Positions 1-64,000 of a stretch of 64,000 nucleotides of DNA are shown one piece after another. The stretch's first letter is position 1. Each line of letters opens with the position of its first letter. The notes under the pieces were generated by a model, which ran no database searches, had not been told where the DNA came from, and was given only the letters and a program-made list of their open reading frames with translations. A program made the position numbers and the translations under genes. The stretch covers positions 62,001 through 126,000 of the forward strand of contig JAFCMP010000122.1 in the NCBI GenBank assembly GCA_017506865.1, given 5' to 3'. The stretch is from Tribonema minus. Taxonomy: Eukaryota > Sar > Xanthophyceae > Tribonematales > Tribonemataceae.

Positions 1-426
1 GCCCTCTGCGACTTGGCTGAGGCCTTTCGTATGACTGTGAGCACGCGCACGTCTCACGCCTTGCGTCCTGAGGCAGAGTTGTACTATGGGGGGTGCCGAT
101 GGACTGCGGAAGTTGTGGTTGAGGTATCTGACGGCTCCCCGGGGCACTTCATCAGCTTCCATGTTCTTCAAAAGGTGTGCGGGGCAACACACAGCGTAGC
201 AGCGTTTGTGAACGGTAGCATTATGGTCACCTGTGTGGCCAAGGGCGAGCAGAACAACAGGCGCCGCCGTGAAACCGTGTCCGATAGCACGGGTGCATCT
301 GACGTAAGTGTTTCCCGGAACTTTTTTGGGGTAACCCTTGGCGGCGCCTGGGATGCCTCCGTCTTTACAAGGTGGGCAGATGATGCAGGCAACCTGAACT
401 TTACAGTGAAGGTCTCAATGCGGTAG
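1..426 (+). CDS. BTB-BACK family protein, copy A (C-terminal part, enters from left edge)
   Basis: The reading frame is open from base 1 and ends at TAG 424-426, so only the last ~141 residues are in view. They align with the C-terminal module of copies B, C, D and E: a conserved Trp/Tyr-rich stretch, a segment like 'TCVAKGEQNN', then 'RWADDAGNLNFTV' near the end. This module follows the BTB and BACK domains in the complete copies and faintly resembles a MATH/TRAF-like fold ending, which is inference. No lesion is visible in this part, unlike the other four copies. Function unknown; BTB-BACK proteins elsewhere are often Cullin-3 substrate adaptors, but no partner can be read from the sequence. 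Confidence 0.7.
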   Translation, partial: ALCDLAEAFRMTVSTRTSHALRPEAELYYGGCRWTAEVVVEVSDGSPGHFISFHVLQKVCGATHSVAAFVNGSIMVTCVAKGEQNNRRRRETVSDSTGASDVSVSRNFFGVTLGGAWDASVFTRWADDAGNLNFTVKVSMR

Positions 427-1865
427 CCGGGACTGTGCGGCAAAGAGGCGCATACGCCGCAGTACGGCCGATTTGAAGTACAAAATGTCATGACACACAT
501 GGCAGAATCCAGGGGGGGGGGGCACATGGAGGAGGACGTAGGGGAGGACCCCGAGATGCCATTTGGCGGCGGCGGCGTTTGAGTGGTCGTCGTTGCGACA
601 CTTTCAGACTGTCATACGACATGTAGATTCCTTACAGCCAGATGCCAATCATCTGGGCTTTTTCGCGCCCTGAGCGAGAATTAATAAAAAGTACAAAATA
701 CCGTGCACAAACGTTTTTGATTATGTGGTTTACGATACTGCCCTGCCTGAGCTCCATGTCTGCTCACTGGCTGTGCCGTGTGCCGATATGTGCCTTGCAC
801 TGCATTCGTGCAGCTGCTGTTCTACTAGTAGTACATGAATCATTGTGAAGCACCTCAAAATCATATCGCCAAGCGGCCGCTATTCAATGCGGTGGATCCT
901 GATGCAAGGCCAGTGTATGTGCTGCACATTGGTGGTGTTCATGTGTGGAGGCCGTCAGAAGCTTCCACAAGCAGCAAAATTCATGCATGTTCGCCTATTT
1001 CTGCTTGAGACTCTGAGGTTGTAGGCAAATTTTTCATGTATGCTTTTGCCACGAGGCAGTGGCTTCAGGTACAGCAGGCAGACCCGTACACGCATTGCTT
1101 TGCAACGTCTACTGGTGGCATGCACATTTTGTGCACTTCTGCTGTTTACACAGCAATCGCCTGTAAACTATAGGATCTACAGACCCACACCAGTGTGACA
1201 AACGACACCAACTTGATATTTTCCCTCGTGTCTGCTGCCCTAGTCTTATGTCACACTCATGTGATAACACATGCATACAGGAGTACTTGCTGCCGCGCAA
1301 TAAATGTCTGCTGCGGAAGACCTTAACGGTGGTATTCTATCTCCCACAGATGATGCATTCAGCCACACAGGCTGGGCCGCTCGGTCACAGCAGTCAGCTG
1401 CAGACGGTGAAAACCGCAGCTTTGAGGCTCGTTTTTGTGCCATCACGCCTGACGGTGCCTCAGCTTTGCAGCATGTCTGCAGAGCACGTGTACCCCGTAT
1501 ACTGGGGCGCGTCGCACGCCTTTGTGTACATGCACCAGACCTCGCACACACTCATCGCAACATTGCGCAATGTTTTTTTTTGTGTGTGTAGACACTCACA
1601 GCACTCGTGTGTCGGCCTCCGGAGCACGCGGTGCGGTAGTTCCTAGACGGGAGGACTGACCAGGGCATCGCGACCACAACCACAAGTGTGAGCAAGAACG
1701 AACTGCAACTTCAAGCAGAAGCTCGCGAATAGAAGGCCATCAAACATCACGTCCATGTGCTCTCTCCCATCTATTCAATCTATGTGGTGACGTGAATGGC
1801 AAAGGGCGGCGCCATGAGGTTCAAGGCATGTAATATCACAGCCCAGCGGCCGCGGTTCAGACAAC
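427..1865. other. intergenic region between BTB copies A and B
   Basis: No ORF here looks conserved. It has a G-run near 511-520 and an AACTTCAA motif near 1708, about 160 bp before the copy B start codon. An ORF at 1304-1591 (95 residues) has no recognisable domain and I do not call it a gene. Confidence 0.5.
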
Positions 1866-3359
1866 ATGTGCACTCCTGCGGCGGCACAGACTGCCCTGCC
1901 AGCTCTGGCAGTCCCTACAGCAACACGCCTGTGGGAGAACGTGCCCTACTCCGATGTCATCCTCACATTCGGCGCTGCAACAGCCGGCGGTGCGCAAGTC
2001 CAGCCACCTTCGACGGCGCCGACAACCGCAGCAAGTTCATTCAACACTGTCGCTGGCGGCAATGCAACCGAGGAGGCGGAGGCGAACAAGAGCGCTGCCA
2101 GCGGTCATCACGACAACGACGCATCGCCACTTGGAGCCAGGCGACTGCATGCTCATGCCGCCATTCTGATCATGCACAGTAGCGTGCTGGAAACCAAGCT
2201 TAGACGCTGGACCGGTCCCGAAAGGCCCGTACACATCAACATCGAGCTTGACGACGAAGCAGAGGTGACCGCTTTCGAGGACGTCATGTGGAGCATGTAC
2301 CATGGCAAGCTGCCAGCAGACAACATGTCGATGGAGCGGGCGCTTCTCATCGCACGGCTGGCGGACGCTTATGCTGTTAACATCGTGCTATGTGCGGCCA
2401 CCGCATGGCTCAACCAGCAAGCTAGCCCGGCCTGGGATGATGCGCTGCGCACCTTCGAAGCGCCTGCCAGTGTGCGTGATCGTCTAGACCTTCAGAACGC
2501 ACAGGCGGCAATACTGGAGCGCGCAGAGGACCTAGAAAAGGCTATGAACGACGAAGAGCTACACCAGCAGCTGACGGAGCTGCCGGAAGCAGCGGTCGTC
2601 GCATTGCTCAGCAACAACCGGCTCGCAGTCGCAGCGGAAAGCACGGTGGTGGCGTTTACTATCAGGTGGGCACAGAAGCATGGGCTGGCAACAGTCCCTG
2701 ACGCAGTCGCCAACTGCATCCGACTCAAGCATGTCAGCGGCGGATTTCTGGCAGGCGTCGCCCATTTCTTCCTGCTGTGGACTTGCCAGGTGCTTGCCCT
2801 GCTGTTGCAAGCCAAAGCTTCGCGGTCGGCATGGTGCGAGTTGCTGACGTCACGGAACATGCCACAGGTGCTCAAAGGTACTAATGACATTGAGCGGCCA
2901 AAGTCATCCACCAGGGCAGTGAAATTCAAGCCCGTCTTGTCATTGAGTGATCTGGCGCAAGCTTTCACCAATGCGGTACAAGCACATGAAGCCCAATCGG
3001 TGTTGCCTAGCGGCAGCGTGTTTCATGCCGGATATAGGTGGTTTCTGCAGGTTAAGATCGCCGCCTCACCAGGCAATTCGTCCTTGTAAAGCGTAGCTGT
3101 TCATGTTCATCAAGCAATGGACGCAAACGGCTCCCTTGCCGGGTTCATGAATCGCAAAGTTGCCATCACCTCCATAGCCAAGGATCAGACGAACAATATT
3201 GCGCGCTCTCCACACTGTCAGGCTAGCACACCTGACACAGTAGGACGAGGCTGGCTCAATTTCTTTGGGATTGCGCTTGATGTATGGAGTGCTGCAGAAT
3301 TCGAACGGTGGGTGGATGATGCCGGCAACCTCAACTTTGATGTGAGAGTCACCCTTTAG
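1866..3359 (+). pseudogene. BTB-BACK family copy B, interrupted by one in-frame stop
   Basis: From ATG 1866 to TAG 3357-3359 the same frame holds 498 codons, interrupted only by a TAA at 3087-3089. Before the stop lie a BTB domain (segments like 'LWENVPYSDVILTFG', 'LHAHAAILIMHSSVLE', 'MYHGKLP') and a BACK-like helical region with 'ALLSNNRLAVAAEST'. After it the C-terminal module continues ('RWVDDAGNLNF'). Protein identity to copies C and E is high throughout. The 3' flank (about 3360-3640) is also homologous to the 3' flank of copy E, so the copies arose by segmental duplication that included non-coding sequence. Either this is a young pseudogene, or a truncated 407-residue BTB-BACK protein is made. 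Confidence 0.8.
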
Positions 3360-6300
3360 TAGCTGTGCAGCGCCATGCAGCTACATTCACAATGCACTGC
3401 CGCCACATTACCTCTTCCTGATCTCAGAGTCGCTGCTTCCGCTGTCATACAATGCGCCAGGCTTGTTCATGCGCAGTGCACTGCATGCGTACCTTGCTTT
3501 TTTGCGGCACTGCTTGCACTACCGCAGTTCAGAAGGGCATTCAAAACTGTGCGGAGAGATCACCAGCTTGCTAGCGTCAGCAATCATGTTGTGTTGAGCA
3601 CTGGTGTTCTTGTGAAGCGCTGCAAGCCACCAGTCCATGTCTACAAGAGAACGATCTTCGACGGCGGGCGTCATGCATAAGTGAAACCCTAATTTAAGCA
3701 GGGGCAAGCTGCTGTGAATGCTGCAGGGTATAGACGGCAATGGTGTTGGGTGGAGGGCACGAGGTCTTAACCTACGGTCAATCACTGACGAGCGAGTTTG
3801 CTGCAGGTCATGCACCACCAGTGCCAATTCAGCAAGCATGCAACACCCAGGACATTGCAGTCAAGCACAGGCAATGCATTGCCACGGCGGCACAATCATT
3901 GATGCAAAGCATAACGAGGCACACATTCATGTATGCAAAATCATTGATGGCGGGGCAGAGACTGAGCCATCTGTTGCACTGCATTGGTATTGTCCAGCGT
4001 TCAACTCACATGCCCTGCATAAAATACTTGTCCACCAGGAAGGCGATACGCTTGCACCATGGGTAAATACACGCCTATGCATACCAATAGTAGCCATTCC
4101 AATTATGTGAGCTCGGAAAGTTCAGGGGGACATGGTTCAAGGACCATATGATCATCAACGCTGAAGACTCAGTCTGGTGGCATAACAGCACTCGATGTGC
4201 GTTGTCGGTAGGCGTTATATGGTCCTGTGCATTCACTATAGATGAAAATTGCAGGACGAACGAAAGGAGCATGGTTGTGCATAGCTTGGTTAACACTCGT
4301 CATAGGTATCCTGTGGCCAAGCTCCACGACACACGTGGCAGGACTTGAATTCCGAATCGTACGAATACAAACGGTCATAGAACTCCTTTGCCAACCCTAA
4401 AACACGAGGCCTGTCGGGCAAATCTGCATGTGGTGGCAGCCCAACATGGATGATCCAGTGATCCTACTGTAGCTGGTATACCCCATATAGCAACTGCACA
4501 TGTGCAATTTGCAACACAGTAGTATTGCAACATTTGGGCCAGCGTGGCAGCCGTTTCATTTTTCAGAGGATTAAATGCTTGTGTGTTGCTGCATTCAGCC
4601 ACTGTAGTATCGGCACCTGCGCGCCCTTCTTCATGACCAGCGGTGAAGGCTTCTTGTTGCTAAGCCACTGCTACTTACACATCCCCAGCGACTGCCTCCT
4701 GCTTGCGACGTAGACGCTGCTGCCTTGTGATAAACAATTGAAGCTACTCAAGTAGTTGACTTGGTCTCGAGACAAAATTTTCTGAATTTCTTCAACATTA
4801 CCTCGGCAGCTCCATCGCAGTCGCCTGTGTGTGCACCTGTGCATCATCTGTGACATAAGCAGAAGCCCCACAAGGCCACGGTGCTGTTGTTTGTGCTGAG
4901 CGCTGCTTCAGGTGCCTGTTGAACACAGCTGCCTGCGCACGGTATGCGTTGACCGTCCATCTGCCCCGCAGCAGACATTTGTTGCATCTGCTGCACTGAA
5001 AGTCTCTGCATGTCTGGCTGTTTGCCCACAATGTTTTAACTGCTTGTCATGTCTATGCTTGACGGACGGCCAGTGACTAAAGCAAGAAGTCGCATGCGGC
5101 CTCTGTTGTTGGCCGCAATGAGTCATACACATGTGTATTTTAAGTGCCAAATAAGCGTTCTTGCTTGCGCCTCACATGAAGCTAGTACAAGAGATGAGGT
5201 GACTTCGGCTTGCCATCATCACATTGAGCACCCTCGCCGGCTCACAGGTTGCTTGTGCCACAGTGGTAGTCAGCACAGGAGGGCAATGACTGAACACGCG
5301 CGCCAAAATTTCACTACAGTAGGACTGCATCTCCCCAAACCAGGCAATCACTGGTGGTGCTACTTTAGTACATGCATCTGCCTTGATGTGATGTTGTGCG
5401 GCGCACAAATCGTTTTTCAACTTGAATACACATGAGCCTTGAGGCTGGGGCTGGGCACGCGCAAACACGAAACTTCATAGCCAGTATGAAAGGAGTCACA
5501 TGTAAAGTTGCACAACTTTTACAATTGCAGTAACTGCATCACAGCTTTGTTGTGGTGGTTGATGAGACAAGTCACTCTGCCTGCCATCTAGAAGTACAAT
5601 TTTCAGCTTCGATCAGCGTTCAGCACTCTAATTTGACCATGCTTTGCAGGCAACAAGCTGTTGTGCATGTTGTGAATTATAAAGCAATTGACATCTGCTT
5701 TCAGATGCCAACCTGAGAGTTGTGGCTGAACACTTCAAGTTACACTTGACACGGGTGCATTCATTGCATAAACTCATTAAAAAAATGGTTCACAAACTTT
5801 ATGCAAGCAGCAGAGGAAACGGGCGTTACTGTTATCGTTATGGTCATCCAGCTTCAGCCACCGGAAAGCTGCAGCACCATTCATGGACCATCGGTGATAA
5901 CAGCTGCTAATCAGTTGCTTTTGAGTTAAAACAAGCCACAACTGTGAACGTAGCGCGCCGGTCGGGGAAATGCTCATGCCCATGACGCACCCACTGTCAC
6001 TGTAGATCGAAGGCGCGTGTAACGCGTCAAGTGTCAGGCAAAGTGCAAGCGCGCGCAATTAGCCCGCGCAAATGCGCCCCGCACCGAACGGATCGCTAGC
6101 GCGCCGGATGTACCCCCCGTCAAAGAGGGCATGTGCGCGTGAGACGTCTCTGCAACCAGAAGAGCATGCTCTAAAGACGCCCACCGCTAAGGCAAACGTG
6201 GACATGCACACCAAGCCCACCAAGCCCGTTGCCAGACAGAGTACGGGTGCTTGTGATGTGCCCACCGCAAACAGGACCGCGGTCGTGCATGAACTCCCTG

Positions 6301-7698
6301 CTGCTGAGTAGACCGCCGACAGGTGCATGCAAAGCGTGCAGCGTCACAGAGCGCAGGCTCACATGAAATAACCTAGCAAGCCTCGTAATTGGCCTTGCCG
6401 TGCTTGCAATGCCAAATGAGTACAACAAATTTGTTGTTGAAACAATGCAGCAGGTGTGCGTTGCTCGCCTGTTGCCTGCATTGAGTCCGCATCGTGTTGG
6501 CGCTGAATATCTACTTGACATGGTGAGCAGACTCGATGGCGATGTGCGTGTCAGCACTGCGGTGCTGCCTTTGAGCTAGCTTCAGCAGCAGCCTGCTGCA
6601 CCTTCACATTGTGGCTGGTGCGTTTGTTGAGACAGCTACACCAGCGCTGAATACGCCACTCCTGACCACAGATGTACACTACAGCTGGGTGACTCATGAC
6701 ATGTGTACAAAGTCTGTGACCCCCGCCTCTCCGAGTCCCCCACATTGTAATTTGCACGCCCACCACTATTGGCTGGAGGCAATTTGCCCAGAGCAAGTTG
6801 AACACGCATCCAACAAACCAGGCGTACGTTTATGGGGTAACAGTCGCTGGGTCGGGACCTTGCAAGGCAACTGCAGGGGCTACAGTGACAAAGCACCGCG
6901 CGCTCAGTGACGGGACCGCCTCTTTACCACTTCAGGCAGAGTCCAGTGTGCGTGCTTCCCATCATAATAAAGTGATGCCTGTTGCTGGATGTACTGGGGC
7001 ACTGCATAAAAACCGGCATGTCACCTCAGCCTGCACTTCAGCAGTGAAAGTCGGACATGCACCGCTTCTGCAGGAGTGAGTGCAGTTGAGAAAAGCACTG
7101 ATGCCAGCAACACCTGAAACACCTATGGGGGATCGCCAAGTGCACATCACATCGAGTTACGGCTGCACTTTTCCTCGTATTGGCTGCCCCGTTCTCGTTT
7201 GCCAAGATCTGCCTCTGCAGCAAATGCCTGCTGCAAGTGACCGCAGTAGTAAGAACCCGCCTCCCAAAGCTGGCACTCGTGCAGTATTCAGCTCACAGGC
7301 TGGCTGACAAGCTGGCCACATGCCATCAGCTGCGAATGACGCACCTGCTTCTGCTGCTTGCTTTGATGCACCACCCTTGCTGTGCCTCAGCCTTGTCACA
7401 GACTCAGCAAAGCGCTTCTCAGATCCTATGGCGCGGTGTGTGATGTCTGTGAGGAGCTCCTTCCGCACCTGCCACCCATTCTGCGCAGTAACTAAAGGCA
7501 AGTTTTCGCACTTCGTCCCACGTGCCGCCACCTCGATCGATGACTTTCGAATTGTTCAAATTAAAAGTTCAAAAATCAAACTTCAAGGCAAACTTCAAAA
7601 CAAAAGCAACTTCAAGGATCAAACTTCAAGAGAAACTTCTGAAACTCGGCATGCTGGGGGCAGCAATTGACTGACATCAAAATACCAAGCAAGAAAGC
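3360..7698. other. intergenic region between BTB copies B and C
   Basis: About 4.3 kb without a supportable gene. The first ~280 bp match the flank downstream of copy E. ORFs of up to ~130 residues occur on both strands but lack recognisable domains and overlap one another. The last part (7550-7642) is a cluster of AACTTCAA-type motifs just upstream of copy C. Confidence 0.5.
7550..7642. repeat. cluster of AACTTCAA motifs upstream of BTB copy C
   Basis: Four close matches to AACTTCAA occur in about 65 bp (near 7579, 7591, 7609, 7621), ending about 60 bp before the ATG at 7699. The same octamer recurs upstream of copies B and E and in two divergent promoters of this window. A regulatory role is inference. 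Confidence 0.45.
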
Positions 7699-9197
7699 AT
7701 GAGCAATCCTGCGGTGCCACCGGCTGCAGCAGCTGAAGGTTCTAACGGAGCAGCGACCCAGGCAGCTTTGGCAGCAGTGGCTGCAGCAGCACGCCTTAGG
7801 GAAAACACAGCCTTTTCAAACGTCCTTCTCACGTTCGGCACTGCAACAGCCATGTCGCAGCGCCAGGACGGTGCAAGCCACAAGAGGAAGAGAGGATCAG
7901 GTGGCAAGGGTGCCAAGAGGAAGGGCAAGGGCGCCGCTGCCAGCGAACATCACGACGATGAGGCACTGCCCACAGGAGTCAGGCAGCTGCATGCTCACGC
8001 CGCCGTTCTCAGCATGCACAGCAGCGTGCTTGAAACCAGGCTGAGCCGATGGACTTGGCCCGAGAGACCTGTCCTCGTCAACATCGAGCTCGACGACGAG
8101 GCAGAGGTGGCCGCATTTCAGGAAGGCATGTGGAGCATGTACCACGGCAAGCTGCCCACAGAGGACATGACGGTGGAGCGGGCGCTTCTCATCGCACGGC
8201 TGGCGGACGCCTATGCTGTTGAGATCGTGCTGTGCGCAGCCACCGCATGGATAAACCAGCAGGCTAGCCTGGCCTGGGATGATGCGCTGCGCATTTTCGA
8301 AGCGCCTGCCAGTGTGCGCGAACGTCTAGACCTCAAGAAGGCGCAGACAGCGATGCTGGAAAGCGCAGGGGACCTAGAGGAGGCAATGAACGACGGGCAG
8401 GTACGCAAGCAGCTGATCATGCTGCCAGAAGCAGCGCTCGTGGCATTGCTCAGCGATGACCGGCTCGCAGTCGCAGCGGAAAGCACAGCAGTCGCGCTCG
8501 CTATCAGGTGGGCGCAGAGGCACGGGTTGGCGACGGTGCCTGACGCAGTTTCAAGCTGCATCCGGCTCAAGCACCTCGACATCGGATTTCTAGCAGGCGT
8601 CGCCCATTTCTTCCCGCTTTGGACGCCCCGCGCGCTTGCCCTGCTGTTCGCCGGCAAGGCTTCGCTGTCTGCATGGCAGGAGGTGCAGAAGTTAAAAAGT
8701 GTGCCACAGGTACTCAAGGGCACCAACGAGCTCGAACGGCCAAAGTCATCCATGTTAGCAGCGGAATTCAAGGCTGTCATGCCGCTGAGTGATTTGGCGA
8801 AAGCCTTCAACGAGGCTGTAGAGAAGCTTGCCCCTCAATTCATGGCGCTTGAAGGCGAAGTGTACAATGCCGGGTACGGGTGGGCTCTATGCGTCACTAT
8901 CTTTTCCATGGAGCCTCCGCATTCGCGTTTCTGCACAGGTGTCTATCTTCTCCAAAGGGTGGATGCAAGCAAGTCCATGGAAACACGAATCTTGAGATCG
9001 TATACAATCACATGCGTTGCGAAGAATGAGACGAACAACATCGTGCGGTCTGCAGAGTCGAACGAAGCTGTCGTCAGCCCACAGGGCTGGTTTAATTTCT
9101 TTGAGATGATTTCGACAGCTGGCATGCAGAGAGCTTCGAAAAGTGGGCAGATGATGCGGGCAACCTCAACTTCAGCGTCAGGGCCAACATCTTGTAG
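7699..9197 (+). pseudogene. BTB-BACK family copy C with a late 1-nt frameshift
   Basis: ATG at 7699. The BTB domain is at about residues 33-170, with a low-complexity Lys/Arg-rich insertion after 'LLTFGTATAM' ('RKRGSGGKGAKRKGKGA', possibly a nuclear localisation signal). The BACK-like region is about residues 185-300, and the C-terminal module starts near 370. Near 9108-9122 one nucleotide is missing relative to copies D and E. The ancestral frame resumes as 'WHAESFEKWADDAGNLNF' and stops at TAG 9195-9197 (1499 nt, one short of a codon multiple). The shifted frame runs on to 9324 with an unrelated tail. It may still make a BTB-BACK protein with an altered end. Intronless, unlike most genes around it. 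Confidence 0.8.
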
Positions 9198-10699
9198 CTG
9201 CGCCAGCGCGATGCATGCCCTCTGCAATATGCAAAACATGCACGCTATTTCTCGTCGCCTGAAAGTGCTTTCTTTCTCAACTGCGCCGCTGCCATGTCAA
9301 TGCACCATGTCTGCTCACGCATGATGCTGTACATGCGCATCAAGCACTTTTTGTCTGGCGCTGCATGGTTCATGCCGGCATCTGCAAGCCACAGTTGCTG
9401 CCCATTGTGAGGATTTTGGTGTAGGGCTAGTATTGCTGATGAGCGCTGCTGGATGGAGGTGGGTGCATATCATTCAGCTCTGCATTGCTCTGCCTCAGTT
9501 CGACAGCACCATAGGCGCGTGCATGACAGCGCAGTCATTGCGCCTTTTGGGGCCAGCACAGCGCATTGCATGTTGTTCAGAGGATGATGGTGCGTGTACA
9601 CCTCATCAGCAAGGCAAGGCAGCATAGCCACATGAGCTGACTACTGTAAAAAGTGTTGTCAAATTGAGGTGCATGCACTGCTTGCAACACATTGAGAATG
9701 CTCTTGCGGTTGCAGCGGTCAATCACTTTTGTGGTCCAGATGTCAAGCATTGCGGCCAGTACAGCTGCACACTGACGCCATCACCACTCAGTGCTAAGAC
9801 CACTGTTGCCTTCGCGTAGTGCAGCAGCCTTCTGCACGTGCACGCTCCAGTTGCTACCATACGGCGCACTGCTTCACGGTTGGTCATGCTCAGAACTGCC
9901 GCATGCACACGGAGCACATGCCTGTGTCCCGTGACAGCGCACATGTAAAGCGTCCACTGCACTCAGTCCATGCATGCTTGGCCAGTGGCAATCTGACCAA
10001 GGGTATTGAGCTGCCGCTGGCACAAGGGTTGTTCATCAGGCAGCCGCTGCAAGGAATCATGACAAGGAATAATGTTGTCAGAAAACCGGCAGCAGCGCTT
10101 TCAAGATTCTCATCATCTGCATCTGCATTGCGAATTTCTTTGTCAACGCTCAGGCCGTGCATCAGCACTACATAGAAGTTGAGCAGACTGATGGACACGC
10201 AGTGGCCTACACTCAACTCAGACCTCATGCTAAGAAATGCAGAATGAAACATCAAGGCATCTGTCAATACATGCAACAAAGAAGAGGGCATGAGCAAATA
10301 ACATCTGCTCGCAAAACGTCAATCCAACATGCACCTCCTGCATTCTTCTTCGGTGACTTTGCATTATGTACATGAGCGACCAACCGCCACACGAGAATGA
10401 CAGCGGCGTGATGCCACTCGAAAACCCCTATTATGCAGGGGCAGAAGCCACGTTGCCAATGCGCACCAGAGCAGTGGCAAACTGACTCGCGGAGCATCAC
10501 CATCACTACCACTTGCGCGCACGCCTGGCATGGTGGACAGCTTGCAAGGGACTGGAAGCATTCTACAGCCCTGCTGCTCACGCACTTGGCAGATGATTTT
10601 CCCTTCCAGGCACACACGTCAAAACAGATGCGCCATCCCGGGGACGTGTACCCACGTGAGCACCGGTCGAAGTTGAGGTTGATTGTGCATTTGTGCACT
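9198..10699. other. intergenic region between BTB copy C and the LLPH-like gene
   Basis: No gene supported. A minus-strand ORF at 9890-10297 (135 residues) has a short acidic stretch but no domain I recognise. Confidence 0.45.
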
Positions 10700-13047
10700 C
10701 TAAAAGTTGACCATTTTCTTCCTGCGTGAGCGCGACTTCTTGGCGAGCTTTGACTCCTTGGTGTTCGTGCGCAGCGCCACCTTGGAGACGCGCTTGTTGC
10801 CGCGGTGGGTGACCGCCGGCGCCGCCTCCTGTTGGCCACAAGCAGAGCGCAAGCAGCACGGCCACTGGTCAATACTTCGAAGTACAATACAATGGGAGGC
10901 CACTTTGCAGGATACAACAAGCCACTGCATGTAAGTGACAACTTGGTGTTGCGATTTTGATGTTATCGGTGCCAAGAGCGCCAAGTGGCCAAATGGCGAT
11001 GGGGGGGTGGAGGGTACCAGAGGCACGACTACGTAAATAGACAGTGTTGAAACGCACAATATATCAACATCCCTCCATCAATGCGAACAAGCTACTCGCC
11101 CCCAAAAATCGCGAGATAGCACATGGCGGGAGTTTGTGCGATACTCAAGCTAGGTGAATAGCGCATGATACTTATACATGCGCCTTTTGCTGGCATTGTG
11201 CAATACATGATGTCATTGCATACACAATTGTTTCCCTCGCAACGTGCGTATTGCGCCTGGGCACCATAACCTGTGCCTCCTGTAGCTGTGGGGTCGTGCT
11301 GACGGCAAGGTAGCTCTGCTGCGCACCGTCAACTGCTAATCACACGGCGTGTGTCACAGGAGATGCAAAATGTGGTTATCCTCCTGCAGCTACACTGGAG
11401 CCCCTGCCGTTCGTCAACGCATGCACTGATGCCACCGCAAACTGCGAGCAGTGCAGGTAGTGAAAAATCTTGTTCACCAGGCAGAGAGTGACCTGAAACT
11501 CAGGCGACAGGAGACGCGCCGCGTCGGTGCTTACCCTAGCTCCAACCCTAACCCTAAGGTGAGTGGAGAGACGCACAGGTGGTGATCCTGCGATTCGGAG
11601 GTGGGCCGCACCCCATTGCCGACTCACACCCGCCTTGCCACCCGTAGTGCAAGAGCCATCTTGTGCTCAAGGTATAATGATCATGCCTTTTCAAAAGAAA
11701 TTGCCTAGGTGTTCCTGTGAACACGCACACCTTTGTGGCATGAGCACAATGCTCTCGTTAACACTGTTTACTGTGTACTTTGACGTAAAACTTTCCTATA
11801 CCGGACAAGTCAGCGGTACAGTACGGTACTGCTAGTGTCTTACTGGCAATTATATGGCCTCATGCCCCAAATGAGTATGAACTATGCATTTCTGCTCATG
11901 ACACCAGTTATGTGCCAGACGCGACACAAATTTCCACCTCGTGAGCATCGTGTCTCTGACGGCTCAACATGCTCTTTCAGCGCACATACCTGCTCTGCTA
12001 ATGCCTCCAGGTCCGCCACCCCCGGTGCCGCAACTGGTGACTCCCCCCCGTCATTGGCCTCCTCCACCTCCATGCTCCCTTCCAATGCTGCCTCCACCGC
12101 TGCTGCCGTCGCCGGCGCTGCCGGTGCTGCAACTCCTGGCTTTGCATAAGGGTGCTTGAACGTGTGCGAGTGTTTTGACACCTCCGGTTGCAGTGGATTT
12201 TCCGCCTGCGCCTTGTTCAGCAGTCCCTTTAGCTTGTTGATGCCCGGGCCTGGCGAAACGCGTAAGAACATGCAGCTGGTAAGTAAGATGTCAATCTGAC
12301 CTCATCCGAGCGGAGGCATATGACCAACATAATTCAGCTCGCACTGCCTGTATCATTCAGTTCCGGCGACTGCAGCACATTGAATAAACAGGGGGCACAC
12401 CAGTGTTGCAGTCATGATCCGAAAGGTCGACGAAGTGTGTTGATTTGTGTTTTCACTATCGTTTTGTTTTACTGCCTCCACCACATCAACTGTGAAGTGT
12501 TGCGAGTCTAGCATGCCCATGGCCTTAAGCAGTAGCAGCACAAAACAGATGCCTCTCACATATGTAAATTGCAGTCGTGCGATGATACGATTATGGTACC
12601 AAGTCTGCCTGCTCACAAATGGCAATTTACTGCTCGACAAGCTGCGTAGCGCTCCCGTGGCAAATTAAACAGGGCATGAAACAAGCAAATGTAAGCGTGA
12701 CTTGCAGCGGTGGATGAGATGATAGGGATGCGCCACCTCGACTGAAAAACATTGCTAAGCGAGCAGAAACTACTGTACGGCAGCCGCAAACTGTCTCACT
12801 CACCGCTATGATATTGCACGGTCTCCTGCAGCCTCGCCGTACATTTGGCCTGTATTTGTTGTGCATGGGGCTCGCCGTACTGCTTCCTCATGTCCGCACG
12901 ATTGCGTTTCTTGACCTTGCTGCGGATGGATTTGGCCTGAGGTAGAGCAACAACCACCAACTTGGGTCAGCCACACCGTTCAATTACTGGTGGCCTCAGG
13001 CATGAGCCAGGTGCGCTTGAGTCGAATCACAGGATGGCACTCACCAT
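10700..13047 (-). CDS. LLPH/UPF0642 (DUF2423)-like small basic nucleolar protein
   Basis: Four exons, all with GT-AG introns and consistent phases: 13045-13047 (only the ATG), 12804-12936, 11990-12249 and 10700-10828, giving 174 residues. The N-terminus 'MAKSIRSKVKKRNRADMRK' matches the DUF2423 signature (MAKSLRSK-type start) of the LLP homolog/YBL028C family. The C-terminus is strongly basic ('KLAKKSRSRRKKMVNF'), as in that family. The middle (exon 3) is Ala/Glu-rich and not conserved. Family members are nucleolar and linked to ribosome biogenesis; that role is transferred from the family. The start codon is the last codon before the first intron, an unusual but clear arrangement (ATG then GTGAGT). 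It diverges from the dynein gene with 254 bp between start codons. Confidence 0.75.
11531..11558. repeat. telomere-like CCCTAA tract in the LLPH-like gene's last intron
   Basis: Short run of CCCTAA-type units (TTACCCTAGC, then AACCCTAACCCTAAGG) inside the ~1.16-kb intron between exons 3 and 4 of the minus-strand LLPH-like gene. It is one of several interstitial TTAGGG-type tracts in this window. Confidence 0.6.
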
Positions 13048-13301
13048 GATTGCCGCTTGCTTCTGACGAGGCTTCGATCGTTCCACCTGCTGTGTTTCAA
13101 CAGGTGCCAGAGTGCGAGAGTTCAGGCAACTTTACACTGCAGTTGAAGTTTCGAATGGCAACTTCAACAGTTGGGATCCCGCTGTGTGAGCTACTGATCT
13201 GACGCGGGTCCAGCCGGCGGCCTGTTAACAGCTATATGTCGCCACCAATGGCCTGAGACGTTGCAAATCCGCGCGAGGGAAGGCGCTCACTGACTCGGAG
13301 G
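13048..13301. promoter_or_regulatory. divergent promoter, LLPH-like gene / dynein light intermediate chain
   Basis: 254 bp separate the two start codons, which face away from each other. It holds a TTGAAGTT ... AACTTCAA inverted pair at about 13141-13168, the same octamer found upstream of BTB copies and of the coiled-coil/Elongin A pair. No TATA box seen. Confidence 0.5.
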
Positions 13302-16300
13302 ATGACTGCTGTGGAGGCCTCAACTTCCGACACAGCTGGAGGTTCTTGGGATGCGCTTTTGAGAGAGGTGAGTCTAATTCAGTGGATATAACACGATGGT
13401 TTTAGGGCCCAACATTGATGCTTGCCTAACAAAAGTTACACACGTGTCGAAATTTTGTGCTTGACTTGATGTAGACTGTCTAGTGCACGAGTTGCTGTCA
13501 GCTTTCAGCTGCTCCTCAGAAATGGACAAGTGAAACCCATGAAAAGTTTGTTTCAAGGCAGCGCAGTTGGGTGCAATGATCCGTCGGTATGTTGCAACCC
13601 CAGCGGTGGGGTGCCTTGTTCACATCGATTCGAACAGCTGGCCCGTCGTTGTACGCCTCACCGTTTGTAAGCCCCTTGCTGCAACGAAGACTGCCGGCGT
13701 GGCAACAAGCAGGAAGTTAGCTCTTCCATGCATCCCTTGAGTGTGCGGATGGGACACGCGGCAAGTGAAACTCTGCAACATGTGTTATCCACCGCTTTCA
13801 ACTGCTGAACCCCGGCTCTGCCAACTTGGTCAGGCGGCGACAGCAGAGCGGCCGCCGGACAGCGTCATTATATGCGTGGGCCCACGTGGCAGCGGAAAAA
13901 CAGCGCTGGTGGAGCGGCTCACGGGCGCAGCGCCGCGGAAGCAGGACGCCACAGGCGAAGAGCCGCCACCTGAGTGAGTGCGCCTCCGGTGTCTCTCTAG
14001 GTGCTGCATGTGACGCGTGACGAGACTTTGCGTAGCCGCATTTGCTCAGGCAATGGAGCAGTAGCGCTAATCTTAGCCCGCTGACCCAGAGGCGCGGAAT
14101 CTCGCAAGCGAGCTGCGCGGGCACAGCAGCAGCGCCACTGGTGCGTGTCGTGCATGCGTCCCCAGGAGGTGGCGCCTCCTGTGACAGAGTCTGCAGAAGC
14201 GGCGATGAGCTGAGGCAGCAGCCGTAGAGACCTCTGGTGACGTAGGCTGCAGGCGCGGCGGCGCCTTTGAAGCGTGCTGATGGCGGCGCTCAGCACGACC
14301 TGGAGAGTCACATGCCACTCTTTTTTTGGCGGAACTAGCTCGGGCAGCACTGCTTCGCGACACCTCACTCCATCCCGTAGCTTGCATGACGCAGATGTCA
14401 TCATCAACGCACTGCGGAGGCATGGCTCTGGCACTGCAGGCTGACGCGGGGGGGCGGCAGAACCGTAATGCCGCTGGTAGAAAGACCAGAGAACAGACAC
14501 GCAGTGAGGTTTTGCCTTTCATGTGATCACTGGCGGGCCATCCCCGATCAACAAGGTTTGAGGTTCAAGATTGGAGTTTGAGGCCGTGGCTGGCATGAAC
14601 AGAGTGCCGTGGGTGCAGGGCACATTTGTAGCTGGTTCGCTCGCTCACACAAGTGTGATGCCATGCTGGCTGAGTGATCTCATGCAATGCTGATTGATAT
14701 CCGCCACCGGCCAACATCATGCGACAGATGCAGGTACGCTCGCTGCGCTGTATGAGTGCTGCCCCCCTGCGCGTGCAGCCGCCCCTGTTGACGGATGCCT
14801 GTGCAGGCCTCTGCCCTTGATGACTTCATCTCGTTTTTGTCGTGTCTTAAGTAATGTACCACAGGTGCACACGCCACTTTGCCTTCCATAGCTGTCGTCT
14901 CAAGCAATGTTCCCATCTGTGCACACGCGCCGCCCGCACAGCTTCCACCCGGTGCTGGCGTATGACTATTTCGAGGCGCGGGATGCCGCGGCGCAGTCGT
15001 CGTCTGGCTCCGCGTTCAGCGACAGCCCGCCGCGCGTGAGCGTGTGGAGCTGCAGCGACGCGGTGAGCTGAGCGCTGATGTGTGCTTCGCGTCTCGCTAC
15101 TTCAAGTTCAAGTCTGGCATAAACTGTGAAGTGCATAAAACTCAAAGTGCAAGACTACTCCTCCGCCACAAGCTTACATGCAGTGTATGGTAGCTGAATG
15201 CGGAATTACGATGTGACATGTATGCTTTTGACCAAGGCATGGATGTTTTTGCTGAAAAAAAGTCTACATATCACCTGTATTTGTGGCATGCAGCGCACTT
15301 CAACTGACACTCCAAGCAGTGCCGATCGTTCTCTCTTTGTGTGCCGTTGTTTTCAGCGACTGCTCGCCAGTTGACTCAGGGCATTCGATCCACGCTCAAC
15401 GCGCGTGCCGTTGCCTGTACAGCACTGCCTTTCTGAGCACTGTCAAGTGCTGCCTTTATGAGCACTGTCACACTGCTTTCCGCCAACACACCTGTCGGGC
15501 ATTGGCTTGCAGCACCAGCGAGCGCTGCTGCCCCACCAGCACTGGCGCTCACAACACTCGCACAACCTCACACGAGACGGCGCCACCCGCCCCTGACAAA
15601 CGCACCGCTCTCCTCTCTGCGCGCGCGCCGCAACCCAAACGCAGCGCTTCGTGGACATCCTGACGGCCGTCACGGCGTCTACACAACACGCGCCGCCGCC
15701 ACCAGCAGCAGCAGGCGTCGCCGCGCCAGCGCTTGCGCTCGTCGCCGTCGATCTGACGCGGCCGTGGGAGGCGGTGCCTGCGGCGGAGGCGTGGCTCGCG
15801 GCGCTGGAGGGCGTGCGCGGCGACGCGAGGGCGGTGGTGGTGGGATGCAAGCTGGACGCGGCCGGCGGCGCGGAGGTGCGACAAGGCGCCGCGCGCTGCG
15901 CTGCAGTGCGTAGTAGCGTTTGCGGGTGGTGGTGTCATGTTCGTTTTGGCATCTCGATGCGCTACGATGCGTAGTAGCGTTTGTGGGTGGTGGTTTCGTG
16001 AGCGCAGCGGCGCGGATGTGCGTTCTGGGACCGCACTGTGTTCTGGCGCCCCGCTGCGATATGATGCGCGCAGCGTTTGTGGGTGGTGATGTCATGAGGG
16101 ATGCGGTCCGGAGGTGCGATCTGGCACTGCGCGCTGCGCTGCGCTGCAATGTGTAGCGGTTGTGGATGATGATTATATCATGTACATTTTGGCGCTGCGC
16201 TGCGCTGCGCATCGGGTGCTCTGATGCGGCGGCAGAAGAAGCAGAAGAAGCAGCACCGGCAGCACATGACACACACTGCAACAGTTGAAGTGTCAATGGC

Positions 16301-19300
16301 AGCGCTCAGCACTCACAATGAAACGCTATGTCGACTGCAGCTCAATTTAAAAATGAAACATTCAACGCAGTGCACGCACGGCGGCACTCGCGAGAGAGCC
16401 TCAGCTCGAAAGCGGTGCAATGCGCACATGCTGCTGGATGCTGTTGACGCCGCACAAAGCGCGCTCGCAATCCTGCGGCAGCACAATGACGGGGGCACCG
16501 ACGCGCAACGCCGTGCGAGCGCTGCTGCGCAGCGGCGGCTGTGTCTGGCTTGCTGCCAGCGCGAGCACTGTGGCAGGCGACCATTGCCCCGGTTGCTCTG
16601 TCAATGGTGACAATCAGCACAGACGTGTTCACCCGGTTCTCGTGGCGCGGACTTGCTGTGATTCCCAGCCGTGTGCATCACTGTCGGCCTGACTCTACGC
16701 GTCTTGAAGCCGGCAGCGTAAGGCGGCGGCAGTCGCCGCGACGCCTCCCTGCCGCCCGGCACACCCTCAAATGCGAACGCCGCACGCGCAACTGGCTCTG
16801 AAATGTCAATGCTTTGCACGTCCATGCACGTCTTGTCAACCGGCCTTTGTTTCTCAGCGTGAAAGTGGCGGCGGCATGGAGCGGCAGCGCCGCGAGCTGT
16901 TTGTGCAGCGGCGGCTGCGGCGGCTGTGCCTGGAGCGCGGGGCGGCGCTGGTGTACGCGAGCGCGCGCACGGGCGACAACTGCGCGGCGCTGCAGGTGCG
17001 CTTTTTTGCGCTCTTTGAACGCGTAACTTCAACAATGCCATTGGTTGGGTGCTAGTGAGAGTGTCAAGTAATTGGAAGTGGGGGCATACCCTGGGCTCGT
17101 CGCAGCAGCGGGTCGCAGCCTCCTGAGCTGTTGTTGGCTTCCCCCACGTCTTCCACCATCTTCAACTTCAACTAGTATCATATCACCGTCTTCAACTACA
17201 AATCGTTCTTTTCCTGCGGTGATCTGATGACGACCTCACCGATGTGGTCTTGGCCGAGTCGCTCATGCATTGACGGGGATTTGTGCAGCGCACACCGCTG
17301 ATTTTGACATGTGACCACCGCAATCGGCGACCTCAATCACGCGAACCCACCAACAGCTTGTGCGTTCAAGTTATTGTGAGCTTGTGTGTTCCAGTTATTG
17401 ACAGGCGCTGATCTTACGACGACATGCCTTGTGGGTGTCTCAGTGCTTATGCGAGCAATGCGCATTGCTGATGCTGACGCCTAACTACCGCACATGGCAG
17501 CCCTAATGATGGAACTAAAGCTTCAATGTCTGTGCCGCTTGTGCATTTGCAGAGGCTCGTCCTGCACCGACTGTACCCGAGCGCCTTCAGCTGCGCACCT
17601 GACGCACAGGTACGTACGAATGTGCGCTGCTGCGGTATGCATGCACTTGGTGCGTCACGCTGCGCTGGCACTGATGAGTTGTTGAAGGCAGTGCTGTGTC
17701 GCACCGGTGCAAAGAAGTCAGTGCGCACCACGGTGCTGTCAAACGGTGCTGCAAATCCTACATGCGGCAGATCTCGTTCACAGGACCACCGCATGCTGCA
17801 TGACATGCATAGTTGACTATTTGTCACATGCACCAGCGCGGCGGTCTCAGCTGTCATTTGTACAGCGCGGGTGCCGATGCTCAGATATACGAACGCCAAG
17901 CATCAGGACCAGTACACATGATAGTGCGCTTTGATGGTGTCCACAAAAGTCCAGCACGTCTTCGCATGTGTGCGCCGGGTGACGCCAGCATGCACGCACA
18001 ATGAGTGTAAGACATAGACATCACAGACATTCATCCAGCAACTTACCCCACATCCCCCCTGTGGTTGAACACGCATACCACCTTTTCAACCATGACAAAT
18101 CCTTCACAGTGTACTGAATGCAAACCTGTTGCTTGAATTGTGCCACTGAATACCTGTGAACTGCAAGTCTACTCATCTACTTAGCGCAACATCTGCTCAT
18201 GCATTGCAGGTCAGCGGCGCTGTATACATACCCTGGGGCTGGGACTCATTGGAGTTGGTGGATGCTCTGATGGGGGGCGGAGTAGCGGGCTGGTCAGATG
18301 ACTTGCCGTATGCAAAGGTGCTCCCCCCTCCACAGGGGGCCAGGGAGGGGGGGCGCGGAGCGCGGCAGCAGGAGCCCCTGGAAACGCTAGGTGAGTTTGG
18401 GGGATGTGAATCACTTTGACTTGGTCATGGGGACTTCACTGTGAAGAAGTGATTTTGTGAAGGGTCTTTTGGGGTCCACACAAGGGTTTTTTCTTTTTCA
18501 TGTGCTCATGCTTTCATGCCGGAGAAAACTGAGATTACTGATTAGGACAGAACAAAACAGACGCGTGTCTCTTGAAGTGTTTGTGGGTCTTACGAAAAGT
18601 TGTCTTCAAGATTAACTGCTCAGTAAGTCAACAATTGACAACGCTTAGCAGGAGGTATCCCGGTTGGGTGTGTGTGTTGTTCTACCTTTATCGATATAAA
18701 CGGCTCGACGTGGCACGCAGAGAGTGGCCACAATTTGTTGTTTAGCTGTCCCTGCTGCTGGGGCTTACCTGTGGTGGGCGGCCAGCTGGTGGACAGCGAC
18801 AGCCATGTCTGTATGGTCGACAATCGTCGATTCACTGTGTACTGATGTGCGTGCACTGTGTACATGCCTACCCGCTTACTGCATGCAGCACACTCTGTCA
18901 CTGCCTTCTGGCCATTCTCTCCGTAGTGCACACAAGACACCTCGTTTGCCTCCCCTCCCTAAGCTTCTGCGCGACAACACCTGCCACGATTTCTGATCCA
19001 CAGTAGTCATCAACACAACCCTCGCGCTCTGCTCCGTTCCATGCGCAGAGCCGGAATCGGAGTGGCTCGCAGAGCTCAGCAAGCTCGCGCCGCCGCCCGC
19101 AGCCGCCGCCGCCGCCGCGGCGCCGCCAGCGCTCTCCCCTCAGGCGCGGCCCTCCGTCCTCGGCGCGAGCACTGCCACAGCAGCAGCAGCAGCAGCGGCG
19201 GCGGCGCACACGGTGCGGCAATCGGTCAACCTGGGGGCGCCAGCGGCGGCGGCGGCAGCAGCAGCAGCGGCGGGACCACAAGCACGTCCGTCAGTGTCGG

Positions 19301-19440
19301 TGGGCGCCGGTGCTGCCGCCGCTGCTGCTGCGGCGCGGCCGTTGAGCGCTGCTGCCGGCGGCGCCGCGGACCCCGAGAAGCTGACCAGCTTCTGGACCTC
19401 GCTGCTTGGCGGCAGCGCGCCGGTGCCGCCAAAAAAGTAA
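13302..19440 (+). CDS. cytoplasmic dynein 1 light intermediate chain
   Basis: Eight exons with agreeing phases: 13302-13367, 13834-13973, 14942-15062, 15645-15875, 16858-16995, 17553-17609, 18210-18390 and 19049-19440, giving 441 residues. Landmarks in order: 'WDALLREV' at the N-terminus; P-loop 'GPRGSGKT' (residues 38-45); 'VDLTRPWE' and 'VVGCKLD' as in the Ras-like domain; 'RLRRLCLERGAALVY'; 'YIPWGWDSLELV', the family's IPxGWDS motif; and a C-terminal 'FWTSLLGG' helix matching the animal FFNSLL segment used for adaptor binding. The chain tethers the dynein-1 motor to cargo adaptors. The C-terminal half carries poly-Ala runs, and exon 7 ends in a Gly-rich stretch. Length is slightly below the usual 450-520. 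The exon 4 donor (GTGCGA) is weak and lies at the head of an intronic repeat array. Confidence 0.9.
15868..16205 (+). repeat. degenerate tandem array at the dynein exon 4 / intron 4 junction
   Basis: Units of roughly 75-90 bp begin at the exon 4 donor and run into intron 4. Each has a GCGGAGGTGCGA-like start (15871, and diverged copies near 16010 and 16110), a GCGCTGCGCTG run and a 'GTAGCGTTTGTGGGTGGTG' core (near 15912, 15973, 16072 and a weaker copy near 16155). The copy carrying the true exon end is the first; the others look like ghosts of the junction. Confidence 0.6.
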
Positions 19441-20769
19441 TGAATGGTGACTGTACATGAGCATGTTTTTGGTTGTTGTGGTATGCTGGTGTGCCATTTT
19501 TGCTGTGACAGTGTTTTCTACTGGCAATCGTTTGGCTTTGTTGAATGCCAGGTGTTGAAACACATTATTCAAGGCGGAAGTTTGTGTTTGATCCCCAACA
19601 AGCAGCACTGCAGTGCATGCCACTTCCGCCGTTGCAGTGTTGCCAGTCTCACTGCTGTCGACTGATTGGCCATCTCTTCTGGTCATTCGATGCATGAGGC
19701 ATCAAAGTAAGTTGCCACGCTTCAGGCTGTGTGTTCAAATGTCAAACTTTGCGGGATGGTGGGCGGAATCGCGCTGACAAACTTTGCGGCATGGCAGGCG
19801 GAATTGCGTTGACGCGAGCAACACAATGCGCGCATTTGACAACTTTGCTCTAGACTGAGGACAACCAAGTCCGTGGTCAAGTACTTCTAACTGCCAATGG
19901 TGCCGGTTTAGAAAACATTGTATCCAGCTTGCCCGGTTGTGTTGCTGGCTAGTGACCGTTGCGCATCACTTCAAACAGGCAACACTGTAGCGAGGTGGTG
20001 CACACGTACCTCAACATGCACCATCGAGAAGTACCGGCCAGCCAGTATATTCGCTGCAGTCAAAAGTACTTCTTGTGTAAAAAGAAGGCGGTTGCCTCAC
20101 TCAGCACACGCAGTACATGCAAGGCGCAGAACACATGTCAATGGCTACTGGCTGCGGGCAAAACAAAGGTCACCGCTAGAAAAAAATGACACAAACACAC
20201 CGCCTTGCTTGTTGCACATGAGCAGCATGCCATTTAGCACTCACAACGGGGAGCCAGCCCTGCGTACATGCATGCCTCAGCAGCTAGCTGTTTGCGACAG
20301 TGTCTACGAGCTTGAACACTGCCGCAACTATGTACATGTGCCACAACCAGCACAAATGTGATCTACCAGTGCGTGCCAGGGTCATACAACGTGTTGCCGT
20401 GCATGCTGTTGCAATCCGTGCTTTAGGAAGCTGCCCTGCTGTTGCTAGCAAAAGTCTCCTGTCCTTTGCAGCAAATGCACTCCAGCAAAGGTCGACGCCG
20501 ACTACATGCTATATTGACATCTCAGTTTGGTCGAGCCTTATGAACCATTTCCCTGAATTCGCAAGCTCCATGCAGACAGTCGCACACTAAGGCAAGCGAC
20601 GTCGAAGTTTCTCAGGAGCGAGGGTGGTATCAAGAGATACCAGTGTGTGTGTGGTGCGAGCCTGAAGATTGCGCGTGCGCGGACGCGTTGAGCCACATGC
20701 GTGAGCCGCCCCCAACGCCCGCCATCGCTCCCGCCTCGCTGCTTTCCGCCGGCGGCGCGCGCGTCGCGT
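19441..20769. other. intergenic region between dynein gene and H2B
   Basis: 1.3 kb between the 3' ends of two convergent genes. No gene supported. A repeated 'GACAAACTTTGCGGGATGG'-like phrase occurs twice near 19740-19800. Confidence 0.45.
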
Positions 20770-21126
20770 TTAAGCAGAGGAGGTGAACTTCGTAACTGCC
20801 TTGGTGCCCTCGGAGACGGCGTGCTTGGCGAGCTCTCCGGGCAGCATGAGGCGCACCGCGGTCTGGATCTCGCGCGAGGACAGGGTGGACTTCTTGTTGT
20901 AGCGCGTGAGCTTGCCCGCCTCGGAGGCGATGCGCTCGAAGACGTCGTTGATGAACGAGTTCATGATGGACATGCCGCGCTTGCTGATGCCAGTGTCGGG
21001 GTGCACCTGCTTGAGCACCTTGTAGATGTAGGAGCCGTACGACTCGGTGCGCTTGGCCTTCTTCTTCTTGCCGTCCGCGGCCTTCTTGGGGGCCTTCGCC
21101 GCCTTCTTGCTGGGGATCTTAGCCAT
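20770..21126 (-). CDS. histone H2B
   Basis: Intronless, 118 residues, full length for the family. A Lys-rich N-terminal tail ('[19 protein letters not shown]') is followed by the histone fold: '[17 protein letters not shown]', '[15 protein letters not shown]', '[16 protein letters not shown]'. It ends in the canonical 'AVTKFTSSA', including the Lys at the usual ubiquitination position. Start is the ATG at 21126. It is divergent to H2A with 488 bp between start codons, the typical arrangement for a co-regulated H2A-H2B pair. I see no clear histone 3' stem-loop after the stop. Confidence 0.97.
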
Positions 21127-21614
21127 CTGCGGTGCAGCGAGTCAGCGTGAGGAGAGAGATTTTTAGAGGTGTTTGAACGCGATGGCAGTTAGTCGAACAA
21201 GAAAAGTAGGGTTTGGAGCTTGTGGGCAAGCGAGCAGCAGCGGAACATATCTCAACGCATGTGAAACACCGCTGGCAGCAGGAGCACCGCTGCCAGCAGA
21301 GGCTGGTGCAGCTGCGCAATGCACTCAGGGGACTCCAGCTGAAACTGCCAAATCGCATTGCAGCAGCCCCAGCTAGCGGTTGCAGCAGCAGTACACGCGG
21401 GTAGCTCGCCAGCTGTAAGCTTACCTTGAGAGGTTGGTTGGTGGAGTGGAGCGTGTGTGTGTTTGTCAAACGCTTGCCCAAGACCCAAGTATTGTATTCT
21501 CAGCACCGACCCAATCATATTGTCGATGAAGTTTGCTCATCTTCATTTAGCGGAAGAGTCACGTGCCGGGACTGAAACCAAGTGAAAAAGCTGAAGCAAG
21601 ACAAACAGACGACA
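21127..21614. promoter_or_regulatory. divergent promoter, H2B / H2A
   Basis: 488 bp between the two start codons. It holds a CCAAT box at 21511-21515, about 100 bp before the H2A ATG, and a CACGTG palindrome at 21560-21565. No E2F-type site or TATA box was seen. Confidence 0.55.
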
Positions 21615-23382
21615 ATGGCTGGCAAAGGAAAGGGCGGCCGTGGTGCGGAGGGCAAGAAAATCACCTCTCAATCTGCCAAGGGTGAGTTGTCGTCAGGTTG
21701 ACAAAGCCTGGTCGTGTCAATCTTGCAGTGCATATTCCCGTCCACTTCAGCATCAGAAAGTTCATGGGTCGATGCTTCTGGATCATGAAGCTTTGAAGCG
21801 TCTCTGTCACAAAGACGCTGACGGTGTGCTCGCCATAGCAGTGGTCACTGAACCGAGTCCTTCAACAAGCGGTTGTGTGTGCCGGCCGGGGCGTCAACAC
21901 ATATGGCCAAAACGGAGTGGGTGCTTAAGCCTATAGCTTGTTGTCGAACAAGATTCGCTGCATCAGTACATATACTGTTTGTTCAGTACTTCAGGGATGG
22001 GTTAATCACCTTCACCAGCAGCTTTCTACACAGACTACAAGTGAAAATGTAATGCTCAGGAGCCGCTGGACGAGCGACCAGATGCGACTTCCTCCCATCG
22101 CTTTACAAGCTTTCAAGGCAGCATGTGCCAAGACCGTGCAACCTACACAATATGCCTGCCTCACTAGATGGCAGTAGGAGTCAGCCACATGTGGCAAGTG
22201 ACTTGTTGCTAGTGGTGCAACGACCTCTGCCATACATGTTCAAAACGTCCAACCCCTCCAACAAAGGTAGCAAAGCGCACGATTACCCGTGTGCAGGATT
22301 GCCTCTCGCGTCCCCCAAGGCACATGCATATGCTTGTGTTCAAGCGCCAAAGCTCCGTGCCTCCGGGCACTGCATCGTATGCTCCTCTGCACCTGCCGAT
22401 GACGATGAAATAAACCTCCACAAAAACTTGCCAGCAGCGCTGAGTTTGCAAGCTTCTCGCGAGCATGCGTGTAGTCGGCCATGCTGCACATGCTGGCGCA
22501 GTACACACAGAGCGCTTGTTTGCATGCACGCACCATCGCACACTTTCGGCGCATGACATCAGAAGCGTGCATTCAACTCGCAGCGCTGACTGCAGGCGGG
22601 GAACAGGCGCTGCTGACTCATGTCCAACAGCTAATTTGCTGAACTATAGCAATATTTGCGGTCAATAACCTAGGACCGCTCACGGCGCAGCACTCACATT
22701 TACCATCATGCGTGACGCCGCGCGCACGCAGCGGGCCTGCAGTTCCCCGTCGCGCGCATGGGCCGCTACCTCAAGCAGGGGCGTTACGCGGATCGCGTGG
22801 GTGCGGGCGCGCCCGTCTACCTCGCGGCAGTGCTCGAGTACCTGTGCGCGGAGATCCTGGAGCTCGCCGGCAACGCCGCGCGCGACAACAAGAAGTCGCG
22901 CATCGTGCCTCGCCACATCCAGCTCGCGGTGAGTGCCGCTGCTGCTGCTGCTGCTGCTCCATAATCACTGCTTTGTGCTTTGAATTTGTTTGGAGGCGGA
23001 TACCTGAGTTCACCTGTCGCGTGCCCGAACGTCAGCCTTCAGTTCGCGGGGCACTGGCTCTTGGCTGCCCAGTACTGGGTCGCACACACCAAGATTTTGA
23101 ATATCTAAGGCTGATAATCAACAGGGTTGAATTTATCTACTTTTTGATGGGCTACTCCAGACAGGTCAATAATACTTCCCCTATCATGTGCACGCATGCA
23201 ACACCTGGGCGGTGGTGATGATATCACTGCGTTCGCGCCTGCTGCAGGTGCGCAATGACGAGGAGCTCAATCGGCTGCTGGGCAACGTGACCATCGCGTC
23301 CGGGGGCGTGCTGCCCAACATCCACGCCGTGCTGCTGCCCAAGAAGACCGCTGCCAAGGCCGCTGCTGGCGCCTCCAAGTGA
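21615..23382 (+). CDS. histone H2A
   Basis: Three exons with agreeing phases: 21615-21681, 22732-22928 and 23248-23382, giving 132 residues. Features: N-tail '[15 protein letters not shown]', the '[15 protein letters not shown]' start of the fold, '[24 protein letters not shown]' (acidic patch region), '[17 protein letters not shown]' and '[15 protein letters not shown]'. The C-terminus lacks an SQ motif, so this is canonical H2A rather than H2A.X. A replication-type histone with a 1.05-kb first intron is unusual for animals but occurs in algae and protists. It may be constitutively expressed and polyadenylated, which is inference. Confidence 0.95.
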
Positions 23383-25486
23383 TCGCTGGCGACTCCACAG
23401 GCGGCGCGTCAACTCTGCCACTGTGCGATAAGACTTGACGGTTCCGATGCATGTGAGAACTGATGATGCCACGAGCGGCGCGCCATATCTGGCGCACTGT
23501 GCGAGGAGACTCGACAGCAGCTGCGGTGCAAGCTCCGTGGCAGTGCGCAGCGGTGCGCCGCTCTGCACGTATTGCGCTGCTTCTGGCCGGCCGCTGGACT
23601 GCATGCGTACTGCCTGTGCACTTCAACTGTGTGTGATGAGCAGTACAGATTTTTGCAGTTGCTGCGTGAAGACACACACGCAGCAGTGCTCAATAACGGC
23701 ACCATCGTGTACGTCAACACACATCAAGAGGTTGTCATGCACATGCATGCAGGACAACAACGGAAGCATGCCCGCTGCTCCACGGAACACCGGTAGGTAT
23801 CCCTTCGGCCCGCATGCCAGGCTTACGCACGCATGTACGTGTGTCCATTAGCGCACCTGGGGTGTGTGCTGTGTGCGTATCGAAGCCTACTGGCACTGGA
23901 TAGCCTTGTGGCAAGCATATCAGCGGCCCTGTCAATCAAACGGTGGCACACACACACACACGCACACACGCAGTACCTCGGCATTGCTGGCAGCGTGCAA
24001 GCGTGCTGGCTGCGTGCAAGCGCACAGCACCAGCTGTCGCTGAAAGTGTGATCATAATAAATGTGACCTTTGTGTCAAGGGCCTTGATGAATTTGCATAT
24101 TTGCACTTGAAGTGTATTTCAAATGCCAGCTGTGCTCAGTGTGCGTTCGTCTGGCAGCACAAAGTCTGCCGGTGAACACGCTTTGCCGTGGTGCAGTGCA
24201 AGCAGCGTGCAGTACCGTGGTACACTAGTATTTGGGTTGCCTGTCAAGTGGTTTTGGCAGTAGAAGCAAGTCCCGCCCATACAAGAACCAACCTCTACGG
24301 TCTGATCTGCAATGCTACATGCTCTTGAATATTCATTAATGCACCACAAGATATGTGACAAATGTTCGTGCTGTCCTTTTCGATAGCAGAACACACCGAG
24401 CCATTTCTTTTTTGTGTACATTGGGCATACGATCAGCACAAGACATCATGCCATAACTCCGGAGGCTGCCATTGCGCCAAAGAAACAGCATGTCATCATT
24501 GAGCTGTCAGACACCCAGAGCTGCGCGCTGCCGATGATCTGCAGGAAACAAAGGTGTCGCTACATAGACGACTACGCGCACTATCGCGTTCCATCCCCAC
24601 CTGTCATCATCACATTCATTGTGACAAACACAATGGACCTGGAACCGATCACGACTGTGCACCACACGCTAACAACGCCTCTGCACGCGCAGGCCTTTCA
24701 ATGCCATTACACGCTGCTTACTTGCTGTGCGCGCGCTTACGCTCCAGCACAGCGTATACCCCGCAGAACAAAGGCATTGCCTCGCCCAGCCAGCACTCCG
24801 CCAAGCGCATATCCCGCAAACCATAATGCCAGGGCCACGTTGCAGCAGTGCCAGCGGTTGCAGCATGTCCTGGCGCCCTTCATCGCGCTGCATACCTTAA
24901 CATGAAGAAATTGTGCGAGCAGGGGTACCACGCGCCAGCGGTACTGCCTGCTGCACACGCAAAGTGCTGCCGCGCTGGGCGCAGAATGACGCACGTTGTT
25001 GTGGACACCGCGGTGGCTATGCTCATGCGGAGCACTGCAACAGTTGCCGCTGAGCGATGCCAGCTGCAGGCTGCTGCAATTGCTGCTTTCGTGGGGCCTG
25101 TGGAGTGGCGGCAGTTGTGGCGCGTTTCAAACGCCGCCGCCGCTGCTGCTGCTGCTGCTGCGATGATCACCGCCGCTGTCGTGGTGTGTGCCACTCGCTT
25201 GCGGGATTCTTTAAGCGGTGCCGACGGTGAAGATGACTGCGCTCACCAGCGCCATGTACACACTGGGCGCGTCCACAATCGTAACCGGCAAGTCCGCGAG
25301 TCGCTGATCGAGCGCGCGACGGCAAGCAGAGCTGCCGCTGCTGCTGCCGCCATGACCACCGCTGCGCCGGGCAGCGCAATGGCACACCCTTCTGAAACGT
25401 ACTGGCACGCAAGTGTCCTTGCTGCACGCTTGCACACCTCAGAGCCGCCGCGGCGCTGCATATCAATGGCACCGAGGCGCACGACG
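23383..25486. other. intergenic region between H2A and the coiled-coil gene
   Basis: Two genes converge here. No gene is supported. A (CA)n microsatellite lies at 23946-23970 and (GCN)n runs lie near 25138-25160. A 316-codon plus-strand ORF (24848-25798) overlaps the last exon of the coiled-coil gene and is Ala-rich; see rejected items. Confidence 0.45.
23946..23970. repeat. (CA)n microsatellite
   Basis: Interrupted CA dinucleotide run downstream of H2A. Confidence 0.8.
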
Positions 25487-28404
25487 TCAGCGACGCGCAT
25501 CGCCAACGGCACGCCGCAGCAGCTCCTCCGTCTTATGCTGAGCAGCGCTGCCGCTGCCGCCGCCACGGCGGCCGCTGCCGCCGCTGCTGCGCCGCGCGGC
25601 GCGCCGCGACAGCGCATGCGTGGCCGCGCCCAGCAGCTGCTGCAGGCGCTGCTGCGCATCGGCCTTCTCCAGCTGCGCCTGCTCCGCCTGCAGCTGCAGC
25701 TGTCGCTGTGCCAGTCTGCGGTGGGAGAGAAGAAGGGGGGGAGGGGGGGGGGGGGTCCCAGCATCAGTGCAATGAGAGAGGATGAGAGAGGCCAATGATG
25801 CTGAATCGCCGCTTCTGCCGTGCATACGGCAGCCTGAGATTATTGAAAAGTGTTGCTAACCCTCTCCTCAACCGGCACCCCATGATCAATCTCTTGCGAG
25901 CCTCCTGCTGAGCCCTCTGTAACAGCTCCAATGGCTGCGCCACCACAACACGACGAAGCGCGACGAGGTGACACGTCGCACGACACACACGTCATCACAC
26001 ATAACAAACGCCATCCATCACCACGCATCGCCTGCACTGCGTCACTTTGGACATCTCGCAAAATGCACGCTACAGTTACAGATTTCCACGCCACCTCAGT
26101 GGATCCATATCGCACGACATGCACGTCGCGGGTTCGCAACTCGGCGTCACCAACCCGCATCACCTGCACAACCTCAAGTCGGTCCGGAGCTTGTCGAGCT
26201 CATCCTCCATCTGCCCCCTGCCCACCCCCCTTCCTGGTGCCCCCTTACCCCCCCTCTCTCCCCCCCCCTTTGATGCACTCCCGCCGCACGTCCTCGTCGA
26301 GCGCCGCCCCGGTGACTTGTGCTGCTGCGCTGCGCCTGCACTCGCACTGTGTTGCCGCGACTCTCGTGGCAGCTGCGAGGGGACGGCTTCACGGCGCTGC
26401 CGCCGCCGCTGCTCCTGCTCCTGCTCCTGCACCTGCACGGGACGGGCAGCGCCGGTTGTGGTCCAAGTGCGTCACGACTTCTTCGTCACCCTTCCGCGGG
26501 TTGTTTTCAAAGCAGTTCACATGCCGCCCCCCCCCCCCTTTCCCCTCAAAAATCTTGAGCCTGAAGCACTGACCTGTATGGCTAGGGTGTGCAGTTCCGT
26601 GCACAGCGGGCCGCGCTCCGCCTGCAGCCGCTCCACCACCACAGCGCTCGCATCGCGCATTCACCATTAAACTCCCACAGGCCAGTTTTATGGTCATAAG
26701 TCCCGCTCCCCCCCCCACACACACACCCTGCCTGAGCACTGACCTGAGCGGCAAAAGCGCGCAGCTCCGCGCGCTCCGCGCGCTCCGCCTGCCGCCGCTC
26801 CACCGCCACAGCGCCCCCAAAACGCGTAATCACCCCTAAATTCCCACAGGCCAGTTTCACGGTCAAAAGTGCCCCCCCCCCCCACGCCACCCCCCCAGCC
26901 TGCCTGAGCACTGACCTGTACGGCGAGGGCGCGCAGCTCCGCGCGCAGCGCGCCGCGCTCCGCCCGCAGCCGCTCCACGCGCGCCGCGGCCCTGTCGGCG
27001 CGCTCCGCCTCGCGCTGGCAGCGCGCGCGCGCCTCCGCCAGCGCCGCGTCCCACGCGCCCTGCAGCTCCTCCAGCCGCGCGACGCCCTGCGCAGGTGGCG
27101 GTCGGTGTCGCAGAGGGAATTGCGCATGATTGCTGCCGTTCCGTTGGTGCGCTGGGCGCGGTTTTGCAGCTCCAGGCAGTGTGAGACGGCACAATTGCCT
27201 GTGCAATGTGTGCATCATTTAGGGCTTCCTTTGGCCATGGGTTTCGGTTTGTGCATTTGATGTCTTGGAAGCGCGCTGATGCAGCATCGCCATGCGCAAG
27301 GGCATCTGCTGATGGTACATGTATTCACAACACTGTGCGTACTGCAAGAAGCTTGCACCTCACCTCCTCCCACGACTTCCGCAAGCCGTTGAGCCGCTCA
27401 ATCTCCGCCTGCGCGCGCCGCAGCAGCCGCCGCGCCTCGCGCCCGCGCTCCCGCTCCGCTGCTGCTGCCGCCGCTGCAGCGTCCTCCCGCTGCGACGCCT
27501 CCGCCGCCGCCGCAGCGCGCGCCGCGTCGCGCTCCGCCGTCGCACGCGCCGCGGCCCCCTCTGCGCGCGTTGCGGCAGCGCAGGCGGTGCGCAGCTCCGC
27601 AGCGGCGCGCGCCGCCGCCGCCTCGGCCGCCGCGCGCGCCGCCCCCAGGTCGCGCTCCAGCGCATCGGCAGCGGACCGCAGCGCCGTTGCGCGCCGCGCG
27701 TGGGTGTCGCGCTCGCGCCGCAGCCGCGCCACCTCATCGCGCAGCCTCGCCGTCTCCGCTGCCGCGCCCGACCGTGACGGTTTGGCATCTGTTGGCGGTG
27801 TCGGCGGTGCCGGCAGCACGCGGCCCTCTGGCCGCCACGCAGGCCAGGGCGGCGGCGGCGGCGGCGCTGCAGCAGGGGCGACGGCGCGAGGCGGGCTCAG
27901 CCAAGGCGACGCCAGGCCGTGCTGGTTGTTGCCGGCTGTGGTGCTGGCGTCGGGTGCTGCTGGCCTGCTGCGCGGCGGCGTGCTGTGAGCGCCGTCGCCG
28001 AGGGGGTGCGTCAGGGGAGGGGCAACTGCCAGCAACCGCTGCACCTTGCTGATGGCAGCTGTCACGTCGCCGCCGTTGTGGCCGTCACCGGCAACAGAGG
28101 AGTCGATGGAGGCGCCCAGCACCTTCCATCGGTATTGTGATGCGGCTGCAGCTGCTGCTGCTGCAGGCGCGGGAGCTGGGGCATTCACAGCGCTGACCCA
28201 GCCGCCATGGCCGCGGCTGCTCTTGGCGGCACTAGCTGACAAGGGCGTTGCAATTCTGATCTTGTCCAGCTCTTCTCTTGTTCGCGACAGCTCTAGCCGC
28301 AGAGATGCAAGCTCTGATGAGGCTGGTCTGTGCTGTTGGGATGGAGGGGACGAGGTGCCTCTCTCCCTGTTCGTGTCCTCTGGGGGCAGTGAGCTGGAGG
28401 ACAT
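25487..28404 (-). CDS. unidentified coiled-coil protein
   Basis: Six exons fit by phase: 27364-28404, 26916-27086, 26744-26788, 26574-26621, 26173-26432 and 25487-25715, about 597 residues. The N-terminal third is Ser/Pro/Ala-rich; one short predicted coil ('LASLRLELSRTREELDKIR') starts near residue 34. From about residue 215 the protein is an almost continuous Ala/Arg/Glu-rich coiled coil ('RLRDEVARLRRERDTHARR', 'RLEELQGAWDAALAEARAR', 'LAQRQLQLQAEQAQLEKAD'). Exons 3 and 4 (45 and 48 nt) are in-frame copies of the end of exon 2, described separately. The start ATG at 28404 is the first in frame; the open frame upstream has none. The donor of exon 5 (GTTGTG) is weak. Centrosomal, flagellar or Golgi scaffolds look like this, but I recognise no family. 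Confidence 0.6.
26560..26925 (-). repeat. tandemly duplicated exon end plus intron in the coiled-coil gene
   Basis: Three units in the gene's direction each end at CAG|GTCAGTGC: exon 2 end at 26916, then 26744 and 26574. Each carries 'GAGCGGC(T/G)GC' followed by GCGGAGCGC. Units 1 and 2 are followed by homologous intron sequence (GTCAGTGCTCAGGCAG, a G-run, then CTGGCCTGTGGGA). Where the original has GCTGCGG, the copies have GCTGCAG/GGCGGCAG, which makes an AG usable as a 3' splice site. Splicing them in keeps the frame. Confidence 0.7.
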
Positions 28405-28704
28405 GGCTCGTGTACGACGTCGTCGCTTGTCTACGATCGTGGTGACAACAGCACGCGCATGCGAGAGAGGGGGGGCGCCCTCCAGGTTCACGCAAACCGC
28501 CACTTCTTACTTCAAAGCTTGAAGTTTAACTTCAGCTTGAACTTGAAGTTGAAAAAACGTGAAAAGTGATTTTAAACCTGGGGAGCGTGCTTGCAAGTAG
28601 ACCAGTCCACCCATTGTTGCTTCTGCCGCTTCTGCGTGGGAAAGGCTGTCCAACACAATCCATCGATCGCGCTCGGCGGTCGGCCTGCCACTCAAGCAGG
28701 AATC
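28405..28704. promoter_or_regulatory. divergent promoter, coiled-coil gene / Elongin A-like gene
   Basis: 300 bp between start codons that face away from each other. At 28510-28552 it has a dense run of TTCAAG/CTTGAA and AACTTCA/TGAAGTT units that can form short inverted repeats, the same octamer type seen in other promoters here. Confidence 0.5.
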
Positions 28705-31700
28705 ATGTCACTCGACACGGGTCTGGGAAGGATTGCTGGCGGGTCTCTGGAAGGCACAAGGAAGATCCCTTCGCTGCGAATCCTATGCCTGGATCTCTGC
28801 GCAAGGCACATCAGCAGGCTGGAAAATCTGGGTCACATGTGAGTGCTGCCACGGAGTGTGCATGTTTGAGGCGTGTCTCAGTGCCAGCAAATGAAGTTGT
28901 CAGTATCATCCAGAGTTTACTGTCATCAATGACAACCCAGCTCCAACCGCTAAGGTGATCACGCAGGTGGGTTCTTGGCAGATACAGCAGGGCTGGAGGC
29001 CAGTCTGAGATCGAGAACGGTGTCAGCGCTGGCATGTCGTGCAAGAGTCTGTCAACTGCGGTGGAAAAGCGCTGGAACTAGCCACACACTGCACCCACAG
29101 TGCCAGTGCAGCCGTACTGTAGGGCCAAAAACGGACCCCGACGGTGGTATTGCATCGCACTGTGCAGTCCTCTGTGGCCGACCTCTGAATGTGCTCTACC
29201 GCTGGCTCACAATATGCTAATCACTGGGCCAGCTTACTCAGCAGCTTCGATGTGCCAGCACATGACTCGTGAGAAGCCTACCACTGCGAGACATGGCACG
29301 CGCACCGTTGCATAAGCGCGCACCGCAACCCTCGCCGGAAACCTCGCTGCTCGCTGCCGCACAGGCAATACCATTGCGTGCTGCTGCCATACACCACAAA
29401 ACAGCTGCAAACATGGCATTGCTGAGCTGCTGCCGCGCGCCGCCCACGTGCCTGCGCGCAGGCCTCTGAACATGTACCTGGACATGCTGGAGCGCGCGCA
29501 CACGACGGTTACACCCGAGATTGTGAGCACGCTCGAGCAGCACAACCCCACACTGCTGTGCCGCGAGACAGACGTGGGGTACTGGAAGCCTGTCGTGGGT
29601 GAGTGAGTCGTCGGTGTGTACTGCTGTGTACTCTGGTGTACCGCATAGAGTACATGTGTACGCTGTCTGGCAATGGGGCACTGGATGCATGCTTCAGATG
29701 AGCGATTGACTTGCTGTTGCGCATTGTAAAGTGATGCACAGAGTAGGTCAGGTTGGGTATGCAGTGGTGTTCACTGTAAGTGAATGAGAGTGTTGGAGTC
29801 CATGTTCTGAGCATGTAGCACATAGCAGGTACCTGTTGAAGTATGTTGACCTGTGGTGTACACGCGCTTTCATCCCTTCTCGGTGAAATGCGCGCTAAGT
29901 GACGCATGGCGCCGAGTCAGTTGCTGACCCACCGCGTCGAGGTCTGTGAGTCGATGATCACAGCTACAGTACACCTGCCGCCAGCAATGCCGTGTGAGCG
30001 CGCCCCGCTTTCCTGTGCCACCCATCACCAGAGCAACGCGTGCTGCCCCTCTGCATACATACTGACTGGCCTTTCACGCGCGTACACGCCCCTCAGCAGC
30101 CGATCTTGTGACCAATGAGGAGCACAATGCCCTCTTGTTTATTGTTATCATAACCAATGCTCCATCAGCTCTGCCACACACGCTCTCTGTCCGCCCGCTG
30201 CTCTCCACGCGCCGCCGCCGCCGGAGGGGCACATCCTGCGCCGCTACGTGCCCGCCCCCTTCGCAGCACGGCCCCTATGACAGGACTTGTGCTGGACGAG
30301 CAGCATGGAGCCCCTCCATTGATCAGCGTTATGACCACTGCTCCAGCAACTCTGCCATACACACACACTCTGTCCGCTCTCCCCGCCCGCCTCCGCCAGA
30401 GGGGCACATCCTGCGCCGCTACGTACCCGCCCCCTTCGCAGCGCGGCTCAGCGAAATGGAGCGTCACCACGCGGCGCTGCAGGCGCTGCTGGACCACGCG
30501 AGCGGCGGCAGCGGCGGCAGCAGCGGCGACGATGGCGGCAGCAGCAGCGGCGCACAGAAGGAGGCGGCGGCACTGGCGGCGCTGCACGCGCTGAGCGCCG
30601 CCCCCATGCCGCTGCGCCTCATGCAGGAGGCGGGCGTGGTGAAGCCCGTCTCGAAGCTGCGCAAGTTCGCGGGCAGCGGGCCGCGTGCGCAGGAGGTCAG
30701 ACGATGCTTTGAAGAAGAGTGCCAGCAGCAGCAGCAAGCAGCAGCAAGATCCCAAATAGCGCTGGAACCATCTATTAAAAGAGTGACCTGGAGAAAGTTC
30801 TCAGCACCAGTTGTTGCATGCATACATAGAATAGCACAACGGGCGGCGCGCCTAAGAGGTCAGACGCGGTGACTTCCTTTGACTCGGTCGTAGTGTTTGA
30901 GGCTACTGGCGTTGGGGAGATGGTGTGCATGACTCGGCGATCTGCTGGGCCTTGTTTGATTGTCTGCAGCACTTTGCTTACGGTTAGGGTGCGCCCAGGT
31001 GTTGTACAGGTACCGAGATGCGTCATATCGACAACACTGTGCACACAACCTCAACCTCAAATCGGCACCCAACTTCAGCTGGCCAACTTCAACAGCGATT
31101 CCCCCCCCCGCGCTCCGTCCCTCGCAGATCATGCGGGACGCGGCGGCGCACATCTCACCTCAGCACCCGAACTTCAGCTGTGCATCTTCAACAGGCATTC
31201 GTCCCCGCTGTATCTCGCAGATCATGCGCGAAGCAGCGGTGCTGCGCGAGCGGTGGCGCGAACTTCAGCTGCGCATCTTCAACAGTGACTTCTTTCCATC
31301 GCGCGCTGTCCCTTGCAGATCATGCGCGAGGCAGCGAGCGATGGCGCGAACTTCAGCTGTCCAACTTCAACGTCCATTTGTCCCCGCTGTTTCTTGCAGA
31401 TCATGCGCGAGGCGGGCGCGCTGCGCGAGCGCTGGCGCGAACCTTTGGCGCAGGCGACGGCGCTATCCTCACCTTAGCACCCAAAACTTCAGCTGTTCAA
31501 CTTCAACAACGGCTGGTCCCCCATCGCGCGCTGTCCCTTGCAGATCATGCGCGAGGCGGCGGCGCTGCTCTCACCTCAGCACCCAAACTTCAGCTGCGTA
31601 TATTCAACAGCCATTCGTCCCCGCTGTCTCTCGCAGATCATGCGCGAGGCGGGCGCGCTGCGAGAGCGGTGGCGTGAACTGGTTGCGCAGGCGAGTAAGG

Positions 31701-34700
31701 AGCCGCCCATAGAGGTGGGGCCTGCGCCGGATGGCAAGACCAGCGCGCAGCAGATCATAGAGGGCGGCGCCGCGTGCGAGACGTGGCGCGACGTGCACGT
31801 GTACCTCGAGAAGGTCGAGCAGATCAAGGCACGTACGGTTCAAACCGGTCTTGACTCACTTCCTTGGGCTCGGGTTAGGGTGAGGATTAGGGTCAGGGTT
31901 AGCGTGTATTGTGTCATTACATGTCAGAGATAGCGCGTACACCTGTGGCACGCGTACAGGTACGAGTTTTAGACGCGCGTTTTAACTTGTACCCATGGCA
32001 ACGGAATAACTCGTACGCGTAACCTGTCGTTTGAGGCAACGAGTAAAACCTGCACTGGTCCACTGGCTGATAACGCGCGGTGCGAGTGAAAAAATCTCGC
32101 ATTCTGCGTGCTTTCGCGAGCTTCTGGGAAGGGATCTGGAGCTTCTCGAGAATAAATCCGTTGAAGTTGGGGGGGGGGGTTGGGGCCGAAGTTTTTTGTT
32201 TTTTGACAAAAGTGCGAAGGAGCGTGAGCGTGCGTTGCAACTGCGATGCGAGCAAGCACCGACGAGAACGTATCTTCTATATAGCTGACACCGTAGCGGC
32301 TCGGCTCGGACGCAGTGGCTTCTCATAGTGAGCTTTAGCGAGCTTCGTTTTCACTAACTCAAAGCTGAACGCCACGCTGCGCTGGCCGAGAGCTACTGCC
32401 AAAGAGATGTGCATGTCAGTAAGCTGCATCTACATTGTGCATGCCAGCTACTCAATGCTTTCGTATCTGAATCAGTACATTGCACCGTGTTTCGTGCCCT
32501 AGTAGTAAGCACGCACGGCTTTCGAGCCTTAACGAGCCGCAGACGATTTCCCAAAGCAGATTCAAGCTTCTTGTAGTGTGATACATGAAATAGGACATTG
32601 CTGCGAAGAATCTGGTGAAAGCCATCAAAAGCCCATTGAAACAGGCAAAAAAACCTGTTCAAACAGCAGCAATAAGTTGTTCTACAGGTATACGCGTACC
32701 CGTTGTCTCAGGGCACAGGTTAAACTCGTACCCGTAGCCGCTCTCACCAGTATTTAAATACTCGTACGCGTACTTGTCAAAAATTTTCTCGCTGCGCGCG
32801 ACCTCTTCAACAATGGCACTACGTGCCATCTCTGTTACATGTGCACCGTGTAGTACCTCGAGAAGGTGGAGCAGATGAAGGCACGTGCCATTGAAGGCGG
32901 TTTTGACTCACTTTCTTGGGCTAGGGTTAGGGTTAGGGTTGGTGTTTGTTATGTCATCACATCATTGAGAGCGGCAGCGCCTGCGAGACGTGGTGCAACG
33001 TTTACGTGTACCTCGAGAAGGTGGAGCAGATCAAGGCACGTGACGTTGATTGGTGCTGGGTGACTTGCTAGGGTTAGGGTTAGGGTTAGTGTGTATTTTG
33101 TCATCAGTGTGTATTGTGTCATCACATGTAGACAATGAACCGAGAGAGAGTGGAGCAGAGAGATCAAGGCGCGTACCGTTGGTGGAGGTCCTGGCAGACC
33201 TGCTTGGGCTACGGTTCGGGTTAGGGTTGTGTCACCATATGTGCACCATGCACAATGAGACAGCGGAGCGGACGGAGGCGCATGCATCCGTGCAGGACCT
33301 GGCTAATTGTGCGACCTGTGCTGCGCAACAGAGAAGTGTGCAAAGTGGGCCCTTAGGCGCTTCGCACTGTTGCTGGCAGTGCTCAAACATCAACTGGTTG
33401 TCCTCAATGTAAAGCTGGCTGCTGCTGATGCGCCAGCACCCCTCTGGAATAGCGCTTGGATGATCGTAAGTATTTGTATGAGTTCCAGTACTCAGGTTGC
33501 GTGCAGGCATGTTGCTGGTGGCATGTCTACACACTTGCATTGCATGAGGCGCAGTCATACTTTAATGCCACCGCTATCATTGTGATTGATCGTTACTGAT
33601 TTTGCCCGCACCTCGTGCTGTCAGCACGCAGTGGACCTGTGTTTAAGTTCAGGTTTACAATGATGCACCCACGTGACTCTCCATCTATCGCGCTTCGCTC
33701 ACCTCCTGCGCTGCGCGACAGCTTTGGTAAGCGCATGCGCGCGCTGCGCGAGGACGACCGGCGGGGCCACTGATCCTCACTGGTTTCGCACCTCAATCCT
33801 CATACCCTCATTCTTTTCGCACGCAGTGGAACCGTGTTCGAGTTCAAGTCTACAATGAAGCATCCAGTTGACTCTCTCTTCATTGCGCTTCGCTCGCCTC
33901 CTGCGCAGCGCGACAACTTTGGCAAGCGCATGCGCGCGCTGCGCGAGGACGACCAGCGCGGCAAGAAGAAGGTCATGAAGGGCGGCACCGCGGGCGTGCA
34001 GCCCGGCAAGCTGGCCATGGCGCGCATGACCAGCCCCAAAAAGCAGCTTCAGGGGGGTGCACCCGCTGCCAAACGGCACTTGCAGGTAGCCAGCTGCGCC
34101 TGCGCGCCGGCCTGCCCGCATTCTCATGGGGCATGCGCATGTTGAGATGTATATCATGTCGTCACGTTGTGCTCCGGCCTCGTGTGCTTGCATGCTGCAG
34201 CAAAGCCGATATGTGGGGCATGCGCGTGTTTCGATATACTGCTCCGACCTCGTATATTCGCAACAAAGCTCAAGGCGTAGGCGGAGTATAAGAGCCAATG
34301 TGTGGAAGCGGTGGTTGCTGCCTCTTGTGCATGCGATTGAGGCCTCAGCTTGTGCATGCTCTGCACGCATGGCAGGAAGCGTTGTAAAGACACACGCGGC
34401 GAAGATCAGTGGCGCTGCAACAAACTTCCGCGCGCATAAAGTCATCATTCTGCACCAGCAGCGCCGAGACGGCGCACAGCGCTGCCTGTTCTGTTCAAGT
34501 GTCTGCCTGAAGTCATCATTGTGTGCCGTAACAATGCAGCTGCTGTTGTGCAATGCGCCGCAGGCGCGGCCTGGCGCGGACCGCGCACCAGGCGCAGCAG
34601 CAGCAGCGGCGGCAGCAGCAGCGGCAGCAGCAGCAGCGCAACCGCCGCCGCCGCCGCTGGACCCCGAGGAGCAGCGCAAGCAGGCTCTGCGGGCGAGCGA

Positions 34701-34719
34701 GGACTTCTTCTTCGGCTAG
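28705..34719 (+). CDS. Elongin A-like protein with a TFIIS N-terminal-type domain
   Basis: Six exons: 28705-28838, 29462-29598, 30400-30695, 31637-31828, 33909-34085 and 34564-34719, giving 363 residues. Residues 23-90 match the Elongin_A domain: a BC-box-like 'SLRILCLDLC' (C instead of an aliphatic at the last position), then 'ISRLENLGHMPLNMYL', 'TLEQHNPTLL' and 'ETDVGYWKPV'. Residues ~145-210 resemble a TFIIS N domain ('PMPLRLMQEAGVVKPVSKLRKF', 'REAGALRERWRELV'). Then come 'CETWRDVHVYLEKVEQIK', a basic region and a poly-Ala tail. Elongin A binds Elongin B/C and stimulates Pol II elongation. In animals the TFIIS-type domain precedes the Elongin_A domain, so the order here is reversed. Exon 4 is joined to exon 5 in phase only if its end is a GC donor (AAG|GCACGT); this is the least certain junction. 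Confidence 0.7.
30147..30447 (+). repeat. duplicated exon 3 acceptor region in the Elongin A-like gene
   Basis: Units at about 30147-30276 and 30321-30447 share CACACTCTGTCCGC, then GAGGGGCACATCCTGCGCC and GCCCCCTTCGCAGC. The upstream copy has CCGCCGG where the used copy has CCGCCAG, so it lacks the 3' splice site. Confidence 0.75.
31035..31660 (+). repeat. six-fold tandem array of the Elongin A-like exon 4 acceptor
   Basis: Six copies of CTCGCAG or CTTGCAG followed by ATCATGCG, with exon-type starts at 31128, 31221, 31319, 31400, 31544 and 31637 (spacings 93, 98, 81, 144, 93). Between them lie copies of AACTTCAGCTG...TTCAACA...CCCCGCTGT. Only the last copy reads on into a long open exon; the earlier five are truncated to 'IMREA...' fragments with no donor. 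Confidence 0.85.
31800..33240 (+). repeat. dispersed copies of the Elongin A-like exon 4 end with telomere-like tracts
   Basis: The exon 4 end (CTCGAGAAGGT.GAGCAGAT.AAGGCACGT) recurs near 32856 and 33011, and in decayed form near 33152. Each copy is followed within 30-60 bp by a (TTAGGG)-type tract and then TGTCATCACAT-like sequence: tracts at about 31871-31905, 32921-32941, 33071-33090 and 33208-33227. The array lies in intron 4. Confidence 0.75.
33590..33955 (+). repeat. duplicated exon 5 acceptor region in the Elongin A-like gene
   Basis: Units at about 33590-33760 and 33774-33955 share GCACGCAGTGGA.C.GTGTT, TACAATGA.GCA, GCGCTTCGCTC.CCTCCTGCGC and AAGCGCATGCGCGCGCTGCG. The first copy reads CCTGCGCTGCGCGAC where the used one has CCTGCGCAGCGCGAC, so its 3' splice site is lost and it runs into stops. 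Confidence 0.8.
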
Positions 34720-36326
34720 GCGCGCCGTGCATGTTTGCGAAGCGATGCCGCGCACCGCATGCGCCGGCTGCCGCGCACGCGCGACCCCTTCGCTCCCTGT
34801 CGATGCGCGCTGACTCGCGGGCGCGCACTTGATTGAGCGCTGCCACTTTTGCTGCCACGTTCGCCGCGGCCTCTGCGTGCCGCGCTGGCCGCATGATCTC
34901 TTGCGCGGTGGCGCGGGGGCGCTGCAGGCGCGCAGGACGTTGCATGTGCACGCCAGCGCCACCGTGCGCGTGCATTGCGTACTCGTGAAGCGCACACAAG
35001 GAGGCTGGGAGCAAGGCCGTGCGTTGCTCGACTCACGCACGCACTCAGGCAGCTGAAGCGCGGCGTGCGCAGCTGCAGCAACCGTAGCGCAGACGCACGC
35101 GCCCGCATGCGAGCTGTTATGGCCGGCGGCCTCGGCGATGGTAGCCCCGGGGTCTCCAGAGCCCCAAGGGGCAAGTCAATGTCAACAGGGCACGCAGTGG
35201 CAGCAGCAGCAGCAGCATGTGCGCAGCAGCAGCAGAACCAGTGGCAGCAGCAGCAGCGCAAGCGCGGCAGCTACACCTGGGCACATGAAGGAGGTGTATT
35301 CAGGGCACGCATTGTTGGCGGTCGTGTATAGGCCAGCAGTGGGGGAGTGTGTAAACGGCAGTGCGGCAGACGGGACTCATCACAACACACACCTGCGCTG
35401 CCATTACCCTGTGAGCCAGACGCCAGTACCGGGTATATTGCAATGCATAGAGTTGGCCTTCATTGATGTTTCTGAACTTCAGTGTCAACTTATCACGATT
35501 GTATGACAGTGCCTTTAGCAGGTGCTTCTGCCTTGCCTCTTGTCTCTTTTTTAACCAAATGAATGAAGCATATGCTCGTTATTGGGGCAACGGGCAACTG
35601 TGCATGACTTGCTTCTAGCGCCATGCTCTTTGCAAATCTGAATTTGTTGCAATTGCCTTGGAAAATTCGACACATTGTTCAATGTGAGCGCACATCGACG
35701 TGGCATCATCGTCATGTAACCTCTGAAGTATGAAAGACTTTACTGGGAGTGCCGTGGTGATGACATATACATGCGCTCTTTGGTCTGACTTGCATAAGCA
35801 ACTGTGCGGCTACAGGTGCAACACAGTCGACATTGCCTTCGTGTTGTGCAACGGCCCGCTGACCAACACCTCATACTAAACCAGAGTTAGCAATTGGGTA
35901 CAAACCTGGAACCCCGCAGCAATGCGTGGCCCCAACCAACCAGAGACACGTTGCACGTATATTTTGCATCGAAAAAAAAACTGTTGAAAGACTACTGCAA
36001 GTACAGCATATCATATGCAATTGAATATGCAGTACACAGCTGTGCAGTTCTTGAATACAATGACAAGAAACATCATCATGGGATCTCAAGTGATTTGTGC
36101 TCAGGAGTCTTTGATTCGCTGCACAGAGAGACTGCAACCGGTTTCGCATCCTCCCAATTTCAAGTCGCCGATGCAAACTAACAGTATTCGTTACGTGCCA
36201 TCCAGTGTACATTCTGCAATGAAGCATGCCGACCTGAGCGCTGCTGCACAGCTCTGTCATCATTGCCCAGCACCAACCACAGCCGCAAAGACAGAGAGGC
36301 ACACGGCATACGAGCAGCGAGGCAGA
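34720..36326. other. region after the Elongin A-like gene
   Basis: No gene is firmly supported. At 35107-35330 a plus-strand ORF is Ala/Gln-rich ((CAG)n at about 35200-35260) and could be a 5' exon of a gene ending at 36588, but nothing links them. Confidence 0.4.
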
Positions 36327-36588
36327 GAACACGGACGCATTTCTCCGCGCGCGCTTGCAAGCCAGCGGCGTCGTCCTTTATTTGCAGGGCCGCTTTCAGC
36401 CCGTCAACGCACTTTCGGGACGTTTACTGTACAAGCTGCGCAGCCGCAGCCAATGGCTGGCCGAATCGGCCACCAGACAGAACCCTGTCTTGAGCCCCCC
36501 ATACGCAGCCCCTGTCACCGCTCCAGCGGTGAGCACGGGCGCAACGGGCAGCGGCAGCGCCGTGGCGCGCACAGGCGGCAGCCGCTGA
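36327..36588 (+). CDS. possible 3'-terminal exon of an unidentified gene
   Basis: After a possible acceptor (GAGGCAG|AG) the frame reads 'ENTDAFLRARLQASGVVLYL', then 'GRFQPVNALSGRLLYKLRSR' and 'QWLAESATRQNP', ends in a Ser/Gly/Ala tail and stops at 36586-36588. The amphipathic, Arg/Leu-rich composition and GC-rich codon use resemble the real exons of this window more than the intergenic ORFs do. No family recognised. It would converge with SNU13, whose stop is 158 bp away. Upstream exons were not found. Confidence 0.35.
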
Positions 36589-36745
36589 CCCCTGAGCTAC
36601 GCCGCAACGGCAGCGAACACGACGCGCCCGATGCGCCCGGCGACAGCGGCGCACGTGCACAAACTGCGGCACAGCGCCTGTGTCTGCACGCGTGTGCGCG
36701 CGGCAACGCCAGACCCCTTCCCCCCCCTCCCACACACCCCCTCGC

Positions 36746-39020
36746 TCAGATGAGCAGCTGCTCTATCTGGTCCTTGAGGCTCTGGATCTGCTCCTTGAGC
36801 TGCGAGGCCTCGTTGGTGGTGACGCTCGCCGAGATGACGGGGCGCGAGACGCCGCACGCGCGCCCCAGCGCGACCTTCGACGGCACAAACACGTAAGGGA
36901 CGTTCTTGTCCTCGCACAGGAGGGGCAGGTGGAGGAGGATCTCGAGGGGGTCCGCGTCCGCCGCCATGACGATGAACTCGCTGATGCCGCGGTTCAGGGT
37001 CTTGGTGGCTGTGCGGCGTATGGGGGGGGGGGGGGGGGGGGGCGGGGGGGGCTGGGGTTAGCTCCTCTGGTGATTTCCTGCTGAGCAGGGGTTTGAGGGG
37101 TACGCATGGTGCGGATGCCACGGGAGAGGGTTCGAAGAGCTGCTTATGGAAATGTGACCGTCTAACATGCGGAGCCCGCTGGCTGGCAGGTATGTTAGCG
37201 TTGCGGTGAGCAAATCGTTGACGATTATAAAAGTAAACTTGTTGACGATACGATTTGAGGGCTGGGACTTGTAGTGGCTGCATGAAACGGGGGGGGCGTC
37301 TGTGTAGCGACAGTGAACCGTGCAAATAGCATCAGCTGTTGGTGCGCTACGCACGATACTGCCGGGATGGCGTTAAAGGCACAAGCGCACCCGCGCTTGC
37401 TGCCACGATATAGACTGAGCAAAACTCTCAAATCTTTCATCGCGACATGCGGCGTTGTCGCTGCATGCAGCAGCGTAAGTGACAGGTCGTTGCTGCGGCG
37501 TGTTGCGAGAGACCTCTGTCTGTGGAGGTCGCACTTGAGAGGGGCCCGGCGCTTCAACTTGAAGCAGCTGGCCATTTGAGCGTTTCTTGTGTACAGCTGT
37601 ATTTGCCGCGGCTCAAGCGCGCAAGGTTTTGGCACACAAGAAGATGAAAGCGCCATGGCATTGGCGTGTAGAGTGACCCAGGTCAGCAACCACCGCTGAG
37701 TATATATGATGGTGATTGTGTCAATGACGAGGAGTTGAAAGAGGCCGCTGCCAGCTAAGTGACTAATTGTGCAGACGCATGCACAACGCTGCAAGACATG
37801 CTTGAGCATCGCCACTGGATTTCTTTTGACGACCCTGTTGCAGTACAATCAACGACACGACATTCCAGAGCAGTGCAGTGCAGCTGACGCTGGACTCGTG
37901 AGGTAGTGCTGACCCACTTGCGCAGCTGCGCGTACAACGAACTGTGCCGTCAAAATCGTGCAAGATGAGCAACACCATTGTGTTATTTGCAGCCTTGTGG
38001 CCCAACGCCAAAAGCACTCACTCACTCTCCTGGGAAGGTCTACGTGCGCGGAAGTAGGTCACAAATGTGGTAACAGCAGGAGAGTACTGCACGGTGGCTG
38101 CAATACCAGGGTCGGGTGCCAAAGTTGGCGTTGCTCAAACATCGGTACTGTCAAGTTACTAGACTATAGCCGCGCCGTCGCCCGCTCAACTCATGAGGAC
38201 ACATGTATAATATGTCTCGGCAGCTGCTGGCGTCGCCACTTGTTACCAGAAGGTTGTGCCAACATTCATTTGCTCGCTTGGCGAGGATTGACCAGGGACT
38301 TGCCAAAGCAGCAAAGATTTTTTCGGCCTCCGGTGCATGAATAACCAGTCTTACAATGACTTGCATGAATGTAACACCACTGCAGTGACAGTTACAGTGA
38401 TATATAGGCACGGGTAGCGGTCAAGCACAACTTCAAGTTGGCGATGATTTGGAGAGCTTGAACATGTGTACACAGCAAATAATAGTTGCTCGAGCAAAGC
38501 CGACCTGTTCTATTTCCTGTACACTCTGTTCCCTGCACTGCTGGCTGATGCGGCCTAGCCATGGAATAAAAAGCAATTTAATTTCGGTGGCTGTGGATCG
38601 CCAGCTGCAAATCACTGGTACAGGCAGCGCACGTGCAGCAGCCATGCTCCATCATTAGACTACAATACAGTACGATGCTTAAGGCTGGACTACGATGACC
38701 AACGCTCAGTGCGACTGGCAGCTTCATTTAACCGTATTTTTTTCCAACACTTTGCGGGCTGGGCGAGATGTGAAGACACACTCTAAACACCTCGTGCCGA
38801 CAGCACAGGCAGCAACCAGTCCAAATGCCAAACTAGTGCGTAACTTCAGCTGGCCCTACACTGATGCAGCCCCCGGCGCTGCCAAGCCGCAAAACCCACC
38901 TTCGTTTGCTCCCTTCTTCAGCTGCTTATAGTTCGCCGCCTGCTGCACCAGGTCAAGAATCGTGACCGTGAGATCCGCTCCAGCGAGGGGGTACGCCTTG
39001 GGATTGATTTCGTCTGCCAT
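36746..39020 (-). CDS. SNU13: SNU13 / NHP2L1 (15.5K) RNA-binding protein
   Basis: Two exons, 38900-39020 and 36746-37008, join in phase (GAA G|CC) to give 127 residues, the family's usual length. '[18 protein letters not shown]', '[20 protein letters not shown]', '[20 protein letters not shown]', '[17 protein letters not shown]' and '[13 protein letters not shown]' are near-identical to SNU13 of animals and fungi (L7Ae superfamily). The protein binds kink-turns in U4 snRNA and box C/D snoRNAs, acting in the U4/U6.U5 tri-snRNP and in snoRNPs in the nucleus and nucleolus. Its 1.9-kb intron contains a long G-run beside the exon 2 acceptor and an AACTTCAAGTT near-palindrome at 38429-38440. Confidence 0.96.
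37022..37053. repeat. poly-G tract just before the SNU13 exon 2 acceptor
   Basis: About 30 G with one C interruption on the plus strand, that is a C-tract in the SNU13 transcript lying within 15-45 nt upstream of the 3' splice site, where a polypyrimidine tract is expected. A G-quadruplex can form on the plus strand. Confidence 0.8.
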
Positions 39021-39661
39021 GGCTGCGTGACTCTCAAGAAGAGCGTGCACCTATCATTGAGTGATCATCGGCCGAAGCCACCGCTGGAGTGTCTTAATAA
39101 GGTGGTTGGTGGGTGCTAAACACTCTTTGCAAGAGTCTGAGTCTTTGTGGGGCTATTTGAAGGCAAATGCCATTTGAAAACGGGGGGCCGGATCCAGTGT
39201 GTTGCTAGGGTTTACGTCCTACGCAAGCAACTCTCAGCAGTCTGCACTGCGCCCGACGGCTGGAATGTTAACATATTAACATAACCATGCACGCTCCGTA
39301 TGTGTACATCGTAATGCGCTCCGCCAGCTGTTGTGCCAATGACATGCCGACTGTGAAGGTGCCAAATCGGAAGCACGCAGCGTCCTGCAATAGGAATGGT
39401 TGCTTCAGCTTCACACGCAGAGCCCAAATTCGTCGCGACGCATGAACAGCTGCCAATGGTCAATGGATAGCGCACATACTGCGCATAACAGATGCGTTAG
39501 CAGTATTGCACAGAGCAGGCATGCGCGCATGCAGACGGGATGCACAGAGCGTGAAGAAGCAATCGGCAATGACACAAACACATCTGGAACAGGAACATCT
39601 CGCTGTTTCAAGCATGCGCTGGAGCACACACTCAGAGGCTCTGCAGGCCAACGATGGGCAG

Positions 39662-41124
39662 CTACGGCAATTCAACTACAACATCAAAGTTCAAGTTGCC
39701 TGCATCATCCACCCACTTCTCGAAGAACTCTGCATGCCAGGCCTCGTGTTTGGCTTTGAAAAAGTTGCGCCAGCCACGTGACTTGTTGACGTCTGAGCAA
39801 GACTCACTCTGGCGCCTTAAGCTGCTTATCCCGCCCTTGCCCTTGCAAGTCATGGCAAGTAGCTCGCATTACCAGGGTGCCAGCGCATTCATTTACGCAG
39901 TCTACCTTCTGAGAAACGTACACACTTACTCTGTAACTGATGGAGCCTGTCTCCACGCGGACTCGCACAACTGGGTACCACCTGAACCCCCCATAGCACG
40001 TGCTGCCCGGAGGTGTTACTTGCTGGTCTGTGTGACTTGTGACTGCATCGTTGAACGCTGCCTCCAGACTGCTCAGTGACAGCACCTCTCTGAACTCAGC
40101 TGCTGCAACAGATGACTTCGGCCGCTGCGTGTCGCTCGTGTCTTTGAGTATGCGTGGCACATGGGACATTTGCTGCACACTCTGCCAGCCAGACTCGGAA
40201 GCCTTGCCAACGCACAGCAGCGCAACAATGCGGGGCGTCCACTGAGGGAAGACGTCTGTGACGCCTGCGATGAACCCCGTGTCAAGGTACTTGAGCCGAA
40301 TGCAATCGGTGACACTATCGGGCACAGTCACCAGGCCCTGCTGTTCCGCCCATCGCATGGCAACAACGGCTGGGGTGCTCTCCGCTGCAACAGCGAGTCG
40401 GTCATCGCTGAGCAGCGCCACGAGCGCTGCCTCTGGCAGCAGAGTCAGCTGCTGACGCAGCTGCGCGTCATTCATGGCCAACTCCAGATCCCCCGCACGC
40501 CCTATGACTGAGGTCAGAGCATTGCGCAAGTGAAGGCGATGTCGAACACCGCATGGTGCATCAAACATTCGCAGTGCCTCATCCCAAGGCAGGTCTGCTT
40601 GTGCATCCAGCCACTTGGCTGCTAGACAGCGCTGTCTCCACGGCATATGCATCTGCCACTTGTGCTGTGGTGAGCGCTCGCTGTACGGTCAGCTGCTCCT
40701 CTACAGGCAGCTTGCCGTGATACATGGCCCATACTACGTCTTCGAAGGCGGCAACCTCTGCGTCGTCCTCTAGCTCAATCTGTATGCGCACGGGCCTTTC
40801 GGGGCCGGTCCAGCGACTTAGCCTCGTCCGCAGTACTGAGCTGTGAGCAATGAGAACGGCGGCATGGAGCTGCAGCTCTTTGACTGCCTCGCGTACCTCA
40901 GCATTGCGGTCAGTGGCTTGAGCTGCATCGCTGTCTGCGCCCCGTTTCCTTTTCCTGCCCGCGCACTTCCCTCCGTCTGGCATGCTCGCCCTCATGGTGA
41001 TCTCTACAACAACATCCGAAAAGGCCGTATCTCCCCACAACTCATGTAATGTCGGGGTCGGTATAGCCTCGGCTGTCGCAGGTGTACTGACGCTGGTGCC
41101 AGCGCTCCCCATCGATTGAGCCAT
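39662..41124 (-). pseudogene. BTB-BACK family copy D with two frameshifts
   Basis: ATG at 41124, last stop at 39662. The BTB domain has 'LWGDTAFSDVVVEI', a basic insertion ('GRKRKRGAD'), 'LHAAVLIAHSSVLRTRLSRW' and 'MYHGKLP'. A +1 insertion near 40635 breaks the frame at the BTB/BACK boundary; BACK and most of the C-terminal module follow (40613-39804). A 10-bp insertion (ACTTGC duplicated around CATG) near 39850 breaks it again, and the module ends as 'EKWVDDAGNLNFDV'. The 1463-nt length is explained exactly by 11 extra nt. It is the most diverged copy and the only one on the minus strand. Confidence 0.75.
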
Positions 41125-41262
41125 CGCTTTGTGCAGCTAAAAGCCTATGCGCCTCTGTTTGATGTTCTGGGAGCGGAGAGTCACGGTCTTTAAAGTTCAT
41201 GAGTTGCGGGCCGGAGAATCATGATCCGTCCAGTGCAGCGACAACTGGGATGACGATATCAA

Positions 41263-41298
41263 ATGGAAAATATCATGGAAAATATCATGGAAACTATC
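41263..41298. repeat. short tandem repeat
   Basis: ATGGAAAATATC occurs twice and then once more as a variant, head to tail. Confidence 0.8.
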
Positions 41299-42266
41299 AG
41301 CTGACTCACATCACAAGTTCCAAAACCGCCGCGGTTTGCTCATACTACAGGTGTGTGAGTCGCTTGGCTCGCGTGTTCATGGCTGACGCTGCTCATGACG
41401 TTTGCTTGAGTCCGAATCATGCAGTTACTGGAGCATGTGCTCTCTTGATGCTCTAGTGAGTGTGACGACCGGAGCTGGCTCACTGTCTGATGATGCCTTA
41501 CATGTCATCTGATGATCTGACTGTTGAAATCAGAAAGTATGACCTCTGAGTCAGGAGTCTGAGGTTAAATTGCAAACAGCTCATTGGCTGAGAAGAGTCA
41601 GTAGTCTCTCCCCTTGAAAGCGGCATAGACGGGTTGCGCTGCCGAGTATGCATGCCTGCCCTCGCAACCACATCTCGCAGTCACATTTTGCACGGAGTCT
41701 CTCTGATCAAACTCAGCAAGACCGTCAATACGTGACCGGCCACTGGCATCACTGCCGTAACTGCCGCCGCCGCTGCCAGCTGTGCTTATGGTACCACCGC
41801 CGCCACCCTGGCGCTGCGCAACTCGCAGAGCCCTTGTCACTAGTAATATGCAGATGAAAGTGATGCCGGCATGAATGGTGCGCTTTGCCAACGTTGTACT
41901 TGAAGGCCCAGGGCCCTGTGGATTCCACAGGTCCTAAGTAGTCCTTGACAAATTGAATGTTCAGGCTGGCACTTCTCGCACTTGCTGCCTCTAACGCCCG
42001 CTGCCTCCACTGTTGCACTCGCTATTGCGATTTAAGGCTGGGTATGTCATGCTTCCCTCCTCTGCCACGGCTGCCAATACTGTTCTGAGCCCGCTGCTGC
42101 TGACTCAGTGAGTCAGTCGGATGTTCCACCGTACAGCAGGCGGTGTGAGCGCAAAATGCTCGCCGTGGCAATGGCGGTGGCGGCAATCATTGGTAAAGTG
42201 TGCTGCAGCAGCCTGAGAGTGCCCAGGCGTGCGCACCAGCGCTCACACCGGGCACGTGTCTTGGTG

Positions 42267-42677
42267 CTACGGTGTGAGCAGCGCGCACGCGACGCTGATT
42301 TCATGGTTACGAGCTGGAGAGCCGGCATGCCGTAATGCGGCGACATGAGCAGCGCCGTACGTGTCCCCAAGCTGAACGCTTATGTCCCGAGCTGCATGCT
42401 CAGCTGGCTGCCACCACGCGTGCGCGTGATACCGCGGCAGGGTACGGTGTGACGCGGCGGCGATTGGCAAAAGTGGTGGTATCATGATGGCGGCGACAGC
42501 GGCGGCGGCAACGCTGGAGCACACAGCCGTGCGTCTATGCACCTCTACGTTGATGCCAAATACTACTTGTATAATATTTCGAAATAGTATTGAGAGGCGC
42601 ATGTACCGCAGGCCAGAGTCTTGGTCCAAGGCGCCGCATGCTGGCACATCCAGCAGCTTCTCAGCGGCCTCTGCCAT
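42267..42677 (-). CDS. unidentified 136-residue ORF with a hydrophobic segment
   Basis: ATG 42677 to TAG 42267-42269. It starts 'MAEAAEKLLDVPACGALDQD' and has one likely membrane-spanning or signal-anchor stretch ('SVAAAAVAAIMIPPLLPIAAA'). No domain recognised and no splice sites needed. It could be a chance ORF in GC-rich DNA. Confidence 0.25.
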   Translation of the reverse strand: MAEAAEKLLDVPACGALDQDSGLRYMRLSILFRNIIQVVFGINVEVHRRTAVCSSVAAAAVAAIMIPPLLPIAAASHRTLPRYHAHAWWQPAEHAARDISVQLGDTYGAAHVAALRHAGSPARNHEISVACALLTP

Positions 42678-43036
42678 AGCTTAGGCGCGTGCTCAGCAGG
42701 CTGCCACGTGTGCGTTACTATCATTCTCCATCACGGCAGACGCATTTGTGTCACAAGTGACAATACTTGGAAGCATTTAGAGCATTTCTGTGACAGCTGT
42801 GCATAAGTGTAACAGCGGGCGCCGCGCCGCCATCACGTCACGGTGCTGAAATGCACACATCCGAGTCCAGCTGCACCGGCTGCACCGAACTACCCGCATC
42901 AAAACAAACAGATGATCAGAGCGCAAAGTACATCATCATGGTTGTTGGCGTGGGCAGTGCCATGGTCGTAGTGCGCGTCCCTGCTCACGTAGTCCGCCCA
43001 CCATGCCTCTAACCCCGGGTTAAGTATTGCAAAGAC

Positions 43037-43335
43037 ACCCCTGATGAGCCTTCACCTCACCGACAACGGGATTCAAGCCTCTTCCACTGGCAGCATCATG
43101 ATTCTGTCACGTGGTGATGGCTGCCGCGACGGCGTCAAGGCTGCGGTGCTCCTAGAGCTAGAGGACAATGATGATGACGGCGACACCGACACCCAGGACC
43201 AGGTCCAAGGAGTTCCCATTTCATCCCCTACGCCTGCCAGGTGTCAAGCGTGCCGCCAAGCCCAGCGCAAAGCACAAGGTGCCCATTGGCAAGAGGGGCG
43301 TGGCCAACCCTTTCTGCTGCCACTGGTACAGCAGT
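43037..43335 (+). pseudogene. inverted partial copy of the ORF at 43974-44550
   Basis: This plus-strand stretch matches the minus-strand ORF at 43974-44290: 'LTDNGIQASSTGS', 'AAVLLELEDNDDDG', the ISSPTPA segment and the basic 'AKPSAKHKVPIGKRGVANPF' end. It lacks the N-terminal half with the hydrophobic segment, and its matching parts fall in two different frames (split near 43200), so it looks like a decayed fragment. Confidence 0.65.
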
Positions 43336-43973
43336 GCGCAGCGCAGGCCAATCACAGTTGGGGTACAGGAGAGAACGTACGTGGCGGTGCATACAATGTG
43401 CATGTGACAGGCGCTGCACATGCAAATACGGCCCGAGTCATCCTGCTTGGATGCAGTCAGTGAATACCGGGCGTACGCATGCCGCATGTTGCGTGACGCA
43501 GTGTTGTCCATGTTTGTTTGCAAATAGGGGTTGCTAATTTGCGGATTTGAACAGCCGTTTGAGTCTACCCACCAGATGACTTTTCAGATGTGCCCAAAAC
43601 AACGGCAAACTTTAAGAATTGCTCTTCAAGTTGTGGTGTGATCACATAAAGGTACATGCCGACCATGTCTGTAGACGCCATTGACGTGAGAAACATGCCA
43701 TGGGCATGCACAGCTAGCCACTGCGCGCTTTGATAATATGACGCCGCTTGTTGTAGCTGCTGTGCACAGCGCACCAAGCGCAACTCTTCACATAAGTACA
43801 TGATTGCATGCCCTGCCGCTGTGCCGCTATCTGTCTCGTGCGCCAGTAGAACTACGGTTGCCGTAATCAGAACGGATCAACATATATTGGCGCACATTGC
43901 AGTGCAGTGCAGTAAAGCAACCTGACACACTGGGGCTCATATGGACACCACACCCCTCACACTGCTCTCTGCT

Positions 43974-44550
43974 CTACCCGCGGCGGCAGAAAGGGTTGGC
44001 CACGCCCCTCTTGCCAATGGGCAGCTTTTGCTTTTCGCCGGGCTTGGCGGCGCGCTTGACACTGGCAGGCGTAGGGGATGAAATGGGAACTTCTTGAAAT
44101 TCGGGCAGGTCCTGGAAACCGTCCGAGTCGCTATCGCCACCGTCATCATCGTTGTCCTCTAGCTCCAAGAGCACCGCAGCCTCTATACTATAGTATACAC
44201 CACCGCGGCGCCCGTCACCACGTTTCAGAAGCATGCTGCTGCCAGTGGATGACACTTGAATCCCGTTGTCGGGGAGGCGAAGGCTCAGCAGCGGTGTGTT
44301 CGCGATGGTGTTGGCGGCATGATGGGCGGACCACGTGAGCAGGACGCCTGCTACAAGTATAGCAGCGCCTGGGTCGACACCCATGAGGATGTATGTACGC
44401 TCTGCAGAGCGCGACGGACAGGTGGCAAAGGCAGAGAGTTTGATGCACACGTCATGTCTGTGTGCAGCGAGAACTCGTTGAAGGGAGCGAACACGAAGGC
44501 CAAGAGAAGACTTGAAGGGATCCAGCCAGATCAGGGAAAACGCGTCAAAG
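43974..44550 (-). CDS. unidentified membrane-type protein, 3'-terminal exon
   Basis: The frame is open from a likely acceptor (CTACCTAG|C) at 44550 to the stop at 43974-43976, 192 codons without an obvious in-frame start, so earlier exons are expected. Order: 'SFDAFSLIWLDPFKSSLGLR', a basic stretch, 'RTYILMGVDPG', a hydrophobic segment ('AAILVAGVLLTWSAHHAA', likely membrane-spanning), an acidic tract ('LELEDNDDDGGDSDSDG') and a basic C-terminus ('LPIGKRGVANPFCRRG'). I recognise no family. A partial inverted copy lies 640 bp away. Confidence 0.45.
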
Positions 44551-45651
44551 CTAGGTAGGCGCGTACGTCAATCCGCGCTCAGCCGCCAGCAACTCTCACA
44601 CACAGCTGCACACAACTGCCTTGCTCTGCCTCATCTGATGGCCAATACTTTCTCACCTTTACAAACGAAAGTGAAACTGGGCTCACGGGTGGCCGCTGCT
44701 GCTGCCGAGGTTTTGCGGGTGCGCAGAACACATACAGTACTGCCAGTGGTGTGCTTGAAAGAACCCCCCTCTCTCCTCGCACACTTTTTCCCGTCGTGGT
44801 GTGCGTGTGAATCGCAAGAGAATAAAATAATCCAAAGTATGAATTCCGGCGTTGCGAACGTAGGAAGGTGGCTGGTGCGCAGACTGTGCGTGGCGGGCTG
44901 GTAGATGACGCTCTCTAATGCACACCTGAACCGTCAACGGCAGAGCGGGAGAACGTCTTTGATGTACACGCATGAGAGGCACTTGAAGTTCGGAGCGTGG
45001 AGACTCGTGCACGCGTGTTGCCGGCACACCAGCTTCTGCCGGCTGCGGCGTGCATGGAAGCAGCGTTGGCGGTGCCGCGTCAACGAGCCTACACAGGTAG
45101 GACGCTTTGGTTTGCGTTCGCTGCAACAAGCCTTCGGTAACACCCACTGTGATACTCGACATATATCGATACATCGCAGGTTCGCCCCCACAAGTCCTAT
45201 TATCCTAACCCTACCCCTAACCCTGGACAGCGGTAAGTTGGGCCTTTATAAATACAAGTTCATACGGACAGCGGTAAGTGAGCGCCCTACGCCTTCCTCA
45301 GCAGTAGCAGCAGCAGTGCACCATTTGTATCAACGTTATTTGAGTCGGTGACAAATGCTTCAGGTGGAAAAGGTGCAGTCTCTTGACACTTTCCAAATCA
45401 TGTGGGACTGACGTCAGGTGGTAGTCATCTGCCCGAGGCCCTTTTGGTCCATGTACATGCAGCAATGTACGAGTAACATCATCACAATCTGCTAGTAAAG
45501 CGCGATGCTGCACAAAAGCGCACTGCAACAATACACGCACACGCTTGCATACACCCCAGCATTGCAGAAAAGTAAAAACGTCATCATGATTTCTGCGTAC
45601 TCGCACACCAAACCCACCACAGACCCTACATATGGCAACAATATGTGCAGC
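44551..45651. other. region between the membrane-type ORF and the EXO1 3' end
   Basis: No gene supported. It contains a telomere-like CCCTAA tract at 45204-45225, followed at once by two copies of GGACAGCGGTAAGT near 45226 and 45267. Upstream exons of the ORF ending at 43974 may lie here on the minus strand. Confidence 0.4.
45204..45280. repeat. telomere-like tract next to a duplicated AG/GTAAGT junction-like motif
   Basis: CCTAACCCTACCCCTAACCCT at 45204-45224 runs into GGACAGCGGTAAGT, and GGACAGCGGTAAGT recurs about 40 bp later. The motif has the form of an exon end plus 5' splice site, but no plus-strand gene is recognised here. Confidence 0.5.
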
Positions 45652-46067
45652 CTATGAAGGTGAATACACGAACTGTTGGAACAAATCTTGATACCCACTC
45701 GCACTGGCATTCGCCGCTGACAGCACCGGTGCTGCGCATGGCAGCGCCGCAGCCACATGCAGCAGCCTGTCACCGCCGCTACATGCCAACGGCGGCGGCG
45801 GCAGCGCGCAGGGCTTCAGGGCAGGCGATATGTCTAATGCATCTGCGCGCGCCGGCGACGGCGACAGCGCCGCGGTGGCAGCGCTCCAGCTGCCGTCGAC
45901 GCACTTGCCGGACCGCAGTCGCGATGGCGCACACTGCGCAGGTTCGGGTGCGCTGTCGTGGTCTACTTCCATCGACACGTCCGCCAGCACGTCTAGCAGC
46001 GCGTCTCTCTCCGCCATCGGCGCATCCCCATCGCCGCCGGCAGAGCTTCGGCCGGCGCATGGGCTGG

Positions 46068-46099
<32 letters not shown>

Positions 46100-49000
46100 C
46101 TGCTGCTGCCAAGGGCACTGCTACTGTCACAGTCAGCAAGGAATGCAAACGACCCAAACAGGGCGCCGCCCCCCCCACTGCCGCTGCCGCCGCCTCCGCC
46201 GCACTGGCTTCGCTGCCGCGCCCCGCGCACCCCCCTGCCCGACGATCGCACCTTTCTCATCCTTCCAGCCCCCCCTTGGGGCTCAGCAACAGCGGCGGAA
46301 GCGGCGGCAGCGCCTGCGGCCCTGCCAGCGGCGCCAGTCATCGACTGCGGCTCGCTGAAGAATCGCCGAATCAGGGTGCTCGGCGGCGCAGCAGCAGCGC
46401 CCAGCGTGCGGCGCCGCTTCACGCGGCTCAGCGCTGCTCGCGACGGCTTGAGACCCCCTTTGACAGTGGACTGCGCAGCGCCGTCGCTGCCGCCGCCGCC
46501 GCCGCTGCCGCTGCCGCCGAAGAACTTGCTGGCTGGCGCCGAGGCGGCCGACGGCGGCAGCGACGGCGCGGCGCCGCTGTTCTCTTTGTCATCCGGCGCC
46601 GCCGCTGCGGCGCCTTCGGTCGCCATCGGCAGCAGCGGCGCCATGGAGTGCAGCCAGTCCAGCGCGGTGTCCGCGGCAGCGGCCGCGCCGCCGCTGCCGC
46701 GCTGAGCATCGTCATCCGCTGCCGCCGCTGCCGCGACGCCCGCGGGCGAGCCCAGGCTGTAGAAGAAGCTGTGGGATGCGGGTGATGCGGCAGGGGGGTC
46801 CGCGCGCTGCTTACCCTTGCGCGCTTTGCATGCCGTCCACGGCGTTGTCGCGGCGTTGCGCGGCGCCAGCGGCTGCGCGCGGCAGGTCAAGCACGCGACG
46901 ACGGGGGAGGGGCGTTTGGAATTTACTTGAGTGCACCACATGCAACTGTGCGCGCACACCAGTTGATGATGAGTGCGCCACATGCCTCATAGGGCGTGTG
47001 CTTCGCCACAGCAGCTGACCGTTGATTACTCACCCTCGGTTAGTGCTTGGAGAGCACCGTCCCGAGTACGCTTCTGTCATGAATCCACAACGTACTGAAC
47101 CCAAAGCCAACGGACACCCATGACAAGCACAGCGCAGCAGATACAGTATTGAACGCTGCTTTGAACGGCTTGTAACTTACTCGATTCATAAAGAGCCATT
47201 GTTCATCTTAGACACATGGAGAAACTGCCAAGGCGCGGGGCCACTCAAGCACATGTGCAGGGTGAGCATGCATACATCAACAGCCATTGCAGCCAGCTCA
47301 AATTCTTGAAGCAAGTTTGCATGTAACTTCAGCGTGCACTTCAATATACCTCGAGGTACCTATATACATACACGTTGCATGTGCCACACCACCGAATGCA
47401 TGGCGCACACGTGCTTGACATCGCACATGCCTCAGGCAACTTTGTTGAAAATGAAACTACTAAAGAGCTACGTTCAGAAAGGAGAAAAAAATATTGTCTG
47501 CTGATAATAGTAAAAAGTTATGCGTCAATGTGTGCTCCACGTTACCTTTCGTGTCATCGCCCGCGAAGGCGCCGCTGCACCAGCGTACACCACCAGCGGC
47601 GCGGGAGCGGGCGCAAAGAACTTATTAATAGTGCGCTGCCCGGTCAGCGACGCGGGGGTGCTCTTCACCGCCCACGCGCCCCCCCCGCCCTTCGCCCCCC
47701 CCCCTCCCCTTGTTTGGCCCCTACCGGGCCCCCCTGAGGGGGTGGCGGGGGGGCGGTGCGCGGGCTGAAAGACCTCCGATGGGAAGAGCTTTCGGGTGAC
47801 CGGGTCCATGATGCCGTCCGCTATGGCGCGCGCCTGGGCGTCGGGAACGGGCGGTCCCAGGAAAGAAAGGTCCTCGCCGAAGTCGTGGTCCTCGGGAAGG
47901 GGCGTGAGGTGCACGACGGTGCGCGAGACGGGGTCGAAGACGCGCTGCAGCGCGGGGGACGGGGCAGCGGGCGTGCAATGTAAACGTCTCTGTCGGCATG
48001 AGACGCATGCAGCTCGATGCGCAGTTCATTGGGTGCTTGTGTGAAAACAGCAAATACTTGGGCCGAAGACGCGCTGCAACGCGGGGGACGGGGCAGCGGG
48101 CACGCGGTGTGAACGTCTGCCGGCATGCGATGCATGCAGTTGGGTGCGTAGTTTATTGGGTGCTCGTGACTCGTTTGAGGTGATGTCCATTGTGTACATT
48201 AGCGTGTACATTTGGTGAAGACGCGCTGCAACTCGGGGGAGCGGCGCGCCGTGTGAACGTCTCTGTCGGCATGAGCCGCATGCAGCTTGATGCGCAGTTT
48301 GCTGGGTTCTCGTAACTCATTTGAGTGATGTGTATGAATGAAATTAGCATGTATACGGGGTCGAAGACGTGCTGCAACGCGGGACAGGGCAGAGTGAGGT
48401 TCTGAAGGCACGGCTCAGATGGTGCCCAAGCTCTGAAGCTGCTTGGTAGCACCACTGGCCAAAATTGGACTGTTGCATGCTTGCTCCATTGATTGCCTGT
48501 ATGATGAGTTGTGAAGGTAAATGTTCTGCTTGCGCTGACACATGAGCCATACTGTTCCTAAGTGTAGGGCAAAAACTTCTCTCCACACTATGTGCATATG
48601 CTTCCATACTGACGGCAAGACATCGAAGGAAAAGCATATCTGCTGCTTCATTGATTCCTGCCACCAAAGCAACTCATGCAAATCTAAGACGCAATCAAGA
48701 AAACGAAATAAATCATTGTCCACAACGCTCCACAATCACCTGCAAAGCATACATACCTGATGCCGGAATGTGGCCATTGCGCGCCGCAGCGCGAGCTCGT
48801 AGTCTGCAGGCACCGTGGAGCCAAACTCAAAGCGTATCGCGCGCATGGCCCGTGCGACATCGCCATGCTTCGTCGCAAACCTGCAGAGCGGGTCGGCCAC
48901 GGCGGCAGCGTCAGTACTAGCCTTGAACTATGCAGTCGGCCACTAGGAACAAAAGCAGTTTTACTCTTAAGGGGACTTTGCATTGTAGAGAGCTGCTGCT

Positions 49001-52000
49001 GACTAGCCTTTTCCACCACATAGACATTGAGGTGAACATTGTGACAGTAGACTGACACAGTCTTTTGCTGCCAGAAGTGATTGTATTGTGGTCTCTCTAC
49101 CGGGCAAGCGTAACTGCCGTGACCGTCATAGGAGTGGATTGCGATTGGCAGCGCACACAAACGGCTGCGCCATGCTGTGCGCGCTGCAATGCGCTGTATT
49201 CAATAGGCGGCGCCGTGTTGAGCCAACCCGCCGTCTCATGAGGGACAGTGTAAACGAGCTGCAGTGACCGTCAGCACCGGCAGTGGCTCTGCAGCAGCGC
49301 TACATACTTCAACATCAGAAAAGAGAGCTCACAGTGATCTGCTGACGGCCAAGGAAAAGCACGCGTTGCTTCTTCAAACCATGGCAACACACACTTGAGA
49401 CTAGCAGCAACAATCTGGGTATCACCTGATGTTCTTATATGTACCGTTGTTGCCGCCATCATGCAGGGGGAGCACAGGTAGGACACCGCGATTGCGCATC
49501 GGGCCAGGCACTCTGCGGACTGCCTCATCACCTGTGCGCACGCTTCAGCCCTATCCCCAGCACTGACGGCAGGTAGTCACAGCCCGACAGCGCGCAGGTC
49601 AGCAGCAGCGCATCCTCTGCTGCTGCGCTGCTGCCACCGCCACCGCCGATGCCGTTGCCGTCGCTGCCGCCGCCGCCGCATTCATCACCGTCGCTGCCGC
49701 TGTTGCCGCCGCTGATGCTGCTGCCGCCGCCGCTGCTGCCGCTTGCGCACCTGCGGAAGTCCAGCTCGTCATTTCTCTCCGTGAAAACTTCGTGGAGCGT
49801 CACCTGCTGCCCCGCGGCGTCCTTGCCGAGCTTGAAGAGCACGCGCGTGCAGCCGAACAGCAGCAGGTCAGAGTCCTGCAGCGGCGGCAGCGGCAGCGGC
49901 AGCAGCGGCGTGAGCCCTACGTGCAAGGTGGTGCGCATGCGTGCACGCAGCCGCGCAGCAGAAGCGCCGGAGTGTGCGCATCAGCAGTGGCGGCAGCGTG
50001 TACAACAGAAGTAACAGTTGCACAAGGTCGATCAAGGTCTCCGGGGCAGCCGTGGGCAGAGTTATCATGGCTACTGGCAATGTGCAGCGGCCTGGAAGCT
50101 CACATTCCCTGTGGTCTACTTAGTGTCGGATAGTCACCGCAACTATGTAGAGTAACACAGAGATTAATAATCTTTGGACTCCACGAAGCACTGCATTGAA
50201 TGCAGCGTCCCGTCTGCCAAATTTCTCGGCTTGGCAGCAATTGAATCTCCAACGCACCTATGGAACTAGGTCTTGGTGGGGATCATGGCAGTGGAGGTGG
50301 CATGTGACGTGCCTACTTCAATGGCGTAATCATGCTGCTGCTGCGCGGACATCACCATCACATCCGCCAAGTCACTGCAGCACAGGTAGCCCAGCTACAA
50401 GCCTACGTCCTCTTGTCATGTGCTGCGGACAACGCGCTTTGTCGAAGGTCGAAAGGTCGGTGGCACATTGTCCATCGTCATGAGCACGACATTCCATCGT
50501 CGTACTTCATATGCTTAAGTAGTCTGCCTCTCTGACCATTGTTACCACGCGACCGATCATCGGCGCAGAGGTATGTCCCATCCGCCACCACACACTCAAC
50601 TGCAGCAGCACAGCAGTGTACCATCATACTTGAACTGCGTAAAAAGCACCATCAACACTCTGACTGCGGTGATCACGAGGTCGATCTGCCGGCTGCGGCA
50701 CAGGTAGGCCTGCTGCGCAGCAAACTACAATCGCGCTTCACTGCATGATCACGCACGCAAGGTCCACATCAACGCGCTCACCTCGGTGATCACGAGGCCG
50801 CTGCGACACAGAAAGCCCAGCTGCGCAGCATACCAAAGTCACACTTCAACCGCATGATCACGCCATTGACGCGCTGATCCCAATTAGAGTTAGGGGTAGA
50901 ATCAGGGTCAGGGTTGCGGCTATGCAGCACGAACAAAGCCCACTTCAGGGCTGACCTCAGCGATCACGAGGTCGATCTGCCCGCTGCGACACATGCAGCC
51001 CAGCTGCGCGTCCGCCTCGTAGAGGTACTTGTGTAGGCCCGCTGCGCAGTCACACTTCGACTGCATAATTACGCCATAAAAGCGCTGATCCCACTGACCA
51101 ACGAACACAAGGTCCACTACGGGGCTGACCTCAGTGATCACGAGGTCGATCTGCCCGCTGCGGCACAGGTAGCCCAGCTGCGCGTCCGCCTCGTAGGGCG
51201 CGACCACGAAGCGCGCGCCGCCGCGGCTGCGCGCCGCCGCGATGAACTGCGCCGCCATCGCCGGCGTCACGTCCACCGCCTTGATGAAGTGCGCGCGCGC
51301 ACCCGCCGTGTCGCCCTGTGGCGCGTGCAGCATGTTGAAGTTGTCTTTTAAAAGTAGGGTATGCCGTCTGTTGTCACTTTCAAGTATGTAGTACCTGCTG
51401 AGCATCTGCGAGGCGTTGTGCTGCTGAAGCATTGGAACGTTACGCTCACATTCATGACACGCACATTCGCTTGCAGCGATGACCACTGCCCTCGCGTTGC
51501 TGTGCGATGGTGATACATCAAGTTACGTCGTGTTCAGTTAAGTATGATGCGTCATGCCGGACTGCCCGCGAATGTGGCATACCAGGCATGCGCCTTATGG
51601 CTGCAAGAGTGACATGCAATGGGCTCTGGCTGAAGCAACCGCAGAAATCTATCAACTAGAGCAAGCGTCACATTAGTAAGCATGCTTGGACGCCCTACTT
51701 CTGATCGCTGTACCAACCAATATGTTTGAGTGGTTACAGCAGTCCCAGCAATATCAAACATCACAGGGTGGCTTTGAGTGTTACATGCAACGGTCCCTTC
51801 TTTTCATGGACCGGAGGGCTTTATCATGTGTCAAAGAAGTATTCAACTATAACAGAAGATGAGATCATTCGTAGTTTGGCAGTATGGGCTGAGTAGCGTG
51901 CCACCTGCTGACCGTTCACGTCTGTTCAATCTCAAGCACCGCTGCTTCATAAAAGCGGTCTGGAACGTGAAGAAGAGTCACAGCGAGGGGACCCTGATTG

Positions 52001-52993
52001 TAGTTGACTTGTACTCTGCGCAGGCGTTTGGTGCTACACGGGGGTTCGGTGCTGTTGAAGCTGCTGCACTCACAAGTGCGTGCCGACCTGAATTGCCCAA
52101 AGCACTGGATGTGCTTTGCGGTGCAACCACTCAACGTGCTGCTTCCAAGCTCATACACTTCAAGAGTACGCACCTACTTTTGCAGATATACTAGGCGGGC
52201 CAGTTCATGCCGATCAGATGTGCCAAAGCGGCATGCGGTGTGAGCATTCAATTTAATCGTTAAGATCAGCACGGCTTGTGCAGCGGGCAATGTGCCTCAC
52301 AGAGCAGCACATAGCAGGTAGAGATTCGGCTGTACTTGAGGCAGTGCCCATAATCGATGTGTCGCAGTTCTTATCAAACTGCTGACTTGCGACAGTCATT
52401 GGATCCTCTGTGTACCTTACAGCCTCGCATACAACAGCCAGTCATGCAGTGACAAAGGCATTGTGCAGCGAGAGTACTGGGCTCCTCGGTGACTTCAGAT
52501 GCGCGCCTGTCAGCAAAATGCTGTCACTTTGTATAACACATAACTCAGCGACTATCTGGGGATTTATTGACCTTCTAGCAGAACAGCTTTGGTAAAATAG
52601 GAGTACACTGATGGTCAGTGTCCATACTTGATGAACTTCAGTTTTACATACTTTGATCAGACCCACCTCTCTCAGGCACTGCTCCGCGCGCTTCCTGCTC
52701 TCCTCCCTCTTCTCCGCTCTCTCCTTCTCCTTCCCCCCCTTCGCAGGCAAGTAGTCTCCATCGAACACCAGGTACGGCTTGAGCCCAAAGTGCAGCAGCA
52801 TGTCGAGGCGGCTCAGCGCAAACTTAATGTGTTTTTCCGTGGGCACACCTGTGCACAGCTCCTCGGGGCAGGTGTACACGGCCTTGTGCAGCCAGCAGTA
52901 CGTGTCCACCCCCACCCTCAGCCCCGACAGCTCCTTCAGGTGCACGTCGCGGGTGACAGGCCGCAGCGCTGGCAGCAGCCCGGTGATGCCCAT
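45652..52993 (-). CDS. EXO1: exonuclease 1 (FEN1/XPG family)
   Basis: Six exons with agreeing phases: 52667-52993, 51130-51315, 49532-49875, 48757-48880, 47546-47944 and 45652 to about 46872, roughly 866 residues. N-terminal 'MGITGLLPAL', 'GVDTYCWLHK' (D30), 'LVFDG' (D78), 'VAPYEADAQLGYL' (E151, D153), 'EDSDLL' (D172, D174) and 'LSGCDYLPS' supply the acidic metal ligands of this 5'-3' exonuclease. A ~45-residue Ser/Gly insertion sits before 'LSGCDYL'. Exon 5 ends with 'GQRTINKFF', a good PCNA-binding PIP box. The Gly/Ala-rich last exon contains 'SKFF', like the MLH1-interacting motif of yeast Exo1. The exon 6 start is uncertain (46872 or 46806). Role: mismatch-repair excision and end resection. 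Divergent with RAD51. Confidence 0.93.
47931..48405 (-). repeat. tandem copies of the EXO1 exon 5 acceptor region
   Basis: In the gene's direction, units ending at 48405-48355, 48290-48215, 48120-48050 and the true junction at 47944 share CCCCGTCCC, (G/A)TTGCAG or GCTGCAG, then CGCGTCTTC. Between them recur AGACGTTCACAC and CTGCATGCGGCTCATGCC-like sequences. Only the copy at 47944 opens into the full exon. Confidence 0.8.
50340..51190 (-). repeat. tandem copies of the EXO1 exon 2 donor region
   Basis: The exon 2 end (CAGCTGGGC..CTG...GGGCAGATCGACCTCGTGATC) at 51130-51190 recurs inside intron 2 at about 50955-51030, 50785-50830, 50665-50715 and, badly decayed, 50370-50395. The first copy still reads 'YEADAQLGCMCRSGQIDLVI' followed by GAG|GTCAGCCC. 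Decay increases with distance from the true junction. Confidence 0.8.
50886..50917. repeat. degenerate telomere-like tract inside EXO1 intron 2
   Basis: TTAGGG-like units (AGAGTTAGGGGTAGAATCAG, then GGTCAGGGTTG) lie between two of the duplicated exon 2 donor units. Confidence 0.55.
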
Positions 52994-53272
52994 GGCGACA
53001 GGTGTGTGCTTGCGTGGTCGTCTGCAGCTGCCAGCAGTAAGGCGTAATGTCACCGAGAATCGTCATTCAGCCTTATCATAGCTATCATAGGCTCTGCACT
53101 GTACAGCCTGTGCACAAGGCAGTGCTCGCTTCTTCAGCTCCGGAATCTCCAACGGTCAGCAAAAAGTGATTCGCGCCAAAACATCTGCCACACACGACAC
53201 GCTCGCGAGGCTCCAGGAGCTGGTGGAGTGTGAGACTGCTGGCGTTGCTGGAGCCTCTGAGCTGGAAGAAAC
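52994..53272. promoter_or_regulatory. divergent promoter, EXO1 / RAD51
   Basis: 279 bp between the start codons. It contains an E2F-type site (53170-53181). No TATA box is clear. The spacing implies one shared promoter for the two genes. Confidence 0.65.
53170..53181. promoter_or_regulatory. E2F/DP-type binding site in the EXO1/RAD51 promoter
   Basis: TTCGCGCCAAAA on the plus strand (TTTTGGCGCGAA on the minus strand) fits the E2F consensus TTTSSCGC. It lies 177 bp from the EXO1 ATG and about 92 bp from the RAD51 ATG. E2F control of S-phase repair genes is known from plants and animals; use here is inferred. Confidence 0.6.
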
Positions 53273-56200
53273 ATGGCAGCCATGCAGCAGCAGCAGCCTG
53301 AGCACATGATGGAAGCGGAGGGCAACGCCATGGCCCCGGAGGGAGAGGTGAGCGTTGGAGCTTTTTGGTGCGCTGGAAGGCCCATGTGCCAGCAAGCTTG
53401 CCGGACTTGGATCGTTGGCTTCTGCTTGTCCATGTTGTACTGGCCAATGTCTTATTGTGGTGCTTCAACGTCGCATGCCGTGCGGATCTCTCCGCTGCAA
53501 GCTCTGGCCTGGCTGACCTCGCATGTGTCTCACCTTCACGAAACAGGTGTCGGCATGCTTTCACCACATCACGACCCTTGAGAGCCATGGAGTTAACAAG
53601 ACGGATATTGCGCGGCTGGCGGACTCTGGCTTGTGCACGGTGGAGGCGGTGAGTGCTTGACAGTGTGTTTTGGCGCGAGGATATCTTGGCGCTCATGGGC
53701 GTGGAAAGTCGTGTTGTTGTGGCTGCAGTTGCTTAACAGGTACGCCAGTTATGGTGCCCTCGTGCTTGCTTCCTGCTCACTCTCGAAGCAATGTCACAGC
53801 AGGCTGTCAGCACCTTGAGCTGACGTGCATGTTTCTGAGCTCATTGCACAGAGGTGCTTGCGTTCCACCCTCGAACATTCCGAGCACCAAAAAACGCGTT
53901 CACTTTCTGCATCAGTGCCTCCACTCGCCGCATTGACTCAATGCTGCGTCTATTGCTCCTCCCCCCACCCCCCATTCCCCCACCCACCAGGTCGCGCACG
54001 CGACGATGCGCAGGCTGACGGAGGTCAAGGGCATCAGCGAGCAGCGCGCGATAAAGCTCAAGGAGATCGCCTACAAGCTTGTGCCCATCGGGTTCACGAC
54101 TGCAAACCAGCACCTGCAGCAGCGCCAGGACCTCATTACCCTCACCACGGGGTCTAAGGAGCTGGACAAGCTGCTGGCGGGCGGCATCGAGACAGGCTCG
54201 CTGACCGAGGTTAGGGTTAGGGTTATGGTTATGAATGCGTACTCTTGCGGCTGTCTGTTCTGTCTTTGGGGGCTCAATGATTGAAGCTACGGCTGGGAGT
54301 AGGGTGCTCTCATCACCATTTGAGCTCCGTTTTGCTGACTGAGGCAAGGGTTCAAGTCAGGGTACTTTCGTGCTCGTCTGTCCTCTGCTTGAGGGGTCAC
54401 TGACTGAAGCTTGATTCAATTGCTGAACAGTAAACACGCAGCTTTTTTGACCAGCTGCATCGGCGTCACCTCCTCACGCACGCCGCGCGCACGCCCCGCG
54501 CGCCGCAGGTCTTTGGCGAGTTCAGGACGGGCAAGACGCAGCTGTGCCATACGCTGTGCGTGACGTGCCAGCTGCCGCTGGACCTCGGCGGCGGCGAGGG
54601 CAAGGCCATGTACATTGACACAGAGAGCACGTTCCGCCCGCAGCGCCTCGCCGCGATCGCGCAGCGCTACGGCCTCAACGCGGACGATGTGCTGGAGAAC
54701 GTCGCGTACGCGCGCGCGCACAACAGGTGAGGCACTGCCGTTTTTGCCTATTTTCCTGGTAGACTGGTAGATACTTCGAAGGTTTATTGTTAGTAGCCTT
54801 GGTACTATTTTTTGACAGCATTCCATGTCATTATGATTAATTGGTGGACGGCATGCGCGCCAGTGTCAGCGCTTGCAGGTGTCTATCAGGGCAAGGACTT
54901 GCGCCGCTCTGATTCAGAGTCGAGGGCGTAGCTACGCTCAGCAGCGAAGGGTCGGTTTTGATGATGTGTTGGATTGCCGCGTGAATGCATGCACGCGCGC
55001 CCAGAGGAGCTGTGTATCGTTTAGTGGCTACTGTCGGCGTGCGCGCGCGCTAACATCAGCCTTGCATGCGCTGTCAGTTACACATGAAAGTGCATGTCGT
55101 CCGTGCAAGACCCCATGTTGTCCTGGGCAGGGCACTGCACTGCCACGCACTGTGGGCTCGCTTGACGTTGATGATGCGCTATAGGGCGCGGCTCTGCGCA
55201 TGCGCGCATGTTTGGCATCACAAAACTCATTTTTTGTGTTTTTGCCGTGCTGATTGTGCATTTGCCTCAGTGAGCAGCAGATGGACCTGCTGAAGATGGC
55301 ATCGGCAATGATGGCAGAGGACAGGTGTGTTGGTACATATTTGTCATTGATTGTTTTGCCGTTTGATTGTGAACGTACGCATCAAGGCCTAGACGTTGGC
55401 ATAGGTTGGTGACAAGCGCGCATGTTCACAGAACTGCTATCGTGAATGTTGACCAATGTGCGCTAGCATTCGCAGTGAGATTGTGCACTGGTGCTACAAG
55501 TAGCTGCGCCGACACGCGTATGCCTCATTCGGCACTGGTTGGAGGGACAGGCACAAACACGTGCTGTATTGCCTGCATGACCGTTGACGGCACACAGACA
55601 AGCCTGAAGCAATTGGATCAGGTGCATGCCAATACGCTCATTCTACCTCAGAGTGTAGTGGTGACTTGTCTGCATAGGACCGCACTGTCAGTCGCCATTA
55701 CTCAAACATTGGGCTTGGTATGTACCGTATGTACATGATGACAGGTTCCGGAGTGTAGTGGTAGAAAGTCTCCATACAACCGCATCAGCGGTCACCTACA
55801 AGCGCATTGGCGGTTGCCATTATCAACGAGCCGAGCAATTTGGCAATTGAATTTGCACATGATGACAGGTATGCGCTGCTGGTGGTGGACTCCGCGACGG
55901 CGCTGTTCCGCACGGACTACAGCGGGCGCGGCGAGCTGTCGGAGCGCCAGATGCAGCTTGCGCAGTTCCTGCGCCAGCTCACGCGTATGGCGGAGGAGTT
56001 TGGCGTGGCTGTTGTCATCACCAACCAGGTACGCATGACTTGAAGGCAGCTGCTATGTTGTCTACTACTTCATCGCCATTTGCAATGCTCTTGGCGTGGC
56101 TGTTGTCATCACCAACCAGGTCAGGGTGAGGGTTGAGGTTAGGGTTAGGGTTCAGCTTAGGGCATGACTTGAGGCGACTGCTACTTCATCACCGTTTGCA

Positions 56201-56697
56201 AAGCTTCATGGTGGGGGTTGTGCTGTCGTTGACTTCCATGACCATCATGTTCAGTCGACTTTCATCGTCATCACTCATACTTCGCTGAATGCGGTGGAGA
56301 TGAAATAGCGAAAGCTTATGGTCATTTGCAGACGTGTACGTGTAGCACGCCTCATTGTACCACATGCCACCAGCGTCCACATCTGCAGCTTTCCACTTCG
56401 CCGCAGCTGTGGCAAACTTCAAGGTTGTGCATATCTAAACCTCCCCCCCCCCCACCCCACCCCACCCCCACCCGCCCCCCTCAGGTCGTCGCCAACCCGG
56501 ACGGCATGTCGTTCGCCAAGGACGCGACCAAGCCCATCGGCGGCAACATCATGGCGCACGCGAGCACGACGCGCCTGCGCCTGCGCAAGGGGCGCGCCGA
56601 GAACCGCGTGTGCCAGGTCTTTGACTCGCCGACGCTGCCCGAGAGCGAGGCGCAGTTCTCGCTGAGCGACTCCGGCATACAGGACCCCACCGACTGA
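53273..56697 (+). CDS. RAD51: RAD51 recombinase
   Basis: Seven exons with agreeing phases: 53273-53347, 53547-53648, 53991-54209, 54509-54726, 55271-55324, 55869-56028 and 56485-56697, giving 346 residues. The N-terminal HhH domain reads '[19 protein letters not shown]'; then '[20 protein letters not shown]' and '[20 protein letters not shown]'; Walker A 'GEFRTGKT' (135-142); '[19 protein letters not shown]'; Walker B 'LLVVD' (226-230); '[14 protein letters not shown]'; L2 region '[16 protein letters not shown]'; and '[20 protein letters not shown]'. This is a true RAD51 rather than DMC1 by overall similarity, though I cannot exclude DMC1 without an alignment. It forms filaments on ssDNA for strand exchange. 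The exon 3 donor is the first GTTAGG of a telomere-like tract, and the exon 6 end is duplicated in intron 6. Confidence 0.95.
54208..54232 (+). repeat. telomere-like tract forming the RAD51 exon 3 splice donor
   Basis: Exon 3 ends GAG at 54209 and the next bases are GTTAGGGTTAGGGTTATGG. The only GT that keeps the conserved 'TGSLTE|VFGEF' junction and the phase is the first GT of this tract. Confidence 0.8.
56003..56215 (+). repeat. duplicated RAD51 exon 6 end with intron start and telomere-like tract
   Basis: GGCGTGGCTGTTGTCATCAC plus CAACCAG|GT occurs at 56002-56030 (true junction) and at 56094-56121. Both are followed by GCATGACTTGA.GGC..CTGCT and TTCATC.CC.TTTGCAA. The second copy has an insertion of TTAGGG-type units (about 56120-56160) between the GT and GCATGACTTG. 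Either GT could serve as a donor; using the second would insert intron sequence and is unlikely to be productive. Confidence 0.85.
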
Positions 56698-56781
56698 GCC
56701 GCGCTGTTGCGAGCTGTGGAGCGCTGTGCATCAGTGGAAGGGCGCAGCGATGGTGCAAGGCGGCGGAGGCGCGCTGCGCGA

Positions 56782-56840
56782 GGGGGGGGGGGGGGGGGGA
56801 CATCCTGCAGGGGGTGGGGGAGGGGGGGGAGGGGGGTGGA
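56782..56840. repeat. G-rich tract after RAD51
   Basis: A run of 18 G followed within 20 bp by several further G-runs; a likely G-quadruplex former 85 bp downstream of the RAD51 stop codon. Confidence 0.8.
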
Positions 56841-58745
56841 GGGCTGAGGAGCTCTGATGCGCGCATCAAGAGGATGCAGCTCGTGGCGCTCCACCCACTG
56901 TTCCCATTGTGCCGCTCCATCACGGGGTCTTAAGGAGCTGCACGGCGGGGCGATGAAGGGGGAACAGATGGGCTTTTGTGCACCCAGTGTGGTGGCGGAT
57001 TGTGCGGGAAAAGGTAGTGTCATCACACGGCCCATGGGGGGTGAGGCTTGAAGTGCTGACTTGATGGGGATGTGCGCATCACCGCCGCGCCGGCGTCGTT
57101 GCAGCGCAGACGACGTGACGGTGCAGGTGCAGCGACCGCACACGCGCGCGACAGCAGCGGCGCGCATACACCACGGCTGAGGGGTCGCTAATCCCAGCTA
57201 TGCACGCTCGCACACATCACCACTGTCATGCGCAGGACACATCCGGTCAGCAGAAGTGACGTAGCGTGCGCGTGCTACACACGTGCCCTTGCGGACGCTG
57301 CTGCGCGTGTAGGAGCAAGCATCACTGTTTCGAGGCAGACCAACGTTGGATCTGCTGTGGTGAGCATGATGCAGCAGGGGGGCTTTGTAGGCGCGTCAGG
57401 CAAATGGACAAGTAAAGACCGGTGGTAATGCTCAGAGGCCGTGTATCTGGGGAGGGAGGGAGATCTTAGCGCGGCGGCGTCAAGTCTAGGCAGGTTTGGT
57501 GGCTCCTTGTATGATGTACATTCATTTTTAAATCACCGCAACAACCTCTCATCCAAGAAGCATCGAGCCCTGATTCTGTGGGCGTCATCTCTGTCACCGG
57601 CCATTCCTGTGCTTGATCCGTGTGCACCCAGTCTTGCCTAAGCGATTATCTCTTTATGGAGTGTCATTGATCAGAGGCTTGTGTCAAGAGGAAGGCATCA
57701 GATGCTCAGCGTATGGGATACCTTCAAGGTTTGACATGGCATGTACTACTAGCTTGGCTTGTTCCCCCCCCTCCTCCCCCCCCTGCCGACTGGAGGCAGA
57801 AGCTTTCTTGTGATGCAATAGGTGTGTGCCTGTAATCTATCAACTCAGTGTTGACCGCAGCAAGTGCAATGGTTGTACCAATAATGCTCACACAACGCCA
57901 GCAGAGCAGTGTCGGCAACTCAGCTTTTCACTTTGATACTGTTGCTGGTGGCTTTGCGCAATCTCAAGACAGTCCTTGCAGTCACATCAGCTTTGACTTG
58001 AAATGATAGAAAACTGTTGTGTGCAGGGAAGCAGCCTGCGGCGGTTGAGCTCTCCATCTCTTCATTACTGACAGACACGAATCGCACCCAATCAGAAACA
58101 GTGGGACCAGACAATGTGGCAGATGAAGGCGGGTAATAGTTTAGGCGCTTGTAAAAGGCACAGCTGCTGCTACAAGAAGCGACCATCATGGTGATAGGTG
58201 GCACAATGTACAGAGGGTGTGGATATCCCAAGTAACACTATGGATCTGTACCATAATGGACGTGACAAAGGATGATGCGGTCAGAATGCCATGCACTTAC
58301 TGGTACACGCAGCGGAAAATGGCAGTGCACTGGTGAAGTTGATGACAGTTGGGACTGTGACATTGTCTGCGCTTGACCACGGCGGTAGTGCCCTCTTGAT
58401 TCTCTGCGCCAATCATGTCAACCTTATATTCCTGCTGGAGAGAGCGATGCATCCAACATTCATCCCCTTGCAGCCTCATGATTGCGGTCCATGATTGGAC
58501 AGCTCGTCAACTTACATGGGTAACTAAAGATGATCTTGCACCAGCGCACTGTGCACCAGATGACCATGTAGCATTACATTCAATTCAAACATCATGCTGC
58601 CATCACCACAAATGTTTTGCAAAACACAGGCCAGATTGTGCGGTAGACCTTCACTCGCTCACAGCCCACAAACAGGGTCAAACATATCATGTTACAACCA
58701 GACCAGGACCGACCACCAGTGCTGTGCCCCGCCAGCGCAACCGCT

Positions 58746-58808
58746 ATCACCGCCACCGCTGCAACACCACTACCTGCACAGTGATCACCGCCACCGCTGC
58801 AACACCAC
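58746..58808. repeat. short direct repeat
   Basis: Two copies of a 25-bp unit beginning ATCACCGCCACCGCTGCAAC, 38 bp apart start to start. Confidence 0.8.
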
Positions 58809-59417
58809 CACCTCACCACTCCGCGTGCCGGGACTGCATTGTGCACTGCATCTGCCAAGTCCTTGCTTTCACGTCGCTACCAAGGCCATGATGTATATGC
58901 GCATGCCTCCTACCTAACTGGCGTTTGACCCTCTGCAGCCGCCTGAGCTAACAGAAAATCACCAAGTTGTGCAGAGAACATCCCTCTGCAGTAGTTTCGC
59001 AGTTGCGCTGGTCTATGAGCATTGTTGACTCAGGCAGCTGACTCAAGCCAAACCGGTCTGCTTCAGGCTACTTGCGAATCTTGAGTAGCGCAAAAGAAAC
59101 GTGTACTCGCGTGCTGGGACGTGGGTTTCCACATCAACATCTTGTGGCTGCTCAGAAGTGTCACCACCGTCGCGGGGCGATACCTGCGGTGCCGCGGCCT
59201 CGTCTGCTCCCAAAGGGCGTCACACGGTTTAATCAAGTTCTGCAAACTCCAAGTTGTTCTTTTTGTGGATCTCCGCAGCGTAACAAAGCAATGTACTGTC
59301 ACTCCTGTTCTGAAAACTTCAACTGGATGGAACTTCAACAATGTGCTCAACCCCCATGCGGTCCAGGACATAATATACAACTTCAACGTTGCACTTTGTG
59401 AGAACTCAACTAATGAC

Positions 59418-60891
59418 ATGAGCGCCCCAGCGATACCGGCAGCAGTTCCTGCCAAGGGTTTGAACCAGGCAGCAGCAGTGGCTACAGCAGCACGCCTGTG
59501 GGAAAACACAGCTTTTTCAGACGTCGTTATCACTTTCGGCACTGCTGTGCTTTGGCTACGCCAAAGCGCCCGCGCGTTGCGAGCAACAAGAGGAAGAGGG
59601 GCGCAGGAGGCCAGCATCAAAACAAAGGACAACAGCGCCGCCAGCCATCAGCAGTACAACGTGGCACTGCCTCCCGGAGCCAGGCGGCTGCATGTTCATG
59701 CCGCCGTTCTCAGCATGCACAGCAGTGTGCTCGAGGCCAGGCTGAGCCGTTGGACCGGGCCCGAAAGGCCCGTCCTCATCAACATCCAGCTCGACGACGA
59801 AGCAGAGGTGGCGGGGTTTGAAGACGTCATGTGGGGGATGTACCACGGCAAGCTGCCCACAGAGGACATGACGGTGGAGCGGGCGCTTCTCATAGCACGG
59901 CTGGCGGACGCTTACGCTGCTGAGAGTGTGCTGTGTGCAGCTACTAAACCAGCAAGCTAGCCTGACCTGGGATGATGCGCTGCGCATATTCGAAACGCCT
60001 GCCAGCGTGCGCAGTCGTCTTGAGCTCAAGAAGGCACAGATGGCGATGCTGGAGCGCGCGGGGGACCTAGATAAGGCAATGAACGACGGGCAGGTACGCA
60101 AGCAGCTGATCGAGCTGCCAGAAGCAGCGCTCGTGGCATTGCTCAGCGATGACCGGCTCGCAGTCGCAGCGGAAAGCACAGCAGTCGCGCTCGCCATCAG
60201 GTGGGCGCAGAGGCACGGGTTGGCGACGGTGCCTGACGCAGTTTCAAGCTGCATTCGCCTCAATCATCTCGATGGCGGTTTTCTGGCAGGCGTTGCGCAC
60301 TTGTTCCCATCATGGACTTGCCAGGTGCTTGCCCTGCTGTCGGTCGGCAAAGCTTCACCGTCGGCGTGGCGCGAGGTGCTGACGTCAAGAGACATGCCCC
60401 AGGCGCTTGCGGGCACTAGTGAGCATGAGCGCCCAAAGTCATTCGTCACGGCAGCGAAGTTTAAGGCTGTCTTGTCATTGACTGGTCTTGCCGGAGCTTT
60501 CGCCAATGCTGTACGAGCGGGTGAAACTCGAGTAGTGCTGCCTAGCGGCAGCATGTTCTATGCCGGGTACAGGTGGTACTTGCGCGCTGAGGTCTCCGCC
60601 TTACCTGGCGATTCTTCTCAATTCAGGGCAGGTGTTTTTATTTTTCAAGCGACGGACGTAGACAGCTCATTCGCTGGATTCGTTAGGCGCAAAATTGCAG
60701 TCACCTGCATTGCCAAGGAACAGGTGAATGATATTAAGGTATCTACAAAGATTGGCACGGAGGACCTGGCAGGATATGGCTGGTCCGATTTCTTTGGTTT
60801 CGACCTCGAGGTATGGGAACCTGAAAAATTCGAACGGTGGGTGGATGATGCAGGCAACCTCAACTTTCATGTGAGAGCAACCCTCCAGTAG
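59418..60891 (+). pseudogene. BTB-BACK family copy E with an 8-bp deletion
   Basis: ATG at 59418, TAG 60889-60891. The BTB domain has 'LWENTAFSDVVITFG', 'LHVHAAVLSMHSSVLEARLS' and 'MYHGKLPTEDMTVERALLIA'. At about 59942-59950 eight bases present in copies B and C are missing, so the frame breaks at 'VLCAAT', exactly at the BTB/BACK boundary where copy D is also broken. The rest (BACK 'ALLSDDRLAVAAESTAVALA', C-terminal module ending 'RWVDDAGNLNFHVRATLQ') is open in the shifted frame. 1474 + 8 nt makes a whole number of codons. Otherwise it is the best-preserved copy. Its 3' flank matches that of copy B. Confidence 0.8.
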
Positions 60892-61582
60892 CTGAGCAGC
60901 GCCATGCAGCTACATGTACATTGCACTGCCACCACATGATCTCTTTCAGGTCTCAGAGTCACTTCTTCTGCTGCGCTGCTATGCGCCAGGCTTGCTCGCG
61001 CGCTGTGCTGCGTGTGCGCCTTGTATTTTTCAGCACTGCTTGCACCGTTGGGGCCATTCAGAAGTGGCTGCTGCTGTCCTGTGCACAGATGTGTTGTGGG
61101 TTTTTAGTTGTAAAGGCCCCAAGGGAGGCCAGGTGTCCTACATTCCCAGGGTAAAGTCCTATGCAGCAGCCTAGTGCGCTACGCTCTTGCGAGCACATAC
61201 AGTAGCACCAGCATTCATGTTGAGCACTGGTGTCCTTTTGGGGTCAAATCACCAGCGCCCATGTTAATTGAGCATTGCAGTGCAATGTACGCAGCGTCAT
61301 TCGTCATCTCTATGACAGCAGCACAGGCAGCATGCAATACAGTAATGTCGCACCACTTGGGCGAGCATGCTGGCGGCAGCGCAGATTTTTCCCGCACATG
61401 ACTTTGTTGTCACACGGATCTACAACAAAAGCAGGTACAGCTTGGGCTATTGCCAATCCGGTGCATGCTTGCGTGTTGCCACAGTCAGTCAGTCTCTGCA
61501 CCTGCATGCCGTACGGCATTATCAGCGGTGCAGATTTGTAGTTGCTGAGCACCGCCAGGCGTGCATCTCGGCAACTTCAGAA

Positions 61583-61664
61583 TTCCTAGTGCGTGTGACT
61601 CAGATGCTGCTCCAGCTTACACTTCCTTGTGCGTGTGGCTCAGATGCTGCTCCAGCTTACACAC
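61583..61664. repeat. ~40-bp tandem duplication
   Basis: GCGTGTG.CTCAGATGCTGC with TCCAGCTTACAC occurs twice head to tail. Confidence 0.85.
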
Positions 61665-62190
61665 AGCACCCACGGAGCGCAATCTGTTTGCCATTTCAGT
61701 GTCAATGCCGTTGTCTGTTATAGTTGATGATGCACCAGGCTTGAATATGTGCTATGTGATCTCACATGTCACTGATGTGCGCATGCCTGATGTCTGCCTG
61801 ACACTGCATGCACATGCCCGAGGCATTTCGAGTGGCAGCTTCTGTCCAGCCTGCAGACCTGCAGAGTGCATCTGTTGAATTGTCATTGTCTTTTCAACTT
61901 TGCTCTTCAACGGGCTGTCGACTTGTATGTGCTGCACGAGTATCAGCAAAGTCAGCACACATGCTGATGCCAGCGGTGGTGTACTGTAGTTTGGTTGTAC
62001 TGTCAGGGGGTTGCATGTTAAATGTTACATCACATCACAGCATGCCACATGCATGCTGAGGAAGCGTGGGCCATGGCCCTGCAACAATTTGTCACAATTT
62101 TTGCACTGTCAGAGTTAACTGTCAGAGTTAACTTCTTCCAGATTGAGTTTGAAGTTCTGGCAAGTTGTTTGCCTTGCAACTGATTGCCTG

Positions 62191-62236
62191 TGGTACTGGG
62201 CGCTGCCACTGAATGGTACTAGGCGCTGCCACTGAA
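62191..62236. repeat. 23-bp tandem duplication
   Basis: Two adjacent 23-bp units (TGGTACT, G or A, then GGCGCTGCCACTGAA) that differ at one base. Confidence 0.9.
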
Positions 62237-62298
62237 TTTTTGTATGCGTTAAGGCTGAGACCTTGCACGGCTCCACAGCACCCAGCTTTAGAAGGCAG

Positions 62299-62310
62299 TT
62301 GGCGCCAAAA
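62299..62310. promoter_or_regulatory. E2F/DP-type binding site upstream of MLH1
   Basis: TTGGCGCCAAAA contains the palindrome TTGGCGCCAA and fits the E2F consensus on both strands. It lies 60 bp before the MLH1 ATG. The same type of site is in the EXO1/RAD51 promoter. Confidence 0.6.
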
Positions 62311-62369
62311 CCTCAAATTTTCAAAAAAGCTGAAGTGCGCCTGTTGTCGCGCTGCAGCTTGGCTTGCCC

Positions 62370-63719
62370 ATGACGGCAAAGCTGGATCAATCCTCGGAGG
62401 ATGTAATTGCCGCCATGGTGGCCCCAAAAGCAGGCGATGCTGGTGCTGCGCGCCCCCCTCAGATTCACAAGCTGGAGGAGCATGTTGTGAACAGGATCGC
62501 AGCGGGAGAGGTGGTGCAGAGGCCGGCCAACGCAGTGAAGGAGATGCTGGAAAACAGCTTGGATGCCGGCAGCAAATCGTGAGTGCATATTCGCTGAGCC
62601 TTGAGTTGCTAATGCCTGGCATTTTAGCTTGGCATTCTGAGCTTAGTTGTCGCTCTCGTGCTCGATCGACAATGCTTGAACGCTGCTGTCAACATAGCCT
62701 GTAGTCCAAACACCATAAGTGCATTTGAAGCGATGCTTTGGTGCTGAGAGGACAGAATTGGAAACGCTTGAGTGTCACAAGCTGCAACCCATGTTTGAAG
62801 GCAGTGAAAACAGAGTGACAACAGATTCAATGCTTTGCTGGTACATGGTGCACCGCTACGGTAGCTGTTGCCTGCTGAAAAACTGTGCAAGGTTTGCAGG
62901 TGCAGCCGCATCCCTGCAGAGATCGGAACAAGTACGTTGCTGCGAAATTTTGCCTCAAAGAAGTACTTTTTGAAGTACTTTCTGAGTATATGTAGAGGCT
63001 ACGTTAAAGATGTTGTGCTTCTTGACACGTGTTGGTGCCTGGAAACATACTTGCCATGACACACTTACGCATACGGGATACTGGTGTACTGGTGTCACCA
63101 CGCGTGCTCCTCATGTAAAATATGTATGGAAGCGTGCACTGCTGCAGCCAATTGAAGGCTCCCTGCTGATGCACCGTGTCATGACAATTTCGTCATGGCG
63201 GCTTCACCCTTTCAAGTGACATGGGCACAGTGCGAATTGGGTAACATGGTATGATGGTTGCTCTTTTTCAGGCAGCGCTGGTGCCGGTGCGTCAGTGCCT
63301 GTAGCAAAAGCCATGGCCCATGGAATGCCGTTCCGTTTCTGCCCAACACTCCCATAATTCTGTTGAAGCGAGAATGCTTCGTGCAGCAGAGCTGAGAAGC
63401 AGGCATTAGCCTCGCGTGCGCTCGCAAATCTAGGTGCTGTGCGATTTGTGCCTGGTACGGTTTCCTATCATTTATGTCGCACTGCGTTAATGTCACTCTT
63501 TGCTACTGCAAGCCCTGCACGTGCGCGCGCGTTTGCAAGGGGGTGGTGCGGATACGCGGCTGCGTGCTTGTGGGCTGCGTGCTGGATGTGTCTTTTAGAA
63601 TGGTCGTAATTTGTGTTCTTTGAAGTGCTTTTGACAAGCCTTTTGTGGTTGCGCCCCATCCCAATCACAGCATCACGGTGACTTGCAAGGAGGGAGGCAT
63701 GAAGCTGCTGGAGATCAAG
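62370..63719 (+). CDS. MLH1: MLH1 mismatch-repair ATPase, first two exons (runs off right edge)
   Basis: Exons 62370-62578 and 63671-63719 join in phase; the gene continues beyond the window after GTGCGC. About 86 residues are visible. After a ~33-residue non-conserved leader they match the GHKL ATPase start of MutL proteins: '[20 protein letters not shown]', '[16 protein letters not shown]' (motif I with the catalytic Glu and Asn) and 'GGMKLLEIK'. '[17 protein letters not shown]' is closer to MLH1 than to PMS1/PMS2. The first in-frame ATG after the E2F-type site is chosen as start; the second Met (residue 16) is an alternative. MLH1 is the core partner of PMS2/PMS1 and binds EXO1, which is encoded 9.4 kb upstream. 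Confidence 0.93.
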
Positions 63720-64000
63720 GTGCGCTGGGGGATCAGATCAGCACATGCATTCGAAAAGCAGCAGTCTTGTACTTGAAGTACATACTTTGACAAGCATGAA
63801 GTGACACAATCTTGAAGTCTGCTGAAGCATTGCTGACATGTGCTCAGTTGTGCTCAACTGGACTGATTGTGCTCAAACGGTGCAACAGCCCGGCAGATCT
63901 CGTACCTGCAAGGGGGTATTCAAGCAGACATAACTGACCACTTCATTGCATAACGGACCGGTGCAGCAGCCATTTTCGTCCCTGTCATGGTAGCCCCACA
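63720..64000 (+). other. MLH1 intron 2, to the window edge
   Basis: Begins with the donor GTGCGC. No further exon is visible before the window ends. Confidence 0.7.

Follow-up and report, generated by a model that had tools for sequence, protein, structure and literature searches.

Tandem copies of splice junctions recur in introns of the yellow-green alga Tribonema minus and may reflect duplication biased to exon-intron boundaries

The closest described case of a duplicated splice junction is the potato RdRp gene, in which a single tandem duplication that crossed an exon-intron boundary and carried a 3' splice signal produced a new intron, as checked with reads (PMC4974935). The AGGT model of Rogers, as given in the same source, also invokes tandem duplication near splice signals; by this model introns derive from exons, and copies of the exons are expected at their opposite ends. 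Introners (PMC9860276) are elements that insert copies in many genes.

The arrays that we report from Tribonema minus (Xanthophyceae) share with the potato duplication a segment that crosses the exon-intron boundary and a direct orientation. However, where potato shows one event in one gene and a new intron, Tribonema shows many events, at both 5' and 3' intron ends and with up to six copies, and its copies appear to stay in the old intron and decay. The arrangement of the Rogers model was rare: the upstream exon end occurred in the last half of the intron in 2/87 introns and the downstream exon start in the first half in 1/87, against 13/87 and 10/87 introns with the junction-copy arrangement. 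The likeness to introners lies in a genome-wide change of intron content, but each of the three Tribonema arrays searched against the whole genome (3/3) matched only its own place, in a DNA search that skips very common words. A literature search, based on listings apart from PMC4974935, returned no description of junction-copy arrays.

Sample, gene models and the arrays of the window

The window, by which we mean the whole 64,000-nucleotide stretch of DNA first analysed, is contig C122, positions 62001-126000, in an assembly of 158 Mb and 554 contigs. From elsewhere in the assembly 23 stretches were fetched, 17 by contig number alone, 2 flanking the window, 2 as RecA hits and 2 as kinesin Pfam hits. 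Before any counts, L007 and L015 of the contig-number group were excluded for a GC content over 0.7, as were L001-L006, which are short pieces inside L012 and L022. The analysed total was 269 kb of the 158 Mb, with 190 testable predicted junctions. These junctions came mainly from a self-trained gene finder, seeded with genes from the window and then run iteratively over the stretches fetched; with its first setting it drifted into tiny exons, and stronger site penalties were then adopted. Of RAD51 it found most exons, but inside arrays it put some boundaries in the wrong place, and some introns were hand-curated for the later array counts (the 38/48 count and the strict intron-only count below). 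Two loci, L009 and L026, are possibly foreign and are the source of part of the exons longer than 400 bp. Rfam at gathering thresholds gave no match in the window.

Self-blastn of the window yielded nine local direct-repeat arrays. The repeated copies of splice junctions in introns that a sequence-only reading of this DNA had noticed are real. That reading counted eight boundaries but named nine; the nine arrays fit the boundaries it named, two of them (26559-26978 and 15865-16209) lying outside the interval it had reported. In self-blastn the EXO1 exon 5 array extended over 47931-48383 and the RAD51 array over 56000-56121. The arrays and their host genes are as follows.

15865..16209, plus strand: array at the apparent exon end near 15874 of a putative dynein gene (self-blastn, by eye); the copies, which include about 10 bp of exon, lie around 15943-16034, 16040-16130 and 16103-16209
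26559..26978, minus strand: array in a coiled-coil-like gene, at the end of an exon; the real donor follows 26916, and two decayed copies lie farther downstream, within the intron
30150..30447, plus strand: array at the exon 3 start of a TFIIS-N/Elongin-like gene (self-blastn, junction alignment); the decayed copy spans 30150-30272 and has GG in place of AG; the exon begins at 30400, after the real acceptor AG at 30398-30399
31056..31694, plus strand: six-copy array at the exon 4 start of the same gene (self-blastn, junction alignment); five decayed upstream copies with CAG in each, real exon from 31637
31748..33229, plus strand: array at the exon 4 end of the same gene (self-blastn, junction alignment); the real copy occupies 31748-31924, and decayed ones lie around 32841-32940, 32982-33089 and 33144-33229
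33611..33962, plus strand: array at the exon 5 start of the same gene; the real copy, at 33806-33962, is preceded by a decayed one at 33611-33767, and the exon begins at 33827
45655..52993, minus strand: EXO1 gene (exon outline, some joins by eye; Pfam and relatives)
47931..48392, minus strand: array at the EXO1 exon 5 start; the real exon begins at 47944, with three decayed copies around 48059-48130, 48216-48275 and 48354-48392
50650..51196, minus strand: array at the EXO1 exon 2 end; donor after 51131, decayed copies near 50929-51023, 50751-50827 and 50660-50719
53273..56697, plus strand: RAD51, seven exons, 346 aa, clean translation, used as splice-site anchor; exons 53273-53347, 53547-53648, 53991-54209, 54509-54726, 55271-55324, 55869-56028 and 56485-56697
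56000..56155, plus strand: RAD51 exon 6 end and its copy; donor after 56028, copy 56091-56121

The array at 15865..16209 is taken to be the dynein exon 4 end of the earlier reading, matched by elimination, the reading having given no position for it. As to gene identities, RAD51 and EXO1 were confirmed, whereas two dynein-like exon pieces had no match in Pfam, and the protein called Elongin A scored 20.0 bits against the Pfam Med26/TFIIS helical bundle, just under the 20.6-bit cut-off. In this TFIIS-N/Elongin-like gene the frame does not close from exon 4 to exon 5 with the marked donor, and the exon 4 donor is provisional. By string search, the EXO1 exon 2-3 join agrees with the relatives P0123 and P0124 and the exon 4-5 join with P0124 and P0128 (2/4 relatives each); since no Tribonema name, and hence no annotated Tribonema EXO1, occurred among the 120 listed proteins of the protein search, the EXO1 joins rest on relatives. 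The best database match of RAD51 is Rad51A of Tribonema minus itself (95% identity). The NCBI model of Rad51A (P0001) has an earlier exon 4 acceptor than ours, which adds 18 residues that are absent from P0002 and P0006. The copy of the RAD51 exon 6 end is identical over 31 bp, and a telomere-like insert follows directly after the copied GT; by eye the duplicated unit is 91 bp and contiguous, the alignment being shortened by decay of the intron part and by the insert. The position in the intron of telomere-like repeats was no different between their two orientations (P 0.80).

Nature and fate of the copies

Fourteen junctions were curated, eight in the window and six in one kinesin locus; their alignments cross the exon-intron boundary and comprise 26 copies in the adjoining intron. 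For the 26 junction arrays the median period was 208 bp and the median aligned copy 83.5 bp. The first description, of segments of 60-150 bp repeated head to tail, needs correction: the period is often longer, and only 3/26 arrays are contiguous at the alignment level. Among local matches direct outnumbered inverted ones 184:3, a count in which multi-copy arrays enter several times. Exon reach was at most 95 bp in all 26 arrays; reach beyond 100 bp was seen in 0/26, against 3.2 expected if the unit equals the aligned copy (P 0.02), and in none against 6.4 expected of 18 if the unit equals the period (P 0.0002). The short exon reach, together with the 23/26 arrays that are not contiguous at the alignment level, would also suit RNA-templated local copying, in which pieces of pre-mRNA around splice sites are reverse transcribed and rejoined beside their source. 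We consider this extremely improbable, the direct orientation and the local placement favoring tandem duplication at the DNA level. To an assembly artefact we assign a negligible probability: most copies are diverged, their differences are partitioned by coding function, and the pattern occurs on many contigs.

The changes that separate the copies were polarised using arrays with two or more copies. Exon-specific changes fell on the three codon positions as 2:2:20 (P 1e-6) and copy-specific changes as 38:41:46 (P 0.68), which indicates that the exon copy is the working coding sequence and that the intron-side copies drift freely. Coding constraint on the copies had been considered on account of a third-position excess obtained with one alignment per junction; polarising with multi-copy arrays removed it. 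Intron parts were more diverged than exon parts, by a factor of roughly two immediately inside 5' sites and by less at 3' sites; drift in both intron lineages, but mainly in one of the exon lineages, would produce such a difference. The earlier statement that each array has only one intact copy is right for coding sequence, but not for the splice dinucleotides, GT or AG being retained in 23/26 copies by hand count and in 14/20 by automatic count (overlapping sets).

Retention of the dinucleotides at these frequencies, and arrays of up to six copies, might suggest that selection keeps the copies as decoys, enhancers or regulated alternative sites, and the sequence-only reading had offered such retention as one explanation. 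Our results do not favor it, and we regard it as quite improbable: the copy-specific changes are even over codon positions, a retention of 23/26 fits neutral decay (expectation 0.83, P 0.61), and an identity peak at the junction was looked for in the copy alignments and not found.

Duplicated mutually exclusive exons are local whole-exon duplicates in introns that are under coding constraint. The Tribonema copies are likewise local intronic duplicates of exons; however, they are partial exons and, with changes as even as those given above, carry no sign of constraint. One junction can be judged from RNA-derived sequence. P0121 (EukProt, translated from an assembled transcript; 98% identical over the match) joins 29598 to 30400, and hence skips the decayed copy at the exon 3 start of the TFIIS-N/Elongin-like gene and uses the exon-proximal acceptor; the same transcript retains the next intron, reading on into it. 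A further alternative is that the copies are stages of intron gain (duplicated AGGT segments) or alternative mini-exons. The boundary-crossing origin of the potato RdRp intron (PMC4974935) is a precedent, and at one junction (L029 6440) GTAAGC occurs one base after the copied AG in 2/3 copies. Nevertheless this alternative appears very improbable, given the rarity of the Rogers arrangement, the lack of coding constraint on the copies and the skipping of the exon 3 copy by P0121. We also considered, and gave up, a general conversion of copied acceptors to recursive splice sites, since only one junction among the curated alignments has the signature. As judged from their sequence, the arrays look like tandem duplication followed by neutral decay, rather than a mobile element or an alternative exon. 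Introns are longer at junctions with copies than at those without (median 1227 against 673 bp, P 5e-4).

Frequency and link to splice junctions

The pattern recurs beyond the window, as the earlier reading had expected, and on many contigs: over the 269 kb, the exon end recurs in the adjoining intron at 25/190 predicted junctions, and these fall in 10/20 loci with junctions. Among 80-bp windows, matches were found for 12/74 at 5' junctions, 12/71 at 3' junctions, 40/690 in mid-intron and 1/250 in exon interiors, and 0 in shuffled targets. Copies of exon interiors in the adjoining intron are hence much rarer than copies of intron sequence, so that duplication is not equally common inside exons. 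For mid-intron positions the outcome is divided, the 80-bp windows favoring junctions but per-base repeat coverage being flat from the junction into the intron, with values of 0.13-0.17 along most of the initial 450 bp. The junction link is consequently visible in the anchoring of arrays and not in raw density. Part of the mid-intron coverage consists of the junction copies themselves.

Arrays anchored at a junction numbered 33/43 before intron curation, against 14.6 expected by uniform placement, and 38/48 against 17.4 with curated introns; with the other finder setting the count was 33/41 against 13.4. At the two kinesin loci, which had been picked by Pfam hits, 14/15 arrays were junction-anchored (10/11 with the other setting). 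Outside the window, nine loci had more junction than mid-intron arrays, four had fewer and one was tied. The P values given here treat arrays as independent, yet arrays cluster by gene, 10/20 loci with junctions showing none, and the P values are therefore optimistic.

Conservation of the exon makes junction copies easier to recognise, and for this reason we ran a forward simulation with uniform duplication, purging of exon-internal events, neutral decay, exon conservation and the same detection. The simulation expresses the main alternative, namely that tandem duplication is uniform in all non-coding DNA, that exon-internal events are purged and that junction events stay recognisable longer through their conserved exon half. 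Under this uniform model 37.9% of arrays were junction-anchored overall and 29.5% among arrays detectable from intron sequence only; we observed 38/48 and 24/34, respectively (18/28 of the latter kind outside the window), which exceeds both simulated values. The exon reach given above is likewise shorter than uniform placement predicts. However, under a strict rule that requires the boundary to be reached by the intron-only match as such, the excess shrank to 14/32 against 8.7 expected (P 0.016), and outside the window to 11/28 against 7.6 (P 0.07). For arrays of at least 85% identity the strict count was 2/7 against 1.6 expected, and 5/7 against 2.3 when whole arrays were counted. The flat per-base coverage also speaks for uniform duplication, as does the lower divergence of the exon parts of the copies relative to the intron parts, expected if only the copy drifts there.

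Predicted intergenic DNA, too, has local repeats, as a uniform process would have it, with coverage of 6.7% against 13% in introns and 12.3% of bp in predicted exons. The exonic value (6,486 of 52,771 bp) includes 2,944 bp for which both copies are exonic, 2,362 of these in one repetitive ORF of L009; without L009, repeats with both copies exonic amount to 582 bp in 48,226 bp of exon. Outside this both-exonic class there are 3,542 covered exon bp, 2,638 of them no more than 100 bp away from a predicted junction. On balance we consider uniform duplication unlikely, though it is the alternative that deserves most weight. The link to splice junctions claimed from the sequence alone is upheld by the anchored arrays (38/48 against the simulated share) and weakened by the flat coverage and the strict count; a bias of duplication to splice junctions is likely, not proven.

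Proposed explanation and significance

We lean, with little more than even confidence, towards recurrent local tandem duplication across exon-intron boundaries that is biased to these boundaries, with decay of the intron-side copies and use of the exon-proximal site. According to this explanation a duplication event would double the segment [exon end|intron start] on the 5' side or [intron end|exon start] on the 3' side. Of the two copies, the one attached to the exon would stay in use, and the intron-side copy would be spliced out with the intron and decay as neutral sequence. Tolerance of the copies would follow from exon definition, the site nearest the exon presumably winning even though GT or AG is present in most copies. 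A series of such events could then build arrays and lengthen introns. The bias itself would be mutational and not selective, arising for example from breaks at splice junctions that are paused or bear R-loops.

The lengths of the exons concerned bear on the role of exon definition. Copies were found at 0/28 junctions on exons longer than 400 bp and at 25/162 on shorter exons (P 0.03), a comparison in which some of the long exons are possibly foreign (L009, L026). The median exon length was no different, however, at junctions that carry copies (187 bp) and at those that lack them (192 bp; P 0.36). Pairing of splice sites across short exons would give exon-proximal choice everywhere, and the absence of copies from long exons is in line with such pairing.

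More tentatively, and with less than even confidence, splice junctions may be hot spots of duplication in this alga. Breakage coupled to transcription or splicing, less than about 100 bp from exon edges, would leave neutral copies at about one in eight predicted junctions; exon definition would hide these copies, and introns would grow from their ends.

If the pattern is genome-wide, Tribonema would offer a very large set of natural duplications in which complete splice-site modules are copied, each with its own decay clock. From such duplications one could read directly which of two nearly identical splice sites gets used, whether exon definition operates here and how introns lengthen, and they would supply candidates for boundary-crossing intron gain. 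Junction-biased duplication, if true, would connect genome instability with splicing or transcription.

Telomere-like runs in introns

Telomere-like 10-mers numbered 91 in sense and 49 in antisense orientation in 81 kb of predicted introns; the 84 kb of intergenic DNA gave 31, and the 53 kb of exons gave none. Exact (TTAGGG)5 had 2303 + 3123 matches genome-wide, overlapping matches included. Introns of the window carry TTAGGG runs at 31872-31902, 32918-32940, 33069-33089, 54210 and 56119-56155.

Duplicates and high-GC stretches

Self-comparison of the window gave few inverted repeats overall, among them one that spans a predicted coding exon. Two predicted genes look alike and have in common a C-terminal motif resembling WVDDAGNLNF; they are possibly paralogues.

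42917-43341 and 43962-44404: inverted duplicate, 455 bp, 76% identity
39804-41136 (-): predicted gene, long ORF
59418-60890 (+): predicted gene, long ORF

Two sampled stretches of the Tribonema minus assembly (G000), L007 (C1:40001-50000) and L015 (C60:40001-50000), have GC > 0.7, suggesting that some contigs in the assembly may be foreign, perhaps of bacterial origin.

Splice sites in RAD51 and a kinesin intron

The telomere-like run at 54210 falls on the donor of RAD51 exon 3, whose own sequence is GTTAGGGTTAGGG, and in the copied RAD51 donor a telomere-like insert lies immediately 3' of the GT (56119-56155). Just upstream of VFGEF, the NCBI Tribonema Rad51A model has 18 additional residues (54455-54508), the product of an upstream acceptor; these are lacking from relatives P0002 and P0006. 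Either the model is wrong here, or the acceptor is an alternative one.

Outside the window, in the kinesin intron of L029, two decayed acceptor copies (near 6045 and 6288) contain AG-C-GTAAGC, a motif that resembles a recursive splice site.
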